Of a DNA stretch of 64,000 nt, positions 1 through 64,000 are shown one piece after another. The notes beneath the pieces are model-generated. The model made no database searches, was not told the origin of the DNA, and worked only from the letters and a program-made list of their open reading frames with translations. This stretch comes from Micromonospora sp. NBC_01813 (GTDB lineage Bacteria; Actinomycetota; Actinomycetes; Mycobacteriales; Micromonosporaceae). A program made the position numbers and the translations under genes. The first letter of the stretch is position 1. Every line of letters begins with the position of its first letter. Where the stretch lies: positions 870,501 through 934,500 of the forward strand of contig NZ_CP109067.1 of NCBI RefSeq assembly GCF_035917335.1, in the 5' to 3' direction.

Positions 1-3
1 CAG

Positions 4-45
4 TGCGCCCGGGTGGTCGCCAGTCGTGGCGGCCACCCGGGCGCA
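4..45 (-). terminator. Hairpin terminator after the nickel/cobalt exporter gene
   Basis: A perfect 13-bp inverted repeat (4-16 with 33-45) is extended inward by a CGCC/GGCG pairing. It lies about 43 bp beyond the stop codon of the minus-strand exporter gene. There is no clear U-tract, as is common in high-GC actinomycetes. Confidence 0.6.
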
Positions 46-87
46 TGGCTGCCAGGCAGTCGCCGCGGCGTGGCGGGATGCTGCTGG

Positions 88-948
88 TCAGCCCGCCAGC
101 GTCCGGGCGGCGATCACCAGGTAGATCGCGCCGCCGCCGGCCACGGCCAGGCCGGCGATCAACGGAATCCGGGCCACCAGCGCCCGGACCGGAGCCCAAC
201 CACCGCCGCGCCCGGACACTGCGGACCAGCCCCGGATGGTGAGCGCACCGACCGCGGTCAGCGTGGCGGCCATCCCGACGCCGAAGGCGCCGACGAGCAC
301 GACCGCGTCGAACGTCCGCCCGGTGAGCAGCCCGCTGACCAGCACCAGGAACGCCGAGGGCGACGGGAGCAACCCGCCGGAGAGGCCGATGGCGACCAGC
401 CCGCGCCGCGACCACGGATCGGTCAGCGCCACCTCGTCGTGGTGGTGGTGATGCGCCACTGGCCGGGCCCGTACCGCCACCGACCCCGCGCTGTCGTGCA
501 GGGTCTCCTGCGGATGGTCGTGGTGATGGTCCGCGCCCCCGTGGTCGTGGTGGTGGTCCCCGTGCTGGTGGTCGTGGCCGGCACCGCGTAGTTGCCGGTA
601 GGCCAGGTGCAGCCCCACCCCGATCACCACCAGCCCGGCCAGCACCTGCATCCAGGCGGTGATCCGCTCGGTGCCCACGCTGGCGACGCCGCTCAGCCCG
701 ACCCAGCCGATCGCCAGGACCAGCACCGACACGGTGTGCATCAACGCCACGATCAGCCCCAGCCGCAGTGCGTCGCGGTACCGCCCCCGGGTGCCGACCA
801 GGTACGCGGCGGTGATGCTCTTGCCGTGCCCGGGTGCCACCGCGTGCGCGGCACCGACACCGAGCGCGACCAGCAGCGCCAGCCAGAACACCGCGCCGCT
901 GTCGAACATCTCGATCAGCCGCGCCTCGAAACCGCTGATCCCGGTCAC
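88..948 (-). CDS. NicO/RcnA-type nickel/cobalt efflux membrane protein
   Basis: A polytopic membrane protein of about 286 residues, predicted to move Ni2+ or Co2+ across the cytoplasmic membrane. An early helix carries the family signature HAVAPGHGKS. A central cytoplasmic loop is extremely rich in His and Asp (runs such as HHHDHGG and HHHHH), as in RcnA-like metal loops, and more helices follow. The open frame could start at 978. The GTG at 948 is preferred because an AAGGAGG ribosome site (960-954) precedes it and it overlaps the upstream stop codon in a GTGA junction, which implies translational coupling with the secreted partner. NicO proteins include importers and exporters, so the direction is inferred from the His-rich loop. 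Confidence 0.8.
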   Translation of the reverse strand: MTGISGFEARLIEMFDSGAVFWLALLVALGVGAAHAVAPGHGKSITAAYLVGTRGRYRDALRLGLIVALMHTVSVLVLAIGWVGLSGVASVGTERITAWMQVLAGLVVIGVGLHLAYRQLRGAGHDHQHGDHHHDHGGADHHHDHPQETLHDSAGSVAVRARPVAHHHHHDEVALTDPWSRRGLVAIGLSGGLLPSPSAFLVLVSGLLTGRTFDAVVLVGAFGVGMAATLTAVGALTIRGWSAVSGRGGGWAPVRALVARIPLIAGLAVAGGGAIYLVIAARTLAG

Positions 949-1604
949 CCGGTCCTCCTTCTGCGCAGCGTCCGCCACGCGATCGACACCGCGACCCCGC
1001 CGGCCAGGGCGGCACCGGTGCCCACCGCGAGCGTCGCGACGGTGCCGGCCCGACCGTCACCGCTCAGGGACACCCGGTGGGTGGTCTGCGCCGAGGTGAA
1101 CAGCGCCTGGTCAGGGGTCATCGGTCCGGTGGCGGTCAGCACCGTCCGGTACGCGGTGTGCAAATCAGTCAGTGCGTCGAGCTGGATCTCGACCTCGACC
1201 GCCGGCTGCGGGCAGTCGAAGGTGAGCCGGGCACCCTGGCGCAGCAGGTCCTCCAGCGGCAGCACCGTCGACCGGCAGGGCTCGCCGGCCTGGCGTACCA
1301 CGATCCGCTCGGTCAGGTAGCGCCGGACCTGGTTGGAACGGGCCAGCTTCTGTTCGCCGGTCAGCGTGGTGTCCACCGGCCCGGCGGCCGGGTCCTCGAA
1401 CGCACCCAGCGACTGGCCGAGCGCCACCCAGTCGTCCTCGGCGGCCTGCCAGGTGATCGTCACCTCGGTGCCGTCGACGTCGATGCGGGCGGTGGCCGGC
1501 GGCCCGAACGGGTGCGCGGCGGCCGACGCCGGCGTCGTGAGCTGCGCGGCGGCCGCGAGCAGGGCCGTCGCGGCCACGCCGAGCAGGGCGGATCGGATCC
1601 TCAC
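945..1604 (-). CDS. Secreted/anchored partner protein of the NicO transporter
   Basis: A 219-residue protein with an N-terminal signal sequence (basic start, hydrophobic core, likely cleavage after PASA before AHPFGP) and a C-terminal hydrophobic helix followed by RRRR, giving an extracellular domain anchored by its tail. The mature part begins with a His-Pro segment and has two Cys residues that could form a disulfide. It overlaps the exporter gene by four bases, and such small secreted proteins often sit upstream of NicO genes in actinomycetes. A role in metal capture or assisting the transporter is inference; no catalytic motif is visible. Confidence 0.7.
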   Translation of the reverse strand: MRIRSALLGVAATALLAAAAQLTTPASAAAHPFGPPATARIDVDGTEVTITWQAAEDDWVALGQSLGAFEDPAAGPVDTTLTGEQKLARSNQVRRYLTERIVVRQAGEPCRSTVLPLEDLLRQGARLTFDCPQPAVEVEIQLDALTDLHTAYRTVLTATGPMTPDQALFTSAQTTHRVSLSGDGRAGTVATLAVGTGAALAGGVAVSIAWRTLRRRRTG

Positions 1605-1619
1605 GAATGCTCTCCCTGG

Positions 1620-1667
1620 CCCGGGTACGTCCCCGCCGACCGCCTCGACGGCGGGGACGTACCCGGG
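1620..1667 (-). terminator. Strong hairpin between the phosphoesterase and metal-transport genes
   Basis: A perfect 19-bp inverted repeat (1620-1638 with 1649-1667) with a 10-nt loop. It follows the stop codon of the minus-strand phosphoesterase gene by 17 bp and ends 16 bp before the next start codon. It most likely terminates phosphoesterase transcripts; an attenuator role for the metal genes is possible. Confidence 0.8.
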
Positions 1668-1683
1668 TGAATCGCGGGTGTGG

Positions 1684-3342
1684 TTACTTGGTGACGGTGA
1701 TCAGCGGGCTGGTGATCTGCTGGTTCTCGCTGACCAGGTTGATGTGGTGGGTACTGCCGTTCTTCGCCGTCGACGGGAGCGCGAACCGCTGGTCGACGCG
1801 GCCCAACTCGTCGGCGACCAGGTTCATCACGAAGACACCGTTGCGGCCATCGGCGGCCTTGGTGTTGCGCAGGTAGACGGCGACCTTCTCGTCCGGGTCG
1901 TAGCCGGCGGCCGAGATGGCGACCAGGCCCTCCACCGGTACGGTGGTGCGGTCGACGGTGACCTGCTCGCCGGTGGTGTTCTCCGGGGTGCGGATCTCGT
2001 TGACGGTCCGCTCACCGGCGGCGTTCTTGCGGATCAGGAACCCGTCGTGGTGCTCGCCGTTGGCGTAGCGGGCCTCGAACCGGATGCTGTCCGACTCGAC
2101 GTCGATCATCTGGTAGAGCTGGGTGTTCTGTGAACTGCTGACCACCTCGGCACCGTTGCCGGTCCAGTTGACGCCACCGTTGAGGGTGTACATCTTGCCG
2201 CCGGAGACGGACACGACGTAGACGACGCCGTTGTGCACGGCGGCCGACTCGCGGGCGGTGGCCACGTTGCCCCGGCCGTACGAGTGGTCGTGGCCCTGCA
2301 GTACCAGGTCCACGCCGTAGCGTTCGAGCAGCGGACCCCACTGGCTACGTACGTTGGGGTTGTTGCGGGTGCCGGTGGTCGAGTAGACCGGGTGGTGGAA
2401 GGTGACCACCGTCCACTTGTTCGGGTTGCTCTCCAGCACCTGCTCCAGCCACGCGGTCTGCGCGGCCATCAGCGTGGCGTTGCTCTGGTGGTTGGTGTCC
2501 AGACCGATGAACCGCACCCCCTGGTAGTCCAGGTAGTACGCGGTCTGCTTCAGCTCCTCGTTGCCCGGACCGTTGTCCGGGTACGGGAACTGCGGCCGCC
2601 AGAACGTCGACAGGCCGCCGCTGTACTCGTGGTTGCCCGGGATCGAGATGCTGGCGACCTGCTGGTTGATGAAGCCGTCGGCCCGGTGCCACTGGCCCCA
2701 CTGCTCTTCGCTGTTCGCGTTGTCGATCAGGTCACCGGCGTTGACGACCAGCTTGGCCTCCGGCCGGTCGGCGAACGCCTGCCGGAACACCCGCGGCACG
2801 GCGGAGTCGAGGTTGTTCTGCGCGTCGCCGTAGTAGACGAACGAGAACGGGTCGAACCCGTCCGCTGCGGTGGTGAAGTCGATCCACTCGCTCCAGTTGG
2901 TGCCGTCGCCGACCCGGTAGGTGTAGCGGGTGTTCGGCGTCAGCCCGGTGAACTCGACCTCGTGGTAGGTCGAGGCGTATCCGAGCGTGGTGTTGACCGG
3001 GGTGCTGCGGCTGGCCATCACCCTGCTGACGGTGGCGTCGGCGGCCGGTACGCCGCCGACCAGGGCACGCGGGGCCGCCAGGATCTCGGCCTGCGCCCAG
3101 TCGGCGGGCGCCTCGGCCCGCCAGGTCACCTTCTGTGAGGTGGCCGGGGTGGTGGTCGGGATGAGCATGATGCGGTCCGGGACGGGGCTCGGCTTGTGGA
3201 TCTCGGCAGCCGGGTAGCGGACCGGCGGTGCGTCACCGACCGCCGGGCTGACCGCGAAGCCGCCGATCAGCGCGGCCGCCGCACCGGCAGCTACCAGCTG
3301 CGCGGTCCGGGACTGGCTGGTCCAGGCTCGTCTGACGTTCAC
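1684..3342 (-). CDS. Secreted purple-acid-phosphatase-like metallophosphoesterase
   Basis: A protein of about 552 residues that hydrolyses phosphomonoesters outside the cell. Order: signal peptide (about 1-35), an N-terminal FN3-like PAP domain (TPNTRYTYRVGDG), the calcineurin-like catalytic domain, then a C-terminal beta domain. All dinuclear-metal motifs are present: GDAQ, GDLIDN, GNHEYS, HHPVYS and GHDHSYG. The open frame begins at 3405, but the GTG at 3342 is preferred because a GAGGGGG site precedes it and it starts directly with the signal peptide. It is monocistronic, ends at a strong hairpin, and is divergent from the gene at 3586. Whether phosphate regulates it cannot be told; no clear PHO box was found. 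Confidence 0.85.
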   Translation of the reverse strand: MNVRRAWTSQSRTAQLVAAGAAAALIGGFAVSPAVGDAPPVRYPAAEIHKPSPVPDRIMLIPTTTPATSQKVTWRAEAPADWAQAEILAAPRALVGGVPAADATVSRVMASRSTPVNTTLGYASTYHEVEFTGLTPNTRYTYRVGDGTNWSEWIDFTTAADGFDPFSFVYYGDAQNNLDSAVPRVFRQAFADRPEAKLVVNAGDLIDNANSEEQWGQWHRADGFINQQVASISIPGNHEYSGGLSTFWRPQFPYPDNGPGNEELKQTAYYLDYQGVRFIGLDTNHQSNATLMAAQTAWLEQVLESNPNKWTVVTFHHPVYSTTGTRNNPNVRSQWGPLLERYGVDLVLQGHDHSYGRGNVATARESAAVHNGVVYVVSVSGGKMYTLNGGVNWTGNGAEVVSSSQNTQLYQMIDVESDSIRFEARYANGEHHDGFLIRKNAAGERTVNEIRTPENTTGEQVTVDRTTVPVEGLVAISAAGYDPDEKVAVYLRNTKAADGRNGVFVMNLVADELGRVDQRFALPSTAKNGSTHHINLVSENQQITSPLITVTK

Positions 3343-3585
3343 GGGTGAGGTCCCCCTCAAGGATCTCGACTGACCCGCCGGCGGAGGCCGGCGGGACCTC
3401 CGCATTCATTCGTGGCCCCGCGCACAGCAGCCGACACCCGGGTTGACGCTTGATGAACTCATGATCGACAAGGCCCTGGCGTCAGCCGCGCGACATCCGC
3501 CGGTCAACCAGCGGCCATCCGCCGTTGCGCCAACGCCCGCGCCGGCCTGCCTACGATTCCGCTCGACCAGCCGATCGAACCCCAG

Positions 3586-4134
3586 GTGACGGAGCAGATG
3601 ACCGCGAACCCACCGCCGCGCCAGTCGCCGCCGGACCGCCCGGCCCCGTCCGGGCGGCAGCCCCGGATGGCCGCCGTGGCCGTGGTCGGCCTCGCCGCGC
3701 TACTGAGCCTGACCGCCGCCGAGCCACGCTCCGTCGACCTGGTCAAGGACGACCACTTCATGACCGTGCAGACCCCCGGCGTACTGACCATCGAAGCCGG
3801 CGAGTGCTTCAGCGACCCGTTCTTCTACCCGCGCGCCGGGGAGGTGGTGGTGCTCTACACACCGTGCGACGAACCACCGGTCGACAACCAGACGTACGGC
3901 TTCGTCGACGCCGCCGACGGGCCGTGGGACCGCGACGACCTCGCCGAGTTCGGCTGGCAACGCTGTGGCGACGGCTTCGCCACCTACTGGCCCGACCCCG
4001 ACGGGTCCGATCTCGACTACTACCCGGTGCTGCCGACCGAACAGACCTGGGCCGACGGCGACCGGACGGTGATGTGCGTGGTCTACGACCCGAGCGGACG
4101 GCTGGCCGGTTCGGCGCTGCCGCTGGCCCGTTGA
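3586..4134 (+). CDS. Membrane-anchored protein resembling the 'septum formation' family
   Basis: A 182-residue protein with a short Pro-rich cytoplasmic tail, one transmembrane helix (about residues 29-44) and an extracellular domain. The domain has four Cys in the arrangement seen in actinobacterial septum-formation-family proteins: a GECF motif, a TPCDEP motif, a later QRCGDG, and a C-terminal tract with W-DGDR-VMC. The start is GTG; an ATG four codons downstream is the alternative, and no good ribosome site precedes either. The family assignment comes from motif spacing only. The function is unknown, and a real role in septation should not be assumed. Confidence 0.55.
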   Translation: MTEQMTANPPPRQSPPDRPAPSGRQPRMAAVAVVGLAALLSLTAAEPRSVDLVKDDHFMTVQTPGVLTIEAGECFSDPFFYPRAGEVVVLYTPCDEPPVDNQTYGFVDAADGPWDRDDLAEFGWQRCGDGFATYWPDPDGSDLDYYPVLPTEQTWADGDRTVMCVVYDPSGRLAGSALPLAR

Positions 4135-4158
4135 GTACGGCCTCTCGCCGAAGGCCCG

Positions 4159-5037
4159 CTACGCGAAGAAGATCGGTAGCAGGGTGAGCGAGTTGACCGC
4201 GCCATGGGCCAGGATCAGCGCCCAGATGTTGCGGTACCGCGCCCACAGGTAGCCCAGGAACAGACCGAACCCGCCGTTGAACACCAGCACCACGGCGACC
4301 GTCTCGGCCAGCGGCCCGGAACCGATCCGGTGGGTGTGCATCGCCGCGAACAGCAGCGCAGTGGCGGCGATCGCCGGCCAGCGGCCGAGCAGCGCCTCCA
4401 GCCGGGTCTGCAGCACCGCCCGGTAGAAGATCTCCTCCAGCACACTCGCGGTGAGGAAGGTCAGCAGCATCGCGGTGATCAGGAACGCCGGATCGTACTC
4501 CCGGTAACCGGACAGGTCCGTCGTCGTGGCCAGCGGGCTGTAGTACGCCAGCCACGCCCATCCGGCGATCGCCGGCAGCGGCCCCAGCCAGTACCACCAC
4601 ACCGGCACCGCGCGACGGTGCTCCCGACCGCCCGGTGACGGTGCCGGCCAGACCCGCAGCACGAGCCACGCGCCACCGAGCAGCACCGCCACCTTCAGTG
4701 GGCCGTACCAGACACTGCCCGGGCCCAGCGCCAACGCCAGCAGGGCGAACCCCACGGCGATCCCGACCAGGGCGGACACCTGCCGGGTGAGTGCGGCCCG
4801 CGCCTCGTCGCCCGCCGGTGCCAACACCGGCAGCCGGGGCGGCACCAGCCGGGTCAGCAGCAGCCCGACCGCCAGCGCAACGACCACCGACAGCAACGGC
4901 ACCGGTGTCGCCTCGGCATCCGCCGAGGTGCTCACCTCGGTGCGACCGGTGAGTGCCAGCCACCCGAGCGCGCCACCGATCGTGGCCAACCCGGCCGCGG
5001 TCAGCAACGGAACCGATGTCACGGCGTGGGGCTTCAT
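4159..5037 (-). CDS. CPBP-family intramembrane metalloprotease
   Basis: A 292-residue polytopic protein of the CAAX-protease/bacteriocin-processing (CPBP, Abi) family. The diagnostic motifs are in the C-terminal half: EEIFYRAVLQ (glutamates), a His in AMHTHRIG, and HGAVNS, together forming the intramembrane metal site. About eight hydrophobic segments are visible. The substrate is unknown. The ATG lies only 11 bases after the stop codon of the IS607 tnpB gene and has a GAGG ribosome site, so the mobile element has been placed directly against its 5' end. Its native promoter has probably been displaced, and it may now depend on read-through from the element. Confidence 0.8.
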   Translation of the reverse strand: MKPHAVTSVPLLTAAGLATIGGALGWLALTGRTEVSTSADAEATPVPLLSVVVALAVGLLLTRLVPPRLPVLAPAGDEARAALTRQVSALVGIAVGFALLALALGPGSVWYGPLKVAVLLGGAWLVLRVWPAPSPGGREHRRAVPVWWYWLGPLPAIAGWAWLAYYSPLATTTDLSGYREYDPAFLITAMLLTFLTASVLEEIFYRAVLQTRLEALLGRWPAIAATALLFAAMHTHRIGSGPLAETVAVVLVFNGGFGLFLGYLWARYRNIWALILAHGAVNSLTLLPIFFA

Positions 5038-5048
5038 GCCGTTACCTC

Positions 5049-6422
5049 TCAGTGGGCTTTAGTGAGCGCACGGTTGGTAGTCCTGCCTTGCGGTAGGACG
5101 GTCCCGGTCTGATCCGCTTGAGCGGTGCCGGGTTCACGCTTCACGGCCACCTGCCCGCGTGTGCGGGTCTTCTGGTCGGCTCCACGTGCTGCCACCGGGC
5201 CACTCCCGGCGGTTGCCGCCGCAAGGGCGGCCAGGTTCACAGCGGCGTTGCGGTCACGGTCGATGACTAGACCGCACGCCTCACACCGGTATTCACGCTC
5301 GGACAGGGCCAGCTTGGTTTTCACCGTGCCACAGCCCGAGCAGGTCTTGCTGGACGGGTACCAGCGGTCGGCCACCACAAGCCGGCCGCCGTTCCATCCG
5401 GTCTTGTACGCCAACTGGCGGCGGATCTCCGCGAATCCGGCGTCGGCGACGTGCCGAGCCAACCGCCGGTTGCGCAGCATGCCGGTGACGTTGAGGTCTT
5501 CCACCACAACGGTGCCGTACGTCGTGGCGAGTCGGGTGGTGAGCTTGTGCAGCCCATCACGGCGCAGATGAGCGACCCGGGCGTGAGCACGACCGAGCCG
5601 GCTCGCGGCCCGTTCCCACCGCTTCGAGGGACGTCGTCCGGTACGCCGGTCCGGGCCCTGCTTGCGCGACAGCGTCCGGCCGAGCGCATGCATCCGTTGC
5701 CGCGCGGCCACGAGGTGGCGCGGGTTGTCGACCAACTCGCCGGTGGACAGCACCGCGAGATGCCGGATACCGACGTCCACACCAACCACCGAGCCGGGTC
5801 GGGCCGGGCTGCGTTCGGCGCGTTCGACCTCGACGGTGAACGACACATGCCACCGTCCGCCATCACGACGCACTGTCGCGGACATGATCCGGGCGGTGCC
5901 GGCTTCAATACGGCGGGCGAGCTTGCGGGCGGACTCGTACAACTTCAACCGGCCCAGCCGGGGTAGCACCACGTGCATCCGGTCCGGTTCGACCCGGATC
6001 GCCCCGGTGGTGAACCGTACGCTGGGCGTGGTACGGCGGCGGGACTTGAACCGGGGGAAACCCGACGGCCGACCGGCGCGTTTCCCGCTGCGGGAGTCAG
6101 TCCAGTTCTTCAACCCGCGAGCGAGCGCGTCGAGGCCGGTGTTGAACGCCTCCTTCGACACCTCACCCCACCACGGCGCGACTTCGGGCTTCGCGGCGTT
6201 CCATGCCTTCCGAAGACCGGCCAGCGACCAGGACAGTGATGGCGTTAGCAACTCGTCTGGTACGCCGTAGGAGCGTTCGGCGATGCGCTGGTCCATGACC
6301 GCCTTGACCTTCGCGAGCGCCCAGTTGTGGGCGAGCCGGGCGGCCCCAGCGTGTGCAAGGACGTCGCGTTCCTGGCGCGAGGTGAGGTCGAGGGCGAACC
6401 GGTACGCCTGGATCGTTTTCAC
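5049..6422 (-). CDS. tnpB: TnpB, RNA-guided RuvC-type nuclease of an IS607 element
   Basis: A 457-residue TnpB/OrfB protein. The RuvC catalytic residues are all visible: Asp in GVDVGIRHL (about 216), Glu in VVVEDLNV (about 308) and Asp in DRDRNAAVN (about 388-390). A zinc ribbon lies between the last two (CSGC at about 361 and CEAC at about 380). The N-terminal helix-turn-helix-like region is present and the length is normal, so it may be active. The GTG at 6422 forms a GTGA overlap with tnpA; the longer frame from 6503 is an unsupported extension. TnpB proteins of this type cut DNA guided by an omega-RNA made from the tnpB 3' end and transposon right end. Here that RNA would have to overlap the coding end, because the next gene starts 11 bases on. 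Confidence 0.9.
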   Translation of the reverse strand: MKTIQAYRFALDLTSRQERDVLAHAGAARLAHNWALAKVKAVMDQRIAERSYGVPDELLTPSLSWSLAGLRKAWNAAKPEVAPWWGEVSKEAFNTGLDALARGLKNWTDSRSGKRAGRPSGFPRFKSRRRTTPSVRFTTGAIRVEPDRMHVVLPRLGRLKLYESARKLARRIEAGTARIMSATVRRDGGRWHVSFTVEVERAERSPARPGSVVGVDVGIRHLAVLSTGELVDNPRHLVAARQRMHALGRTLSRKQGPDRRTGRRPSKRWERAASRLGRAHARVAHLRRDGLHKLTTRLATTYGTVVVEDLNVTGMLRNRRLARHVADAGFAEIRRQLAYKTGWNGGRLVVADRWYPSSKTCSGCGTVKTKLALSEREYRCEACGLVIDRDRNAAVNLAALAAATAGSGPVAARGADQKTRTRGQVAVKREPGTAQADQTGTVLPQGRTTNRALTKAH

Positions 6423-7000
6423 GCCGGGCCACTCTCGGTGGCGGCTTCGACCGCCCGGCGGGCACGGTTCGCGCCAGCGCGACGCCCGTACAGGCGGGCG
6501 CACAACGACGTCAGGATCTCCGTCACGTCGCGGACCAGATCATCGTCGACCTCAGCCGGGTCGACCACCAGCAGTCGGCGGCCCTGCGCGGCCAGCGCCG
6601 CCTCAACGTACTCGGCCCCGAACCGGGCGAACCGGTCCCGATGCTCAACCACGATCGTTGCCACCTTCGGGTCGCGCAGCAGCGCGAGGAACTTCTTGCG
6701 GTGCCCGTTCAACGCGGATCCAACCTCGGTCACCACCCGATCGACGCCGAGTTTCTGCCCGGTGGCCCACACGGTGACCCGGGCGACTTGCCGGTCCAGG
6801 TCGGGTTTCTGATCGGCTGAGGACACCCGGGCGTACACCACGGTCTGCCCCGTCTCGGCCGACGTGCCGGTGACCGGCTCACCGACCATGATCAGTCGAC
6901 CGATCCGGTAGGTGGGAACAGGCAGCGTCCCGGCTGCGTACTGTCGCCGAGCGGTGATGTACGCGATGCCGGTCGACGCTGCCCACTCCTTGAGGTTCAC
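6419..7000 (-). CDS. tnpA: TnpA, IS607-family serine recombinase
   Basis: A 193-residue serine site-specific recombinase that catalyses excision and insertion of the element. The N-terminal 50 residues form a MerR-like helix-turn-helix (MNLKEWAASTGI and TARRQYAAGTLPVPTYRIG), followed by the resolvase domain with the nucleophile region VYARVSSADQK and the conserved EHRDRFARFG motif. The gene starts at GTG and its stop overlaps the tnpB start by four bases. Family size and domain order are those of a complete IS607 TnpA, with no frameshift. Confidence 0.9.
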   Translation of the reverse strand: MNLKEWAASTGIAYITARRQYAAGTLPVPTYRIGRLIMVGEPVTGTSAETGQTVVYARVSSADQKPDLDRQVARVTVWATGQKLGVDRVVTEVGSALNGHRKKFLALLRDPKVATIVVEHRDRFARFGAEYVEAALAAQGRRLLVVDPAEVDDDLVRDVTEILTSLCARLYGRRAGANRARRAVEAATESGPA

Positions 7001-7006
7001 GCGAGC

Positions 7007-7012
7007 ATCATA
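7007..7012 (-). promoter_or_regulatory. Probable -10 box of a leaderless tnpA transcript
   Basis: A near-consensus TATGAT hexamer on the minus strand, in an unusually AT-rich patch, ends 6 nt before the tnpA GTG. That spacing is typical of leaderless actinobacterial promoters. No matching -35 element is obvious and there is no ribosome site before tnpA. Confidence 0.4.
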
Positions 7013-7132
7013 GCAGTTTCAAGAGCGCCATAGATGCCCGGAGCGCCAACAGTCAGCTACCCCCTGAGTGTAGAAGCCGGCCGCACCCGTGCCGGCGGTT
7101 CGGATACCGGCCCCGCGGGTAGGGTGGCCGGC

Positions 7133-7678
7133 ATGGCTGTCACCTCAGAGATGGTGCCGCTGGGCACCCCGGCCCCCGATTTCGCTCTCCCGGACACCAC
7201 CGGCCAGGTGATCCGCCGGGACGATCTCGCGGGTTCGCCGGCGCTGCTTGTCGCCTTTGTTTGCAACCACTGTCCCTACGTGCAACACCTCGAGGCGGCA
7301 CTCGGCAAGGTACTGGCCGGCTATCCGTCGTTGGCGGTGGTCGGCATCTGCACCAACGACGCGCAGGCGTACCCGGACGACTCGCCCGAGAAGCTGGCCG
7401 AGCAGGCGCAGCGGGCCGGGTGGGACTTTCCCTACCTGGTCGACGCAAGCCAGCAGGTCGGGCGGGCCTACCAGGCCGTCTGCACCCCGGACTTCTTCCT
7501 GTACGGCGCCGACCGCACCCTGGCCTACCGCGGAGCCTTCGACGACTCGACCCCCGGCAACGGCAAACCGGTCACCGGCGACGCCCTGCGCGGCGCGATC
7601 GAGGCGGTGCTCGCCGGCCGGCCGGTCCCCGAGCCGCAGCAGCCCAGCATGGGTTGCTCGATCAAGTGGCGGTCCTGA
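7133..7678 (+). CDS. Thioredoxin-like/peroxiredoxin-family protein (CNHCPY type)
   Basis: A cytosolic 181-residue thioredoxin-fold protein. It has the redoxin opening (GTPAPDFALPDTTGQ), the family active-site motif CNHCPYVQH instead of the usual CxxC, and the conserved tail PSMGCSIKW. The motif suggests a thiol redox enzyme, but the substrate is unknown. The frame opens at 7034. The ATG at 7133 is preferred because the family begins there and an AGGGTGG site precedes it. The IS607 element lies directly upstream on the other strand. Confidence 0.85.
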   Translation: MAVTSEMVPLGTPAPDFALPDTTGQVIRRDDLAGSPALLVAFVCNHCPYVQHLEAALGKVLAGYPSLAVVGICTNDAQAYPDDSPEKLAEQAQRAGWDFPYLVDASQQVGRAYQAVCTPDFFLYGADRTLAYRGAFDDSTPGNGKPVTGDALRGAIEAVLAGRPVPEPQQPSMGCSIKWRS

Positions 7679-7783
7679 CTCGATCGTCGCCGAGTGGTTG
7701 CCCCGAGGCCCTGACGGTGGACCGGTCGCGGTCGGGTGACGCTCGCGGGTAAACCGCCGCCGGCCGCCGCGCGTCAACCCGGC

Positions 7784-8533
7784 ATGACTCGTCTGCGCGT
7801 ACCGATGCTCGTCTGTCTCGCCGTCGTCCTGGTGGCCGCCGGCTGTGCCCCGTCCGACCGGTCCGACCCGGTGGAGGCCGGGTCGCCACCGGCCGGGCAC
7901 GCCGGCGGCGCCGGTCCGCCGTCGGCGCCCGGATCGCCGCCGCGACAAGGGAGGACACCGACGGTGGAACTCAGCCGGGACAGCCGGGACGGTCCACCCG
8001 GGCCCGCCCCGGACACCTACCAGGTGCGGTACGGGTGGGCGATCCCAGCGGAACTGGTACGGGTCGACCATGAGGTCCGGCCGCCGGTGGCGCCGCAGCC
8101 GCAGCCGCCGCTGCCGTACCTGATCGAGATCGACGCCGCCGATCATCCCTCGGCGAAGCCGGCGTTCGGCCGAATGTCGTTCGCCTTCCGGTCGGGTTTT
8201 CCGTCCTACGAGGTCGGATACGTGCCCCGGGTCGTCTTCGACGGCAGCGGCGAGCCGCTGGAGCTGCCCGGGAACTGCTTTCTGCAGATCCGGTTCGTCT
8301 CCGCGCAGGCCCACGACGGACAGGGCCGGATGTCGGTGCGTCGCTCGCCGCGACCGGAGCTTGGGTTCGAAAACCTGCGGGGGTACGGCTTCGCCGGTGA
8401 CTTCGAGGGCCGGGTCACCTACGGTGTCGGGGTCGAGGTCGCCGCTGGCGCCGACCAGGTGCTGCCGGTACGGATCATCGAACTGACCCGCGACGGACTG
8501 CACATCGTCGCGGTGGACGTCGGACACGGCTGA
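7784..8533 (+). CDS. Lipoprotein with an AMIN-like domain
   Basis: A protein of about 249 residues. A type II signal peptide with lipobox VAAGC (Cys about residue 22) is followed by a Pro/Gly-rich linker of about 60 residues and a C-terminal beta domain. That domain (GFPSYEVGYVPRVVFDGSGEPLELPG and a later VEV-PVRIIELTRDG) fits the AMIN-like lipoproteins of actinomycetes. The protein would sit on the outer face of the membrane; binding to cell-wall polymer is the family inference. The ATG at 7784 starts directly with the signal sequence. The stop codon lies 15 bp before the oxidase start, so the two are probably cotranscribed. Confidence 0.65.
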   Translation: MTRLRVPMLVCLAVVLVAAGCAPSDRSDPVEAGSPPAGHAGGAGPPSAPGSPPRQGRTPTVELSRDSRDGPPGPAPDTYQVRYGWAIPAELVRVDHEVRPPVAPQPQPPLPYLIEIDAADHPSAKPAFGRMSFAFRSGFPSYEVGYVPRVVFDGSGEPLELPGNCFLQIRFVSAQAHDGQGRMSVRRSPRPELGFENLRGYGFAGDFEGRVTYGVGVEVAAGADQVLPVRIIELTRDGLHIVAVDVGHG

Positions 8534-8548
8534 GAAGGAGACGGACGG

Positions 8549-9538
8549 TTGGTCGACGTGGTGGTCGTCGGGGCCGGAATCATCGGACTGTCCTGTGCGA
8601 TCAGGCTGCAGCAACGGGGCCTGCGGGCCGCGATCGTCAGCGCGGACCCGCCGGAGCGGACAGTGTCGGCCCTCGCCGCCGCCGTCTGGTATCCGACCCG
8701 TACCGACGCCGCGCCGAGAGTCCTCGACCAGGCCCGGCGCACCTTCGAGGAGTTCGCCGCGCAGGCCCGCACCCCGGCGACCGGGGTGGTGATGCGGCCG
8801 ACCCGGATGCTGCTGCGCGCGCCGGTCGACGAACCGCCCTGGTGGGCGGCGGCCGTGCCGGACCTGCGGTACTGCCCGGACACCACGACCGGACCCACCG
8901 GGGTGGTCGCCGAATGGCGGTGCACGGTGCCGACAGTGGAGATGCGGCCGTACCTGAGCTGGCTGCTCGACCGGTTCCGGACCGCCGGGGGAGTGCTGCA
9001 CCAGCAGCGGCTAGCCGCGCTGTCCGAGGCCGCCGAGGTGGCCCCGATCGTGGTGAACGCGACCGGGCTGGCCGCCGGCCGGCTGGCGGCCGACCCGGCG
9101 GTCCATCCGGTACGCGGGCAGGTCGTCGTGGTGGCCAACCCCGGCGTCGCCACCTCGGTCCGGGACGAAGGCCATCCGGCCGGGGCTGCCTACGTCCATC
9201 CACGTCGGCGTGACGTCGTGCTCGGTGGCACGTTCGAACCGCTCACGGCTGCACCCGACGACGATCCGTCCGACCTCGACGGTGTCCGGCCCGATCCGGC
9301 GACGAGCCGGGCGATCCGGGCCCGCTGCGCCGAGCTGGTGCCGGAGGTGGCCGCCGCCCCGGTGCTCGACCAGTACGTCGGAATGCGGCCGGCCCGCCAC
9401 GGCGGAGCGCGGGTCGACATCGACCCCGGCCCGCCGGCCGGCATCTCCCGGCTGGTGCACTGCTACGGGCACGGCGGTGCCGGGATGACGCTCAGCTGGG
9501 GCTGCGCCGACGAGGTGGCGGCGCTGGTCACCCGGTGA
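8549..9538 (+). CDS. FAD-dependent D-amino-acid oxidase
   Basis: A 329-residue flavoenzyme that oxidatively deaminates D-amino acids. The N-terminal Rossmann motif is VVVGAGIIGLSCAIRL. Later family motifs are the substrate-binding GMRPARHGGARVD and the C-terminal HCYGHGGAGMTLSWG loop, with full family length. The start is TTG at 8549, eight bases after an AAGGAG site that overlaps the end of the lipoprotein gene; the alternative GTG at 8558 has worse spacing. No peroxisomal-type or secretion signal is seen, so it is cytosolic. Confidence 0.9.
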   Translation: MVDVVVVGAGIIGLSCAIRLQQRGLRAAIVSADPPERTVSALAAAVWYPTRTDAAPRVLDQARRTFEEFAAQARTPATGVVMRPTRMLLRAPVDEPPWWAAAVPDLRYCPDTTTGPTGVVAEWRCTVPTVEMRPYLSWLLDRFRTAGGVLHQQRLAALSEAAEVAPIVVNATGLAAGRLAADPAVHPVRGQVVVVANPGVATSVRDEGHPAGAAYVHPRRRDVVLGGTFEPLTAAPDDDPSDLDGVRPDPATSRAIRARCAELVPEVAAAPVLDQYVGMRPARHGGARVDIDPGPPAGISRLVHCYGHGGAGMTLSWGCADEVAALVTR

Positions 9539-9554
9539 CCGAACCGGACCAGGT

Positions 9555-9848
9555 TCAGGCCGGCACCCCGTGGACGATCGCCTCGGCCACTCGGCGGAGT
9601 TGCGCCATGTCGGGTTGGAAGCCGGCGGCGACGTCCGGATGCAGCGCGGAACTGGTCTCGTCGAGCAACCGCCGGCACACCTGCTCCACCGGTTCACCCG
9701 CGTAGTCGGCCCGCACCCGGTCGGTGGCCAACTGGACCGCCGAGGTCAGCTGCTGCTCGAGCGGATCATGCAGATGGCGGGTCGTGGTCGGCAGACTGGC
9801 GGGGTCCAGCTTCACCTGCGGCTGGAGCGGTACCTGCGGTTCGGACAT
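9555..9848 (-). CDS. Small hypothetical protein
   Basis: A 97-residue acidic, largely helical protein of unrecognised family. A short Pro/Gln-rich N-terminus (SEPQVPLQPQV) precedes a helical stretch with a repeated amphipathic pattern. The longer frame from 9899 is less likely: the ATG at 9848 has a strong GGGAGGGAG site. It follows the minus-strand gene at 9939-10361 by 90 bases and may be cotranscribed. It is convergent with the D-amino-acid oxidase gene. Confidence 0.55.
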   Translation of the reverse strand: MSEPQVPLQPQVKLDPASLPTTTRHLHDPLEQQLTSAVQLATDRVRADYAGEPVEQVCRRLLDETSSALHPDVAAGFQPDMAQLRRVAEAIVHGVPA

Positions 9849-9938
9849 CGGTGTTCTCCCTCCCGGCCGTAGCGGTACCCCGGCGGGCGCGGCCGGCAAA
9901 CCCGGCCGCAGCCGGGCGGACCGGCCGTGCCGGCGCGT

Positions 9939-10361
9939 TCAACCGAGCGCGACGACCTTCACCCGGTACGACGGCTCGTCGGCCGGCTCCTCCCGGTAGC
10001 TGATCTGCTGGATCTGCCGGTCGTCGACGAACAACGCGACGTCGACCAGCACACCGAGATGGGCGACGCTGCCCGGCGGCACCCGATGCTTGTCCTGCAG
10101 GACGTCACCGATACCACCGAGGAAGTTCGTCGCGTCACCGAGGTGGTGCCGGGCAGGGCGGCGGACCACGACCTCGAGCGCCACCGGCTCGGTCAGTGGT
10201 GTCCAGCCGGTGCGTTGTGCGGCGTCACACGCCGCGGTGAGCAGCATCCGCACCCGCAGGGCCTGGCGACTGCCAGCGGTGAACATCGACAGCGCCTGGT
10301 TCTTCACCGGCGGCAGACCAGGAACATCGAACGCCAACGCGGGCGACTCACGATCGCGCAT
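9939..10361 (-). CDS. Small protein with a RusA-like motif pattern
   Basis: A 140-residue protein of uncertain function. It has a beta-rich start, then a segment GDATNFLGGIGDVLQDK and further on DVALFVDDRQIQ. The spacing of Asp, Asn and the DD pair resembles RusA-type Holliday-junction resolvases (D-N...K...DD), but the first acidic position reads DATN instead of the usual D-DN, so activity is doubtful. The start is supported by a GAGGAGG site six bases upstream. It is not in a phage region; the neighbours are metabolic genes. Confidence 0.5.
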   Translation of the reverse strand: MRDRESPALAFDVPGLPPVKNQALSMFTAGSRQALRVRMLLTAACDAAQRTGWTPLTEPVALEVVVRRPARHHLGDATNFLGGIGDVLQDKHRVPPGSVAHLGVLVDVALFVDDRQIQQISYREEPADEPSYRVKVVALG

Positions 10362-10575
10362 CGCGCACCTCCTCGATCAGGGGCGGGGCAGCGTGTGTCG
10401 ACGTCGCCGGCGACCGGGCTGTAACGAAAACTACCTACTCCGTTAACGCGCCGCCCAGGGTCCGTTCGTGCACATTCCCGGATCCAGCGTTGTGAGCTGC
10501 GTGGCGTTTGCCGCGACAACGAATGGGTAGCGGGGTATTCAGGGCAGCTTCCAGCCGAACCCGAAGGAGTAATCG

Positions 10576-11196
10576 ATGGACGACGCGATCAAACTGTCGG
10601 TGATCTACTACAGCGCGACCGGAACCACCTACCAGATGGCGCAGGCGGCGGTCGAGGCCGCGGAGAAGGCCGGCGCGCAGGTACGCCTGCGTAAGGTGCG
10701 GGAACTCGCCCCGGAGCAGGCGATCCGCTCCAACTCCGGCTGGCACGCCCACCGGATGGAGACCGAGGACGTGATGGAGGCCGAACTCGACGATCTGGCC
10801 TGGTCCGACGCGGTCATCTTCGGCACCCCCACCCGGTACGGGGTGATGGCGGCGCAGCTCAAGCAGTTCATCGACGGCAGTGGGCCGCTGTGGTCCAAGG
10901 GCGCACTGGTCAACAAGGTGTTCTCCGGTTTCTGCTCGACCGCCACCGCACACGGCGGCCAGGAAGCCACGCTGTTGTCGCTCTACACCGTCGTCTACCA
11001 CTGGGGCGGAATCGTCGTCACTCCCGGATACGTGGAGCCGAGTCAGTTCGTCGGCGGTAACCCCTACGGCGGGTCCCACACCAGCAACAACGGTGAGGTG
11101 CCGCCGGACGAGACCGCGTTGACCGCCACGGCGTTGACCGCCCGGCGGGTGGTCGAGATCGCCACCGCGGTCAAGCGCGGCCTGGCCAGCTCCTGA
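10576..11196 (+). CDS. wrbA: WrbA-type NAD(P)H:quinone oxidoreductase
   Basis: A 206-residue flavodoxin-fold FMN protein that reduces quinones by two electrons. The phosphate-binding loop YYSATGTTYQMAQA, the flavin contact GTPTRYGVMAAQLKQF, and the WrbA hallmark STATAHGGQEATLLSLY are all present. It is a full-length cytosolic enzyme. A GAAGGAG ribosome site lies nine bases before the ATG. The 214-bp region upstream is divergent with the RusA-like gene and contains an AT-richer patch near 10425-10445 that probably holds its promoter. Confidence 0.9.
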   Translation: MDDAIKLSVIYYSATGTTYQMAQAAVEAAEKAGAQVRLRKVRELAPEQAIRSNSGWHAHRMETEDVMEAELDDLAWSDAVIFGTPTRYGVMAAQLKQFIDGSGPLWSKGALVNKVFSGFCSTATAHGGQEATLLSLYTVVYHWGGIVVTPGYVEPSQFVGGNPYGGSHTSNNGEVPPDETALTATALTARRVVEIATAVKRGLASS

Positions 11197-11221
11197 ACCC
11201 GACGACGACGTCGGGCTCAGG
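11192..11221. terminator. Bidirectional hairpin between wrbA and trpEG
   Basis: An inverted repeat begins at the wrbA stop codon: 5 bp (11192-11196 with 11217-11221), one mismatch, then 7 bp (11198-11204 with 11109-11115 of the same block, i.e. 11209-11215) around a 4-nt loop. It sits between two convergent genes. Confidence 0.6.
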
Positions 11222-11242
11222 ACGCGGCCCATCCGATCCGGG

Positions 11243-13285
11243 TCAACTCCGCAGCAGACCGCCCGTGGCGTCGGCCTGCGGGGTCAGCGCGCCGGCGCCA
11301 CCCGGCGGCGGCAGAATCGCGGTGAGCAACTCGCGCAGGATCTGCACGCCGTCCTGGCTGAGCACCGATTCGGGATGGAACTGCACCCCGGCGAACCCAC
11401 TCCCGCGCAGGGCGTGCACCGCGCCGTCGGCGGCGTCGCGACACAGCTGTACGGGGCCGTGCGGGGTGTGAAGAAGGTCGTCGGTGCCGTGGGCGGTGAA
11501 GCTGGAGTAGAAACCGACCCGGCGTGGCACGCCGAAGAAGTCGATCTCCCGCTGGAGTCCCTGGCAGGGCAGCGGCCGGCGGGACACCGCCAGCCCCAGC
11601 CGGTCGGCCAGCACCTGATGACCCAGGCAGACACCGAGCAGCGGTTGTCCACGCCGCAGCGCGTGCTCGACGACGGCGCGCAGTGCCACCATCCGTGGAT
11701 CCGTCAGATCGGACGGATCACCCGGACCGGGACCGGCGACCAGCACGTCCGCGTCGGCCAGGTCGACCGTGGCGGTCTGGTCCCACGCGACGACCCGTAC
11801 CCGCAGGCCCAACGCGCGCAGCAGATGGGCGAGCATGCCGGTGAAGCTGTCCTCGGCGTCCACCACCACGATCCGCCGACCGGCCAGCGCGGGTTCCACC
11901 AGCGCGTCGGGCGACCGTTGCCGCAGCCAGAACTCGGCCAGCCGGTCGTTGCGGGCCGCCAACGCGCGGGCCACCGTGGGGTGTTCCGGTCGGGTGATCG
12001 GGGTGGCCGCCCCCGATTCGGGACCCGGAGCCGCGACGGGCGCCATCGACGGAGCGGCCTGCGAGCTCAGTCCGAGTGCGGCGAGGACGGCGGAGGCCTT
12101 GGAATGGGTCTCGGCGACCTCGCCGGCGGCCGTGGAGTGGCGTACGAGGGTCGCACCGACCGGCACCCGTACGTCGCCGTCGAGCCCGATCTCGGCGGCC
12201 CGGATCAGGATCGGCGCGTCCAACGTCTGACCGCCGGCGTCGTCATGGCCGAGCAGCGCGAGTACGCCCGCGTAGTACCGCCGCCCGCCGGCTTCGTAGC
12301 GGGCGATCACCCGGCAGGCGTTCTCGATGGGGCTGCCGGTCACGGTGGGTGCGAACATCGTCTGGCGCAGGACCTCGCGTACGTCGTGACAGTTGCGTCC
12401 GGCGAGCAGGTACTCGGTGTGGCTCAGCCGGGACATCCGTTTGAGGTACGGGCCGATGACCTGGCCACCGTGCTCGGCCACCGTCGCCATCATCTTCAGC
12501 TCCTCGTCGAGCACCATGTACAGCTCGTCGACCTCCTTCGGATCGGCGAGGAACGACAGCACGGTGTCCAGATCAGGCTCGCCGTACGGGTGCCGGAGCG
12601 TGCCGCTGATCGGATTCATCATCGCCAGGCCGTCGCTGACGCTGACGTGCCGCTCCGGCGTCGCCCCGACCAGCACCCGGGTGCCGGTGTAGACCAGGAA
12701 GGTCCAGTAGGCGCCACGCTCGTCGCGCAGCAACCGGCGGAGCGCGCTCAAGCCGGCGGTCAGCGCCGCCGAACGCACCTGCCCGCCAGCGGTCGCCACC
12801 GGGTCGGCGGGTACGCCAGCGCCGGTGGCCAGCCGCGCCCGGTAGGTCCGGTGCAGTACGAAGTTCGCACCGGCGCCGCCGCCGATCTCGTCACGCAGCA
12901 CCGTGGCGACCAGTTCCGCGTACTCGTCGTCGGCGATGTCGAAACCGCCACCGGTGGTGACCACCGGGGCGGCCGGCAGGGCGGCCATCGCCGTGGCGAC
13001 CGGCACCTGCTGGTACGCCGACACCCGGACGCACTCCAGTGGCGCGCCGTCGTCGACACACGCGAAGCCCCGTTCGGCGATCTGCCGGTACGGCACGACC
13101 GCCAGGGTCGCCGGCCGGGTCGCCGGGCCCGGTGGCAGCGGGATGTCCGCCAGCCGGTCCACCTGGTGTGCGGTACCGGCCAGTACCTCCAGCAGGTCGG
13201 CACCTTCCCTGCGCAGCAGCGCGAACGGGCCTGGATCGGTACCCGCTCGGACAGCGGCCAGCAGGTCGGACAAGTGTCTGGTCAA
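11243..13285 (-). CDS. trpE(G): Fused anthranilate synthase (TrpE-TrpG), attenuator-controlled
   Basis: A protein of about 680 residues joining both anthranilate synthase subunits, which convert chorismate and glutamine to anthranilate. The N-terminal chorismate-binding half has ISGTLRHPYGE, DEELKMMATV and the fused-enzyme motif TGSPIENACRVI. The C-terminal glutamine amidotransferase half has the nucleophile motif GVCLGHQ and the His-Glu of FHPESV. This motif set is shared by TrpEG fusions and PhzE-type enzymes, so ADIC formation cannot be excluded by sight. The upstream Trp-Trp leader argues for tryptophan biosynthesis. A TTG start at 13285 is preferred (AAGGGG site six bases upstream). The longer frame from GTG 13417 would run through the leader peptide and attenuator. 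Confidence 0.85.
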   Translation of the reverse strand: MTRHLSDLLAAVRAGTDPGPFALLRREGADLLEVLAGTAHQVDRLADIPLPPGPATRPATLAVVPYRQIAERGFACVDDGAPLECVRVSAYQQVPVATAMAALPAAPVVTTGGGFDIADDEYAELVATVLRDEIGGGAGANFVLHRTYRARLATGAGVPADPVATAGGQVRSAALTAGLSALRRLLRDERGAYWTFLVYTGTRVLVGATPERHVSVSDGLAMMNPISGTLRHPYGEPDLDTVLSFLADPKEVDELYMVLDEELKMMATVAEHGGQVIGPYLKRMSRLSHTEYLLAGRNCHDVREVLRQTMFAPTVTGSPIENACRVIARYEAGGRRYYAGVLALLGHDDAGGQTLDAPILIRAAEIGLDGDVRVPVGATLVRHSTAAGEVAETHSKASAVLAALGLSSQAAPSMAPVAAPGPESGAATPITRPEHPTVARALAARNDRLAEFWLRQRSPDALVEPALAGRRIVVVDAEDSFTGMLAHLLRALGLRVRVVAWDQTATVDLADADVLVAGPGPGDPSDLTDPRMVALRAVVEHALRRGQPLLGVCLGHQVLADRLGLAVSRRPLPCQGLQREIDFFGVPRRVGFYSSFTAHGTDDLLHTPHGPVQLCRDAADGAVHALRGSGFAGVQFHPESVLSQDGVQILRELLTAILPPPGGAGALTPQADATGGLLRS

Positions 13286-13347
13286 CGCGATCCCCTTGGT
13301 CAGGGGGCAGCCCGGCGAGGTCGCAGGCGGTTGCAGTGTGACCCGAC

Positions 13348-13415
13348 GGCCGCCTCGACGGGCGGCCAGATGGGTGCGTGCTAGACGCGGGGCAGGGCCG
13401 CCTGATCGGCGGGCC
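13348..13415 (-). promoter_or_regulatory. Transcription attenuator upstream of trpEG
   Basis: On the minus-strand RNA, four GC segments can pair alternately. Segment 1 (13415-13408, GGCCCGCC) overlaps the second Trp codon. Segment 2 is 13403-13396 (AGGCGGCC), segment 3 is 13367-13361 (GGCCGCC) and segment 4 is 13354-13348 (GGCGGCC). Segments 2:3 and 3:4 each form a perfect 7-bp stem, and 1:2 forms 5 bp plus a bulged 2 bp. This is the anti-terminator/terminator arrangement of ribosome-mediated attenuation. No U-tract follows segment 4. Confidence 0.7.
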
Positions 13416-13440
13416 ACCAGCGACGAGCGAACGCGAGCAT
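13381..13440 (-). CDS. trpL: Trp leader peptide (MLAFARRWWPADQAALPRV)
   Basis: A 19-codon reading frame with adjacent Trp codons at positions 8-9 (13419-13414) and a TAG stop, directly upstream of the attenuator and trpEG. When tryptophan is scarce, a ribosome stalled at the Trp pair would cover segment 1 and let segments 2 and 3 pair, preventing the 3:4 terminator. There is no clear ribosome site. A TACGCT hexamer ends six bases before the ATG, so the transcript could be leaderless. A similar Trp-rich leader is known before fused trpEG of Streptomyces. Confidence 0.75.
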   Translation of the reverse strand: MLAFARRWWPADQAALPRV

Positions 13441-13488
13441 GGCGACAGCGTACCGCTCGGGCCCGGCGGCTCGGTACGGTAACGGGCG

Positions 13489-14904
13489 ATGAGCATCCTC
13501 GCCCTCGATCTCGGCACCTCGTCGGTGCGCGGCCTGATCCTCGACAACGCGGCCATGCCCCAGCCGGGTGCCCTGGCCCGGCGGAAGGTCGCCCTGGCCG
13601 TCGACCGTGACGGTTCCGCCACCCTCGACCCCGCCGACTACCTGGCGGCTCTGATCGACTGTCTGGACGATCTCAACGCCGCCGGCCAACTCGATGGGGT
13701 CGAGCTGGTCGCCACCGCCGCGCAGTGGCACTCGGTGCTGCCGTTGGATGCCTCGGGCTCGCCGATCGGCCCGTTGATGACCTGGCTGGACACCCGCCCG
13801 AGCGCCCTGCCGGGTGCCGCCCACCCGAGCGACGCCGACGGGTTCCACCAACGCACCGGGACGTGGTGGCACCGCTTCTACTGGACGGTCCGGCTGCCGT
13901 GGCTGCGGCGGCACTGCGGCGGCCGACCGGCCCGGTTCGTCGGTCTGCCCGAGTACGTGCTGGCCGGGCTGCTCGGCGCCGCGCCGATGTCGGTGTCCCA
14001 GGCTTCCGGAACGGGAATGCTCGACCTCGTCACCATGGACTGGGACGCGGAAGCCGCCGACCTCGCCGCGGCACGTCCCGGGGAGTTGCCGGAGCTGGCG
14101 GCCGCCGACTGGCACGGCCAACTGCGGGCCGAGTTCGCCCACCGTTGGCCGGCACTGGCCGGGGTGCCGTGGTCGCCGCCGATCGGTGACGGCGCCGCCT
14201 CGAACGTCGGCTCCGGATGTCTCGACGCCAGCCGGGCGGCGGTGACCGTCGGAACGTCGGCGGCGGTACGGCTCGTGCAGGACGCGGCGGCCGGTGTCCC
14301 ACTGCCGCCGCTGCCGGACCTGCTGTGGCGCTACCGCGTCGACCACACCCGGATCGTCACCGGCCGGGCCTACTCGGCCGGCGGCAACCTCTACAGCTGG
14401 GCCAACCGGGAGCTGCGGCTGCCGCAGGGTGCCGAGCTGGAGCAGGCGTTGGGCCTGATCGAGCCCGGCGAAGGGGTGCCGGCTGATCCCCGGTTCGGTG
14501 GGGACCGGCCGCCCGGCCGCGCGCCGGCTGGCGCGGGGGAGTTGCGCGGGCTCGGTTTCGGCACCACCGCCGTCGACATCTTCGCCGGTTTGATGGAAGG
14601 CGTCTGCCGGCAGGTCGCCGGTGATCTGGGCAAACTGGAGTCGATGGTGGAGGCTCCGGTGACCGAGGTGGTGCTCGGCGGGGGCGCACTCGCCGCCTCC
14701 GACTGGTGGCGTCGAGCGTTCGGCGTCGTCCTGGCGCCGCGTCAGGTCCGCTACATGCCGGAGCCCGAGGTTGGAGCTGTCGGTGCCGCCCTGGTCGCTC
14801 TCGGTCGACGAGATGGGCCCGGGCCGGCCCGTGACATCGGCCAGACGGTTGATGGTGACTCGGCGAGTAAGCTACCCGCCAGTCAGCCACTGTATCCTTC
14901 GTGA
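13489..14904 (+). CDS. FGGY-family carbohydrate kinase
   Basis: A 471-residue sugar kinase of the FGGY/actin-ATPase superfamily, resembling gluconate or xylulose kinases. The N-terminal phosphate-1 loop is LALDLGTSSVRGLI. The middle has PLMTWLDTRP and GTGMLDL, and the C-terminal domain has TVGTSAAVR and VLGGGALAASDWW. The sugar cannot be assigned from sequence alone; the gluconokinase group is slightly favoured. The ATG lacks a ribosome site, and the gene starts only 48 bp from the divergent trp leader, so the promoters are back to back. No sugar transporter or other catabolic gene is adjacent. Confidence 0.8.
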   Translation: MSILALDLGTSSVRGLILDNAAMPQPGALARRKVALAVDRDGSATLDPADYLAALIDCLDDLNAAGQLDGVELVATAAQWHSVLPLDASGSPIGPLMTWLDTRPSALPGAAHPSDADGFHQRTGTWWHRFYWTVRLPWLRRHCGGRPARFVGLPEYVLAGLLGAAPMSVSQASGTGMLDLVTMDWDAEAADLAAARPGELPELAAADWHGQLRAEFAHRWPALAGVPWSPPIGDGAASNVGSGCLDASRAAVTVGTSAAVRLVQDAAAGVPLPPLPDLLWRYRVDHTRIVTGRAYSAGGNLYSWANRELRLPQGAELEQALGLIEPGEGVPADPRFGGDRPPGRAPAGAGELRGLGFGTTAVDIFAGLMEGVCRQVAGDLGKLESMVEAPVTEVVLGGGALAASDWWRRAFGVVLAPRQVRYMPEPEVGAVGAALVALGRRDGPGPARDIGQTVDGDSASKLPASQPLYPS

Positions 14905-15004
14905 GTCTTCCCGCAGGTCGCCGCGTTGACAGCAGAACCTGGCCTGGTTGGATGGACTCCGCTCCCCGGCTTGGCAAGCGCCGGGGAAACTGCGAGGAGG
15001 CGTG

Positions 15005-17737
15005 GTGGTTGGTCCCGGTGACCCGTCCGACGGCGCGGTGTCCATTCCTCGCCGTCGCCCGCTAGACAACGGCGGGGTGCCACCGCATCGTCGCCGGTTG
15101 CGGCTGCGCCCCCGTGACTGGCGGATGGGTGCCAAACTCGCGGCCGTACTGGTCATCCCGTCGGTGGCGTTCCTGGTGGTCGCCTCGGTCCAGACCAGTT
15201 CGCTGGTCGGCCAGGCCACCGTGCTCAACGAGTTCGCCCGCCAGGTGGAGGTCGGCGAGCAGGCCACCGCGCTCATCCACGAACTCCAGCAGGAGCGCGA
15301 CCGGTCAGCGGGTGAACTCGCCGCCCGCCAGAGCGCCGCCCGGTTCGACCCGGTGGAAAGCGAGCAGGCACTGCAGGTCCACTACGACGCGGTCGATCGG
15401 CGGATCGCCGACTTCCGGGCCGTCGCCGACCCGCAGGCTGGCGGAGACGCCGCCTGGCAGGTGGCGTACAGCCGCGTCTCGGAGTCGCTGTCGCAATTGG
15501 GGCCGCTACGGGCGTCCATCTCCGGCGGAGCGGTGGGCGCGGACACCGTCTTCGGCAACTACACCCGGGCCATCGACGCCCTGCTGACCCTGCTGGCCGA
15601 GCCGTCACCCGGTGTCGAACGCACCGACCTGACCCAGGCCGTGCTGCGCAACGTGCAACTGGCCCGGGTCAAGGAGCTCAGCTCGCGAATCCGGGCACAG
15701 CTCTACGCCGCCGCCAGGGCCGGCCGGTACGCACCGGAGGACGTCGTCGAGCTGACCGACCTGCGGGCCCAGCAGTTGACCGCGCTCGCCGACTTCCGGG
15801 TCACCGCGACGAGCAACCAGATCGCCCGCTACGGTGAGGCCGCCGCTGACCCTCGGTTCGTCGCCGCCGTGCAGATGGAGGAGACCACCATCATCGGTGG
15901 CTCGGCCAGCCCGGCGGTGTTGGAGCCGAACGGGTGGTGGTCGGCCAGCCAGGATCGGCACCAACTGCTACGCCAGGTCGAGTCGACCGTCCTCGGCGAC
16001 GCGATCGGCCTGGCGCAATCGCGCAGCGACCAGCAACTGCAGCGCACCCTGCTGGTCGCCGGAGCGGTACTCGGCGTGCTGTTCATCGCGTTGCTCACCT
16101 CGGTGGTGATCGGCCGGTCCATCGCCCGTTCACTGCGTACGCTGCGGAGCCAGGCGTTGCAGGTCGCGCAGTTGGATCTGCCGGATACCCTGCAGCGGCT
16201 CCGCTCGGTGCAGTCCGGCGTGCCGCAGATCGAGATCGCACCGGCCGCGGTGCGTACCCGCGACGAGATCGGCGAGGTCGCCGAGGCATTCGTCGCCGTA
16301 CACCGAAGCGCGGTGACCGTCGCGGTCGAGCAGGCGGTCATGCGTCGCAACGTCAACGCGATGTTCGTCAACCTCGCCCGTCGTAGCCAGGTGCTCGTCG
16401 AGCGGCAACTCGAACTCCTCGACGACCTGGAACGCGACGAGGGCGACCCCGAACAGTTGGAGAATCTCTTCAAGCTCGACCACCTCGCCGCCCGGATGCG
16501 CCGTAACGACGAGAGCCTGTTGGTGCTGGCCGGCACCGAAGCGAGTCGTCGTTGGAGCCGGCCGGTGGCGCTGTCCGCCGTCACGCTGGCGGCGGCCGCC
16601 GAGATCGAGCAGTACCCGCGGATCCGCCACGACGTCGAAGACAAGCTGTACATCGTCGGGCACGCCGTCGGCGATCTGGTTCACCTGCTCGCCGAGTTGC
16701 TGGAGAACGCCACCGCGTTCTCCCCGCCGTACACCAACGTGCACGTCACCGGGTACGAGTACGCCCCACAGGCGGTGCTGCTGGAGATCACCGACGAGGG
16801 CATGGGGATGTCCGCCGAGTCGGTTGAGCAGGCCAACCTGACCCTGGCGGAGCCGCCCGACGCCGACGTCGCCGCATCCGAGCGGATGGGCCTGTTCGTG
16901 GTGAGCCACCTCGCTGCCCGACTCGCTGTCCGGGTCCGGTTGCGGTCCGGCGAGCGCGGGCTGATCGCCAACGTGTGGCTACCCGGTTCGGTTCTCGCCC
17001 CGCCGCCGGAGCAGGATGGTTCCTACGTGGTGCCGGCCGGACGCAAGGTCACCGACTACCCGACCCGGGAGATGCGGGCAGTCGGCGCCGCGGCGCGGGC
17101 CGGCGCGGGTGAACCGGTCGCGGGCCGGCCACCGACGGCCGGCGACGGGGTCGCCCCGGCGTTCGCCCCGCCCGCGCCGCGTCAACCCGAGCCGTACGCC
17201 GAACCGGCGCCGCCCGCCGGGCCGACCCCGCCGCGCCCCTTGGCCGTGCCGACCGCCCGCCAGTTGCCGGCGGCGCCGACCGCCCGTCAACTGCCGGCGT
17301 TGCCGGCCGGACCGGCTGCTGCCGGCGAGCGGAGCGCGGTGTCGCGGCGCACCGGCAAGCGCAACATGCCGGCACGGGCCGAGGACATCCTCGCCTCGGC
17401 CGGCGGAGCCGCGGTCGCCAGCGCCGGCAGTGTGTGGTGGGAACGGCAACGCGGACCGATCGCTCCGCTGCCGCCGACACCGGCCCCGCCGGTGGTTCCG
17501 GTGACCGCCGGGACCAGCAGCAAAGGCCTTCCGGTACGGGTGCCGATGGCCTCGCTGCCGGTCGCCAGCAACTCCGTCGCGCCCCCCGTTCCGGCTGTCC
17601 AGGACGAGCCGGATCCCGACGCGGTGAGCAGCATGCTCTCCAGCTTCTATGGTGGCGTGCGACGGGCTGAATCTGAGGACCCCAGCGAGATGACCCTGGC
17701 GCCGGCCGGCCGTCGGGGTGAGGAGGAGCAACAGTGA
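15005..17737 (+). CDS. Nitrate/nitrite-sensor-type histidine-kinase-like protein (conservon CvnA)
   Basis: A protein of about 910 residues. After a short Arg-rich cytoplasmic start there is a transmembrane helix (about 44-64), a large extracellular NIT-type sensor domain, a second helix (around 16045-16110), a HAMP-like region, and an ATPase domain with the N-box [16 protein letters not shown] and the G-box DEGMGMS. The last 250 residues are Pro/Ala-rich and disordered. There is no recognisable phospho-acceptor His box, as in CvnA proteins of Streptomyces conservons. The frame opens at 14948, but AGGAGG at 14995-15000 favours GTG 15005 (or 15002). The stop overlaps the roadblock gene in a GTGA junction. 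Confidence 0.8.
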
Positions 17738-18156
17738 GAACGCTGAGCCAAGAGGCAAAAGACCTCAGCTGGTTGGTGAGCGCGTTCGCGGAGCGCGTGC
17801 CAGGGGTCGCCCACGCGATCGTGGTGTCGTCCGACGGGCTGCTCGTCGCGGTTTCCGACCACCTTCCACGCGACCACGCCGACAAGCTGTCGGCGGTCAC
17901 GTCAGGCCTGATGAGCATCACCAGCGGCGCCGCGCAGATGTTCGACAACGACATCGTCAAGCAGACCGTCGTCGAGATGGGACGCGGCTACTTTCTGATC
18001 ATGAACATCCGGGACGGCTCCATCCTGGCCACCCTCGCGGCCAGCGACGCCGACATCGGCGTCGTGGGCTACGAGATGGCTCGGCTGGCGAAACAGGCCG
18101 GGGAGATGCTGACCCCAGCGCTGCGCGCCGAACTCCAGCAGGCGCTACCGCGCTGA
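17734..18156 (+). CDS. Roadblock/LC7-domain protein (conservon CvnB)
   Basis: A 140-residue single-domain roadblock/LC7 protein ([32 protein letters not shown] and later [17 protein letters not shown]), the usual partner of CvnA kinases and likely regulator of a small GTPase. It is translated by a four-base overlap with the kinase gene. In complete conservons a DUF742 protein (CvnC) and a Ras-like GTPase (CvnD) follow. Here the next gene is a convergent Ser/Thr kinase, so those two are absent locally. Confidence 0.9.
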
Positions 18157-18194
18157 TCTCCGAGCAGGCGCGTACCGCGCTGATCTCCGTGCAG
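18140..18194 (+). repeat. 27-bp imperfect tandem duplication across the cvnB stop codon
   Basis: The segment 18146-18167 (taccgcgctgatctccgagcag region) recurs at 18173-18194 with one substitution, giving a 27-bp period. The first copy contains the cvnB stop codon, so the second copy is an untranslated relic. Confidence 0.7.
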
Positions 18195-18201
18195 ACGCTG
18201 C

Positions 18202-19725
18202 TCAGTCGGCGGTGTCGGCGGCCAACGCCGCCAGCATGAGGTCGAGTCTGATCGAGACCTCGGAATCCACCGTGCCTTCCTGCCGATGACCGGCCAGCCG
18301 CAGCCGCAGTTGACCTACCTGGTCCTGCAACTGGCCGGTCGTCGTGCCCTCGGCGATCGACAGCCGCAGGCCGTCGGCCGCGTCACGCAGGTCTGCGGCA
18401 GCATCGGCCCTGATCAGCCCGGTGGTCGAACCGTCGGCGACGATCAGGTCGAACTGTTCGACCACCAGCGCCGCCGAGGCCAGCGACTCCGGCGGCACGG
18501 CGTCCGCCCCACCCCGAGCGGTCCTCGACCCCAGCGGCGGTCTCGCGGTCGCGAGCGGCACCGCGCTCGCCTGCGGTGACGCGGCCGACCGGAGACTGTC
18601 GGCCGACGGCGGTGCCACCAGGAACGATGTCGCCACGAGTACGAACGCGATCACGGCGGCAGCACCGGCCCCGGCGAGGCCCACCACCGCGAGCGGCGAT
18701 CGTGGCCGCTCGCCACGTCGGACACGGGGGTCTGCGGGTGCGCCGGCGGGTAGCCGGGTCGCCGGTGTCGAAGCGACCCGTACCGGGCCGTGACGACCGC
18801 CCCACCCGTCCGACTGTGCCGGCGGGCCGGCCTGCTCCACGAGTGTGTGGCCGCCGGAGAACGAGCCAGTCCGGGCCCGGTCGGGCAGCGGAAACTCGAC
18901 GACGACGCCGAGGGCGGCATGTAGCGCCGATGCCACCTCACCGGCCGTCGGCCGGTCGGCCGGCTCCCGGCGCAGGCAGGCGAGACAGATCTCGGCCACC
19001 TGGGCAGGTAGCCCGGTGACGGCCGGTCGGGGTGGCAGCTCGGCCCGGTCCAGCAGGGCGGCTGCCTCACGCCAACTGTTCGCCGGCAGCGGTGGAGCGC
19101 CGGTCAGCATCTCGTAGCAGACGGCGCCGAGGGCGTACACGTCGGCCGCCGGATGCGCCGGGCAGTGCCGCAGCCGCTCCGGGGCGGCATACGCGGGGGT
19201 GCCCAGCAGCCAGCCGGCGTCCGGTGCCGGTCGGCCATCCACCACCGCGGCGATCCCGAAGTCCAGGATCTTCGCTCCGCTGGCGGTCAGCATCACATTG
19301 CCCGGCTTGATGTCGCGGTGCACCACGCCGATCCGGTGGGCGGCGGCCAGCCCGCTGGCCACCTGCGCGGTGAGCCAGATCGCGGCCCGCCACGGCAGCG
19401 GCCCGGTGGCCAGCCGGGCAGCGAGGTTCTCGCCCTCCACCAGCTCGAGGACCAGGTACGGAACGACCTGATCCGCGTCGATCTCCGCTTCGCCGTAGTC
19501 GTACACCTGGGTGACGTGCGGATGGGTGATCCGCGCAGCCGCCCGCGCCTCCTGCCGACACGCCGCCCGTACCGCCGGCGCGATCGGTGGCGCCAACGCC
19601 TTCACCGCGACCGCCCGGTCGAGCAGATCGTCGCTGGCGCGCCAGACCTCGGACATGCCGCCCAGCCCGATTCGGTCGGCCAGCACGTACCGGCGGTCCA
19701 GCCGTAGACCGGAACCGAAGACCAT
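18202..19725 (-). CDS. PASTA-less eukaryotic-type Ser/Thr protein kinase, membrane-anchored
   Basis: A 507-residue protein. The N-terminal Hanks-type kinase domain has GLGGMSEVWRA (P-loop), VAVKAL (Lys), HRDIKPGNVML (catalytic loop) and DFGIAA (metal). A Pro/Ser-rich linker follows, then one transmembrane helix (about residue 345) and an extracellular helical domain of about 130 residues without PASTA repeats. The external domain could sense something, but its ligand is unknown. The frame opens at 19848; the ATG at 19725 starts right before the kinase domain. It lies 79 bp downstream of the beta-glucosidase gene on the same strand and could be cotranscribed with it. Confidence 0.85.
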   Translation of the reverse strand: MVFGSGLRLDRRYVLADRIGLGGMSEVWRASDDLLDRAVAVKALAPPIAPAVRAACRQEARAAARITHPHVTQVYDYGEAEIDADQVVPYLVLELVEGENLAARLATGPLPWRAAIWLTAQVASGLAAAHRIGVVHRDIKPGNVMLTASGAKILDFGIAAVVDGRPAPDAGWLLGTPAYAAPERLRHCPAHPAADVYALGAVCYEMLTGAPPLPANSWREAAALLDRAELPPRPAVTGLPAQVAEICLACLRREPADRPTAGEVASALHAALGVVVEFPLPDRARTGSFSGGHTLVEQAGPPAQSDGWGGRHGPVRVASTPATRLPAGAPADPRVRRGERPRSPLAVVGLAGAGAAAVIAFVLVATSFLVAPPSADSLRSAASPQASAVPLATARPPLGSRTARGGADAVPPESLASAALVVEQFDLIVADGSTTGLIRADAAADLRDAADGLRLSIAEGTTTGQLQDQVGQLRLRLAGHRQEGTVDSEVSIRLDLMLAALAADTAD

Positions 19726-19804
19726 GGCCACAGTCTGTCGCCGCGCAGGTGCGAAGGTGTGGTTTCCGGCGTACCTGGCGTCAGGTTCCACCGCAGGGCG
19801 GACC

Positions 19805-21334
19805 TCAGATGGCGTGCTCGGCGATGACCCGCCGGTACCAGTGCGCACTGCGCTTGAAGACCCGACGCTGGGTGGGATAGTCGACGTAGATCAGGCCCCA
19901 GCGTTGCTCGTACCCTTCGTCCCATTCGAAGTTGTCCATGAGTGACCAGACGTGGTAGCTCTCCACCGGGACGCCGGTGCTGATCGCCCGGTGGACGGCG
20001 GCCAGGTGGTCGCGCAGGAAACTGATCCGGCCCGGATCGTCCACCGTGCCGTCGGGTGCCATCCGGTCCGGCGTGGGCAGCCCGTTCTCGGTGATGGTGA
20101 TCGGTACCGCACCGTAGTCGCGGTAGACCTTGGTGAGGACGTCGAGCATGCCGTCCGGGTAGATCTGCTGCCAGGCGGCTTCCGACGTCGTCCACCGTCG
20201 TACCGTCCGGCCGTCGCCGGTGACGTAGATCGGTGTGTAGTACTGGACGGCGAGCAGGTCGACCGGCGCGGCGACGATCGCGAGGTCGCCGTCGCGGATG
20301 CCACGTGCCAACCGGCTTTCCGGGCCGAGATCGGCCAGCACGTCGGCGGGGTAGCTGCCCAGGAAGACCGGGTCCAGGTAGAGCCGGTTCTCATAGCCGT
20401 CGTAGAGCCGCGCGGCCGCGGCTGCGGCCGGGCTGTCGTCGGCCGGGTAGCAGGGGTGCAGGTTGAACGCCGGGCCGATGCGGCAGGCGGCGCGGTTGGC
20501 GCGCAGCGCCTGTACGGCCAGTCCGTGTGCCAGTTGCAGGTGGTGGGCCACCAGGTAGGCGGCGTCCGGGTCGGACCGGCCCGGGGCGTGGTGGCCGCTG
20601 AGGTAGCCGTTCTGGACCACGGTCTTCGGTTCGTTGATGGTCAGCCAGACCGGTACCGCGTCGCCGAGCGCGTGGAACAGGCTCTGCGCGTAGTCGGCGA
20701 ATCGGTAGGCGACGTCGCGCGACTCCCAGCCGCCGACGTCCTGCAGGGCCTGCGGCAGATCCCAGTGGAACAGGGTGGCCATGGGTTCGATGCCACGGGC
20801 GGTCAGGCCGTCGATCAGCCGACGGTAGAAGTCGAGCCCACGCTGGTTGGGTTTGCCGGTGCCGTCGGGCTGGATTCGGGGCCAGGAGATCGAGAACCGG
20901 TAGCTGTGCAGCCCGAGGTCACGCATCAGGTCGAGGTCGTCGTCGTACCGGTGGTAGTGGTCAGCGGCGACGTCGCCGGTGTCACCCGCCCGGGTGCGTC
21001 CCGGCGTGTGACTGAAGGTGTCCCACACCGACTCGCCGCGGCCGTCCTCCTTGGCGCCGCCTTCGATCTGGTACGCGGAGGTCGCCGCGCCCCACCGGAA
21101 TCCGCTGGGGAAATGTAGCCCGAGGGGCCGTTCAGGGGCGGGCCGGTGAGCCTGCTGGGCGGTATCGTCGTCGTCGCCGTCACTACCGGAGCCGGTCCCT
21201 GCGGTGTCGGTGAACCGGTCGTTTCCGGCGTCGCCCGGGGCGCTGGTCGCGGCGGCTACCGCTGCGCGGTGGGCGGCGCTGGCGACGGACCGTTCGGCCC
21301 GGCGTTGCAGGTGCCGGCGGGAAAGTACGGCCAT
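19805..21334 (-). CDS. GH1 beta-glucosidase (cellobiose/oligosaccharide hydrolysis)
   Basis: A 509-residue glycoside hydrolase family 1 enzyme that releases glucose from beta-linked disaccharides. The TIM barrel starts at about residue 75 (FPSGFRWGAATSAYQIEG). Acid/base Glu is in TINEP and the nucleophile Glu in ITENG; the C-terminal SLMDNFEWDEGY motif binds substrate. An unusual N-terminal extension of about 70 residues, Ala/Gly/Asp-rich and without a signal peptide, precedes the catalytic domain. The ATG at 21334 has a GAGGAG site; the upstream extension to 21472 is not supported. The gene is divergent from a GH48 cellulase and shares an intergenic region holding two CebR-type boxes, which points to cellobiose control. 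Confidence 0.9.
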   Translation of the reverse strand: MAVLSRRHLQRRAERSVASAAHRAAVAAATSAPGDAGNDRFTDTAGTGSGSDGDDDDTAQQAHRPAPERPLGLHFPSGFRWGAATSAYQIEGGAKEDGRGESVWDTFSHTPGRTRAGDTGDVAADHYHRYDDDLDLMRDLGLHSYRFSISWPRIQPDGTGKPNQRGLDFYRRLIDGLTARGIEPMATLFHWDLPQALQDVGGWESRDVAYRFADYAQSLFHALGDAVPVWLTINEPKTVVQNGYLSGHHAPGRSDPDAAYLVAHHLQLAHGLAVQALRANRAACRIGPAFNLHPCYPADDSPAAAAAARLYDGYENRLYLDPVFLGSYPADVLADLGPESRLARGIRDGDLAIVAAPVDLLAVQYYTPIYVTGDGRTVRRWTTSEAAWQQIYPDGMLDVLTKVYRDYGAVPITITENGLPTPDRMAPDGTVDDPGRISFLRDHLAAVHRAISTGVPVESYHVWSLMDNFEWDEGYEQRWGLIYVDYPTQRRVFKRSAHWYRRVIAEHAI

Positions 21335-21713
21335 TGGGGTCTCCTCGACAGTGGTATCCCGTCCACTGCTGGTGCGAAACCGGGCGCGGGGCGCCGGACA
21401 GGTCGCGAGGGTGGGGGGATCGGCTGGGTTTCCCGCCGTGATCGGAAATTGGTGTGGGGACGGGGAGGGCAACCCCCGTCCCCACCATCAGTTGCTCTCA
21501 CGCACGAGCGGTTTTGGCGTCCAGATCGTGCGTGACGCGCGGGAGCCGGGCCACGCGAGTGGCTCTGGATCCACCTCCTCCCGGATGGTGTCTGCAGCTG
21601 CCGGCGGAGTCCGGGCTGGCCCGCCGTCAGCTGTACGATCGGTAGGTGTTCCGCCTGGGCGGGGTAGCACCGCGAGCACGGTGCGATCTCACGTGTGTTG
21701 CCAAGTCCATCGA

Positions 21714-21727
21714 TGGAAGCGCTCCCA
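21714..21727. promoter_or_regulatory. CebR-type operator (TGGAAGCGCTCCCA)
   Basis: It differs at one position from the perfect palindrome TGGGAGCGCTCCCA bound by the cellobiose-responsive LacI-family repressor CebR in streptomycetes. It lies 380 bp from the beta-glucosidase start. Confidence 0.7.
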
Positions 21728-21906
21728 TCGACGTTGGTTTTGGACTGTAGTCCCCGTCACGGGTTTGTGAAAGACCCAAAACGAGATCGAAACATGTCGG
21801 TAGCCATCCGATGGTCGGCGCAGGTTCGGTGGTGCCAGGATAATGCCAGCTCAAGGCGGGTCGAAGGACCACCTCGCAGGGATCGACCAGGGTTGACCCT
21901 TGAATG

Positions 21907-21920
21907 CGGGAGCGCTCCCA
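21907..21920. promoter_or_regulatory. CebR-type operator (CGGGAGCGCTCCCA)
   Basis: The core GGGAGCGCTCCC is a perfect palindrome and only the first base departs from the CebR consensus. It lies 281 bp upstream of the GH48 cellulase start, beside promoter-like hexamers. Confidence 0.75.
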
Positions 21921-22201
21921 TGTAACACTGTCGACCATCGCGGATGGGAGCCAGCAGACCGCGCGACAGGGGCAGCCGAGGGCGGTCGACCACAGCAGGT
22001 CGGCACGGCGCCACGCAGTGAACCGGAGCCGCCTGTCCGGCACCTCCGGTCGTATGCCGACCCCGGTCCGGGACGGGTTCACCACTAATCCGGCGCCATG
22101 CGTTCGACGCGCTGCTCCACGACATCGCCCACCGCGCATACGGCGCCAAGCTGAGGCGTACCCCCATTGCCTCGGCCTGGTTCGCGAGGAGAACCCACCA
22201 C

Positions 22202-25117
22202 ATGAGATTGACCGCGACGAGACGACGGTTGGCGTTGTTCGCCGCCGGCGTGATGGTCGTCGGAGGTGTCGCCGTCGTCCCCGGCGTCGCCAACGCGGCC
22301 ACCGCCTGCAATGTCGTCTATGCGACCAACGACTGGAACAACGGCTTCACCGCCAACGTGACGATCGAGAACCTCGGTGACCCCCTCACCGGTTGGACCT
22401 TGCGTTTCACCTTCCCCGGCAGCCAACGGGTCACCCAGGGCTGGTCGGCAAACTGGACCCAGTCCGGCAACGTCGTCACCGCCACCAACGCCGGCTGGAA
22501 CGGCAACCTCGCCACCGGGCAGTCCACCAGCATCGGCTTCAACGGCTCGCACACCGGGTCCAACCCCCGGCCGACGTCGTTCTCCATCAACGGTGTGACC
22601 TGCAACGGCGCCCAGCAGAACCAGCCGCCCACCGTTGCACTGACCGTGCCGGCGGGGCCGTTCGTCGCCCCTGCCGACGTGCCGCTGACCGCCACCGCGA
22701 GCGACCCCGACGGCACCGTCGCCCGGGTCGAGTTCTACCGCAACGGGCTGCTGGTCAACACCGACACGACCAGCCCTTACCAGTACGTGTTGGAGGACCT
22801 GCCGGCCGGCAGTTACACGGTTCAGGCCCGGGCGTACGACAACGCCGGCGCCAGCGCCACGGCGGAGCGGGCCTTCACCGTCAGCCAGGGCAGCACCGGA
22901 CCGACCTTCGTGGCCACGCCGTCCTCGGTCAGCGTCGACGAAGGCGGCAGCGCGACCTTCAACCTGCGGCTGAGCTCCGCGCCGACCGGCAACGTGCCGG
23001 TCACCCTGGCGATCGCCGGCGACAGCAGCATCACCCGTACGCCGACCTCGGTCACGCTCACCCCGAGCAACTGGAGCACCGGCGCGACGGTCACCGTCTC
23101 GGCCGCCGAGGACGAGGACACGGTCTCCGGCACCGCCACCATCACCGCGTCGGCGACCGGGATCGCACCGTTGTCCGTCGTGGTCACCGAGATCGACAAC
23201 GACACACCGGGCGGCGGTGACAACGAGTACATCGAGCGCTTCCTCGACCAGTACGGCAAGATCAAGAATTCGGGCTACTTCAGCCCCGAAGGCGTGCCAT
23301 ACCACTCGATCGAGACGCTGATCGTCGAGGCCCCCGACCACGGCCACGAGACCACATCGGAGGCGTTCAGCTTCTGGCTGTGGCTGGAGGCCAGCTACGG
23401 CCGGGTGACCGAGAACTGGGCGCCGTTCAACAACGCGTGGACCGTGATGGAGCAGTACATCATCCCGGGTAGCGCGGACCAGCCCACCGCCGGTGTCGCC
23501 GGCACCGCGCAGTACGCCGCCGAGTACCTGCAGCCCAACCAGTACCCGTCCCGGCTGGACCAGAACGTGCCGGTCGGCGTGGACCCGCTGCGCAGCGAGC
23601 TGCAGTCGGCGTACGGCACCGGACAGATCTACGGCATGCACTGGCTGCTCGACGTGGACAACGTCTACGGCTTCGGCCACTGTGGGGACGGCACTACCAA
23701 GCCCGCGTACATCAACACCTTCCAGCGCGGTCCGCAGGAGTCGGTGTGGGAGACGGTCCCGCAGCCGTCCTGCGACACCAAGGCGCACGGCGGCACCAAC
23801 GGTTACCTCGACCTGTTCGTCGCCGAGAGCAACGCCCCGGCGTCGCAGTGGAAGTACACCAACGCCCCGGACGCCGACGCCCGCGCGATCCAGGCGGCCT
23901 ACTGGGCGCTGATCTGGGCCCGCGAGCAGGGCAAGCAGGCCGACATCGCGGCCACCGTGGCCAAGGCCGCCCGGATGGGCGACTACCTGCGGTACGCGAT
24001 GTTCGACAAGTACTTCAAGCGGATCGGCAACTGTGTCAGCGCGACCAGCTGCCCGGCCGGCACCGGTAAGGACTCGGCGCACTACCTGATGTCCTGGTAC
24101 TACGCCTGGGGTGGCGCGACCGACACCTCGGCGGCGTGGTCGTGGCGGATCGGCTCCAGCCACAACCACATGGGCTACCAGAACCCGTTCGCGGCCTGGG
24201 CGCTCACCAACGTGCCCGAGCTGCGCCCGCGTGGTGCCACGGCGAACCAGGACTGGACGCAGAGCTTCAACCGGCAGATGGAGTTCTACCAGTGGCTGCA
24301 GTCCGCTGACGGCGCGATCGCCGGCGGTGCCACCAACAGTTGGAACGGCTCGTACGCCCAGCCGCCCGCCGGCACCCCGACCTTCTACGGCATGTTCTAC
24401 ACGGAGCACCCGGTCTACCACGACCCGGGCAGCAACGAGTGGTTCGGCATGCAGGTCTGGTCACTGCAGCGGGTCGCCGAGGTCTACCACGTCACCGGTG
24501 ACGCGCGGGCCAAGCGGATCCTGGACAAGTGGGTGCCCTGGGCGCTCTCACACACCGACATCGGCACCGGCGGGGAGTTCTCCATCCCGTCGACGATGCG
24601 GTGGAGCGGCGCGCCGGACACCTGGAACGCCACCAGCCCCGGTGCCAACAACAACCTGCGGGTCGAGGTCATCGGCTACGGCCAGGACGTCGGTGTCGCC
24701 TCCGCCTACGCCCGGACCCTGATGTGGTACGCGGCGCGGTCCGGCAACACCGAGGCCCGGGACACCGCCAAGGGTCTGCTCGACGCGCTGCACGCCAACG
24801 CCGGACCCAAGGGTGTCACCACGGTGGAGACGCGGGGCGACTACCGCCGCTTCGACGACGTCTACAACGCCTCCACCCAGCAGGGGCTCTATGTCCCGAA
24901 CGGCTGGTCGGGCACCATGCCCAACGGCGACGTGATCGAGTCCGGAAAGAGCTTCCTGGACATCCGTTCCTTCTACCTGGACGACCCGGACTGGCCGAAG
25001 GTCGAGGCGTACCTCAACGGTGGACCGGAGCCGCAGTTCGAGTACCACCGGTTCTGGGCACAGTCAGACCTGGCGATGGCCTACGCGGACTACGCCCTGC
25101 TGTTCCCGGACAACTGA
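22202..25117 (+). CDS. Secreted GH48 exocellulase with CBM2 (cellobiohydrolase)
   Basis: A 971-residue extracellular reducing-end-type cellobiohydrolase. Order: signal peptide (cleavage near VANAA, about 33), a CBM2 cellulose-binding module (about 34-137, with W-WNNGFTANVTIEN and WNGNLATGQS), an Ig-like module (PPTVALTVPAG to FTVSQ, about 145-230), a Calx-beta-like module (about 235-335, with SVDEGGSATFNLRL), then the GH48 catalytic domain (about 342-970), which starts YIERFLDQYGKIKN and is full length. The N-terminal CBM2 with two beta-modules is typical of free actinomycete enzymes, not cellulosomes. A GAGGAG site precedes the ATG. CebR-type boxes upstream and the divergent beta-glucosidase suggest cellobiose induction. 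Confidence 0.95.
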   Translation: MRLTATRRRLALFAAGVMVVGGVAVVPGVANAATACNVVYATNDWNNGFTANVTIENLGDPLTGWTLRFTFPGSQRVTQGWSANWTQSGNVVTATNAGWNGNLATGQSTSIGFNGSHTGSNPRPTSFSINGVTCNGAQQNQPPTVALTVPAGPFVAPADVPLTATASDPDGTVARVEFYRNGLLVNTDTTSPYQYVLEDLPAGSYTVQARAYDNAGASATAERAFTVSQGSTGPTFVATPSSVSVDEGGSATFNLRLSSAPTGNVPVTLAIAGDSSITRTPTSVTLTPSNWSTGATVTVSAAEDEDTVSGTATITASATGIAPLSVVVTEIDNDTPGGGDNEYIERFLDQYGKIKNSGYFSPEGVPYHSIETLIVEAPDHGHETTSEAFSFWLWLEASYGRVTENWAPFNNAWTVMEQYIIPGSADQPTAGVAGTAQYAAEYLQPNQYPSRLDQNVPVGVDPLRSELQSAYGTGQIYGMHWLLDVDNVYGFGHCGDGTTKPAYINTFQRGPQESVWETVPQPSCDTKAHGGTNGYLDLFVAESNAPASQWKYTNAPDADARAIQAAYWALIWAREQGKQADIAATVAKAARMGDYLRYAMFDKYFKRIGNCVSATSCPAGTGKDSAHYLMSWYYAWGGATDTSAAWSWRIGSSHNHMGYQNPFAAWALTNVPELRPRGATANQDWTQSFNRQMEFYQWLQSADGAIAGGATNSWNGSYAQPPAGTPTFYGMFYTEHPVYHDPGSNEWFGMQVWSLQRVAEVYHVTGDARAKRILDKWVPWALSHTDIGTGGEFSIPSTMRWSGAPDTWNATSPGANNNLRVEVIGYGQDVGVASAYARTLMWYAARSGNTEARDTAKGLLDALHANAGPKGVTTVETRGDYRRFDDVYNASTQQGLYVPNGWSGTMPNGDVIESGKSFLDIRSFYLDDPDWPKVEAYLNGGPEPQFEYHRFWAQSDLAMAYADYALLFPDN

Positions 25118-25123
25118 AGACCG

Positions 25124-25161
25124 GTGTCCGGGTGGGCGGCCGGCCCCTCCCACCCGGACAC
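25124..25161 (+). terminator. Terminator of the GH48 cellulase gene
   Basis: A perfect 13-bp stem (25124-25136 with 25149-25161) with a 12-nt loop, beginning 6 bp after the cellulase stop codon. Confidence 0.85.
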
Positions 25162-25271
25162 CCTGACCTGCACCACGTAGTACGTACCACCCGCTCCACC
25201 TGCGGTCCGGCATCATCGCCACGGGCGACCGGACCGCCGCAGACGGCCTGATTCCCACGGTCAGGCCCGCC

Positions 25272-25325
25272 TGTGGTGGGTCGGCCGGGATCGGACAACG
25301 CAGCGATCCCGGTCGGCCCACCACA
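25272..25325 (-). terminator. Terminator facing the 25351-26391 gene
   Basis: A 22-bp stem (25272-25293 with 25304-25325) with two G-U wobbles and a 10-nt loop, 25 bp beyond the stop codon of the convergent minus-strand gene. It probably acts in both directions. Confidence 0.8.
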
Positions 25326-25350
25326 CCCCGTTGTGGCCACTACCGCGCAG

Positions 25351-26391
25351 TCACGGCCGGAAGCAGCGCCAACTCAGTTCGTTGCGGCGGTTCGTCAACT
25401 CGGCCTCGACCGGTTCGCCGTACCGTTGGGCGCAGGCCAGTCGCACGTCGAGATCCTCGCTGTTGTCGGTCCACGGACGGACGCAGTTCCAGCGACCGTC
25501 CGACGAGCCCGGCCAGTTGCCCGGCCAGGCCATCCACTGTCCACCGTGCGTCTGCTTGCAGTAGGTGTCGAGTAGCCGGCGGAGGTCGTCGTCGTTGTCC
25601 GGACCGAGGAGCACGGGTTCGGTGGCCACCGGCGGCGAAGCGCCGGGGGAGGGGACATCGCTGGTCGCCACCGTCGGCGCCGGTTCGTCGGGCGGCTGGG
25701 CGACCCCCGGGTCCGCCGGTACCGGCTGGCCGGCCAAGGCCTCGGTGGCGGCCGGCGAGGTGTCGGTGGCGCTGGGCGTCGGAGTGGGCGGCACGGTCGT
25801 TGCCGCAGGTTCCACGGTCTGCGGCGCAGGGGTCTGCGGCGCTGCCGGCGGACTCCACAACAGCCCGGTGCCGGAGACGAACGGTGCCGAGCAGAGCAGG
25901 GCGATGGCGGCGACTCCGGCAGCGGCAGCCACCCACCCGTAGCGGCGGACGACCCCGATGAACTGGTCGGGTTCGTCGGTGACCGCGACGACGACCGGTT
26001 CAGGGGTCGCTGGCGCGGCGGCGGCTTGCGGTTGGGGAGCCGCGGGCGCGGCGGCTTGCGGTTGAGGGCCCGCTGCCATGCCGGCTGCCGGACCCGGCCG
26101 GATGATCGGCTGCTCCTGGGTCGGATCGTCCAACCCCGTGACCGGCTCGGCCGCCGGGCCGGGCTGCGGCACCTCGGCGAGGTGCGGATGCGCTGCGGTG
26201 GCGCCGGCTCGGGTGCCGGCGGGCCGGATGATCGGGTGCTCGACTGTCGGCTCGTCGGTGACCGGGCCGGTCGAGCGATCGCCGAGTACCCTCAGCTCGA
26301 CGGTCGGCTGAGCGAGGGCACCTTCCGCATCCGATTCGGTGCGGGTGGCTGCCCTGGTGGGGTCAGCGGATTTTTCGGCCACGAAAGCCAC
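25351..26391 (-). CDS. Hypothetical single-pass membrane protein with Cys-containing outer domain
   Basis: A 346-residue protein not assigned to a family. The cytoplasmic half is low-complexity Pro/Ala/Gln-rich and holds two copies of a short motif (DEPTVEHPIIRPAG and DDPTQEQPIIRPGP). A transmembrane helix follows at about 155-178, then a Pro/Thr-rich spacer, and a C-terminal extracellular domain of about 80 residues with four Cys and several Trp (YCKQTHGGQW, WNCVRPW, ACAQRYG, WRCFRP). The Cys arrangement suggests two disulfides. The repeated IIRP motif could be a docking or phosphorylation site. It starts at GTG close to a GAGGAGG site. Confidence 0.6.
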   Translation of the reverse strand: MAFVAEKSADPTRAATRTESDAEGALAQPTVELRVLGDRSTGPVTDEPTVEHPIIRPAGTRAGATAAHPHLAEVPQPGPAAEPVTGLDDPTQEQPIIRPGPAAGMAAGPQPQAAAPAAPQPQAAAAPATPEPVVVAVTDEPDQFIGVVRRYGWVAAAAGVAAIALLCSAPFVSGTGLLWSPPAAPQTPAPQTVEPAATTVPPTPTPSATDTSPAATEALAGQPVPADPGVAQPPDEPAPTVATSDVPSPGASPPVATEPVLLGPDNDDDLRRLLDTYCKQTHGGQWMAWPGNWPGSSDGRWNCVRPWTDNSEDLDVRLACAQRYGEPVEAELTNRRNELSWRCFRP

Positions 26392-26492
26392 GGCCTCCTC
26401 GTGCGAATGCGATCGACAGCGTGGTCACTTTAGTCACATCCGGCGCACGGTGGCTCGGGTGGGAAGCCGATCCGTATCCGCGGCTCGGTCGG

Positions 26493-27173
26493 TCAGTCCT
26501 CGCCGGATGGCGTCGAACCCGTCGAACCCGGTGCCACCGGGTGGCGGAGCCCCGGGTGCCCGGGCGGCATTGACCGCCGGATCACCCACCAACTCACCGC
26601 CAGACACGCCGCGACCAGCGGCCAGCTCAGCGCGGCCCGCGCCGCGACCAGCGCCATCACCTGGTCGGACAGGTACAGCGGTACGAACACCGCGACCCGG
26701 ACCACGTACTGACCGACCCAGACCCAACTACCTCGGCTGTACGCCCGCAGCAGCGCCGGATCGCGCCGCCACCGTCCGCGCTGACCCAGTACCCCACCGA
26801 CCACCACGCCCAGTAGCGGCCAGCGGGCCACGACGCTGATGATCCAGGCCAACGCGCTGGCGGCATTGGAGAGCAGCTGCAGCAGGAAGAAGTCGGCGGC
26901 CCGGCCGGTGTGCAGCGCGATGAGCGCGGCGACGCAGACGGCGAGCAGGCCGATCAGCACGGACCGGGGTCGGTGCCCGTGCCGCAGGCGGACGCCGGCG
27001 ATCAGCCCGCCGGCCGCCAGCGCGGCGAACACGCCGTACCAGATCGACTGCCCGCCCAGTGCGTACCCGGCACCGAACGCGATCGCCGGCACGGTGGCAT
27101 CGATCGCTCCGCGGCGGCCGCCCAGCAGTTGCGCCAGTGACTCCGTCCGGGTGCCGTCCGACGCTCCGCTCAA
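26493..27173 (-). CDS. DUF3159 family membrane protein
   Basis: A 226-residue protein with six predicted membrane helices. It begins with the characteristic LAQLLGGRRGAIDATVPAIAF and contains later RYSRGSW-type and PLYLSD segments, matching the actinobacterial DUF3159 family. The function is unknown. The start is TTG, with a GGGAGG site seven bases upstream, 24 bp after the TgpA-like gene, so it is probably the last or next-to-last gene of that operon. Confidence 0.75.
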   Translation of the reverse strand: MSGASDGTRTESLAQLLGGRRGAIDATVPAIAFGAGYALGGQSIWYGVFAALAAGGLIAGVRLRHGHRPRSVLIGLLAVCVAALIALHTGRAADFFLLQLLSNAASALAWIISVVARWPLLGVVVGGVLGQRGRWRRDPALLRAYSRGSWVWVGQYVVRVAVFVPLYLSDQVMALVAARAALSWPLVAACLAVSWWVIRRSMPPGHPGLRHPVAPGSTGSTPSGED

Positions 27174-27197
27174 CGCCCCGCCTCCCGCCGATCAGTC

Positions 27198-27216
27198 TTA
27201 GGTAAGGCTAACTGGT
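27198..27216. promoter_or_regulatory. Weak iron-box-like sequence
   Basis: TTAGGTAAGGCTAACTGGT matches 14 of 19 positions of the DmdR/IdeR consensus TTAGGTTAGGCTAACCTAA. It lies 24 bp upstream of the DUF3159 start. It overlaps the last codons and stop of the upstream gene, so it may be coincidental. Confidence 0.25.
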
Positions 27217-29555
27217 TCTCGGGCCGTGTCGACGGCGGAGGTCCGCCGGCGATGCCACCGCAGCGGACCGGGGTGCAGCGACCAGACGATCCGCCGCCAC
27301 CACGACCGGCGGGCACGCAACGCGTCGACGTACCCGATGGCGTGGTTGCCGGCGACCCCTGCCTGTTCCAGGTCGGCGTCGTCCGGGGCGAACATCGCGT
27401 AGTTCACCAGGTCGGCGAGGGGATCGAGGTCGGGCAGCGCATCGATTCCCGGCAGCTCCCGGCTGTGTCGGGACACCTCACTCGCCGACAGGTGCACCCC
27501 CGCCGGATGGCCGGCGAGCCGGAGGGCGTCGACGACCTCCAGCCAGGCGCCGCCGATCCGGTCAGCAGGTCCACCGCCGGTCAGCCGGTGCCGATGCTGC
27601 CGGCGGCGTAGCGCGAGCACACCGAAGACCCCGCCGCCCACCACGGCGAGCCCGAGCATGCCGCCGACCGCGCCAATCATCCAGCCCGGTGTCGAGCCCT
27701 GCCGCCCGGGGCCGGCCGCCGCCGGCACCGACGGCACCGGGTCGACCGGGGGCAGTGGACTCTGCTCCACCGGCGGGGTCGACTCCTGCGGCGCCGGCCG
27801 GAAATCCTCCTCGACCGGTCGGATCACGCTGTCCGGGCGGGGCAGCGGGTCGAACGGCACCCAACCGATGCCGGAGAAGAGCACCTCCGGCCAGGCCACC
27901 GCATGAACGCCGTGGACGGACGTGCCGCCGGGTGGCACGACGAATCCGACGACCACCCGGGTGGGCAGCCCGATCAACCGGCCGAGCAGCGCGTAGGCGG
28001 CGGCGAACTGCTCGGACGTGCCCCGTTGACCGCCGGCCTCGCGCGGACCGAGTAGGAAGAAGCCCAGATTCGGGTACGCGTGCCCGCTCGGCGCGTCGGC
28101 GACCAGGCGGTAGTGCTCGGCGAGGAACTGCTCGAGTGCCAGTGCCCGCTGGTACGGCGCGCCGTTGTCCTCGGCGATCTGCCGGGCGAGGCGGCTCAGT
28201 TCCGCCGGTACGCCGTCGGCCACCCGTAGCGTCCGGGCGACGGCCTCCCCGGCCGGTACGTCGGCGGTGATCAGCGCGTTCGACGCCGGGGGCGGCGGCA
28301 CCGAGTCGACGGTGTAGCTCATCCCGTCGGTGAGACCCTCGGGATGCAGCAAGGTGCCGCTGGCGGCGTCGTAGGCGACCCGTACCCCGTCGACCCGGGC
28401 CGGCGCCGGCATCGCCGGCAGCAGTCGGCCGGACAGCTCGTCGATGGTGATCCGCTGGTGAACCAGGCTCCGGTCGGCCTCGGCCCGGTTGGTCTCGGTG
28501 GCCGGTGCCGGCGGCAGGACCCGGCCGGCGTTTCGGTAGGTGCCACCGACCCGCCAGGTCACCCCGTCGTAGTCGTGCAGCACCGCCAGCCGTAGCCGAA
28601 GCTGCGCACCCGTCGTCGCCGACCGACCCGCCTCGGACACGGTGTCCCCGGGCGGCGCCCCGACCTGTATGTCGAACAGTGGCTGGTCCGGGTTGAGCGC
28701 CCAGCCGGATATCCTGATCAGCGGATTCTCGTCGAGGCTGTCGACCTGTGGGGGCGTGACGTATCGACGTGGGTCGACATCGGTGGTCGAGATCCGGGCC
28801 ACCACCACCGGCGCGCTGAGCACGACCACCAGCAGTACGGCGCCAGCGCCGGCCAGCGAGACCAGCGTCGATCGCAGCCGTAGCCCGTCGGCCCAGCCGG
28901 CTGAGGGCTGATCTGGTGCTGCCGTCGACCGGGCGAGCGGTGCGGAGTCGACCGGGGCGGGCCCGGCCGGTGCCGGTCGGGTGGCGGTGACCATCAGCCC
29001 CAACGCGGCGGCCGCGACGAACAGCACCGCGGGCCAGCGGGCCGGCTCGGCGTTGGGACCCACGACGAACACCGCCGCGCCGAACAACAACAACGGTGGG
29101 AGAAGGCCGAGCAGCATGCGCCGGCCGCGTACCGCGATCTCGGCGGCGGTCAGCCCGGCGATCCAACTGGCGACGACCGGCACGACGACCGTGTCCGGGA
29201 CCGGTTCCATCGGAATCATCGCGGTCAGCAGCCGGGGCACGCCGTTGACCGCGGCGTCGACCAGCAGCCGGGTCGCCGGCGCGGGCAACTCGGCCTGGCG
29301 CGCCGTCCACCAGCAGGTCGCCAGCAGGTAACAGCCCATCAGAAGGATCGACAGTGGTGCCACCTGCCAGTTCGGCAGCCGCCGGGCGAGCGCGCCGACC
29401 AGCACCGCACCGGCGCCGCTTCCGGCGGTCAGCCAGGTCACCGTTGGTCCGTCGTAGATCCGCCCGAGGAGCAGGGCAGCGGAGGTGACGAGGGCGATCA
29501 GCACCACGGGTACCGTCACCCGGCGTATCCAGCGGGCCGGCCCGGTGTCGTTCAC
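27198..29555 (-). CDS. TgpA-like transglutaminase-domain membrane protein (catalytic Cys replaced by Ser)
   Basis: A 785-residue protein: an N-terminal group of about seven membrane helices, an extracellular transglutaminase-like domain, a helix at about 640, and a C-terminal DUF4129-like cytoplasmic domain. In the transglutaminase core the His (VHAVAWPEV) and Asp (WVPFDPLP) are kept, but the position of the catalytic Cys in the GYCEQFA-type motif reads GTSEQFA; the codon is TCC. It is therefore probably a non-catalytic or altered relative. The start is GTG at 29555, overlapping the DUF58 stop by four bases, in the standard MoxR-DUF58-TgpA order. Confidence 0.85.
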   Translation of the reverse strand: MNDTGPARWIRRVTVPVVLIALVTSAALLLGRIYDGPTVTWLTAGSGAGAVLVGALARRLPNWQVAPLSILLMGCYLLATCWWTARQAELPAPATRLLVDAAVNGVPRLLTAMIPMEPVPDTVVVPVVASWIAGLTAAEIAVRGRRMLLGLLPPLLLFGAAVFVVGPNAEPARWPAVLFVAAAALGLMVTATRPAPAGPAPVDSAPLARSTAAPDQPSAGWADGLRLRSTLVSLAGAGAVLLVVVLSAPVVVARISTTDVDPRRYVTPPQVDSLDENPLIRISGWALNPDQPLFDIQVGAPPGDTVSEAGRSATTGAQLRLRLAVLHDYDGVTWRVGGTYRNAGRVLPPAPATETNRAEADRSLVHQRITIDELSGRLLPAMPAPARVDGVRVAYDAASGTLLHPEGLTDGMSYTVDSVPPPPASNALITADVPAGEAVARTLRVADGVPAELSRLARQIAEDNGAPYQRALALEQFLAEHYRLVADAPSGHAYPNLGFFLLGPREAGGQRGTSEQFAAAYALLGRLIGLPTRVVVGFVVPPGGTSVHGVHAVAWPEVLFSGIGWVPFDPLPRPDSVIRPVEEDFRPAPQESTPPVEQSPLPPVDPVPSVPAAAGPGRQGSTPGWMIGAVGGMLGLAVVGGGVFGVLALRRRQHRHRLTGGGPADRIGGAWLEVVDALRLAGHPAGVHLSASEVSRHSRELPGIDALPDLDPLADLVNYAMFAPDDADLEQAGVAGNHAIGYVDALRARRSWWRRIVWSLHPGPLRWHRRRTSAVDTAREPVSLT

Positions 29556-30739
29556 CGCGTACCTACGGCATCCCAGGCCGCCGCGAAGCCTGGCCCGTCG
29601 ACCGCCTCGAGGAACAGCACGCCGGGCGGCGGGGCGGTGCCCGACGCTGCGGGCAGGCCGGCTGCGGTCGGCCCGGTCAGCCGGCCGATCAGCACGGTGG
29701 CGAACGCTCCGCGCAGCGCACCCACCCGCGCGACGGCCGCATGGTCACCGGCGCCGGTGAGATACACCAGGGTGTCGCCCGGCTTCTGTTGGCGCAGCCG
29801 GTCACAGACCAGTAGCACCGGGTCGGCGGAGGCGAGCCGGTCGGTCCGGGCCAGCGTTACCTCCGCCAGCCGGTCCAGCGGATGGCTACTCGTGCCGGCC
29901 ACCGACGGGTCGTCGACCACCATCCGCAGCGACACCGCCAGATCGGCGCGGGACGCCGCACTGAACACCGAAGCCGCCGCCTCGCAGGCCGCCTCGAAGG
30001 TCGCCGACAAGCCCGCGTCGGCGTCGGGATGGGCGACGATCCGGTTGTCGAGCAGCACCACGAGTCGCGGCAGGCTGGTGTCGACGTGCTCCCGCACCAT
30101 CAACTGCCCGATCCGGGCACTGGTGCGCCAGTGCACCCGGCGCAGCTCGTCGCCGACGACGTACTCCCGCAACGAGTCGAAGGTGATGCTGCCGTGCGGA
30201 ACCCGGTCGAGCTGCCCGTCCAGACTGCGCGCCACCCCGGCCGGCACCGCCTGTAGGGGAAGCACGCGGGGTCGCACCCACACCTGGACCGGTTCGCCAT
30301 GCTCGCGTGCGACGCTGATCAGTCCGAACAGGTCCCGCCGCGACACCCGCAGCGGCCCGATCGGGAACACGCCACGCCGATCGGTGGGCACCGCGTAGCG
30401 CACCGTCGTCTGCGCGCCGGAGCGCAGCTTCACCAGCGGTACGGTGATCCACCGCTGCCCACACCGTTCCTCGGCGAGCAGACTGACCGCACCCCACCGA
30501 CGCCGGGCGTCGACCAGCAGCGTCACCGCGCAGTCGTCGCCACGGGTCACCCGATCCGGATGGACGCTGCGACGTACGGCCAGTCGTGGTTGCCACGACG
30601 CGTAGCCGGCGGCGTACCCGACGACGATCAGGCCCGCCGTGCCGAGCAGCGCCAACTCCGGATAGCCGAGTACGGAGCCGGCCACGGTGAGCAGCGCTGC
30701 GCTCACGCTGAGACCGAGACATCGGGCGGTGATCGTCAT
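29552..30739 (-). CDS. DUF58 domain protein of the MoxR operon
   Basis: A 395-residue protein with two N-terminal transmembrane helices and the DUF58 core: the motif FDSLREYVVGDELRRVHWRTSARIGQLMVRE, followed by a vWA-like domain (LPRLVVLLDN). DUF58 proteins work with MoxR ATPases, possibly as adaptors in assembly of protein complexes. The frame opens at 30856, overlapping moxR; the ATG at 30739, 13 bp after the moxR stop, begins directly with the membrane helix and is preferred. Confidence 0.85.
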   Translation of the reverse strand: MTITARCLGLSVSAALLTVAGSVLGYPELALLGTAGLIVVGYAAGYASWQPRLAVRRSVHPDRVTRGDDCAVTLLVDARRRWGAVSLLAEERCGQRWITVPLVKLRSGAQTTVRYAVPTDRRGVFPIGPLRVSRRDLFGLISVAREHGEPVQVWVRPRVLPLQAVPAGVARSLDGQLDRVPHGSITFDSLREYVVGDELRRVHWRTSARIGQLMVREHVDTSLPRLVVLLDNRIVAHPDADAGLSATFEAACEAAASVFSAASRADLAVSLRMVVDDPSVAGTSSHPLDRLAEVTLARTDRLASADPVLLVCDRLRQQKPGDTLVYLTGAGDHAAVARVGALRGAFATVLIGRLTGPTAAGLPAASGTAPPPGVLFLEAVDGPGFAAAWDAVGTR

Positions 30740-30752
30740 GGCGTGGGCCAGC

Positions 30753-31748
30753 TCAGACCGAGACCGGCGTGGGGTGACCGGCGGGCAGCGGCACCGGGAC
30801 GGACCGGACCGCGTCGGCCAGCACCTCACCAGCGGTGACACCCCGCAGCTGGGCATCGGCGGTGAGCAGCAGACGGTGCGCGAACACCGGCTCCAACAAG
30901 GCCTTCAGATCCTCCGGTAGGACGAAACCGCGGCCGTCGATGAGGGCGTACGCGCAGGCCGCCCGGGTCAGCGCGATCACCCCGCGGGGGCTCACTCCGA
31001 CCCGGACCGCGGGGTGGGTCCGCGTCGCCACGGCCAGCCGTACGGCGTAGCCGTAGAGCGGGTCTGCGATGTGCACCCGCTGCGCCATCCGGATCAGTTC
31101 GCCGACGGCTGCCGTGTCGATGACCGGTTCCAGTGCCTCGGGTGAGCGCAGTGTCGCCCCCCGCAGCACCTCGATCTCGGTCTGCTCGTCCGGGTACCCC
31201 ACCGACAGCCGGACCAGGAACCGGTCCAGTTGGGCCTCGGGCAACCGATAGGTGCCGTCCATCTCGACGGGGTTCTGGGTGGCGACGACGAGGAACGGCC
31301 GGGGCACCGGGTGGCGCACCCCGTCGACGGTGACCGTGTGCTCCTCCATCACCTCGAGCAGGGCCGACTGGGTCTTCGGCGACGCCCGGTTGATCTCGTC
31401 GGCGATGACGATGTTGGCGAACACCGGGCCGGGATGGAACTCGAATCCCTGGGTCGACTGGTTGAAGATGGTCACCCCGGACACGTCGGCCGGCAGCAGA
31501 TCCGGAGTGAACTGGATCCGCCGCCAGTGCCCGTGGACGGTGGCGGCGATCGCCCGGGCAAGAGTGGTCTTGCCGACCCCGGGCACGTCTTCGACAAGCA
31601 CGTGACCCTGCGCGAACAGGGCGGTCAGCGCCAGCCGCACCACCTGGGGCTTGCCCAGCACCACGGTGGCGATCCCACCGGCCAGTCGGGCGGCGACCGA
31701 GGCGAAGCCGGTCACCTCGTGGGGGGTCAGCGGTGCGGTCACGGTCAC
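30753..31748 (-). CDS. MoxR-family AAA+ ATPase
   Basis: A 331-residue ATPase with Walker A (VEDVPGVGKTTLARA), Walker B (IVIADEINRASPK), sensor 1 (VVATQNPVE) and the MoxR lid with a conserved GVSPRG. It is thought to act as a chaperone-like remodeller with DUF58/vWA proteins. It starts at GTG 31748, 46 bp after the FN3 protein gene. The next two genes are DUF58 and TgpA, the conserved gene set of this operon in actinomycetes. Confidence 0.9.
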   Translation of the reverse strand: MTVTAPLTPHEVTGFASVAARLAGGIATVVLGKPQVVRLALTALFAQGHVLVEDVPGVGKTTLARAIAATVHGHWRRIQFTPDLLPADVSGVTIFNQSTQGFEFHPGPVFANIVIADEINRASPKTQSALLEVMEEHTVTVDGVRHPVPRPFLVVATQNPVEMDGTYRLPEAQLDRFLVRLSVGYPDEQTEIEVLRGATLRSPEALEPVIDTAAVGELIRMAQRVHIADPLYGYAVRLAVATRTHPAVRVGVSPRGVIALTRAACAYALIDGRGFVLPEDLKALLEPVFAHRLLLTADAQLRGVTAGEVLADAVRSVPVPLPAGHPTPVSV

Positions 31749-31794
31749 TGCGGCTGTCTCTCCTCGCCGAGGTGGATCGGGGGTGTGGCTGGTG

Positions 31795-34512
31795 TCAGCA
31801 GGTCGGCAGCGAGTTCAGGTCGTCACCGCCGGCCAGGTTGAACCAGGCCCAGGGAATGTAGTTCTGACCGTCGTACTCCACCCGGATCCACCAGGTGCTC
31901 GCCTTGTCGCCGTTGTAGATCCATGCGTCGACATGCTCGCCCTGCCGTCGGCACAGCGCGGTCAGCCGGGTGCCGTCGGGGACCCAGCCGACCTGGCGGT
32001 CGTTGTCCTGCTGCGGGACAGCGAAGATCTCGTTGCCGTTGCGGCCGTCGACGTCCGCGTCGCAGTAGGTACGCTGCTCGCCATCTGGCCCGTTGACGCA
32101 GGTGGCGGTGCCCTGCAGGGCTGCGGTGGCGCGGGTGTGGGACGCGGTGCCGGTGCCGGCCGCGTTGGCGGCCCGGACGGCGAACGTGTACGACCGACCG
32201 GGGTAGAGGCCGGTCACCCGGATGCTGTCGCAACCACCGGTGACCAGTTGGCTGCCGTCGGCCGCGGCGGTGCAGGTGACCTCCCCGCCGCCGGCGTCCA
32301 CGGTGAACGCCAGGGTCACCGAGTTGGTGTCCGCGGTGGCACCGGTGACGGTGACCCGGGGCGCGGCGACGGTGCGGGCGGTGGTGGTCGCCGCTGCACC
32401 CTCGCCGGCGGCGTTGACCGCGTGCACCGCTACCGCGACGTCCGTCCCGTCGCCGAGATCGGTGATGACGACCTCGGCTGCGTCGGTGACCTCGGTGCGC
32501 CGGTCGCCGGTCACGACGACGTACCCGGTGACCGGCCGGCCGTTGCCGGCGGCAGGGCGCCAACTCACCCGGACGGCACCGCGCCGGTCGGCCACGGTCG
32601 CGGCGGCGACGTCGGCCGGCGGATCGGGCGTGGTGTACGGGACGACGGAGTTGCTCAGCGGCGACGCCGTCGAGTTCGCACCCTGGTCGGTGACGGCGAC
32701 GACGGTGAACGCGTACTGGGTGCCGTACTCCAGCGCGCCGGGGGCGATGACCAACTCGGTGCCGTCGGCATCCCCGGCGGGCGCGGTGGCCTCGGCCGAG
32801 ATCGCGGTCACGGTGTACGTGGCGACGGTGTTGCCCTGCCCGTTGGCCGCCGGCCAGCTGACCACGACCGCGCCGTCGGGGCGGGCCTGCGCGGTGACCT
32901 CGGTGGGGGCGTCCGGGACCGCGGCGGTCGGGGTGACCGGGTTGGACTCCCGGTCCGGCCCGGCGCCCTCGGAGTTCACCGCGTGTACGGAGAACCAGTA
33001 CGTCTCACCGTTGGTGAGCGCGGTGACCTCGAAGGAGCGCTGGTTGGCGCCCACCTCGACGGTGCGCCCGGCACCGGTGATCACGTACCGCAGGATGCCG
33101 GCGCCGTTGTCCGGTGCCGGGCGCCAACTCACCCGGGCCGTGCGGTCCCCGGCCGCCGCGGTGACGTTGCCGGGAGCACCCGGCTTGCCGACAGTCGGCT
33201 CCACCGGCGGCGGTGGTGGTGGCGGAACCGGCGGCGGATCCCCGCCGAGGATGTCGTTGGCGTACTTGTCGACCACCCGTACCTCGTGGTGGTCGGTGAC
33301 GACCCGGGCGGTGGACGCGTCCGGCGCGTTGATGAACAGGTGGTTCTCCCGGACTTCCAGCTCAAGTGGGCCGCTGGCCTCCGCGATGGCGATCGTCGGC
33401 AGCGCCGTGCCGGTGGAATCGAACGCGAAGATCTCCCGGGTGCGTTCGTCGGCGCAGTACACCCGACCTGCCCAGACGACCGCGGGCCGTAGCGCCGACC
33501 CACTGCCGGGCACGGTGAACTGCCGGACCCCGTCGTCGTCGACCAGGATCACCCGGCGTTGCTCCGGCACGGTGACAGCGACCCGCTCACCGGTGGTACG
33601 CGGTGGCAGCATCCCGGGCGCTGCCAGGTCGAGTGGCAGCTCGCGGCTGTCGTCGCCGCGCAGCAGGGTCAGGGTGCTCGCCGTCCGGTTGAGTACCGCG
33701 ACCCCGTCGTCGAGCGCGGAGATGGTGAGCTCGTGGCTGGGCGGGGCAACGGCGACGGTGCGGACCTGCGTCGGCCCGGGCAGTCCGGTCGTGACGCCAG
33801 GATCCGCTGCGGCCGGGCCAGGCAGTGACGAGTCGAACACGGCGGCCGGGCCGCCCTGGGCGGGGGCCTCCGGCAACGGCGCGGCGGTGATCGCCGAGAC
33901 GGTCCCTTCGCTCGGCACGCCGACCCAGAGCCTGCCGGCTCCGTCGAAGTAGCCGCCGGTGATGCCGGGTGGGTACCGCACGGCCTCGCCGAGCGGCTGC
34001 AGCGAGCGGGGATCGATCTGGCGGACGACACCCTGGACGGCGTCGATGACGAAGGCCGCGTCGTCGTGCAGGGCGACACTGACACCGAGCCCGTTGGTGC
34101 TCGTCGTGGTGGCACTGATCTGCAGGGTGGCCAGATTGAGCGAGCTGATCTGGCCGGTCGACAGGTCCCGCAGGATCAGGAACTGGTCGGTCTGCACGAT
34201 CTGCGTCTGGTGGGCGCGTGAGTCGGCGACCTCGACCCGGGTGTCGACCCGACCGGTCAGCCCGTTGACTCGGGCGAGTTCACCCCGTGCCGAGCTCCAC
34301 AGCCAGGAACTCGCGTCGTAGCCGGCGATGGCGTGATCCGCGGCGCCGAGACCCAGCACGGTCAGCCCCATGGCGGTGACGACCGCGGCCACCGTGCCGA
34401 TGGTGACCAGCGTGCCCCGGCCGCGCAGCGGTCGTCGCCCGGGCCTCGTCGGCTCCGGGGTGTCGTCGATGCCCGATGGGACCACAGTCGATCGCCTTTG
34501 CACGCGGGCCAT
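31795..34512 (-). CDS. Membrane-anchored beta-propeller/fibronectin type III protein
   Basis: A 905-residue protein of unassigned function. One N-terminal membrane helix (about 33-57) follows a basic cytoplasmic tail. Residues about 60-420 have the regular short repeats of a beta-propeller. A Pro-rich hinge (PPPVPPPPPPPVEP) leads to four FN3 domains (from about 450, each with an SWRPA/VVSWPAANG-type strand and a Y-FTV strand). A Cys-containing C-terminal domain of about 90 residues, with several Trp (STWWIRVEYDGQN, IPWAWFN), resembles a ligand-binding cap. Encoded directly upstream of moxR in the same direction, it may be a client or partner of that complex. Confidence 0.7.
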   Translation of the reverse strand: MARVQRRSTVVPSGIDDTPEPTRPGRRPLRGRGTLVTIGTVAAVVTAMGLTVLGLGAADHAIAGYDASSWLWSSARGELARVNGLTGRVDTRVEVADSRAHQTQIVQTDQFLILRDLSTGQISSLNLATLQISATTTSTNGLGVSVALHDDAAFVIDAVQGVVRQIDPRSLQPLGEAVRYPPGITGGYFDGAGRLWVGVPSEGTVSAITAAPLPEAPAQGGPAAVFDSSLPGPAAADPGVTTGLPGPTQVRTVAVAPPSHELTISALDDGVAVLNRTASTLTLLRGDDSRELPLDLAAPGMLPPRTTGERVAVTVPEQRRVILVDDDGVRQFTVPGSGSALRPAVVWAGRVYCADERTREIFAFDSTGTALPTIAIAEASGPLELEVRENHLFINAPDASTARVVTDHHEVRVVDKYANDILGGDPPPVPPPPPPPVEPTVGKPGAPGNVTAAAGDRTARVSWRPAPDNGAGILRYVITGAGRTVEVGANQRSFEVTALTNGETYWFSVHAVNSEGAGPDRESNPVTPTAAVPDAPTEVTAQARPDGAVVVSWPAANGQGNTVATYTVTAISAEATAPAGDADGTELVIAPGALEYGTQYAFTVVAVTDQGANSTASPLSNSVVPYTTPDPPADVAAATVADRRGAVRVSWRPAAGNGRPVTGYVVVTGDRRTEVTDAAEVVITDLGDGTDVAVAVHAVNAAGEGAAATTTARTVAAPRVTVTGATADTNSVTLAFTVDAGGGEVTCTAAADGSQLVTGGCDSIRVTGLYPGRSYTFAVRAANAAGTGTASHTRATAALQGTATCVNGPDGEQRTYCDADVDGRNGNEIFAVPQQDNDRQVGWVPDGTRLTALCRRQGEHVDAWIYNGDKASTWWIRVEYDGQNYIPWAWFNLAGGDDLNSLPTC

Positions 34513-34631
34513 CCTATGGGGCTGGTCGGCAAATGGGGAAACCCGTGCGACAAACGCCTGTGGATAATCGAGCGTCCGACCCCGATGAGGTTGCGTCCAT
34601 TCAGTTCATGCCGGTCGACAAGGTCTCCGGG

Positions 34632-35645
34632 CTAGTTCGAGTCGGATTCCCGACGCTGGGTGCATACCTGATCGGACGGCACGTACTCGTCGGCCGAGTA
34701 CACCGCCAGCACCGCGAAACAGTAGTCGAGTTCAGAGTTGAGGCCATTGACGGTGAAAACCGTCCGGCCCGGATTCACCGTCGCCAGTGCGGCGAGTTGT
34801 TGACCTTCGCGGCCACTGGCCACCATGAACGGGACCGTTCCGGCGGTGGGGTCGGACCAGGACAGCGTCACGGCGGTGCCGTCGTCGGTCAGTCGGAGCC
34901 CGCCGGGAGGATCGCCGCCCGAGCCGGCACCGGGCGTCGGTCCGTCGGCCGGTGCGGTCGCTGACGGACCCGGCGGCCGGTCGAGCAGGACCGTCACGCC
35001 GACGATGACGACGACGACAGCGGCGATGACCGCGGCGGCGGCGGCGCCGATCGCCACCACCACCGGGACCGCCGGCCCGCCGCCCGATGGCTGACCCGCG
35101 ACGGCGCGATGCTCGATCCTGGCGAGGGAGTGCCCAGCGTCGACGAAGGGCGGCCTACCCTCGACGACGGTGGTGTCCGCCTCGGCCCGAAGGTCCGCGG
35201 GTGTCGACTCGCCGACCGACCACTGTCGTAGGTAGCGCCGGGCCTCGGTGACCTGCCAGTGGTCGTCGCCGAGTACGGCCGGGCCGGCGTCGGCGACCCG
35301 GTTCAGATTGCGGCGGGCCTCGTGGCGGTTGCCGAGTTCGTCGGCGACGACGCCGAGGTCGAAGGCGATGGCGAGCATGACCGGATGGGTGTCGCCGAGC
35401 CGGAACTCGCCTGCGGCCAGTGCTTCCTCGAGTATCCGGCGGGCGCTCGACGGATCGCCGCCGGAGCGGTGCATCGCGGCGAGCAGGTGGCCGGTCCGCA
35501 GGACCTCCGGGTCGTCGTCGCCGAAGCTGGACCGCCCGGTGTCCAGCGCCCGGTGCAGGTATCCGATGGCGCGCTGCGGATCGCCAGCGTCGCGGATGGC
35601 GTTGGCTCGGTCGCGGACCTCGGCGAGCGGAGAAGGTTGTGCCAC
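34632..35645 (-). CDS. TPR and FN3 membrane protein
   Basis: A protein of about 337 residues. The N-terminal half has Tetratricopeptide-type repeats (ANAIRDAGDPQRAIGYLHRALD and LEEALAAGEFRLGDTHPVML, each with an A-x-x-Y/L-x-x-AL pattern). A strongly hydrophobic helix at about 198-222 follows, then a spacer and a C-terminal FN3-like domain with two Cys. The GTG start at 35645 is preferred over the frame opening at 35705, although no good ribosome site is visible. It lies upstream of the FN3 propeller gene with 119 bp between, so it probably belongs to the same functional group. Confidence 0.65.
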   Translation of the reverse strand: MAQPSPLAEVRDRANAIRDAGDPQRAIGYLHRALDTGRSSFGDDDPEVLRTGHLLAAMHRSGGDPSSARRILEEALAAGEFRLGDTHPVMLAIAFDLGVVADELGNRHEARRNLNRVADAGPAVLGDDHWQVTEARRYLRQWSVGESTPADLRAEADTTVVEGRPPFVDAGHSLARIEHRAVAGQPSGGGPAVPVVVAIGAAAAAVIAAVVVVIVGVTVLLDRPPGPSATAPADGPTPGAGSGGDPPGGLRLTDDGTAVTLSWSDPTAGTVPFMVASGREGQQLAALATVNPGRTVFTVNGLNSELDYCFAVLAVYSADEYVPSDQVCTQRRESDSN

Positions 35646-35988
35646 GGCGCCATGCTGCCGGTTCGACGGTCCACCGCGCCACTTGCGAGCAGCCGCCACG
35701 ACCATCGGCGCGGCCCGTACGCCGCACGCCGCAGGGCCGCGGCTACCGCCGTCCCAGCCGGCTCCAGGACGGTCGTTCGGTCAGGAGTCGGTCAGTTGCC
35801 CGGAAGTTGACCGTTCCAAGTCCAGTTTGTTGGTGAGAAAAGTTCACACCGTCGTAACTGATCGAGGCTAAGTTTCTCCGAGGAGTGACATCCAGGAATG
35901 GAAAATTTTCGCTCTGAGCTGCCGAGACGGTGGATCCTCCGGCGGTCAGCATCGAATCCGACACCACTGCTCACGAAGCGGGAGTCTG
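35646..35988. other. Intergenic region before the PKS operon
   Basis: A 343-bp region divergent between the TPR/FN3 gene and the PKS operon. It is clearly more AT-rich than its surroundings, especially at about 35805-35915, and so probably contains the PKS promoter. No operator palindrome or confident -35/-10 pair could be picked out. A short GGAG ribosome site precedes the PKS ATG. Confidence 0.5.
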
Positions 35989-38900
35989 ATGAGTACTGCA
36001 CTCGACATGCGTGACCTGGTGATCGCCTACAACCCATGCGGCGAGATCGAGCCGGGTCCACGCGTTGCCAGCGCCGTCCGACGTGGCGGCGGCATCGGCG
36101 TCCTCGACCTGGCCACTGGGGACGCCCGGACAATGCGCGCGATGGAGCAGCTGATCAGCTGGTCAGCCGAGCCGATCGCGGTCCGGGTCCCGGCGAACTG
36201 TCAGGCCACCATCGACGACGTCGAGCGAATCGCCGCAGGACACATCGAGCTCGTGGTGGTGGCCGGTGAACTCCCCTGGGACCTGCGCGACCTGGTGACG
36301 CGGTACCGCGTACTCGCAGAAGTCACCAGCCTCGCGGCGGCCCGCGCCGCCGCGACGGCCGGGGTGCACGGCCTGATCGCCCGCGGCATGGAGTCCGGCG
36401 GCGAGGTCGGCGAGCTCAGCACCTTCGTTCTCGTGCAGCAACTCACCGGGTCTGACCTGGGCCTACCGGTCTGGGCACTGGGCGGTGTCGGCCCGCACAC
36501 CGCAGCGGCCTGCGTCACCGGTGGCGCCGCCGGCGTCGTACTGGACAGCCAACTCGCCCTGATGCCGGAGTCGGACCTGCCGGCCGACGTCCTGGCCACC
36601 ATCCGCCGGATGGACGGCTCGGAGAGCGTGCTCGCCGATGGCTTCCGGGGGACTCCCCGGATGATGCGCCCGCCGGGCGCGACCAGCGCGCCCACCCGCG
36701 CCGAACTGCTCCCCGTCGGTCAGGACGGCTGGCTCGCCGCCGAGTTCAGCAGACGCTGGGCCGACACCGCCGCCGCGGTACGCGGTATCCGTGCCGCGAT
36801 CGTCGACGCGGCGACCGACGCCGACGCCGCTGCCGCACTGCAGCCCGCCGCGCCGCTGGCCAGGGATTTGGGGCTGCGGGTGCCGGTCGCCCAGGGCCCG
36901 ATGACCCGGGTCAGCGACGAGGCCGGCTTCGCCGCCGCGGTCGCCGCCGATGGCGCCCTGCCGTTCATCGCCCTGGCACTGGCCACCGCCGAACGCACCG
37001 AGGAGATGCTCACCGACACCGCCGCCCGCCTCGGCGACCGGCCCTGGGGTGTCGGTGTCCTGGGCTTCGCGCCGGAGGAGATCCGGCTCGCCCAGTTGGA
37101 GGTCATCAGGCGGGTCAAGCCAGCGGTCGCGATCATCGCCGGCGGCCGGCCATCGCAGGCCAAGGAGCTCGAACGGGACGGGATTCGCACCTTCCTGCAT
37201 GTGCCCTCACCCGGGCTGCTGAGGCAGTTCCTGCGCTCCGGTGCACGTCGGTTCATCTTCGAAGGCGCCGAGTGTGGGGGCCACATCGGCCCCCGGGCCA
37301 GCTTCCCGCTGTGGGAGGCGCAGCTGACGATCCTCGCCGAACACCTCGACAGCGTCCCGCCCGAGCAGGCCGCCGAGGTGCAGATCTTCTTCGCCGGTGG
37401 CGTCCACGACGACCGGTCGGCCGCCATGATCGCCACCTTGGCCGCACCGATGACCCGTCGGGGCGTACGGGTCGGCCTGCTGATGGGTACCGCCTACCTG
37501 TTCACCGGGGAGGCCGTCGCCCACGGTGCGATCCAACCGGCGTTCGCCCGGATGGCCCGGGAATCGACCCGGACCGCCCTGCTGGAGACCGCGCCGGGAC
37601 ACGTCACCCGATGCCTGCAGAGCAACTTCGTGGACGACTTCCACGCGCTGCGCGCCGAACTGGAAGTCGCCGGGCTCGAGAACCGACAGGTGTGGGAGCA
37701 CCTGGAACTGCTCAACGTCGGCCGGCTGCGGATCGCCAGCAAGGGTCGTCGGCGCGACGGCGACGCCCTGATCGACGTGGACGAGTCGACCCAGCTCAGC
37801 GAGGGCCTGTTCATGGCTGGCCAGGTCGCGGTGCTGCGTGACGCCGAGACCACCATCGCGGCGTTGCACCGTTCGGTCACCGAGGAAGCGGTCACCTTCC
37901 ACACCGAGCGGTCCGGGACACTGCGTGCCGCCTGGACCCCACCCGAACCGCAGGAGCAGGCTGCCCCACTGGACATCGCCATCGTCGGGATGGCCTGCAT
38001 CCTGCCCAACTCGCCCGACCTGGCGGCGTTCTGGCGCACCGTCCTGGACAGCGCCGACGCGGTCACCGAGGTGCCGTCGCACCGGTGGGACCCGGACATC
38101 TACTACGCCCCCGAGGTGGGGCCCGGACAGGCCGGCCGGATCAGCGTCTCGAAATGGGGTGGGTTCCTCGCCCAGGTGCCGTTCGACGCCATCGGGTACG
38201 GAATTCCGCCATCGGCCCTGGCCAGCATCGACCCGACCCAGCTGCTGGCCCTCGAAGTCTCCCAGCGGGCCCTACGCGACGCCGGCTACGCCCCGGGACG
38301 CGACGGCGCCGACCACTCCCGTACCGGCGTGATCTTCGGCGCCGAGGCCGGCAGCGACATGGGTCATGCCCAGACCCTGCGGACGATGCTGCCCGCGTAC
38401 CTCGCGGACGTGCCGGAGGAGTTGACCGACCAACTGCCCACGGTCACCGAGGACTCGTTCCCCGGGATCCTCGCCAACGTCATCGCCGGACGGGTCGCCA
38501 ACCGGCTCGACCTCGGTGGACCCAACTACACGGTCGACGCGGCCTGCGCGTCGTCGCTGGCCGCGATGGACGCGGCCTGCAAGGAGCTCGCCTCCGGTGG
38601 CAGCGATCTGATGATCTGTGGTGGCGCCGACCTGCACAACGGCATCAACGACTTCCTGATGTTCACCTCGGCGCACGCGCTCTCGCCGACCGGCCGCTGC
38701 CGCTCGTTCGACAGCACCGGTGACGGAATCGCCCTCGGCGAGGGCGTCGCCGCCGTGGTCCTGAAGCGGCTGTCCGACGCGGAGCGCGACGGCGACCGGA
38801 TCTACGCGGTGATCAAAGGACTCGGCGGATCCAGCGACGGGCGAGCCCTGGGCCTGACCGCGCCCCGCGCGGAGGGCCAGCGGCGGGCACTGGACCGGGC

Positions 38901-41900
38901 GTACCGGCAGGCAGGCGTGTCCCCGGCGCAGGTCGGCCTGGTCGAGGCGCACGGCACCGGCACCGTCGTCGGTGACCGGACCGAGCTGGAGACGCTGACC
39001 ACGGTGTTCAGCGAGGCGGGCGCCGCGCCCGGCAGCTGCACCCTGGGCTCGGTCAAGTCGCAGATCGGCCACACCAAGTGCGTCGCCGGCCTGGCCGGAC
39101 TGATCAAGGCCGCGATGTCGTTGTACACCGGGATCCGGCCGCCCACCCTGCACCTGACCCGACCCAACCCGGCCTGGCATCCCGACCGCAGCCCGTTCGC
39201 CTTCTACACGCAGGCCCGTCCCTGGGCGGCGCCGGCCAGTGAGCGGATCGCCGGGGTGAGCGCCTTCGGCTTCGGCGGCACCAACTTCCACGCGGTGCTC
39301 GGTGCGTACGCCAACGCACCGGAGCCCCGGCACGCCCGCGACGAGTGGCCGGCCGAGCTGTTCTGCTTCAAGGCCGGCGACCGGGCCGGAGCCCACCAGA
39401 CGATCCGGTCGCTGCTGGCCACGATCGACACCCGCGACGTGCTCGGCCGGCGCTGGCGGCTGCGGGACCTCGCCGCTGGGCAGTCCCGGCAGGCCGAGAC
39501 CCGGTCCGGTCCGGTGCAGGTCGCCGTCGTCGCCGGTGACCTCGACGAACTCGCCGGCCTGCTGAGGCGCGCTCTCGCCGGCGAACACGACCCGGCGACC
39601 GGGCTGTACCAACCCGCTGCCGCCGCCGAAGCCGGTGGCAAGGTCGCCTTCCTCTTCCCCGGCCAGGGAAGCCAACGGCCGGGTGCTCTCGCCGAGCTGT
39701 TCGTCAGCTTCCCCGAGCTTCGCCGGTTCCTCGACGTCGGCCGCGACTTCGTCGATCCGCTGTTCCCGCCGGCGGCGTTCGACCCCGACCACGACCGCGG
39801 CCAGCAGGAGCGGGTCCGCGACACCCGGATCGCCCAACCGGTGCTGGGCATCGGTGGTCTGGCCATGCACCATCTGCTCGGCCGGCTCAACGTGCGGCCG
39901 GAGCTGGCTGGCGGGCACAGCTACGGCGAGCTGGTGGCGCTCAGCGTCGCCGGTGCCTTCGACGAGCGCACCCTGCTCGCGCTGAGCCGTGCGCGGGCGG
40001 AGGCGATCCTCGCCGCCGCCGGTGCCGATCCCGGGACGATGGCGGCGGTCGCCGGCACCGCGCAACAAATCAGCGGTGTGCTCTCCGATGCCGGGCTGTC
40101 CGACGAGGTGGTACTGGCCAACCACAACGGTCCGCAGCAGGTGGTCATCTCCGGGCCGACCGTGGCGGTACGCCGGGCGGTGACCGTGCTCAAGGAGAAC
40201 GGACTGTCCGCCCGTTCGATTCCGGTGGCCTGCGCGTTCCACAGTCCCGTGGTGGCTGGTGGCGTGGCGACCTTCCGGGAGATCCTGGCCGGCTACCCGG
40301 TCGCTGCCCCCGCCGTGCCGGTCTGGTCCAACCGGACCGCCCAGCCCTACCCGACCGGGTCGGACGAGGTACGCGACGAACTCGCCGGTCAGATCGGTGC
40401 CCCGGTCAAGTTCGTGGACCAGATCGAGGCGATGTACGCCGCCGGCGCCCGGATCTTCGTCGAGGCCGGCCCGGGACAGGTGCTGACCCGGCTGGTGGAG
40501 ACGGTCCTGGCCGACCGACCCCACCTGGCGGTCGCCGTCGAGGGCCGGCGCTCAGGTGGCCTGCGGGGGTTCCTGTCCGCCATCGCCGAGTTGGCCTGTG
40601 CCGGGGTACCGGTGCAGACCAGTTGGCTCTTCCACGGCCGGCAGACCGCCGAGGTCGTCCCGGCGGCACCATCGTCGCGGCCGATCTGGACGGTTGACGG
40701 CCAGCTGGTACGCGACCAGCATGGCCGGCCGCTGCCCGGCGGTATGACGCCTCCCCGACAAATCAAGGAGTTGTCGATGACTGCATCCACCGAGACCGGC
40801 AACGGCCACGGCCCCGGCCTGGCCCATGGCAATGGCAATGGCGTCGCCCACGGTGGCGCAGTCGCCAACGGCAACGGCGTCGCGCACGGCAATGGCAACG
40901 GTGGCGGCGTCGCGCACGGCAATGGCAACGGTGGCGGCGTCGCGCACGGTGCCAGCATCGCCCACAGTGGCGGCCCTGCCCACGGCAACGGCAACGGTGC
41001 CGGCCGGGACAGCCGAGACGATCTGATCAGCGAGTTTCTCCGGACCAGCCGAGAGCTGATCGCCTCCCAACGCGACGTCATGTTGGCGTACTTCGGTGAG
41101 CGGCCGGTTGCTGGCAACGGGTGGACCTCGTCCGATGTGTACCCGTCGGTCGTGGCGCAGCCCGCGATAGCCGCGCAGCGCGCATACGTCGGGGAGATCG
41201 TCCCGGCGGGGCCAGATTCTCCGGCAACGGGTGACGTGCCGGCGGCAGTCGAGCCGGCTGCTCCTTCCAGCCCCACACAGGTTGACCACCCCGCTTCCAC
41301 CGCGGCCGCAGTTTCGGTCGTTCCAGCTCCGGTAGCTCCGGTAGCTCCGGTAGCTCCGGTCGCGCCGGTTGCGGTTGCGGTGGCCGCTCCGGCTCCGGCT
41401 CCTGTCGCGGTGGCCGCTCCGGTCGCGGCGACGGTGACGACCACTGTCGCGGTGCGTCCGTCGGTGGACATGGCGCAGTTCCAGGATGCGATTTTGGCGG
41501 TGTTGAGTGAGCGGACCGGGTATCCGGTGGATTTGATTGAGCTTGATTTGGATCTTGAGGCGGATCTGAGTATTGATTCGATCAAGCGGGCTGAGGTCGC
41601 TGGTGAGGTGGCGACGCGGTTGCGGTTGTCGGTGGATGGTGACGAGGCGGAGTTGGAGGATCTGGTTCGGGCTCGGACGGTGCGGACGATGGTGGCGTGG
41701 TTGGTCGAGAAGATGGCGGCCGATCAGTCGGTGAGTGCGCCGTCTGCTGTGGCGGCGGTGGCCGCTCCGGCTCCGGCTCCTGTCGCGGTGGCGGCCCCGG
41801 TCGCGGCGACGGTGACGACCACCGTCGCGGTGCGTCCGTCGGTGGACATGGCGCAGTTCCAGGATGCGATTTTGGCGGTGTTGAGTGAGCGGACCGGGTA

Positions 41901-44085
41901 TCCGGTGGATTTGATTGAGCTTGATTTGGATCTTGAGGCGGATCTGAGTATTGATTCGATCAAGCGGGCTGAGGTCGCTGGTGAGGTGGCGACGCGGTTG
42001 CGGTTGTCGGTGGATGGTGACGAGGCGGAGTTGGAGGATCTGGTTCGGGCTCGGACGGTGCGGACGATGGTGGCGTGGTTGGTCGAGAAGATGGCGGCCG
42101 ATCAGTCGGTGAGTGCGCCGTCTGCTGTGGCGGCGGTGGCCGCTCCGGCTCCGGCTCCTGTCGCGGTGGCGGCCCCGGTCGCGGCGACGGTGACGACCAC
42201 CGTCGCGGTGCGTCCGTCGGTGGACATGGCGCAGTTCCAGGATGCGATTTTGGCGGTGTTGAGTGAGCGGACCGGGTATCCGGTGGATTTGATTGAGCTT
42301 GATTTGGATCTTGAGGCGGATCTGAGTATTGATTCGATCAAGCGGGCTGAGGTCGCTGGTGAGGTGGCGACGCGGTTGCGGTTGTCGGTGGATGGTGACG
42401 AGGCGGAGTTGGAGGATCTGGTTCGGGCTCGGACGGTGCGGACGATGGTGGCGTGGTTGGTCGAGAAGATGGCGGCCGATCAGTCGGTGAGTGCGCCGTC
42501 TGCTGTGGCGGCGGTGGCCGCTCCGGCTCCGGTCCCTGTCGCGGTGGCCGCTCCGGTCGCGGCTGCGGCCCCGCCGGTCGTGGTCGTACCCGCGTCACCG
42601 GCGGTGCCATCCACCCCCGCTGGGCCGAGCGGCGGGGTCGCTCCGCGCCGACTCGTCGCACAGCAGGTGCCGGCCACCGGTGCGGTCGTCGCGCCGGAAG
42701 CGCTCTCCGGCGCCCGATTCCTGATCACCGGCGGCTCACCAGTCCTGGCGCAGCTCGCCGAACGCCTCGCCCAGCACGGCGCGGCCGGCACCACCGGTTC
42801 GATTGACGGCGGCGGGTCGGACCAGCCGGCCGGCTACGACGGTGTGATCATCCTGGACGGGCTGAGCGACAGCGGCGGCCCGCTGCTACCCGAGATCTTC
42901 CCGTTCATCCAGCGGGCGCTCGCCGCCGGCGTCCGGTGGCTGGTCGCCGCCGGCACCAGCGGGCCGCGGACCGACGGCTTCGCCGGCCTGTTCCGTACCA
43001 TCAGCCGCGAATACCCGCAGGTGTCGGTGAGCTATGTGGAGGTACCGCAGGCGGACGACCGGAGTCAGCTCGCCGCCGACCTCGTCACCGAACTGCTCAG
43101 CGGCGGTCAGACGCCGATCGTCACCTGGTCGGCATCCGGCCGGCACACCGTCGATCTGGCCCCGGTCGCTCTCGGCGCACTGGCCGCCGGCGGTGCCGGG
43201 CCGGCCGGTGACGGCGTCGCCGAGGTCCAGGCGATCGGGCTCGATCAGGACTCGGTGGTGGTCCTCGTCGGTGGTGCCCGAGGCATCACGCCGTGGTTCG
43301 CCCGTACCCTGGCCGCGGCGAGCCGGTGCCGGATCGAACTGGTCGGGCGTACCCCGCTGCCTGAGCAACCGGAGTCTGCGGCGTTGGCCGCCGCGAGCGA
43401 CAAGCCGGCACTGCGGGCCGCCCTGGTGGCGCAGGGGATGCGCGCACCCGCCGAGATCGACCGGATGGCCAACGCGATCCTGGCGGCGCGGGAGGTCCGC
43501 GCCACCCTGGCTGAGCTTCGAGAGTTCGGCAGCCAGGTGCGCTACCACAGCGTCGACGTCAGCGACGCCGAGGCGACCCGGCAACTGATCAAGAACATCC
43601 ACGGCGAGTACGGACGCATCGACGGTCTGGTCTACGCGGCCGGGCGGATCGAGGACAAGCTGATCGCCGAGAAGGACCCGGAATCGTTCACCCGGGTCTT
43701 CCAGACCAAGGTGCAGGGGGCGGCGACGGTGCTCGACGCCCTGCCGGACGGAACGAAGCCGCGCTTCGTGGTCCTCTTCGGCAGCATCGCGGCCGCGTAC
43801 GGCAACCGAGGGCAGAGCGACTACGCCGCCGCCAACGATGCGCTCGACCGGCTCGGCGGCCGGTGGGCGGCCGGTTCCGGAGTCCGCTGTCTGACCGTGC
43901 ACTGGGGGCCATGGGCACCGGGATCGGTGCATGGCGGCATGGTCAGCGCCGAACTCAGCCGGGAGTATGCCCGCCGCGGCATCGAGTTGATCGACCCCGA
44001 GGAAGGGGCGCTGAGTCTGCTGCGCGAGCTGGCCTGGGGTGACCCGGCGGTCGCGTCGGTGGTCTACACCGCCTCCGGGTGGTGA
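35989..44085 (+). CDS. Iterative type I PKS, PUFA-synthase-like (NMO-NMO-KS-AT-ACPx3-KR)
   Basis: A 2698-residue multi-domain enzyme that elongates and reduces an acyl chain. Order: a degenerate nitronate-monooxygenase-like half (about 1-250), a full NMO/PfaD-like enoyl-reductase domain (about 285-620; EGAECGGHIGPRAS), KS (662-1105; active Cys about 853 in DAACASS, EAHGTGT, IGHTKCVAG), AT (1218-1510; Ser about 1311 in GHSYGE), a Gly/His/Asn-rich linker, three ACPs with Ser in LSIDSIKR at about 1864, 1990 and 2116, and KR (structural half from 2240, catalytic GGARGITPW at about 2424, with YAAANDAL). The closest described logic is PfaA fused to PfaD. It overlaps the second PKS gene in a GTGA junction. 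The product cannot be predicted. Confidence 0.9.
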   Translation: MSTALDMRDLVIAYNPCGEIEPGPRVASAVRRGGGIGVLDLATGDARTMRAMEQLISWSAEPIAVRVPANCQATIDDVERIAAGHIELVVVAGELPWDLRDLVTRYRVLAEVTSLAAARAAATAGVHGLIARGMESGGEVGELSTFVLVQQLTGSDLGLPVWALGGVGPHTAAACVTGGAAGVVLDSQLALMPESDLPADVLATIRRMDGSESVLADGFRGTPRMMRPPGATSAPTRAELLPVGQDGWLAAEFSRRWADTAAAVRGIRAAIVDAATDADAAAALQPAAPLARDLGLRVPVAQGPMTRVSDEAGFAAAVAADGALPFIALALATAERTEEMLTDTAARLGDRPWGVGVLGFAPEEIRLAQLEVIRRVKPAVAIIAGGRPSQAKELERDGIRTFLHVPSPGLLRQFLRSGARRFIFEGAECGGHIGPRASFPLWEAQLTILAEHLDSVPPEQAAEVQIFFAGGVHDDRSAAMIATLAAPMTRRGVRVGLLMGTAYLFTGEAVAHGAIQPAFARMARESTRTALLETAPGHVTRCLQSNFVDDFHALRAELEVAGLENRQVWEHLELLNVGRLRIASKGRRRDGDALIDVDESTQLSEGLFMAGQVAVLRDAETTIAALHRSVTEEAVTFHTERSGTLRAAWTPPEPQEQAAPLDIAIVGMACILPNSPDLAAFWRTVLDSADAVTEVPSHRWDPDIYYAPEVGPGQAGRISVSKWGGFLAQVPFDAIGYGIPPSALASIDPTQLLALEVSQRALRDAGYAPGRDGADHSRTGVIFGAEAGSDMGHAQTLRTMLPAYLADVPEELTDQLPTVTEDSFPGILANVIAGRVANRLDLGGPNYTVDAACASSLAAMDAACKELASGGSDLMICGGADLHNGINDFLMFTSAHALSPTGRCRSFDSTGDGIALGEGVAAVVLKRLSDAERDGDRIYAVIKGLGGSSDGRALGLTAPRAEGQRRALDRAYRQAGVSPAQVGLVEAHGTGTVVGDRTELETLTTVFSEAGAAPGSCTLGSVKSQIGHTKCVAGLAGLIKAAMSLYTGIRPPTLHLTRPNPAWHPDRSPFAFYTQARPWAAPASERIAGVSAFGFGGTNFHAVLGAYANAPEPRHARDEWPAELFCFKAGDRAGAHQTIRSLLATIDTRDVLGRRWRLRDLAAGQSRQAETRSGPVQVAVVAGDLDELAGLLRRALAGEHDPATGLYQPAAAAEAGGKVAFLFPGQGSQRPGALAELFVSFPELRRFLDVGRDFVDPLFPPAAFDPDHDRGQQERVRDTRIAQPVLGIGGLAMHHLLGRLNVRPELAGGHSYGELVALSVAGAFDERTLLALSRARAEAILAAAGADPGTMAAVAGTAQQISGVLSDAGLSDEVVLANHNGPQQVVISGPTVAVRRAVTVLKENGLSARSIPVACAFHSPVVAGGVATFREILAGYPVAAPAVPVWSNRTAQPYPTGSDEVRDELAGQIGAPVKFVDQIEAMYAAGARIFVEAGPGQVLTRLVETVLADRPHLAVAVEGRRSGGLRGFLSAIAELACAGVPVQTSWLFHGRQTAEVVPAAPSSRPIWTVDGQLVRDQHGRPLPGGMTPPRQIKELSMTASTETGNGHGPGLAHGNGNGVAHGGAVANGNGVAHGNGNGGGVAHGNGNGGGVAHGASIAHSGGPAHGNGNGAGRDSRDDLISEFLRTSRELIASQRDVMLAYFGERPVAGNGWTSSDVYPSVVAQPAIAAQRAYVGEIVPAGPDSPATGDVPAAVEPAAPSSPTQVDHPASTAAAVSVVPAPVAPVAPVAPVAPVAVAVAAPAPAPVAVAAPVAATVTTTVAVRPSVDMAQFQDAILAVLSERTGYPVDLIELDLDLEADLSIDSIKRAEVAGEVATRLRLSVDGDEAELEDLVRARTVRTMVAWLVEKMAADQSVSAPSAVAAVAAPAPAPVAVAAPVAATVTTTVAVRPSVDMAQFQDAILAVLSERTGYPVDLIELDLDLEADLSIDSIKRAEVAGEVATRLRLSVDGDEAELEDLVRARTVRTMVAWLVEKMAADQSVSAPSAVAAVAAPAPAPVAVAAPVAATVTTTVAVRPSVDMAQFQDAILAVLSERTGYPVDLIELDLDLEADLSIDSIKRAEVAGEVATRLRLSVDGDEAELEDLVRARTVRTMVAWLVEKMAADQSVSAPSAVAAVAAPAPVPVAVAAPVAAAAPPVVVVPASPAVPSTPAGPSGGVAPRRLVAQQVPATGAVVAPEALSGARFLITGGSPVLAQLAERLAQHGAAGTTGSIDGGGSDQPAGYDGVIILDGLSDSGGPLLPEIFPFIQRALAAGVRWLVAAGTSGPRTDGFAGLFRTISREYPQVSVSYVEVPQADDRSQLAADLVTELLSGGQTPIVTWSASGRHTVDLAPVALGALAAGGAGPAGDGVAEVQAIGLDQDSVVVLVGGARGITPWFARTLAAASRCRIELVGRTPLPEQPESAALAAASDKPALRAALVAQGMRAPAEIDRMANAILAAREVRATLAELREFGSQVRYHSVDVSDAEATRQLIKNIHGEYGRIDGLVYAAGRIEDKLIAEKDPESFTRVFQTKVQGAATVLDALPDGTKPRFVVLFGSIAAAYGNRGQSDYAAANDALDRLGGRWAAGSGVRCLTVHWGPWAPGSVHGGMVSAELSREYARRGIELIDPEEGALSLLRELAWGDPAVASVVYTASGW
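40765..40779 (+). promoter_or_regulatory. Internal in-frame ribosome site and ATG inside the PKS
   Basis: A perfect AAGGAG (40765-40770) is followed after six bases by an in-frame ATG (40777), which is Met1597 of the synthase, exactly in the linker between AT and the ACPs. It could be a relic of a gene fusion or an internal start for an ACP-KR protein. Confidence 0.55.
40800..41010 (+). repeat. Gly/Asn/His-rich linker repeats
   Basis: Low-complexity coding repeats (AHGNGNGGGV units). Two exact 30-bp copies lie at 40876-40905 and 40906-40935, with a partial third from 40936, producing a flexible linker. Confidence 0.8.
41380..42535 (+). repeat. Three near-identical 378-bp ACP repeats
   Basis: Units start at 41380, 41758 and 42136 with a fourth partial linker at 42514. 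They differ by only a few bases in the Pro/Ala linker; the ACP cores appear identical. The cores use T-ending and TTG codons (gattttggcggtgttg, ttgattgagcttgatttg), unlike the rest of the gene. Confidence 0.9.
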
Positions 44086-47000
44086 CCCAGATGTCCCAAG
44101 CCCTCGACCCACAGCAGACGATCGCCATCGTGGGGATGGCCGCCCTGATGCCGGGTGCGCCCGACATCGACGCCTACTGGCGCAACCTGGTAGACGGCGT
44201 GGACGCGATCACCGACGTACCGGCGCACCGGTGGGACGAAGAGTTCTACGACCCGGAGAATGCTGACCGCCCGGACCGGATGTACTGCCGCCGGGGCGGA
44301 TTCGTCGACGAGTTCGCCACCTTCGAGCCGCTGCGGTTCGGCATCATGCCGACGTCGATCGGAGACATCGAACCCGACCAGCTGATCACCTTGCAGGTCG
44401 CCGCCGCGGCCATCGACGACGCGGGTGGCCAGGACCGGCTGCCGGACCGGGACCGGATCGGGGTGCTGCTCGGCCGTGGTGGCATCCTGAGCCCGGCACA
44501 GGCCCGCTACGCCCAGCGGGTGAGGATGTCCAGCCAGGTGATCAGCGTCCTCAAGGAGTTGATGCCGGACCTACCACCGGAGAGCCTTGATCGGGTCCGG
44601 CGCAAGTTCGACGAGCGGCTCGGCCCGCAACAGCCTGAGGGCACCATCGGGTTGGTGCCGAACCTGGCGGCGTCGCGGGTGGCGAACCGGCTGAACCTGC
44701 GCGGTCCGTCCTACACCATCGACGCCGCGTGTGCCTCGTCGTTGATCGCCGTCGACCAGGGAATGGCCGAGCTACGCGCCGGCCGGCTGGACGCGGTGCT
44801 CGCCGGTGGCGTGCACCATGTGCATGACATCAGTTTCTGGTCGGTCTTCAGTCAGCTCCGCGCGCTGTCGCGACAGGGGGCGATCCGGCCGTTCGACAGT
44901 TCGGCGGATGGCCTGCTGATCGGCGAGGGCACCGGTGTCGTGGTGTTGAAGCGACTGGCCGACGCGCTCGACGCCGGCGACCGGGTGTACGCGGTGATCC
45001 GCGGTAGCGGGGTGTCCAGCGACGGCAAGTCGGCCAGCATGTTCAACCCGGCGAGCAGCGGCCAGTCGTTGGCCATCCGCCGGGCCTGGGAGGCGGCAGG
45101 GCTCGATCCGACGGACCCGGACGCGCTCGGGCTGCTGGAGGCGCACGGCACCGGAACCCCGACCGGCGATGCCGCCGAGCTCGTCACGGTCGCCGACGTG
45201 TTCGGCTCGTACCGAGGTGGACCTCGGCCGGTCATCGGTTCGGTGAAGTCGATGATCGGCCACACCATGCCGGCGGCCGGGATCGCCGGTCTGATCAAGG
45301 CGACGCTCGCCATCCACCGTGGGGTTCTGCCACCCACGCTGCACTGCGCAGAGCCGCGGGGGGAGATGGCGGCGACCCGCTTCGCGCCGATCGCCGCTGC
45401 GCAGCCCTGGGAAAGTGAGGGGCCGCGCCGGGCCGGCGTCAACGCGTTCGGCTTCGGCGGCATCAACGCCCATCTGGTCATCGAGCAGCCGCCGACGAAC
45501 TCGGCCGCGTCGACCGCCTGGGCGGCCGTGTCGAACCCGGCAGCCGCGTCGGTGGCCCGGCCGGCGAGCGCGACCGTCGACGAGCCGGATCAGGTGCTGT
45601 GGCTGGCCGCCGACGACGCGGCTGGGATCGCCGCGCTGCTCGACCGAGACGACGTGACCGTACGCCAGGAAGGTGCTGCCTTCGCCGACGACCCGCAGGC
45701 GTTGCGCGCCCCCCGGTGCCGGCTCGGTGTGGTGGACCCCACCGACAAGCGGCTGGCCACCGCCCGCCGCGCGGTGAGCCGGGGTGAGCCATGGCGTGGA
45801 GCTCGGGACATCTGGTTCACGCCGGCTCCGCTGCTGACCGCCGGCGGCAAACTGGCGTTCGTGTTTCCCGGCCTGGAAGCCGAGTTCACCCCGCGTACCA
45901 CGGATCTGGCCGCCCACTTCGGGCTGCCCGACCGCGACTGGTCCGCCGCCGACCTGGGCCGGCACGGCGCCGGGTTGATCGAGGTCGGGAAGTTGCTCAA
46001 CGATGTGCTGGGCCGGATCGGTATCCGGCCGGACGCGGTCGCCGGGCACAGCATCGGCGAGTGGGCCGCCGCAGCCGCCGCCGGCCAGGTCAGCACCACC
46101 GACATGGACGGGTTCCTGAAGATCTTCGACGCCGACTCGGTCGCCGTCTCCGGCTACGTGTTCGCCGCCGTCGGCGCCGGCGCCGACCAGGTGACGCCGG
46201 TGCTCGGCGACTTCCCCGGAGTCGTGCTGTCGCATGACAACGCGCCAGCGCAGTCGGTGGTCAACGGTCCTGAGGTGCAGGTGGACCGGTTGATCGAGGA
46301 GTTGCGTCGCCGCAACGTGCTGTGCCAGAAGCTGCCGTTCCGCTCGGCGTTCCATACCCCGGTCTTCGCCGAAGGGCTGCGTTCCATCGGCGCGGCGTTG
46401 CAGTCCTGGCAGGTGCATCCCACGTCGGTCCCGGTCTGGTCGGCGACGCTGGCCGCACCGTTTCCCACCGACGAGCAGGAGGTCAACCAGATCTTCGTCC
46501 GGCACATGATGGAGCCGGTCTGGTTCCGTCAGACGGTGGCCGCGATGTACGACGCGGGCATCCGGGTCTTCCTCCAGGTCGGCGCGGGACAACTCGCCTC
46601 GCTGGTGGGCGACAACCTGCGCGGCCGGGACCACCTCGCGATGCCGGTCAACGTCGGGCACCGTAGCGGTCTCGATCAGCTGCGCCGGGTCGCCACCGCG
46701 CTCTGGGTGGAAGGTGCTGCACCGGATCTGCGGGCACTGCGGCCACCGGCGCCGGTCGCCGCTGCGGCTCCGGCTTCGGTGGTGGCTCCGGCCCGGCGTG
46801 GTCCGAAGATCCGGTTGGACCTCGGCGGTCCGCTGGTGCGTCTGGGCCCCGGCGCGCAGGACCTGCTCGGTCTGCCGGACCGGTCGGCCTCGAACGGGGC
46901 GGCTTCCCCGGCTCCGGCTCCGGCCGCAGCTGCCCCGCAAGCGCCGCCGCCGGCGGCCCCGGCCACGCCAGTGGGGGCACCGGAGCCCTCGGCATCGGTC

Positions 47001-48893
47001 GCTGGCCCGCCGCTGGCAACGGCCAAGGGCGCTGGGCCGGAAACGGCCGACGGCACCGGTCCGCTCGCCGCGTTGCACCAGCTCGCCGGCCGGTCGAAGG
47101 CCGCCGCGGAACTGGCTGCTCTGCTGCGGGACACCGCCGACGGCGCGGTGAGCGTGTTGGACGCCGCCACCCGACCGGCGCCGGCTCCGGGACCTGCACC
47201 AACGGCCCCCGCCCGCACGCCGGCCCCTCCCGCCGTGTCGACACCGCCCACCGTGGCCCAGACCTTGTCGGCCCAGACCTTGCCGGCGCAGACCTTGCCG
47301 GCCCAGACCTTGCCGGCCCAGACCTTGCCGGCCCGTACCGAGATCGCCCGGTCCACCCTGCGGGTCTCCGTCGACACCATGCCCTACCTGCTCGACCATT
47401 GCTTCTTCGTGCAGCCGGCCGACTGGCCCAATCCCGAGGACCGGTGGCCGGTGGTGCCGGCGACGACCGTCGTGCAGCACATGATGGACGCGGTCGCACA
47501 GGCGGTTCCCGGCGCACATGTGGTCGGGGTGCGCGACGCCCGGTTCAACCGGTGGATCATCGCCGCGCCGGCGCAGGACGTCGAGATCGTCGTCAAGACA
47601 GCCGGACCGTACTCGTACGCCGTGACTTTCGGCAGCTACGCCCGGGCGACGGTCGAGGTGGCGGCGGACTACCCGGCCCCGGTGAGCACACCGTGGACGC
47701 ACGACCCGGCGACCGAGGTCGCGCCGCGGATCAGCGCGGAGGAGTTGTACGCCGAACGCCTGATGTTCCACGGTCCACAGTTCCAGGCGGTGACCGCCGT
47801 ACACGCCCTCGGCGCGATGCACGCCCGTGGATCGATCATCGCTCCGGTCCCGCCGGGTGCACTGCTGGACAACGCCCTGCACCTGATCGGCAACTGGCTG
47901 ATCACCACCCAACCGTTCCGCACCGTGGCACTGCCCATCGGTCTCAAACACGTGCAGATCTTCGGCCCGCCGCCGCCGCCCGGTACGGCGCTCGAATGCG
48001 TCGTCCGGATCCGGTCCATCGACGACAGTCAGCTTGTCGCGGACACCCAGCTGTCGATCGGCGGCCGGGTGTGGGCGCAGATCGACGGCGCCGTCGACCG
48101 CCGCTTCGACAGCCATCCGCAGGCCCGGCCGGCCGAGCGCTTCCCGGAACGCCACCCGATGTCGCTACGGCAACCGGACGGCTGGACCGCGGTGTTCGAC
48201 TGCTGGACCGACCTGGTCACCCAGTCGATGGCCGCGCGCGGAATCCTCGGCACCGCCGCCTGCGTCGAATACGACCGGCAGCCGGGAAAGAACCGCAAGC
48301 AGTGGCTGCTCGGGCGGATCGCGGCCAAGGACGCGGTGCGCTTCCGCCAGTGGGACGCGGGGCACACCGACGTCTACCCGATCGAGTTGACCATCGGCAA
48401 CGACCCCAACGGACGGCCCCGGGTGGACCTGCGCCCCGGCCGGGGACTGCTGGACTGTGACCTGTCCCTGGCACACTGCGCCGAGGCGGCTGTGGCCATC
48501 GCGGGCCCGGCCCGGCCGAGTCCGGACGCGCCCGGCGTGGGCATCGACGTGGTCGAGGTGACCGACCGGCCGGACAGCACGGTGAGCTACGCGCTGACCG
48601 GTCCGGAGATGGCACTACTGGACCAGGTGAGCACCGGCGGTGACCGGCAGTACTGGTTCGCCTGCTTCTGGGCGGCGAAGGAAGCCGCCGGCAAGGCAGA
48701 GGGAACCGGGCTCGACGGGGCACCCCGCCGGCTGCGGGTGGTCGCCGTGGAGGCCAACGTCCTCGTCGTCGAGGTCCCCTCCGGGAGGTCCTACCGGGTC
48801 ACCTGCCAGAGCCTGCAGAACCCCGCCGACCTGCCGCCGCGACGCTACGTCGTCGGCTGGACCTCGGGTCCCGAACCCACCCAGCATGCCTGA
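44082..48893 (+). CDS. PKS second subunit (KS-AT-DH-PPTase)
   Basis: A protein of about 1603 residues. KS (about 10-470; Cys about 217 in DAACASS, EAHGTGT, IGHTMPAAG, all intact), AT-like domain (about 590-870; Ser about 657 in GHSIGEW), a long Pro/Ala linker ending in TLPAQ repeats, a dehydratase-type hot-dog domain (about 1095-1370; His about 1106 in LLDHCFF, Asp about 1263 in LLDNALHL) and a C-terminal Sfp-type phosphopantetheinyl transferase (about 1380-1590; GIDVVEV, FWAAKEAAGK) that can activate the ACPs in cis. The start may be GTG 44079 or 44082, or ATG 44091; 44082 gives a GTGA overlap with subunit 1. The arrangement resembles PfaC KS and DH, with AT and PPTase fused on. Confidence 0.9.
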   Translation: MTQMSQALDPQQTIAIVGMAALMPGAPDIDAYWRNLVDGVDAITDVPAHRWDEEFYDPENADRPDRMYCRRGGFVDEFATFEPLRFGIMPTSIGDIEPDQLITLQVAAAAIDDAGGQDRLPDRDRIGVLLGRGGILSPAQARYAQRVRMSSQVISVLKELMPDLPPESLDRVRRKFDERLGPQQPEGTIGLVPNLAASRVANRLNLRGPSYTIDAACASSLIAVDQGMAELRAGRLDAVLAGGVHHVHDISFWSVFSQLRALSRQGAIRPFDSSADGLLIGEGTGVVVLKRLADALDAGDRVYAVIRGSGVSSDGKSASMFNPASSGQSLAIRRAWEAAGLDPTDPDALGLLEAHGTGTPTGDAAELVTVADVFGSYRGGPRPVIGSVKSMIGHTMPAAGIAGLIKATLAIHRGVLPPTLHCAEPRGEMAATRFAPIAAAQPWESEGPRRAGVNAFGFGGINAHLVIEQPPTNSAASTAWAAVSNPAAASVARPASATVDEPDQVLWLAADDAAGIAALLDRDDVTVRQEGAAFADDPQALRAPRCRLGVVDPTDKRLATARRAVSRGEPWRGARDIWFTPAPLLTAGGKLAFVFPGLEAEFTPRTTDLAAHFGLPDRDWSAADLGRHGAGLIEVGKLLNDVLGRIGIRPDAVAGHSIGEWAAAAAAGQVSTTDMDGFLKIFDADSVAVSGYVFAAVGAGADQVTPVLGDFPGVVLSHDNAPAQSVVNGPEVQVDRLIEELRRRNVLCQKLPFRSAFHTPVFAEGLRSIGAALQSWQVHPTSVPVWSATLAAPFPTDEQEVNQIFVRHMMEPVWFRQTVAAMYDAGIRVFLQVGAGQLASLVGDNLRGRDHLAMPVNVGHRSGLDQLRRVATALWVEGAAPDLRALRPPAPVAAAAPASVVAPARRGPKIRLDLGGPLVRLGPGAQDLLGLPDRSASNGAASPAPAPAAAAPQAPPPAAPATPVGAPEPSASVAGPPLATAKGAGPETADGTGPLAALHQLAGRSKAAAELAALLRDTADGAVSVLDAATRPAPAPGPAPTAPARTPAPPAVSTPPTVAQTLSAQTLPAQTLPAQTLPAQTLPARTEIARSTLRVSVDTMPYLLDHCFFVQPADWPNPEDRWPVVPATTVVQHMMDAVAQAVPGAHVVGVRDARFNRWIIAAPAQDVEIVVKTAGPYSYAVTFGSYARATVEVAADYPAPVSTPWTHDPATEVAPRISAEELYAERLMFHGPQFQAVTAVHALGAMHARGSIIAPVPPGALLDNALHLIGNWLITTQPFRTVALPIGLKHVQIFGPPPPPGTALECVVRIRSIDDSQLVADTQLSIGGRVWAQIDGAVDRRFDSHPQARPAERFPERHPMSLRQPDGWTAVFDCWTDLVTQSMAARGILGTAACVEYDRQPGKNRKQWLLGRIAAKDAVRFRQWDAGHTDVYPIELTIGNDPNGRPRVDLRPGRGLLDCDLSLAHCAEAAVAIAGPARPSPDAPGVGIDVVEVTDRPDSTVSYALTGPEMALLDQVSTGGDRQYWFACFWAAKEAAGKAEGTGLDGAPRRLRVVAVEANVLVVEVPSGRSYRVTCQSLQNPADLPPRRYVVGWTSGPEPTQHA
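47256..47335 (+). repeat. Five 15-bp repeats encoding TLPAQ
   Basis: A 15-bp unit (cagaccttgccggcc) is repeated about five times in the AT-DH linker, giving the pentapeptide AQTLP in tandem. It is a probable flexible hinge and prone to copy-number change. Confidence 0.85.
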
Positions 48894-48927
48894 AAATGCC
48901 GCAACCTGTCCCGACAAGGAGACCCGC

Positions 48928-49254
48928 ATGCCTGCCGACCACGACACCATCCTGGCGGAGATTTCGCAGATGCTCCGCGCGGTGCTCCCCGGCATCGATC
49001 CGGACGAGGAGATCACCGTGGACACCAGCTTCCGTGACGACCTTGAGATGGAGAGCATCGACGTGATCTCACTCGCCGGGCGGCTACAGGCCCGGTACGG
49101 CGAATCAGTCAACTTCGCCCAGTACGTCGCCGCACTCGACGTGGAGTCGTTGCGCGGCCTGCGGGTGGGCGAACTGACCGAGCACATCGCGACGTCGCTG
49201 GACCGGGCGCCGGTGTCGGGCTCGGCGGCACCGGTGCCGGTGGCCGGCCAGTGA
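48928..49254 (+). CDS. Discrete acyl carrier protein
   Basis: A 108-residue free-standing ACP with the attachment Ser in FRDDLEMESIDVISLAG (helix II), plus a Pro/Ala-rich tail. It may carry a starter unit, accept the finished chain from the synthase, or hold it for the adjacent hydrolase or sulfotransferase. A longer frame from 48640 exists but overlaps the PKS; the ATG at 48928 has an AAGGAG site seven bases upstream. Its stop overlaps the hydrolase start by four bases, so the two are coupled. Confidence 0.9.
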   Translation: MPADHDTILAEISQMLRAVLPGIDPDEEITVDTSFRDDLEMESIDVISLAGRLQARYGESVNFAQYVAALDVESLRGLRVGELTEHIATSLDRAPVSGSAAPVPVAGQ

Positions 49255-50126
49255 CCATGGTCCGGGCGAACGGCGTGGCGATGCACGTCCAGCAGTTGGC
49301 GCCGGACGATCCGCCGGCCGACCAGCTGGCCGGCGACGCCTCCCGTACGGGTCCGCCGACCGCGGTTCTGATTCACGGCATCGCGACCGACAACCTGGCG
49401 AGCTGGTACCTCAGCCTGGCGTACCCGCTGGCCTCGGCCGGGTTCCGGGTCGTCATGTACGACCTGCGCGGCCATGGCCGCAGCGACCGCCCGCCGACCG
49501 GATACCGGGTGGACGACCTGGTCGACGACCTCGCCGCGCTCCTCGACGAACTGGGGATCGCCGGACCGGTGCATCTGTTGGGCAACTCGCTCGGCGGCAC
49601 CATCGCCTTCGGCTACGCGGTCCGTCATCCGGGCCGGGTCGCGTCGATCGTGGCGGTGGAGGCGGCACCGGCAACGACGCGGTGGCTCACCCGGATCCGT
49701 CGCCAACTGGCCGCCGCACTCGGTCCGACCCGCCCGGCGGCCGCGCCCGGCGGGCCCGGTGCCCGATACCTGACGGCGCTACGGAACCTCGTCGCCACCA
49801 CGAGTGCCGGCCAGGATCTGCCGGCCAGCACGCCGCTGGCCGCGGCGGATCTGCACGCGATCGACTGTCCGGTGCTCGGCGTGTTCGGCAGCGAGTCCGC
49901 CGCCGCCGACCTCGCGCCGTCGCTGGTGCACCTGCTGCCCCAGGCCCGGGTGGTGGTGATCCAGGGACACCGGCACGCGGTGCTGGTCACCGGGCGTGAC
50001 CAGGTGCGAGATCAGGTCCTGCCCTGGCTGCTCGACCAGCTCGGCTCCGGTCCCGGCCCGACCCCGGGCGGCAGCCCGGCCGGCGCCAGCGCCGATCCAG
50101 CAGGCATGGCCGTTCCGCGACGTTGA
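49251..50126 (+). CDS. Alpha/beta hydrolase, probable chain-releasing thioesterase
   Basis: A 291-residue cytosolic alpha/beta hydrolase with the oxyanion motif IHGIATDN, LRGHGRSD, nucleophile elbow GNSLGG and catalytic His in GHRHAV. No signal peptide. Its position, coupled by GTGA overlap to the free ACP gene directly after the synthase, suggests a stand-alone thioesterase that releases or edits the polyketide. The reading frame could instead start at ATG 49257. Its C-terminal 25 residues are Pro/Gly-rich and dispensable-looking. Confidence 0.8.
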   Translation: MTMVRANGVAMHVQQLAPDDPPADQLAGDASRTGPPTAVLIHGIATDNLASWYLSLAYPLASAGFRVVMYDLRGHGRSDRPPTGYRVDDLVDDLAALLDELGIAGPVHLLGNSLGGTIAFGYAVRHPGRVASIVAVEAAPATTRWLTRIRRQLAAALGPTRPAAAPGGPGARYLTALRNLVATTSAGQDLPASTPLAAADLHAIDCPVLGVFGSESAAADLAPSLVHLLPQARVVVIQGHRHAVLVTGRDQVRDQVLPWLLDQLGSGPGPTPGGSPAGASADPAGMAVPRR

Positions 50127-50154
50127 CGCAGTCGTCTCTCCTCAGGAGGTTCAG

Positions 50155-51117
50155 ATGCACACCGAAGATCCCGGCCGGGCGATCATCATCAGCAGTGGCC
50201 GCTGCGGTTCGACGCTACTGTCCGATCTGATCGTCGAGGAGCCGGAGACCCTGTCCGTGCAGGAGTTCGTCATGGCCACTCCGTCGTGGGCGAAAGCCGG
50301 TGGAGCGATCACCGGGGCGGCGTACTGGCAGGTGCTGAGCAGCCCGAAGCCGGAGCTGGCCACCCTGTTCGCCATCGGGCTGCCGCCCAAGGAGGTCCGC
50401 TACCCGACGAACGGCCGCTGGTCCGACCGGCTGGAGCAGCTCCCGCAGTTGCTGGCGATCACCTTGCCCAAGCTCACCGACGATCCTGACGCGCTCTTCG
50501 ACGAACTCGCCACCAAGGTGCCGGACTTCCCGGAGCAGTCGTTCTCCGCCCACCACCGGATGCTGCTCGACCTGATCACCCGGTTGACCGGCAAGCGGCG
50601 CTGGGTTGAGCGCTCCGGCGGGTCCAGCCAGGTCGCCCCGTACCTGTTGCGCTCCTTCCCCGACGCGCGGATCGTCTACCTGACCCGGAACTGGCCCGAT
50701 ACGGCCCGGTCGATGAGCCGCCACCCGTCGTTCCAGCTCATCCAGCTGCGTCTGGAGTTCGTGTCCCGGTGCGGGGTCGACCCGTTCCAGCCGAATTCGG
50801 ACCAGCAGGTGCCGGCGGAGCTTGAGCATCTGCTGCCGGGTCGGATCACCGCCGACCTGTTGCGTGAACGCGGCGCGGACAGCACCCGATACCTCGGGTT
50901 GTGCGCGTTCATGGCCGCCCAGGCCGAGCAGGCGCTGGTCGACAACCCGCCGACGCACCTGCTGACCATGACCTACGAGGACCTGGTCGCCGACCCGGTG
51001 CCGGAGCTGATCCGCCTCGGCGAGTTTCTGGAGTTCGCCGACCCGTCCGGCTGGGCGCAGCAGGTCGCCGGCCGAGTCAGTAAAGGCGGCGCGGTGCGGC
51101 AGACCGCCGCTGTCTGA
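50155..51117 (+). CDS. Sulfotransferase (PAPS-dependent family)
   Basis: A 320-residue soluble enzyme of the sulfotransferase superfamily. The N-terminal 5'-phosphosulfate-binding loop is SSGRCGSTLLSDLI, and the 3'-phosphate-binding region shows IVYLTRNWPDTARSMSRH. The substrate is probably a hydroxyl made by the PKS or a sugar or lipid head group. The frame opens at 49996 inside the hydrolase gene; the ATG at 50155 has an AGGAGG site five bases upstream. It is the only clear tailoring gene of the cluster. No adenylyl-sulfate kinase is encoded nearby, so PAPS would come from central metabolism. Confidence 0.85.
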   Translation: MHTEDPGRAIIISSGRCGSTLLSDLIVEEPETLSVQEFVMATPSWAKAGGAITGAAYWQVLSSPKPELATLFAIGLPPKEVRYPTNGRWSDRLEQLPQLLAITLPKLTDDPDALFDELATKVPDFPEQSFSAHHRMLLDLITRLTGKRRWVERSGGSSQVAPYLLRSFPDARIVYLTRNWPDTARSMSRHPSFQLIQLRLEFVSRCGVDPFQPNSDQQVPAELEHLLPGRITADLLRERGADSTRYLGLCAFMAAQAEQALVDNPPTHLLTMTYEDLVADPVPELIRLGEFLEFADPSGWAQQVAGRVSKGGAVRQTAAV

Positions 51118-51171
51118 TTCAGGTACGTACCACCCGCACCGGTTCAACATAGTAGAGGGAGAGAACGGTTG

Positions 51172-52995
51172 ATGCGTAGGTTGCGCCCATTCGCGAGTCG
51201 GTCGGTAGCCGCCGCCGTACTTGCTGGGCTGCTCCTGATGGCCGGTCCGGCCATTGCGGCACCGGTCGCCGGCGCCGATCCGGCTGCCGGCACCGACGGC
51301 GGGCACGGCGGGCACGGCGGCGAGCTTCGGCACGAGAGGACCCTGCTGGCGAAGGCCCCGCTCGACGAGTGCTTCGTCGACATCGGCATCGACTATCCGG
51401 CCGGACCACCGTGCGAGGCCGGACAGGCGAAGGTCAACCAGTCGTACGTCTGGGGGCTCACCCGGCACAAGCACCGCCTGTGGTTCGGCACCGGGGCCAA
51501 CATCAACTGCATGACCAGCGGCAACAACCTGCGCAACACCACCCCGACCCGCAATGACGACTGGGTCTGCGAGTACGGCCAGAGCCAGATTGCCCGGCGC
51601 AACCCCCAACTGCCGGCGACCCTCGGTGACCATCGCACCCCACGGCTCTACACGTACGACACGAAGAGCCGGCAGATGGTCGAACGCACCGACGTGGTCC
51701 GCGCCGCCTCACCGGACGACGCCAACCGGTTGAGCACCACCGCCGGCATCCGGGCGGCCGGCAACCACCGGGGCGTGGTGCTGTTCGGCGGTCCCGCACT
51801 CGGCGCCACGCTCAATCTGTTCGCGTTCGACGCCGACACCGGTGCCTTCCTCGGCTCGCGCAACTACGCGGAGTACGGCAACATCCGGCACTTCCTCGTC
51901 GCGGACGGCGAGCTCTACACCGGCGTCGGGGTGGGCCCCAACGGTGGCGAGCGTGGTCTCGTGCTGCGCTGGACGGGCAGCAAGTCCAACCCGTTCAGCT
52001 TCACCGAGGTGGCGAACCTCCCGGCGCAGGCGGTGGACCTCGCCGCCCACCAGGGCCGGATCTACGTCACCACCTGGGTCGGCGCGGAGGCCGCGGTGGC
52101 CATGGCGAGCGCCGGCCCGGTGTCACCCACCGCCGACATCGCCGACGCGCCGACCGCCGACGACCCGGTCCCGCCGAACGTCGCCGGGGTCTGGATGAGT
52201 CCGAAGCTGTCCGACAACGGGCCCGGGCTCGACAGCCGCGACGCGGACGGGTGGACCCGGGTGTGGAGCGTGCTGGACTACGAGCCGGACCCGATCGTCG
52301 CCCGGACGTACGGCCTGGGCGGCCTCGCCTCGTACAACGGCAAGCTCTACTGGGGCACCATGCATGTACCGCTCAAGTCGACCACCGTGCATCTGACGGT
52401 CTACCCACCCGCCGACGAGCAGGGGATCCGCGACTCGGTCCGCAACACCCAGCGGGCGATCGGCATCTTCCGGGGCAGCTTCCAGGGCCACGATCAGCAG
52501 GTCGACCTGCTCTACGGGGCGCCACAGCTACCCGCCTACGACCCGGCGGCCAACGACGGCGCGGGGCAGTGGGTCACCACGCCGACCGGCTACACCCCGT
52601 TGTACGGGCCGTCCGGATTCGGCAACCCGTTCCTGAACTACACCTGGAAGATGGTGGTGGCCGGCGGTCGGCTCTACGTCGGCACCATGGACTGGTCGTA
52701 CCTGGCCAAGGAACTGGATCAGTCGGAGTCCGTGCCGGCTGCGGCCGACGAGGAGTCGGACTTCGGCGCTGATCTGTACGTCTTCGAGTCCACCAGCAAG
52801 CCGGCGACGGCCGTGGACACCACCGGTCTCGGCAACTACCTCAACTACGGGGTCCGCAGCATGGTGGTGGACGGCAGCACGGTATACATCGGAACGGCCA
52901 ACCCGATGAATCTGCGGACAGATCTGACCGACGATGTCCCGGAGGGCGGTTGGGAGTTGCTCAAGTTGACCCCGAAGCACCACCACCATCACTAA
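51172..52995 (+). CDS. Secreted beta-propeller-like protein with His-rich ends
   Basis: A 607-residue exported protein: twin-Arg-free signal peptide (about 1-30), then HGGHGGHGG near the mature N-terminus. The body carries repeated strands ending in LYxGT/WGT motifs (GELYTGVGVG, GKLYWGTMH, GRLYVGTMDW, STVYIGTANP), the pattern of a beta-propeller. It ends in five natural His residues. Four Cys in the N-terminal quarter could form disulfides. The function is unknown; binding or carrying the cluster product, or metal binding, is speculation. The ATG at 51172 follows an AGAGGGAG site; the TTG one codon earlier is the alternative. It sits between the sulfotransferase and esterase genes on the same strand, 54 and 16 bp away. 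Confidence 0.7.
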   Translation: MRRLRPFASRSVAAAVLAGLLLMAGPAIAAPVAGADPAAGTDGGHGGHGGELRHERTLLAKAPLDECFVDIGIDYPAGPPCEAGQAKVNQSYVWGLTRHKHRLWFGTGANINCMTSGNNLRNTTPTRNDDWVCEYGQSQIARRNPQLPATLGDHRTPRLYTYDTKSRQMVERTDVVRAASPDDANRLSTTAGIRAAGNHRGVVLFGGPALGATLNLFAFDADTGAFLGSRNYAEYGNIRHFLVADGELYTGVGVGPNGGERGLVLRWTGSKSNPFSFTEVANLPAQAVDLAAHQGRIYVTTWVGAEAAVAMASAGPVSPTADIADAPTADDPVPPNVAGVWMSPKLSDNGPGLDSRDADGWTRVWSVLDYEPDPIVARTYGLGGLASYNGKLYWGTMHVPLKSTTVHLTVYPPADEQGIRDSVRNTQRAIGIFRGSFQGHDQQVDLLYGAPQLPAYDPAANDGAGQWVTTPTGYTPLYGPSGFGNPFLNYTWKMVVAGGRLYVGTMDWSYLAKELDQSESVPAAADEESDFGADLYVFESTSKPATAVDTTGLGNYLNYGVRSMVVDGSTVYIGTANPMNLRTDLTDDVPEGGWELLKLTPKHHHHH

Positions 52996-53011
52996 CAGAA
53001 GCAGGTGAGCG

Positions 53012-54022
53012 ATGTCGCGGTATCGGCGCCGGTTGGCGGTCCTGGTCACGGGGGGTGTCCTCGGGGCACTTGTCACGGGCTGCACATCGGCGCCGGACCC
53101 GGCGCCGCGTACGTCGGCCGGGGATCCGCCGTCGATCGACGGCGGATCCGTCGGCCCCGGACCGGCCGCGCCGCCGGTGGGGTCGTCGGCGCAGGGCATC
53201 ACCGTCGACGGCTACGACCGGACCTACCGGGTGTACCGACCGGCCGACCTGCCGTCGGACGGCCCGGTGCCGCTGGTGGTCATGTTGCACGGTCTGCTTG
53301 GCAGCGGTGAGCAGGCAGAGTCCTGGTACGGATGGAACGCCGCCGCGGACTCCGCCGGATTCGTCGTCGCGTACCCGGACTCGCGGAACCGGGCCTGGGC
53401 GGTGTCGGAGGAATGCTGCGGTGTGTCGGCGCGCGACGGGATCGACGACACCGCGTTCGTGGCGGCGGTCGTCGAGTCGCTCAGCGGTCAACTGCCGGTG
53501 GATCCGCGCCGGACCTATGTGGCCGGCATCTCCAACGGTGGCATGCTCGCCTACCGGCTGGCCTGCGACACGTCGATCTTCGCCGCGGTCGTCGCCGTGT
53601 CGGCGACGATGCTCGGGGACTGCCCGGCACCCGAACCGATCTCGGTGCTGCACATCCACGGCACCGCCGACGAGACGATCCCGTACACCGGGGGACCGGG
53701 CCGGTGGGACGGTGCCGGCCGCGACGGGGTACCGGGCACCGTCGACGGACCGCCCGTACCGGACCTGGCGCAGCGCTGGCGGCAGATCGACCAGTGCGCG
53801 GCTCCGCAGACCAGCACCGAGGCGACCGTCACCACGGCTGCCGCCAGCTGCCCCGATGGCCGAGCGGTCACGCTGATCACCATCGACGGCGCGGGGCACC
53901 AGTGGCCCGGCTCCCGCCAGCGGGCCGCCGGCCGGCTGCTCGGGCTGGACCGACCCGCCACCGAGTTGGACGCCACCGCCACCGGCTGGCAGTTCTTCGC
54001 CTCCCATCCCAGACCCGCCTGA
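53012..54022 (+). CDS. Lipoprotein esterase of the PHB-depolymerase/LpqC family
   Basis: A 336-residue extracellular lipoprotein with lipobox LVTGC (Cys about 24) and an alpha/beta-hydrolase domain of the poly-hydroxybutyrate-depolymerase-like (feruloyl esterase, LpqC) group. The motifs are MLHGLLGSGEQAESW, nucleophile GISNGGM, acid HGTADETIPYTGG and His in IDGAGHQWPG, so it is catalytically complete. It may hydrolyse an ester on the cell surface, perhaps of the exported lipid. It follows the secreted propeller gene by 16 bp and precedes the ABC transporter by 14 bp, so all are likely cotranscribed. Confidence 0.8.
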   Translation: MSRYRRRLAVLVTGGVLGALVTGCTSAPDPAPRTSAGDPPSIDGGSVGPGPAAPPVGSSAQGITVDGYDRTYRVYRPADLPSDGPVPLVVMLHGLLGSGEQAESWYGWNAAADSAGFVVAYPDSRNRAWAVSEECCGVSARDGIDDTAFVAAVVESLSGQLPVDPRRTYVAGISNGGMLAYRLACDTSIFAAVVAVSATMLGDCPAPEPISVLHIHGTADETIPYTGGPGRWDGAGRDGVPGTVDGPPVPDLAQRWRQIDQCAAPQTSTEATVTTAAASCPDGRAVTLITIDGAGHQWPGSRQRAAGRLLGLDRPATELDATATGWQFFASHPRPA

Positions 54023-54036
54023 TCAGGAGAGGCCAG

Positions 54037-55293
54037 ATGTCGAGTACCGGCACCCAACCGATGATCGACGGCTCCACGACCGCCACACCACCGCCGACCG
54101 AGCACCAGGCCGGCGCCGTGCCGGCAGTGGAGGTCGTCGACCTGGTGAAACGCTATCCGGGGCAGGACGTGAACGCGATCGACGGGCTCTCCTTCGCGGT
54201 GCGGCCGGGAGAGGTGCTCGGCCTGCTCGGGCCGAACGGTGCCGGCAAGTCCACCACGGTCGGCGTACTCACCACCACGATCCGGGCGACATCGGGCACC
54301 GCGCAGGTGGACGGGGTGGACGTGTCCCGCCACCCGGTGGTAGCCCGGACCCGGTTCGCCGTCGTGCCGCAGTACAACAACCTGGACCGGTCGCTGACCC
54401 CGCGTCAGAACCTGCTCTATCACGCCGCCTACCACGGGGTACGGCGCGCCGAGCGGCAGGACCGGGCGCAGCGGCTGTTGACCGAGTTCGGTCTGGACCG
54501 GCAGGCCGACTCGCGGGTCGACTTCTTCTCCGGCGGGATGGCGCAGCGCCTGATGATCGCCCGCGCCTTGATGCACGACCCCCGGGTGCTCTTCCTCGAC
54601 GAGCCGACCAACGGACTGGAGCCGCAGGCCCGACTGCTGATCCGGACCCGGATCCGGCAGCTGCGCGAGCGGGGCGTCACGGTGGTGCTGACCAGTCACG
54701 AGATGGGCGAGGTCGCCGAGCTGGCGGATCGGGTGGCGATCGTCGACCACGGCCGGCTGCTCGCCCTGGACACGCCGGCCAGTCTGCTGCGCGGTCTTGC
54801 CGGGCGGGCGGTGCTCGACCTGACGGTACGACCCGGGCCGGGTGATGACGCGACCGGTCTGCTCGCCGCGCTCACCGGGCTCGACGGGGTGCGTACCGGC
54901 GAGGTCCGTGCGGGCGGTGAGGTCCGTGCGGGCGGTGAGCCGGCCGCCGGGCCGCGTCCGGCCGGTGCGGCTGGTGCCGGCCGCCCCGGGCTTGCGGCGC
55001 TCGCGGCCAATCCCGCCATCGCGGCGAAGATCGCCGCTGCCCGGTCCGATCCCCGGATGGCCGCGAAGATCGCCGCTGCCCGGTCCAACCCGCGCTTCGC
55101 CGAGCTGTTCGCGGCAGCCGGTCCGGCGGCCGAGGTCCGGCTCCGGTTGCAGCTGGACGCCGACCCGGCGGCGGTCCTCGGGCCGGCGCTGACCGTGTTG
55201 GCCGGACGCTCCGGCCAGCTGACCGACGTGCACATCGGCAAGCCGGGTCTGGAAGACCTGTTCCTCACCCTGACCGGCAAGGAGATCCGTTGA
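54037..55293 (+). CDS. ABC transporter ATP-binding protein, drug/lipid export type
   Basis: A 418-residue ATPase of the DrrA/NodI-like ABC-2 exporters: Walker A GPNGAGKSTT, signature SGGMAQRL, Walker B LFLDEPTNGLE, switch His in LTSHEM. The frame opens at 53332 as an antisense-free shadow of the esterase gene, so ATG 54037 (AGGAGA site) is chosen. After the nucleotide-binding domain there is an unusual Ala/Gly insert with two 13-residue copies around AAKIAAARS (39-bp period) and two EVRAGG copies (18-bp period), before a C-terminal DrrA-like domain. It overlaps the permease gene by four bases. Confidence 0.9.
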   Translation: MSSTGTQPMIDGSTTATPPPTEHQAGAVPAVEVVDLVKRYPGQDVNAIDGLSFAVRPGEVLGLLGPNGAGKSTTVGVLTTTIRATSGTAQVDGVDVSRHPVVARTRFAVVPQYNNLDRSLTPRQNLLYHAAYHGVRRAERQDRAQRLLTEFGLDRQADSRVDFFSGGMAQRLMIARALMHDPRVLFLDEPTNGLEPQARLLIRTRIRQLRERGVTVVLTSHEMGEVAELADRVAIVDHGRLLALDTPASLLRGLAGRAVLDLTVRPGPGDDATGLLAALTGLDGVRTGEVRAGGEVRAGGEPAAGPRPAGAAGAGRPGLAALAANPAIAAKIAAARSDPRMAAKIAAARSNPRFAELFAAAGPAAEVRLRLQLDADPAAVLGPALTVLAGRSGQLTDVHIGKPGLEDLFLTLTGKEIR

Positions 55294-56135
55294 GCACGAT
55301 CGACACGGCGTCGACCCCGTCGGTTTCCGCAGCTGGACTGCCCACCGTCGAGGCACGGCAGCGACCGCCGGTCGCACGGGCCTTCGGCGCCATTCTGCTG
55401 CGGGACCTCTTCGTCTCCGGCAAGGACATCTGGTTCGTCCTCGCCCAGGTCCTGTTGACTCCGCTGTTCATGTTGTTCGTCTTCACGCGGGTGTTGACCA
55501 TGCAGGGCATCGTGGGTGCTGGATTCGCGGACATCCTGCTGCCAGGTACGGTCGCGCTCGCCACCTTCACCACCTCCCTGCAGAGTGTGGCGGTGCCGTT
55601 GGTCAAGGAGTTCGGCTTTACCCGGGAGATCGAGGACCGGTTGCTGTCCCCGCTGCCGACCGCGCTGGTGGCGGTGGGCAAACTGGTCGTCGCCACGCTA
55701 CGCGGGTTGTTCGCGGCGGTGCTCGTCTATCCGCTGGGTGCCCTGGTGGTCGGCTCGGCGCCGGGTGACTGGTCGGCGCTGCCGTTGTCGTTGCTGGTGG
55801 TGCTGCTCACCGGGTGGGTGGGCGCAGCGTTGGGGATGACCCTGGCGACGGTGTTGCCGCTGCAACGCATCCAGGCCGCCTTCTCGCTGGTCGTCACTCC
55901 GATCATCTGGACCGGTTGCGTGCACTACCCGTGGCAACGGCTGGCGGAGATTCAATGGTTCCAGGTGGCCACGGCGGCCAATCCGATGACGTACGCGTCC
56001 GAAGCGTTGCGGGCGGCGATGGCCCCGCACGTGACCCATCTGCCGATCGCTCTGTGCCTGCTGGTCCTGACCGCCGTGGCCGTCGCCGCCACCGTCGCCG
56101 CGCTGCGTGCCTTCACCCGCCGGGCGGTCCGGTGA
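55290..56135 (+). CDS. ABC-2 type permease
   Basis: A 281-residue polytopic protein with about six helices, of the DrrB-like ABC-2 membrane family. It has a cytoplasmic start and the characteristic FTREIEDRLLSPLP segment following the second helix. It is the membrane partner of the preceding ATPase (TTGA overlap). The pair probably exports a hydrophobic compound, most simply the product of the upstream PKS. The start is TTG. Confidence 0.9.
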   Translation: MSTIDTASTPSVSAAGLPTVEARQRPPVARAFGAILLRDLFVSGKDIWFVLAQVLLTPLFMLFVFTRVLTMQGIVGAGFADILLPGTVALATFTTSLQSVAVPLVKEFGFTREIEDRLLSPLPTALVAVGKLVVATLRGLFAAVLVYPLGALVVGSAPGDWSALPLSLLVVLLTGWVGAALGMTLATVLPLQRIQAAFSLVVTPIIWTGCVHYPWQRLAEIQWFQVATAANPMTYASEALRAAMAPHVTHLPIALCLLVLTAVAVAATVAALRAFTRRAVR

Positions 56136-56186
56136 GCCGGTAGGTCCGCCCGACACCTGACACGACTAATCCTGATTTACCGCCTC

Positions 56187-56197
56187 AACAGGCTGTT
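56187..56197. promoter_or_regulatory. Short palindrome before the oxidase gene
   Basis: AACAGGCTGTT, a palindrome with a one-base centre, in a locally AT-rich 105-bp gap before the cytochrome oxidase gene. It could be an operator; there is no match to a known box. Confidence 0.25.
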
Positions 56198-56240
56198 TAG
56201 CAGGTTACGGTCGGTCCGGGTGGTGTCGGGAGAGGCGGCC

Positions 56241-58241
56241 ATGGCGGAGCAGACCGGTACGGAACTGTTGGTGCCCGCGCGTCCGGCCGTGATCGGAGCC
56301 ACCGGCGGGTTCCCCGGTCCGGTGCGTCCGGCGGTCCCGGGCAACTCGCTGACCCGGCTGTTGCGGACCACCGACGCCAAACAGATCGGTCTGCTCTATC
56401 TGAGCACGTCGTTCGGCTTCTTCATCGCCGGCGGCGTGATGGCCCTGCTGATGCGGGCCGAACTCGCCCGCCCCGGGATGCAGTTGCTCTCGCCGGAGCA
56501 GTACAACCAACTGTTCACCATGCACGGCACGATCATGATGCTGCTGTTCGCGACCCCGCTCGTCTTCGGGTTCGCGAACTACCTGGTGCCACTGCAGATC
56601 GGTGCCCCGGACGTCTCCTTCCCCCGGCTCAACGCACTGGCGTACTGGCTGTATCTGCTCGGCGGCCTGCTGGTCATGGGTGGCTTCCTGACTCCGGGCG
56701 GCGCGGCCGACTTCGGCTGGTTCGCCTACACGCCGCTGAGCCGGCTGGAACACAGCCCGGGAGTCGGGGCGAACATGTGGATCGTCGGCCTGGTGGTCTC
56801 CGGGCTCGGCACGATCCTCGGCTCGGTGAACCTGATCGCCACCATCGTCACCCTGCGGGCGCCCGGGATGACGATGTTCCGGATGCCGATCTTCACCTGG
56901 AACATCCTGATCACCGCACTGCTGGTCGTCCTGGTGTTTCCGCTGCTGGCCGCCGCGCTGCTGGCGCTGCTCGCCGACCGGTTGCTCGGCGCGCACGTCT
57001 ACGCGCCCGACACGGGCGGCCCGCTGTTGTGGCAGCACCTGTTCTGGTTCTTCGGTCACCCCGAGGTGTACATCGTCGCGTTGCCGTTCTTCGGCATCAT
57101 CAGCGAGATCATCCCCGTCTTCTCCCGCAAACCGATCTTCGGCTACAAGGGCCTGGTGGCCGCGACGATCGCGATCGCCGCGCTGTCGATGAGCGTCTGG
57201 GCGCACCACATGTTCGGCACCGGCCAGGTGCTGCTGCCCTTCTTCGCCATGCTCAGCTTCCTGATCGCGGTGCCGACCGGTATCAAGTTCTTCAACTGGA
57301 TCGGCACGATGTGGAAAGGACAATTGTCCTTCGAGACCCCGATGTTGTTCGCCGTCGGCTTCCTGGTCACCTTCCTGCTCGGTGGGCTCACCGGGGTGCT
57401 GCTGGCCAGCCCGCCGATCGACTTCCACGTCACCGACACGTACTTCGTCGTGGCGCATTTTCACTACGTGTTGTTCGGGACGATCGTCTTCGCCGCTTTC
57501 GGTGGTATCTACTTCTGGTTTCCCAAGATGACCGGCCGGCTGCTCGACGAACGGCTCGGCAAGATGCACTTCTGGACGATGTTCATCGGATTCCACGCGA
57601 CCTTCCTGATCCAGCACTGGCTCGGCAATGAAGGCATGCCTCGCCGGTACGCCGACTACCTGAGCACCGACGGATTCACCGCTCTGAACATGATCTCGAC
57701 CGTCGGGTCGTTCGTGCTCGGCGCCTCGACGCTGTTCTTCATCTGGAACGTCTGGGCGTCGTACCGCTTCGGTGAGCAGGTGACCGTGCACGACCCGTGG
57801 GGTTTCGGCAACTCGCTGGAGTGGGCCACCACCTGCCCACCGCCGCTGCGTAACTTCGACCGGCTGCCGCGGATCCGATCCGAGCGTCCGGCGTTCGAGA
57901 TCAAGTACGGGACCCAGGTCTCCGACCTCGGTCGTGATCTGCCGCAACGCGACACCGAGCCGCCTCAGCACCTGGCCGACGAACTGCGCCGGGAGACCGC
58001 TGCCCAGCGTGCCGTCCGACCCGGCACGGCCCAGGGACCCGCCGGGTTGATCACCTTCGAGCCCGACCCGGTGTCCGGTGCCCGGGCCGTCCAGATTCCG
58101 CCGCTGGAAGAGGTACGTCGGGCGAGTTTCGAACACACGACCGAGCCCGAGGACCCGCTCGGTGCGCAGCGGGGGCCGCAGGTGCAGCGGTGGCGTCGGC
58201 CGACGGCAGACGACGACTCCGCACCCGGCGACTCGACATGA
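56241..58241 (+). CDS. ctaD: Cytochrome c oxidase subunit I (CtaD-type)
   Basis: A 666-residue polytopic haem-copper oxidase subunit, the catalytic core for O2 reduction and proton pumping. Haem and Cu ligands are visible: His in TMHGTIM, HPEVY (with the cross-linked Tyr), WAHHMF and HFHYVLF. Twelve membrane helices are predicted. A long hydrophilic C-terminal tail (about 120 residues, from [12 protein letters not shown]) extends past the usual core. No other oxidase subunit gene lies nearby, so this is probably an extra or detached copy. ATG 56241 with a GAGAGG site is preferred over the GTG at 56220. Confidence 0.9.
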
Positions 58242-58353
58242 CGACGCCGCGCTGGCGAACTGCCGGGTCGCGACTGCCGTGCCCGGTCGGGGTGCGCTAG
58301 CCTCCGATCCCTGGTCGTCGCGATCGCCGTGGTCCGCCACTGAGGAGGCGCAG

Positions 58354-58857
58354 ATGTTCGAGGAAGTCGCGGGAATCCCCGCCCACCCACTGCTGGTGCA
58401 CGCGGCGGTGGTCTTCGTGCCGCTGCTGGCGCTGCTGGCGGTGGCGTACGCGCTGATACCGGCCCTGCGCCCGCACACCCGTTGGGTGTTGGCCGCGCTC
58501 GCCGTCGTCGCACCGGTCTCCGCGCTGGTCACGAAGCTCTCCGGGGACGCGTTCTTCGCCCGGATGGACGAGGCCGGCCGGATCACCGAGAGCTTCCTGC
58601 CGGTGATCGAGGAGCATGAGCAGTTGGGCAACCTGACGTTGATGGCCGCGATCGTGCTGGGGCTCGCCACCCTGGCACTGGTCTACCTGGTTGCGCCTCG
58701 GGTCGCGGCGGCGGCCGGCAGCGCGGCCGCCGCGCCGCGCAGCGGGGCGCTGGTCCTGGTGGTGAAAGGTGTGGTTATCCTCGCCGCGGGGGTAAGCATC
58801 TACTTTGTGGTGAGTGCGGGCGACACAGGCGCGAAGGCGGTCTGGACCGGCTACTGA
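58354..58857 (+). CDS. DUF2231-type membrane protein
   Basis: A 167-residue protein with four predicted membrane helices. It opens with the DUF2231 signature GIPAHPLLVHAAVVFVPLLALLA, containing two His residues, and ends with a hydrophobic helix. Such proteins are linked to redox or haem functions, so it may be related to the oxidase gene just upstream; the actual role is unknown. A GAGGAGG site precedes the ATG by seven bases. The longer frame from 58078 overlaps the oxidase gene and is rejected. Confidence 0.75.
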   Translation: MFEEVAGIPAHPLLVHAAVVFVPLLALLAVAYALIPALRPHTRWVLAALAVVAPVSALVTKLSGDAFFARMDEAGRITESFLPVIEEHEQLGNLTLMAAIVLGLATLALVYLVAPRVAAAAGSAAAAPRSGALVLVVKGVVILAAGVSIYFVVSAGDTGAKAVWTGY

Positions 58858-58872
58858 CAGTACGGGGGCTGT

Positions 58873-58902
58873 CTGCTGGTGAGGTCCTCCGCTCACCAGC
58901 AG
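58873..58902 (+). terminator. Terminator after the DUF2231 gene
   Basis: A perfect 11-bp inverted repeat (58873-58883 with 58892-58902) around an 8-nt loop, 15 bp beyond the stop codon. It probably ends the oxidase-DUF2231 transcript. Confidence 0.75.
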
Positions 58903-59039
58903 CGGCGGCGAACGACGGGAATCGGCGGGATCGCGCGATTGGGCGAACCAACCGGTGAACTGTTCGCGCCGATTCGCCGTGGGTGGGGATATGGCACCGA
59001 CGCGGGCGGCGGCGGTGGCCGATCGGTGACGGAGGAACA

Positions 59040-59852
59040 GTGACGGTAAGTGTGCGTAGTGAGACGATCCGATCGGTGCACGCGCCGAGCATCGGGCTGC
59101 TGGTCCAGATCGCGGTGCTGATGACGCTGGCGGCGGTGAGCGGACTCGGGATCGCCGGTTGGCTGGCCGGGCTGGCGTACGGCGTGGCCACCTGGGCGCT
59201 GCTCATCCGGGCGATGCAGCAGCCCGAGGTGACCGGCTGGGGCCCGGCCGACACTGTCACCTTGGCCCGGGGCACGCTGGTCGGTGCCGTGACGGCGTTG
59301 GTGGCCGACTCGTTCCTGCAGCCGGTCCCGGTGGCACTGCTGGTGGCCCTGGCGGCGGTGGCGCTGGCACTCGACGGTGTCGACGGTCAGGTCGCGCGAC
59401 GCACCGGCACCTGCTCGCGCCTTGGCGCCCGCTTCGACATGGAGACCGACTCGGCGCTGGTGCTCGCACTGAGCGTGTTCGTGGCGGCGAACGTCGGCTG
59501 GTGGGCGCTGGCGATCGGCGTCTTCCGCTACGTGTTCGGCGCGGCGGCCCGGGTCTGGCCGTGGCTGCGGGCACCGTTGCCACCCCGGTTCAGCCGCAAG
59601 ACGGTCGCCGCCACGCAGGGCGTCGTGCTGGTCGTGGCGGCCGCCGGCATCGCCCCGGCGATGCTGGTCACGGCGTTGGTCGGGGCCGTCCTGGCGGCGC
59701 TGGTCTGGTCGTTCGGCCGCGACGTGCACTGGCTGTGGGGCAATCGGCAGCCAGTGGCCGCCGGCCAGCGCAATCCGGGACCGTCGGCCGGCCGCAACCA
59801 CGCCGAGCCGGCATCGGATCAGCGGGTACGGGCTGGCAGCAGCACCGCGTAG
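59040..59852 (+). CDS. CDP-alcohol phosphatidyltransferase family membrane protein
   Basis: A 270-residue integral membrane enzyme that transfers a phosphoalcohol between CDP-linked and alcohol substrates in phospholipid or related lipid synthesis. The catalytic motif is complete: DGVDGQVARRTGTCSRLGAR followed by FDMETD (D-x2-DG-x2-AR-x8-G-x3-D-x3-D). About five to six helices flank it. The substrate is unknown. GTG 59040 follows a GGAGG site; the longer frame from 58983 lacks one. Its last 34 bp overlap the 3' end of the convergent FkbM gene. Confidence 0.85.
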   Translation: MTVSVRSETIRSVHAPSIGLLVQIAVLMTLAAVSGLGIAGWLAGLAYGVATWALLIRAMQQPEVTGWGPADTVTLARGTLVGAVTALVADSFLQPVPVALLVALAAVALALDGVDGQVARRTGTCSRLGARFDMETDSALVLALSVFVAANVGWWALAIGVFRYVFGAAARVWPWLRAPLPPRFSRKTVAATQGVVLVVAAAGIAPAMLVTALVGAVLAALVWSFGRDVHWLWGNRQPVAAGQRNPGPSAGRNHAEPASDQRVRAGSSTA

Positions 59853-60622
59853 ACGTCGCCAGCGTTGGCGGCCTGCGGCAGTTCCCGTAGGTGTGCTTCC
59901 ATCTGCGCGCCGGTCAGCCAGCGGTCGAAGGTGAGCCGTTGGCTCTCGCCGAGCGCGACGTCGAATCGGTAGTCGCCGAGCGTGGCCAGCCGGCGCAGGC
60001 AACGTAGTGCGGTGTCGCGCTGGATGGTGGTGAACTCGAAGGACAGCGCGGGCACCGGGTCGTGTAGCCCGGCGAGGACGGCCTCCTCGAACCCCTCCAC
60101 GTCGATCTTGACGAACGCCGGCCGTCCGTGTTCGGCGACCAGGCTGGCGATGGTGGTGACCGGCACGTCGAGTTCGGCGTCCCACACCTGGTCGGACCAG
60201 CCGTTGGCGCCGTCGGCGGCCTCGACGAACTCCGCCGACGCGGTGGAGACGGTGGGGTTCGCGGAGTTGATGTACATCCGCACCGAGCCGACCGTGTCGC
60301 CGCAGGCCGCCTGCACCACCGACACGGCCGGGTCGTCGGCGTAGACGAGCCGCACCGCACGGGCGCACAACGGCTGCGGTTCCACCGCGACGACCCGGGC
60401 ACCGAGGCGCCGGAAGCTGCCCACCCGGTCGCCGACGTGCGCACCGATGTCGAAGACCAGGTCGCCCGGCCCGACGAACCGTCGATAGAGCAGGTCCATC
60501 GCGGTGTCGCGCGCGGCGTCGCCGTAGTAGAACTCCAGCGACCGGCGCAGCCCAGCGAGCTGGGGATCAGCGGCCAGCACCCGGGCCGCCACCGCCTGGC
60601 GCGGCTGCTCAGTTGCGGTCAT
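59819..60622 (-). CDS. FkbM-family SAM methyltransferase
   Basis: A protein of about 267 residues, a class I methyltransferase. The SAM loop is DIGAHVGDRVGSFRRLG, and the FkbM-specific motif VKIDVEGFEEAVLAGL is near the middle. Such enzymes commonly O-methylate sugars or peptides; the acceptor here is unknown. The start is ATG 60622, which overlaps the preceding gene of the minus-strand operon by 14 bp, so it belongs to the siderophore transcript. Methylation of a hydroxamate or carboxylate siderophore is a possible but unproved role. Confidence 0.8.
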   Translation of the reverse strand: MTATEQPRQAVAARVLAADPQLAGLRRSLEFYYGDAARDTAMDLLYRRFVGPGDLVFDIGAHVGDRVGSFRRLGARVVAVEPQPLCARAVRLVYADDPAVSVVQAACGDTVGSVRMYINSANPTVSTASAEFVEAADGANGWSDQVWDAELDVPVTTIASLVAEHGRPAFVKIDVEGFEEAVLAGLHDPVPALSFEFTTIQRDTALRCLRRLATLGDYRFDVALGESQRLTFDRWLTGAQMEAHLRELPQAANAGDVYAVLLPARTR

Positions 60623-63308
60623 TACGCGATCGTACGTCGACCGTGCGTCCACCTGCCTGGAACGCGTCCCGGGTCAGGAACGCCAACTGGGCACGTTTGT
60701 CGGCCAGCTCCAGCTGGTTGTCGAAGATGAAGCCCAGCCGCTTCCATCGCCGCAGCGCCCGATCGTTGCGTACGTCCGGCTCGATGACGATCCGTTGTCG
60801 GGCCGGATCGTCGAACAGGTGCCGGGTGTACGCGGCCGCCACCGCGTCGGTGAACCCGGTGACCGGGCGTGGTGCCGGTGCCAGGAACAGATGGATCCCG
60901 ATGTCACCGTTCCGCACCGGATAGTGCTCGCCCAGCGGGTCCTCGTCCGGTTCGTAGGTCTGGAAGATGCCGACCGGCTCGTCGTCGACGTACATCAGAT
61001 AGGCGTGGTGCGAGGCCAGTCCGTCGATGAACCGGTAGATCTCGCCCACCTGCTCCCGGGAGTGCCCGGTCATCCCCCAGAACCGGGCCCGAGGCTCGGT
61101 GACCCAGCGGAACACCAGGTCGAGATCCGCCTCGGGGTCGAGCACCACCAGGCTGAACCGGCCGATGCCCGGCAGCTGTCGCGCGTAGACGGTGGGCGCC
61201 ATGGTGCCGGTGCCGGTCGGACGCCACTGGACCCGGCAGACCGGAAGCAACTCTCCGGCCGCCCAATGGGGCAACTGGTCGGCGAAGTGCCGGTCGCCGG
61301 GGCGTCCGGACGCGCCGAACGGCACCACCCAGCGGCTGGCGGCCGGGTCGGCCAGATCCCAGACGTAGCGGGCCACCGGCCCGCGCCAGCAGACGTCGGA
61401 TACCCCGGGGACGCTGGAGGTGGCGAGGACGCAGTCGGTGTCACCACTGAGCGCCACCGGCGCGTCGAGGGCACCGGTCGCCGGGTCGCTCGGGGCGGGT
61501 AGCACCCGGATCGGATGCAGCACGTGCCGTTCGCCCCACGGCCCGGCCGGCGGGCCGGCGGTGATCTCGGCCAGTGCGGCCACGGCGGGGCGTGCGGGGT
61601 CGCCGCCGAGGCGGGGCAGCCCGGCGAGCACCTGCTCGAGGGCCAGCCCGATCCGGCCGACCGGGTCGAGCCACGGCGCGAACAGCGCGTCGAACCCGGC
61701 GTCGGCGTCCAGCGGTCGCAGACACGGCTCGGCGTACAGCCGACGGACCAACGCCGCCCGCCAGGCGGCGAACGTGCCCGCGTCGACGCTGTCGGCGGCC
61801 ATCGCGCCGTCCCAGCCGAGCAGTTGGTCGCGCAGCTGGTGCACCGCGGCGGGCTGGTCGGCCAGGTCCAGACCGCGCAGCAGCCGGCGCAACCCATCGG
61901 CCGCGACCCAGGTGTCGGCGTGCACCGTCGCGGGGTCGGTGCCCCGCTCGACGAGCGCCCGGATCCGCTGGGCCCGGTGCGGCGGGGCGAAGTCGACGCC
62001 GAGACCGTCGGTGTCATCCGGGCGGCGGTCGTTGGCGTTGACCACCACGGTCTCCACCTCGGCGGCGGGCAGCGGGGCGTAGCCGGTCTGCCAGGCGTAC
62101 CGGGGATCCCATCCGGGCACCGGCACCCGCCGGCAGCGTTCGTCGCGGACTGGCACCCGACCGGCGACCAGCCGGCGGACCGCACCGCTGCGGTCGGCGA
62201 CCAGCACGCTGTTGACCGGCTCCACCCAGCGGCGCAACGCCTGCGCGACGTCGTCGACGTCGCGGGCGCGCAGCAGCGGCAGCAGCGCGTCGAAGCCGAG
62301 CGCGCCGTCGACCCGGCTCGGCGTACGCAGGCTGATGCCCTCGCCGGTGTGCCGGTTGATGTCGATCACCGGGCCGCGTGGCGTCTCGATGATCTCGACA
62401 GGTACCGGCTCGGCGTCGCGTACCTCGATCAGCTCGGTGTGCGCCGGCGCCGGCGACCAGCCGTCGGCCTCCCGGACCAGGACCTGCCCGTCGGTGCGGC
62501 GTAACTGTTCGCGGTACAGATCCTGGTAGTCGGCCATCGCGTTGGTGATCGCCCAGGCGACGCTGCCGGCGTGCCCGAAGTGCGGCAACCCGGGTACGCC
62601 GGGGAAGGCGAACCCGACGACGTCGAACTCGGGGCAGCTCAACTGCACCTGCTGGTAGACGTTGGGTAGTTCGAGGATGCGGTGCGGGTCTCCGGCGATC
62701 ACCGCTGCCCCGGTGCCGCTGTGCCCTGCGGTCACCGCCCAGGCGTTGCTGCCCGACGCCGCCGGCGGCTCCATGGCGAACAGGCCGACGGCGTCCGGGC
62801 CGAGCGTGGCCTCGACGTGCGCGCGCCACAGCTTGGTGCCGAAGGTGCCGAAGAGCACATGCTGCACCAGGAAGACCCCGAGCGGTGTCCACGGTCGCCA
62901 CCTGCCGGCGGTGGTGCCGGTTTCGGCGAACTCGGGTGCCGCCGCCGCGCCGGCGGCCAGCCCGTCGTTGATCCCGTCCACGTAGGCGCCGAGCCACCGC
63001 TTGGTCGCCGGGTCGAGCCGGTGGAAGCACCGCCGCGCGGTGTCGTCGAGGCGTACCCGGCGGGCGAACCGGTCCCAGTCGACCTCGGCCGGGCCGAGCC
63101 GGCCGGCCAGCGCACCCTCCGAGCGCCACCGTTCGACCTCGATCTGCCAGGCCCGGTCGACGGCCGCGGTGTGCCCCTGCAGGTACGCCAACGCGTCGAC
63201 GTCGGCCGCCCACAGGTGCGGTACGCCGTACCCGTCGCGGTGCACCCGACCGGTCGCGGCGGCGGCGGACCCCCCGGACCCTCTGGAACCCTCGGACCCT
63301 CCGGTCAT
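60609..63308 (-). CDS. Penicillin-acylase/GNAT fusion of a siderophore cluster
   Basis: A protein of 899 residues joining two enzymes. Residues about 20-700 are a penicillin amidase-type Ntn hydrolase, with the autoprocessing Ser at about 187 in GSNAWAV and AMADYQDLY downstream; no signal peptide, so it is apparently cytosolic. Residues about 715-890 are a GNAT acyltransferase of the IucB/DesC hydroxamate-forming type (GDIGIHLFLAP, RIVIEPDVRNDRALRRWKRLGF, DKRAQL). The start is ATG 63308, overlapping the upstream synthetase stop as ATGA; the frame running back to 63983 is an unsupported extension. Separate penicillin amidase and acyltransferase genes are known in desferrioxamine-type clusters, but the fusion is unusual. 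Confidence 0.85.
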   Translation of the reverse strand: MTGGSEGSRGSGGSAAAATGRVHRDGYGVPHLWAADVDALAYLQGHTAAVDRAWQIEVERWRSEGALAGRLGPAEVDWDRFARRVRLDDTARRCFHRLDPATKRWLGAYVDGINDGLAAGAAAAPEFAETGTTAGRWRPWTPLGVFLVQHVLFGTFGTKLWRAHVEATLGPDAVGLFAMEPPAASGSNAWAVTAGHSGTGAAVIAGDPHRILELPNVYQQVQLSCPEFDVVGFAFPGVPGLPHFGHAGSVAWAITNAMADYQDLYREQLRRTDGQVLVREADGWSPAPAHTELIEVRDAEPVPVEIIETPRGPVIDINRHTGEGISLRTPSRVDGALGFDALLPLLRARDVDDVAQALRRWVEPVNSVLVADRSGAVRRLVAGRVPVRDERCRRVPVPGWDPRYAWQTGYAPLPAAEVETVVVNANDRRPDDTDGLGVDFAPPHRAQRIRALVERGTDPATVHADTWVAADGLRRLLRGLDLADQPAAVHQLRDQLLGWDGAMAADSVDAGTFAAWRAALVRRLYAEPCLRPLDADAGFDALFAPWLDPVGRIGLALEQVLAGLPRLGGDPARPAVAALAEITAGPPAGPWGERHVLHPIRVLPAPSDPATGALDAPVALSGDTDCVLATSSVPGVSDVCWRGPVARYVWDLADPAASRWVVPFGASGRPGDRHFADQLPHWAAGELLPVCRVQWRPTGTGTMAPTVYARQLPGIGRFSLVVLDPEADLDLVFRWVTEPRARFWGMTGHSREQVGEIYRFIDGLASHHAYLMYVDDEPVGIFQTYEPDEDPLGEHYPVRNGDIGIHLFLAPAPRPVTGFTDAVAAAYTRHLFDDPARQRIVIEPDVRNDRALRRWKRLGFIFDNQLELADKRAQLAFLTRDAFQAGGRTVDVRSRNDRN

Positions 63309-64000
63309 CGGGCCGGTGCCAGCACGGTGGCGATCGGGTTGTCCTGCGTGCCGGCGTAGATCAGCGACCCGGCCTGGTCGGTCAGGTCCACCATCTGCAG
63401 GGTGTTGCGCAGCTGCAGCCGGTTGAGGCAGGAGTGCCGGAACGTCGGCGTGAAGAAGTCCAGCCGGTCCCGTAGCTCGGGGTGGTCGTCGCCGTGGGCG
63501 CGGACGCACTCGGCGACCAGCCGCCAGAACTCGGCTGCCGGCAGCACCCGGTCGGTGTCGAGGATCGCGGCCAGGAACCGCAGGAAGCCGTCGAAGACGT
63601 CGGTGAAGATGGCCAGCACCCGGAAGTCGTCGTCGACCGGCATCCGGATCCGTTCGACCGCCGACGGCAACTCCCGGTCGTGCAGGGCGACGACCTCCTC
63701 GCCGATGTCCTTCATGAACACCCGCACCGGCACGTGGTCCTCCAGCACGAGGATCAGGTTCTCGCCGTGCGGCATGAACGCCACGTCGTAGCGGAGCAGG
63801 CAGTGCAGCAGCGGACGCAGGTACGCCCGCAGGTAGCGGGCCACCCAGTCGGCGGCCGGTAGCCCGGACGCGGCGACCAGCGCGGTGGCCAGGTGCGCGC
63901 CGTCGTGGTCGCGGTGCAGCAGGCTGGCCATGGTGGCGAGCCGCTGCCGGGACCCGATGCGGGGCACCGGGCTCTCCCGCCACAGCGCGGCCAACATCCG
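63305..64000 (-). CDS. IucA/IucC-type NIS siderophore synthetase (C-terminal part)
   Basis: A partial gene that continues beyond the window: the C-terminal 230 or so residues of a nucleotide-dependent siderophore synthetase that joins hydroxamates or citrate to amines by ATP-driven condensation. Recognisable motifs are YDVAFMPHGENLILVLEDH, KDIGEEVVAL and NRLQLRNTLQMVDL, which match DesD-like and other IucA/IucC proteins. The N-terminal catalytic part is outside. It is translationally coupled to the penicillin-acylase/GNAT fusion by an ATGA overlap. Confidence 0.9.
   Translation of the reverse strand, partial: RMLAALWRESPVPRIGSRQRLATMASLLHRDHDGAHLATALVAASGLPAADWVARYLRAYLRPLLHCLLRYDVAFMPHGENLILVLEDHVPVRVFMKDIGEEVVALHDRELPSAVERIRMPVDDDFRVLAIFTDVFDGFLRFLAAILDTDRVLPAAEFWRLVAECVRAHGDDHPELRDRLDFFTPTFRHSCLNRLQLRNTLQMVDLTDQAGSLIYAGTQDNPIATVLAPAR

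Follow-up and report, generated by a model that had tools for sequence, protein, structure and literature searches.

The window (the whole stretch of DNA analysed, 64,000 nt from Micromonospora sp. NBC_01813) carries a lipid synthase operon whose genes all lie on the plus strand and either overlap their neighbours or stand 14-51 nt apart. PKS1 (35989..44085; 2698 aa) contains a FabK-like pseudo-ER, a FabK-like enoyl reductase (ER), KS, AT, three ACPs and KR, and overlaps PKS2 (44079..48893; 1604 aa; KS-AT-DH-PPTase) by 7 nt. Next come a stand-alone ACP (48928..49254; PP-binding; Ser in MESID), an alpha/beta hydrolase (49251..50126; Abhydrolase), a probable chain-releasing thioesterase, and a PAPS-type sulfotransferase (ST; 50155..51117; GRCGST loop; Sulfotransfer_3, PF13469, 6.4e-13). 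These are followed by an orphan protein of ~600 aa, probably secreted (51169..52995), a lipoprotein esterase of the extracellular PHA-depolymerase-like kind with a lipobox-like motif (53012..54022; NF050058), an ABC exporter ATPase (54037..55293; ABC_tran; nearest to TIGR01188 DrrA, below cut-off) and an ABC-2 permease (55290..56135; ABC2_membrane), the last two overlapping by 4 nt. Pfam and NCBIfam scans agreed with this PKS-ACP-hydrolase-ST-esterase-exporter content, and, of the catalytic residues checked, all were intact outside the first ER module. The operon was thus present as initially annotated, and comparison of gene neighbourhoods, which the initial annotation had proposed, showed the same order again in relatives, so the arrangement is not a chance one.

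The two ER modules of PKS1 had been described as PfaD-like tandem NMO domains. Both matched TIGR03151 (FabK), far under its cut-off, and their PDB matches were FabK and NMO entries. Module 1 (35989..36801, plus strand; 5.5e-15) lacks the motif III His (E139 here); module 2 (36802..37938, plus strand; 2.1e-24; FabK best in PDB) carries it as His432 in ECGGH. Among the rows with a letter at these positions, the catalytic His was absent from module 1 in 38/38 and present in module 2 in 38/38. No PfaD family was listed among the NCBIfam and Pfam matches of these modules at E 0.01, and the family-level evidence therefore describes two FabK-like modules, the first without its catalytic His, and not a PfaD-like pair. 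The KS (37972..39300; Cys853/His988/His1028), AT (39640..40542; Ser1311 in GHSYGE) and KR (43255..43917; Ser2599/Tyr2612/Asn2616), all on the plus strand, kept these residues in 39/39 rows. Between AT and KR lie the tandem ACPs (41458..42591, plus strand), three units of 378 nt each, with units 1 and 2 identical (378/378 nt) and unit 3 at 359/378. One row (G037) was kept even though its broken PKS readings left gaps in several residue columns.

PKS2 carries, on the plus strand, a KS with intact Cys218/His356/His395 (44118..45488), an AT with Ser658 (45975..46583), a DH with His1107 and Asp1264 (47349..48122; PF14765, 1.4e-10) and an ACPS-type PPTase domain with GVGID and AAKE motifs (48534..48725; PF01648), in which P1a reads NGRP and P1b' reads LSLAH. 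The KS Cys was found in 37/37 rows with a letter, the AT Ser in 38/38 and the DH residues in 37/37; the second KS His was replaced by Arg in 1/38. The initial annotation had called the operon PUFA-like, and TIGR02813 (omega_3_PfaA) was indeed the best NCBIfam match of both PKS1 and PKS2, as would be expected of a PUFA/EPA-like membrane lipid synthase of the classic Pfa kind (Type A) in which sulfation is incidental. However, PKS1 scored under the TIGR02813 cut-off (996.7 vs 1010.1 bits). Classic PfaC has KS-CLF-DH2, whereas PKS2 combines an active KS with a single AT and a single DH, and no second KS-like domain was listed; its KS keeps Cys-His-His and is therefore not a CLF. Instead of the PfaD-family ER of Type A, only FabK (TIGR03151) was listed, below its own cut-off. 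These features give no pointer to a PUFA, and we regard a classic Pfa synthase as very unlikely.

Of 39 contexts with synthase, ACP and hydrolase in a row, 26 continue with a close ST homologue, 12 with a glycosyltransferase (GT) and 1 with neither; no context held both a close ST homologue and a GT (0/39). A GT-type genome (G249) carries a distant ST (37%) ~12.6 kb upstream of the synthase, near other PKS-like stretches, so the mutual exclusion is limited to close homologues in the fetched contexts. The 26 ST rows formed a single clade (support 100/100), and the GT contexts were spread over the family (5) and the rest of the phylum (7). Two of the 12 GTs were scanned and matched TIGR01426 MGT (below cut-off), EryCIII-like_C and UDPGT; the rest were assigned by similarity. 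In 300 genomes of the family, the synthase was found in 60, a strong ST match in 51, a strong match to the secreted protein in 50 and all three in 50, with one genome (G158) holding a strong ST match and no match for synthase or secreted protein. Because the contexts share descent, the counts are not independent, and a Fisher value calculated without regard to kinship was not taken as proof. A scan of genome contigs with the ST as query found one relative.

The ST scored 49.9 bits against PF13469 (cut-off 27 bits), which on sequence grounds places it in the sulfotransferase family. Its GRCGST loop, presumably the 5'-phosphosulfate loop, was unchanged across the 17 ST rows of alignment A1, which combines this locus with 16 relatives; a further 9 of the 25 relatives are not included, as their ST could not be placed on a single fetched stretch. 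Sulfotransfer_3 enzymes differ in acceptor, and the best PDB profile matches of the ST were Teg14 and Teg12, which we take to be glycopeptide STs. The ST may accordingly act on a head group of separate origin (sugar, peptide or aromatic) to which the lipid is joined, the chain itself being unsulfated. Yet in an all-against-all grouping, in which some other genes were unannotated, no families other than PKS, ACP, hydrolase, ST, secreted protein and esterase reached 25 or more of the 26 ST contexts, and a separately made acceptor appears improbable.

In the hydrolase, Ser111, Glu135 and His240 (numbered from the ATG two codons in) form a Ser-Glu(+24)-His triad. The usual late acid was Ala, Ser or Pro in 24/24 usable ST rows and Asp or Glu in 11/12 GT rows; these counts omit 2/39 rows (G060 and G034), in which the translated match ran through a stop. 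(ACP rows of at least 200 aa, namely G492, were likewise omitted from the ACP motif count.) The CurM thioesterase uses a Glu at a similar place, and the adjacency of ACP, hydrolase and ST, the triad with its late acid missing in ST rows, a weak match of the ST profile to the CurM ST (E 0.005) and the presence of the CurM TE (3qit) among the hydrolase matches (7.3e-9) could together indicate offloading of the CurM or olefin-synthase kind. The ST would then sulfonate a beta-hydroxyl as a leaving group, and decarboxylative elimination by the hydrolase would yield a terminal alkene without sulfate. However, the +24 acid also occurred in the 13 non-ST rows (Glu in 12, Asp in 1) and thus does not track sulfation. 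Many esterases and haloperoxidases outscored 3qit, which fell outside E 1e-20 of the hydrolase profile, with four other entries inside, and Teg14 and Teg12 ranked above the CurM ST for the ST profile. A GT in the slot of the ST fits a retained hydroxyl, and the surface genes are poorly explained by an alkene product. We consider alkene formation unlikely, and less likely than a sulfolipid product.

The secreted protein and the esterase occurred in all 26 ST contexts and were absent from the remaining 13; in three genomes (G078, G298b and G092) both lie on the opposite side and strand, yet they are retained. The secreted protein of this locus had no match in NCBIfam or PDB and none in Pfam above the cut-off. 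The initial annotation had named it a secreted propeller. Its export from the cell is probable, given a hydrophobic N-terminal run in 31/33 rows in a simple scan; for a propeller fold, repeated strand-like motifs (seven in the protein of this locus) were the sole hint, with no family or PDB entry matched and a mean pLDDT of 30.5 in a single-sequence AlphaFold2 model. Alignment A2 of this protein set the row of this locus beside 23 others; of the 32 other rows in all, 5 were not located, and 4 near-copies or odd readings were omitted. Relatives outside the cluster, compared in six regions by gene calling and BLAST names, had no common neighbourhood theme except between two regions of the same genus. 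The esterase, of the PHB type in the family scans, scored 175 bits against NF050058 (extracellular scl-PHA depolymerase type 1), whose curated cut-off is 150 bits. The ABC-2 permease was found in 17/26 ST contexts only, and the exporter is therefore not universal.

Sulfate-activation genes (CysQ/CysD/CysN) were found inside the clusters of ten relatives, and a TauE-family permease gene lay upstream in 10 contexts. Nine genomes outside g30 carry a cluster CysD; eight were tested, and a second CysD was present in 8/8. Genomes without the cluster had one CysD copy in 6/6 tested. The cluster of this strain has no CysQDN; CysQDN and one APS kinase lie elsewhere in its genome. The CysQDN genes that lie near the cluster in g30 genomes occupy their usual place, the glmU-prs-rplY-pth locus, as a control showed; this linkage is therefore no evidence of recruitment and was dropped. 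The cluster-borne CysQ/CysD/CysN and TauE-family permease of the relatives are independent support for sulfation.

These results favour a pathway for a sulfate-ester lipid with export to the cell surface, either ST or GT tailoring a common hydroxy-acyl scaffold; we judge this reading probable. PKS1 and PKS2 would work together, iteratively, as a Type M-like lipid synthase that includes its own PPTase, and from its domain content an acyl chain, reduced or only partly so, may be built on the tandem ACPs. A chain with at least one hydroxyl would then move to the stand-alone ACP and be released by the alpha/beta hydrolase. The ST is predicted to transfer PAPS-derived sulfate to a chain hydroxyl, at the step where related clusters use a GT (the alternation comes from the comparison, the chemistry by inference); several relatives' clusters bring their own genes for sulfate activation. 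Export of the product may fall to the ABC-2 pair, and its handling or remodelling on the cell surface to the ~600-aa secreted protein together with the lipoprotein esterase. The initial view of an exported, possibly sulfated lipid pathway is in this respect supported, with a Pfa-related iterative synthase and a product that is probably sulfated and exported, and is strengthened by the cluster CysQ/CysD/CysN and TauE-family permease of the relatives. More tentatively, and with somewhat less than even confidence, the ST clusters may represent an undescribed class of actinomycete sulfolipids, arising from one ancestral glycosyl-to-sulfate switch on a Type M scaffold with a dedicated PAPS supply and a new secreted ~600-aa family that binds or displays the sulfated lipid, perhaps with the esterase trimming 3-hydroxyacyl esters. 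ST and GT as alternative head-group enzymes predict sulfolipid and glycolipid products, respectively, of Type M synthases; the sulfate offers a concrete mass signature for seeking the product, and an orphan secreted protein family is tied to a lipid pathway that occurs in 50 of the 300 genomes sampled in the family.

Enediyne PKSs (PKSE) have KS-AT-ACP-KR-DH-PPTase on one polypeptide, whereas this locus has two polypeptides, two KS and an ER. With CurM and olefin synthases it shares a PAPS-type ST adjoining an ACP and a Ser-Glu-His hydrolase; here, however, these are separate genes of weak sequence similarity, accompanied by surface and export genes, and neither hydrolase nor ST was closer to CurM than to other families. 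The GT-bearing clusters keep PKS1, PKS2, ACP and hydrolase in identical order, but a GT replaces the ST and no secreted protein or esterase of the ST-cluster families is present. The Aquimarina/Flavobacterium hybrid clusters have the same pfaDA and pfaBC-PPTase fusion layout in the sections available to us (PMC13291983), but sit with PKS-NRPS assembly lines, and this locus showed no NRPS; the main text of that paper does not contain the word sulfotransferase. In the portions of the open-licence literature available to us, no paper linked an actinomycete secondary lipid synthase to a sulfotransferase. The ER and PPTase fusions, which the initial annotation had considered unusual, are already in print without a known product: according to the accessible parts of the two sources, an ER-PfaA and a PfaBC-PPTase fusion were described for Renibacterium and two Flavobacteriales (PMC13291983), and Type M secondary lipid synthases are listed for Frankia, Actinosynnema, Renibacterium and S. 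avermitilis with an uncharacterised product (Shulse and Allen 2011, PMC3098273). The Type M paper does not use the word glycosyltransferase, and those of its "sulf" passages that were consulted concern other matters. This locus matches the fused Type M layout as described in both sources, with an ER that is FabK-like, and NGRP and LSLAH match the PPTase motifs P1a x(G/D)xP and P1b' hShxH, given there as common to Types M-T (PMC3098273). The predicted synthase thus matches Type M, the likeness being one of described layout and PPTase motifs and not of named Type M sequences, and what is new here looks to lie in the tailoring, that is, in the ST branch, and not in the type of assembly line.

The operon occupied 35989-56135 on the plus strand of the window, which spans positions 870501-934500 of a single 7.63-Mb contig. 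The gene calls agreed with the initial annotation, with genes on this strand throughout that interval and short overlaps or gaps between them. The two synthase genes, PKS1 and PKS2, overlapped by 7 nt, and 4-nt overlaps joined ACP to hydrolase and ATPase to permease; the remaining intergenic gaps measured 14-51 nt.

The enoylreductase (ER) region of PKS1 matched 60 of 300 family genomes (E 1e-30) and 10 of 396 phylum genomes (E 1e-60), eight of the latter outside the family. Cluster neighbourhoods (contexts) were compared at 30 family places (29 genomes), eight extra-family places and the window, 39 in all. A close homologue of the sulfotransferase (ST) was found in 26 contexts, whereas a glycosyltransferase (GT) was found in 12 (five within the family, seven outside); one, G402, had neither. 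Close ST homologues and GT occurred together in none of the 39 fetched contexts. Secreted protein and esterase were present in precisely the 26 ST contexts, the permease in 17 of these 26, and the hydrolase in all 39. The window ACP as query recovered an ACP in 38 contexts, that of G402 being found with other ACP queries only. In the tree of PKS1 (aa 291-1561, 39 rows, midpoint root), the 26 ST rows formed a single group (support 100/100) nested among GT rows, and the four GT rows closest to it were joined with support of just 82/43. Reading GT as the ancestral condition relies on this rooting at the midpoint.

Among the 300 family genomes, the synthase was found in 60, a strong ST match in 51 and a strong secreted-protein match in 50; all three occurred together in 50. 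Ten genomes had the synthase only: G005 (1080 contigs, 69% complete) and nine others, of which the five fetched were all of GT type and four (G055, G075, G225, and G237) were unfetched. One genome, G158, had a strong ST with neither synthase nor secreted-protein match, and the 38 kb around this ST held no other cluster genes except ABC ATPases at 31-33%. Only weak ST matches were found in 15 further genomes (E 4e-44 to 5e-68), and only weak secreted-protein matches in four. Four weak STs were inspected (G253, G070, G249, and G217). The first three (L141, L142, and L143), of 36-39% identity and outside this kind of cluster, each had PKS-like stretches nearby; none was seen in 12 kb near that of G217. 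The distant ST of G249 lay approximately 12.6 kb upstream of that genome's own GT-type synthase.

Gene families c8-c10, behind the permease, were CysQ, CysD, and CysN, with CysQ (TIGR01331) below and the other two above cut-off; upstream, c11 was TauE. These family scans covered G003, and other genomes were assigned by similarity. At least one Cys gene was present in 10 ST contexts outside the group g30; CysD and CysN were in nine of them (G252 without CysQ), and G037 had CysQ alone. Five g30 contexts carried CysQDN some kilobases downstream. In five g30 contexts (L068/L069, L072-L077, and L094/L095) the ST cluster lay between a TetR gene and glmU, within the ordinary cysQDN neighbourhood, and the secreted protein was present as two or three tandem copies. 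CysD copies were counted in 26 genomes. Two full copies were found in all eight tested genomes with a cluster CysD (nine such genomes; G298 untested), and a single copy in 17 of the 26, among them that of the window, the four tested g30 genomes with the ST cluster and the six cluster-less genomes. In G060, the second CysD was approximately 0.25 Mb away from the cluster. Six loci holding the ordinary copy were read, all with the arrangement glmU-prs-rplY-pth-cysQDN; in G003, the ordinary copy was 94% identical to the cluster copy. APS kinase (E below 1e-50) was found once per genome in six genomes. None of seven contexts in the window's genus had CysQDN in the cluster; thus, clusters of this genus must use the ordinary Cys set.

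Because GT fills the same slot in the other branch, we take ST to sulfate a hydroxyl on the acyl chain, with site, chain length, and timing all putative. Alternatively, though less probably, ST would activate the chain for decarboxylating release to a terminal alkene, as in CurM. A sulfate-ester lipid pathway, still the best explanation, is made slightly weaker, and CurM-like release slightly stronger, by the distant upstream ST of G249 and by the limited reach of the CysD test. The esterase, whose score exceeded the cut-off set for an extracellular PHA-depolymerase family, is compatible with putative esters of 3-hydroxy acids. A lipobox-like motif was matched in 26 of 26 esterase rows, two oddly placed, by a loose regular expression used without a control. 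The secreted protein belonged to no known family among the libraries searched. A second copy of this orphan lay outside the cluster at G000:C1:2112373-2114172 (L132, 9400-11184), and extra-cluster copies were also seen in other genomes of the same genus and of the group g4.

The hydrolase kept its Ser and His in all 37 usable rows, with an acid at +24 (Glu in 36, Asp in one). The usual late acid was replaced by Ala, Ser, or Pro in 24 of 24 ST rows, whereas it was Asp or Glu in 11 of 12 GT rows.

Catalytic residues of the synthase were tallied on two alignments (PKS1 and PKS2, 39 rows each). KS1 Cys/His/His, AT1 Ser, and KR Ser/Tyr/Asn were kept in every PKS1 row. Among PKS2 rows with a letter, the KS2 Cys was kept in 37 of 37, so KS2 is not a chain-length factor; its second His was Arg in one of 38. 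The DH His and Asp were present in 37 of 37 and the PPTase Asp in 35 of 37. The N-terminal 650 aa of PKS1 comprised two FabK-like modules. According to section 2.5 of PMC13311796, motif III (xEAGGH) holds the proposed catalytic His. Module 2 reads ECGGH, and its His is kept in all 38 rows that have a letter there; at the corresponding place of module 1, all 38 such rows have E, R, K, L, W, or P instead. Thraustochytrid ERb and ERc dimerise, as stated in the same source, and by this likeness module 1 might serve a structural role as partner. At 41458-42591, two of the three ACP units were identical across 378 nt, and relatives differed in ACP number (strict motif count), which points to recent duplication or conversion.

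Elsewhere in the window, a single protein (60609-63245, minus strand) combined a penicillin amidase (PF01804) with a GNAT domain (PF13523), and a same-group protein of the same length was seen in the six same-genus contexts. A GH48 cellulase with CBM2 (22229-25114, plus strand) was adjoined by a GH1 enzyme (19805-21334, minus strand).

The fusion layout, which the initial annotation had called unusual, is already in print. PMC13291983 describes fused pfaDA and pfaBC with PPTase as resembling Renibacterium salmoninarum, which PMC3098273 places in Type M, among the types with uncharacterised products. The NGRP and LSLAH of the window PPTase fit the P1a and P1b' motifs given there. The fusion is thus not new.
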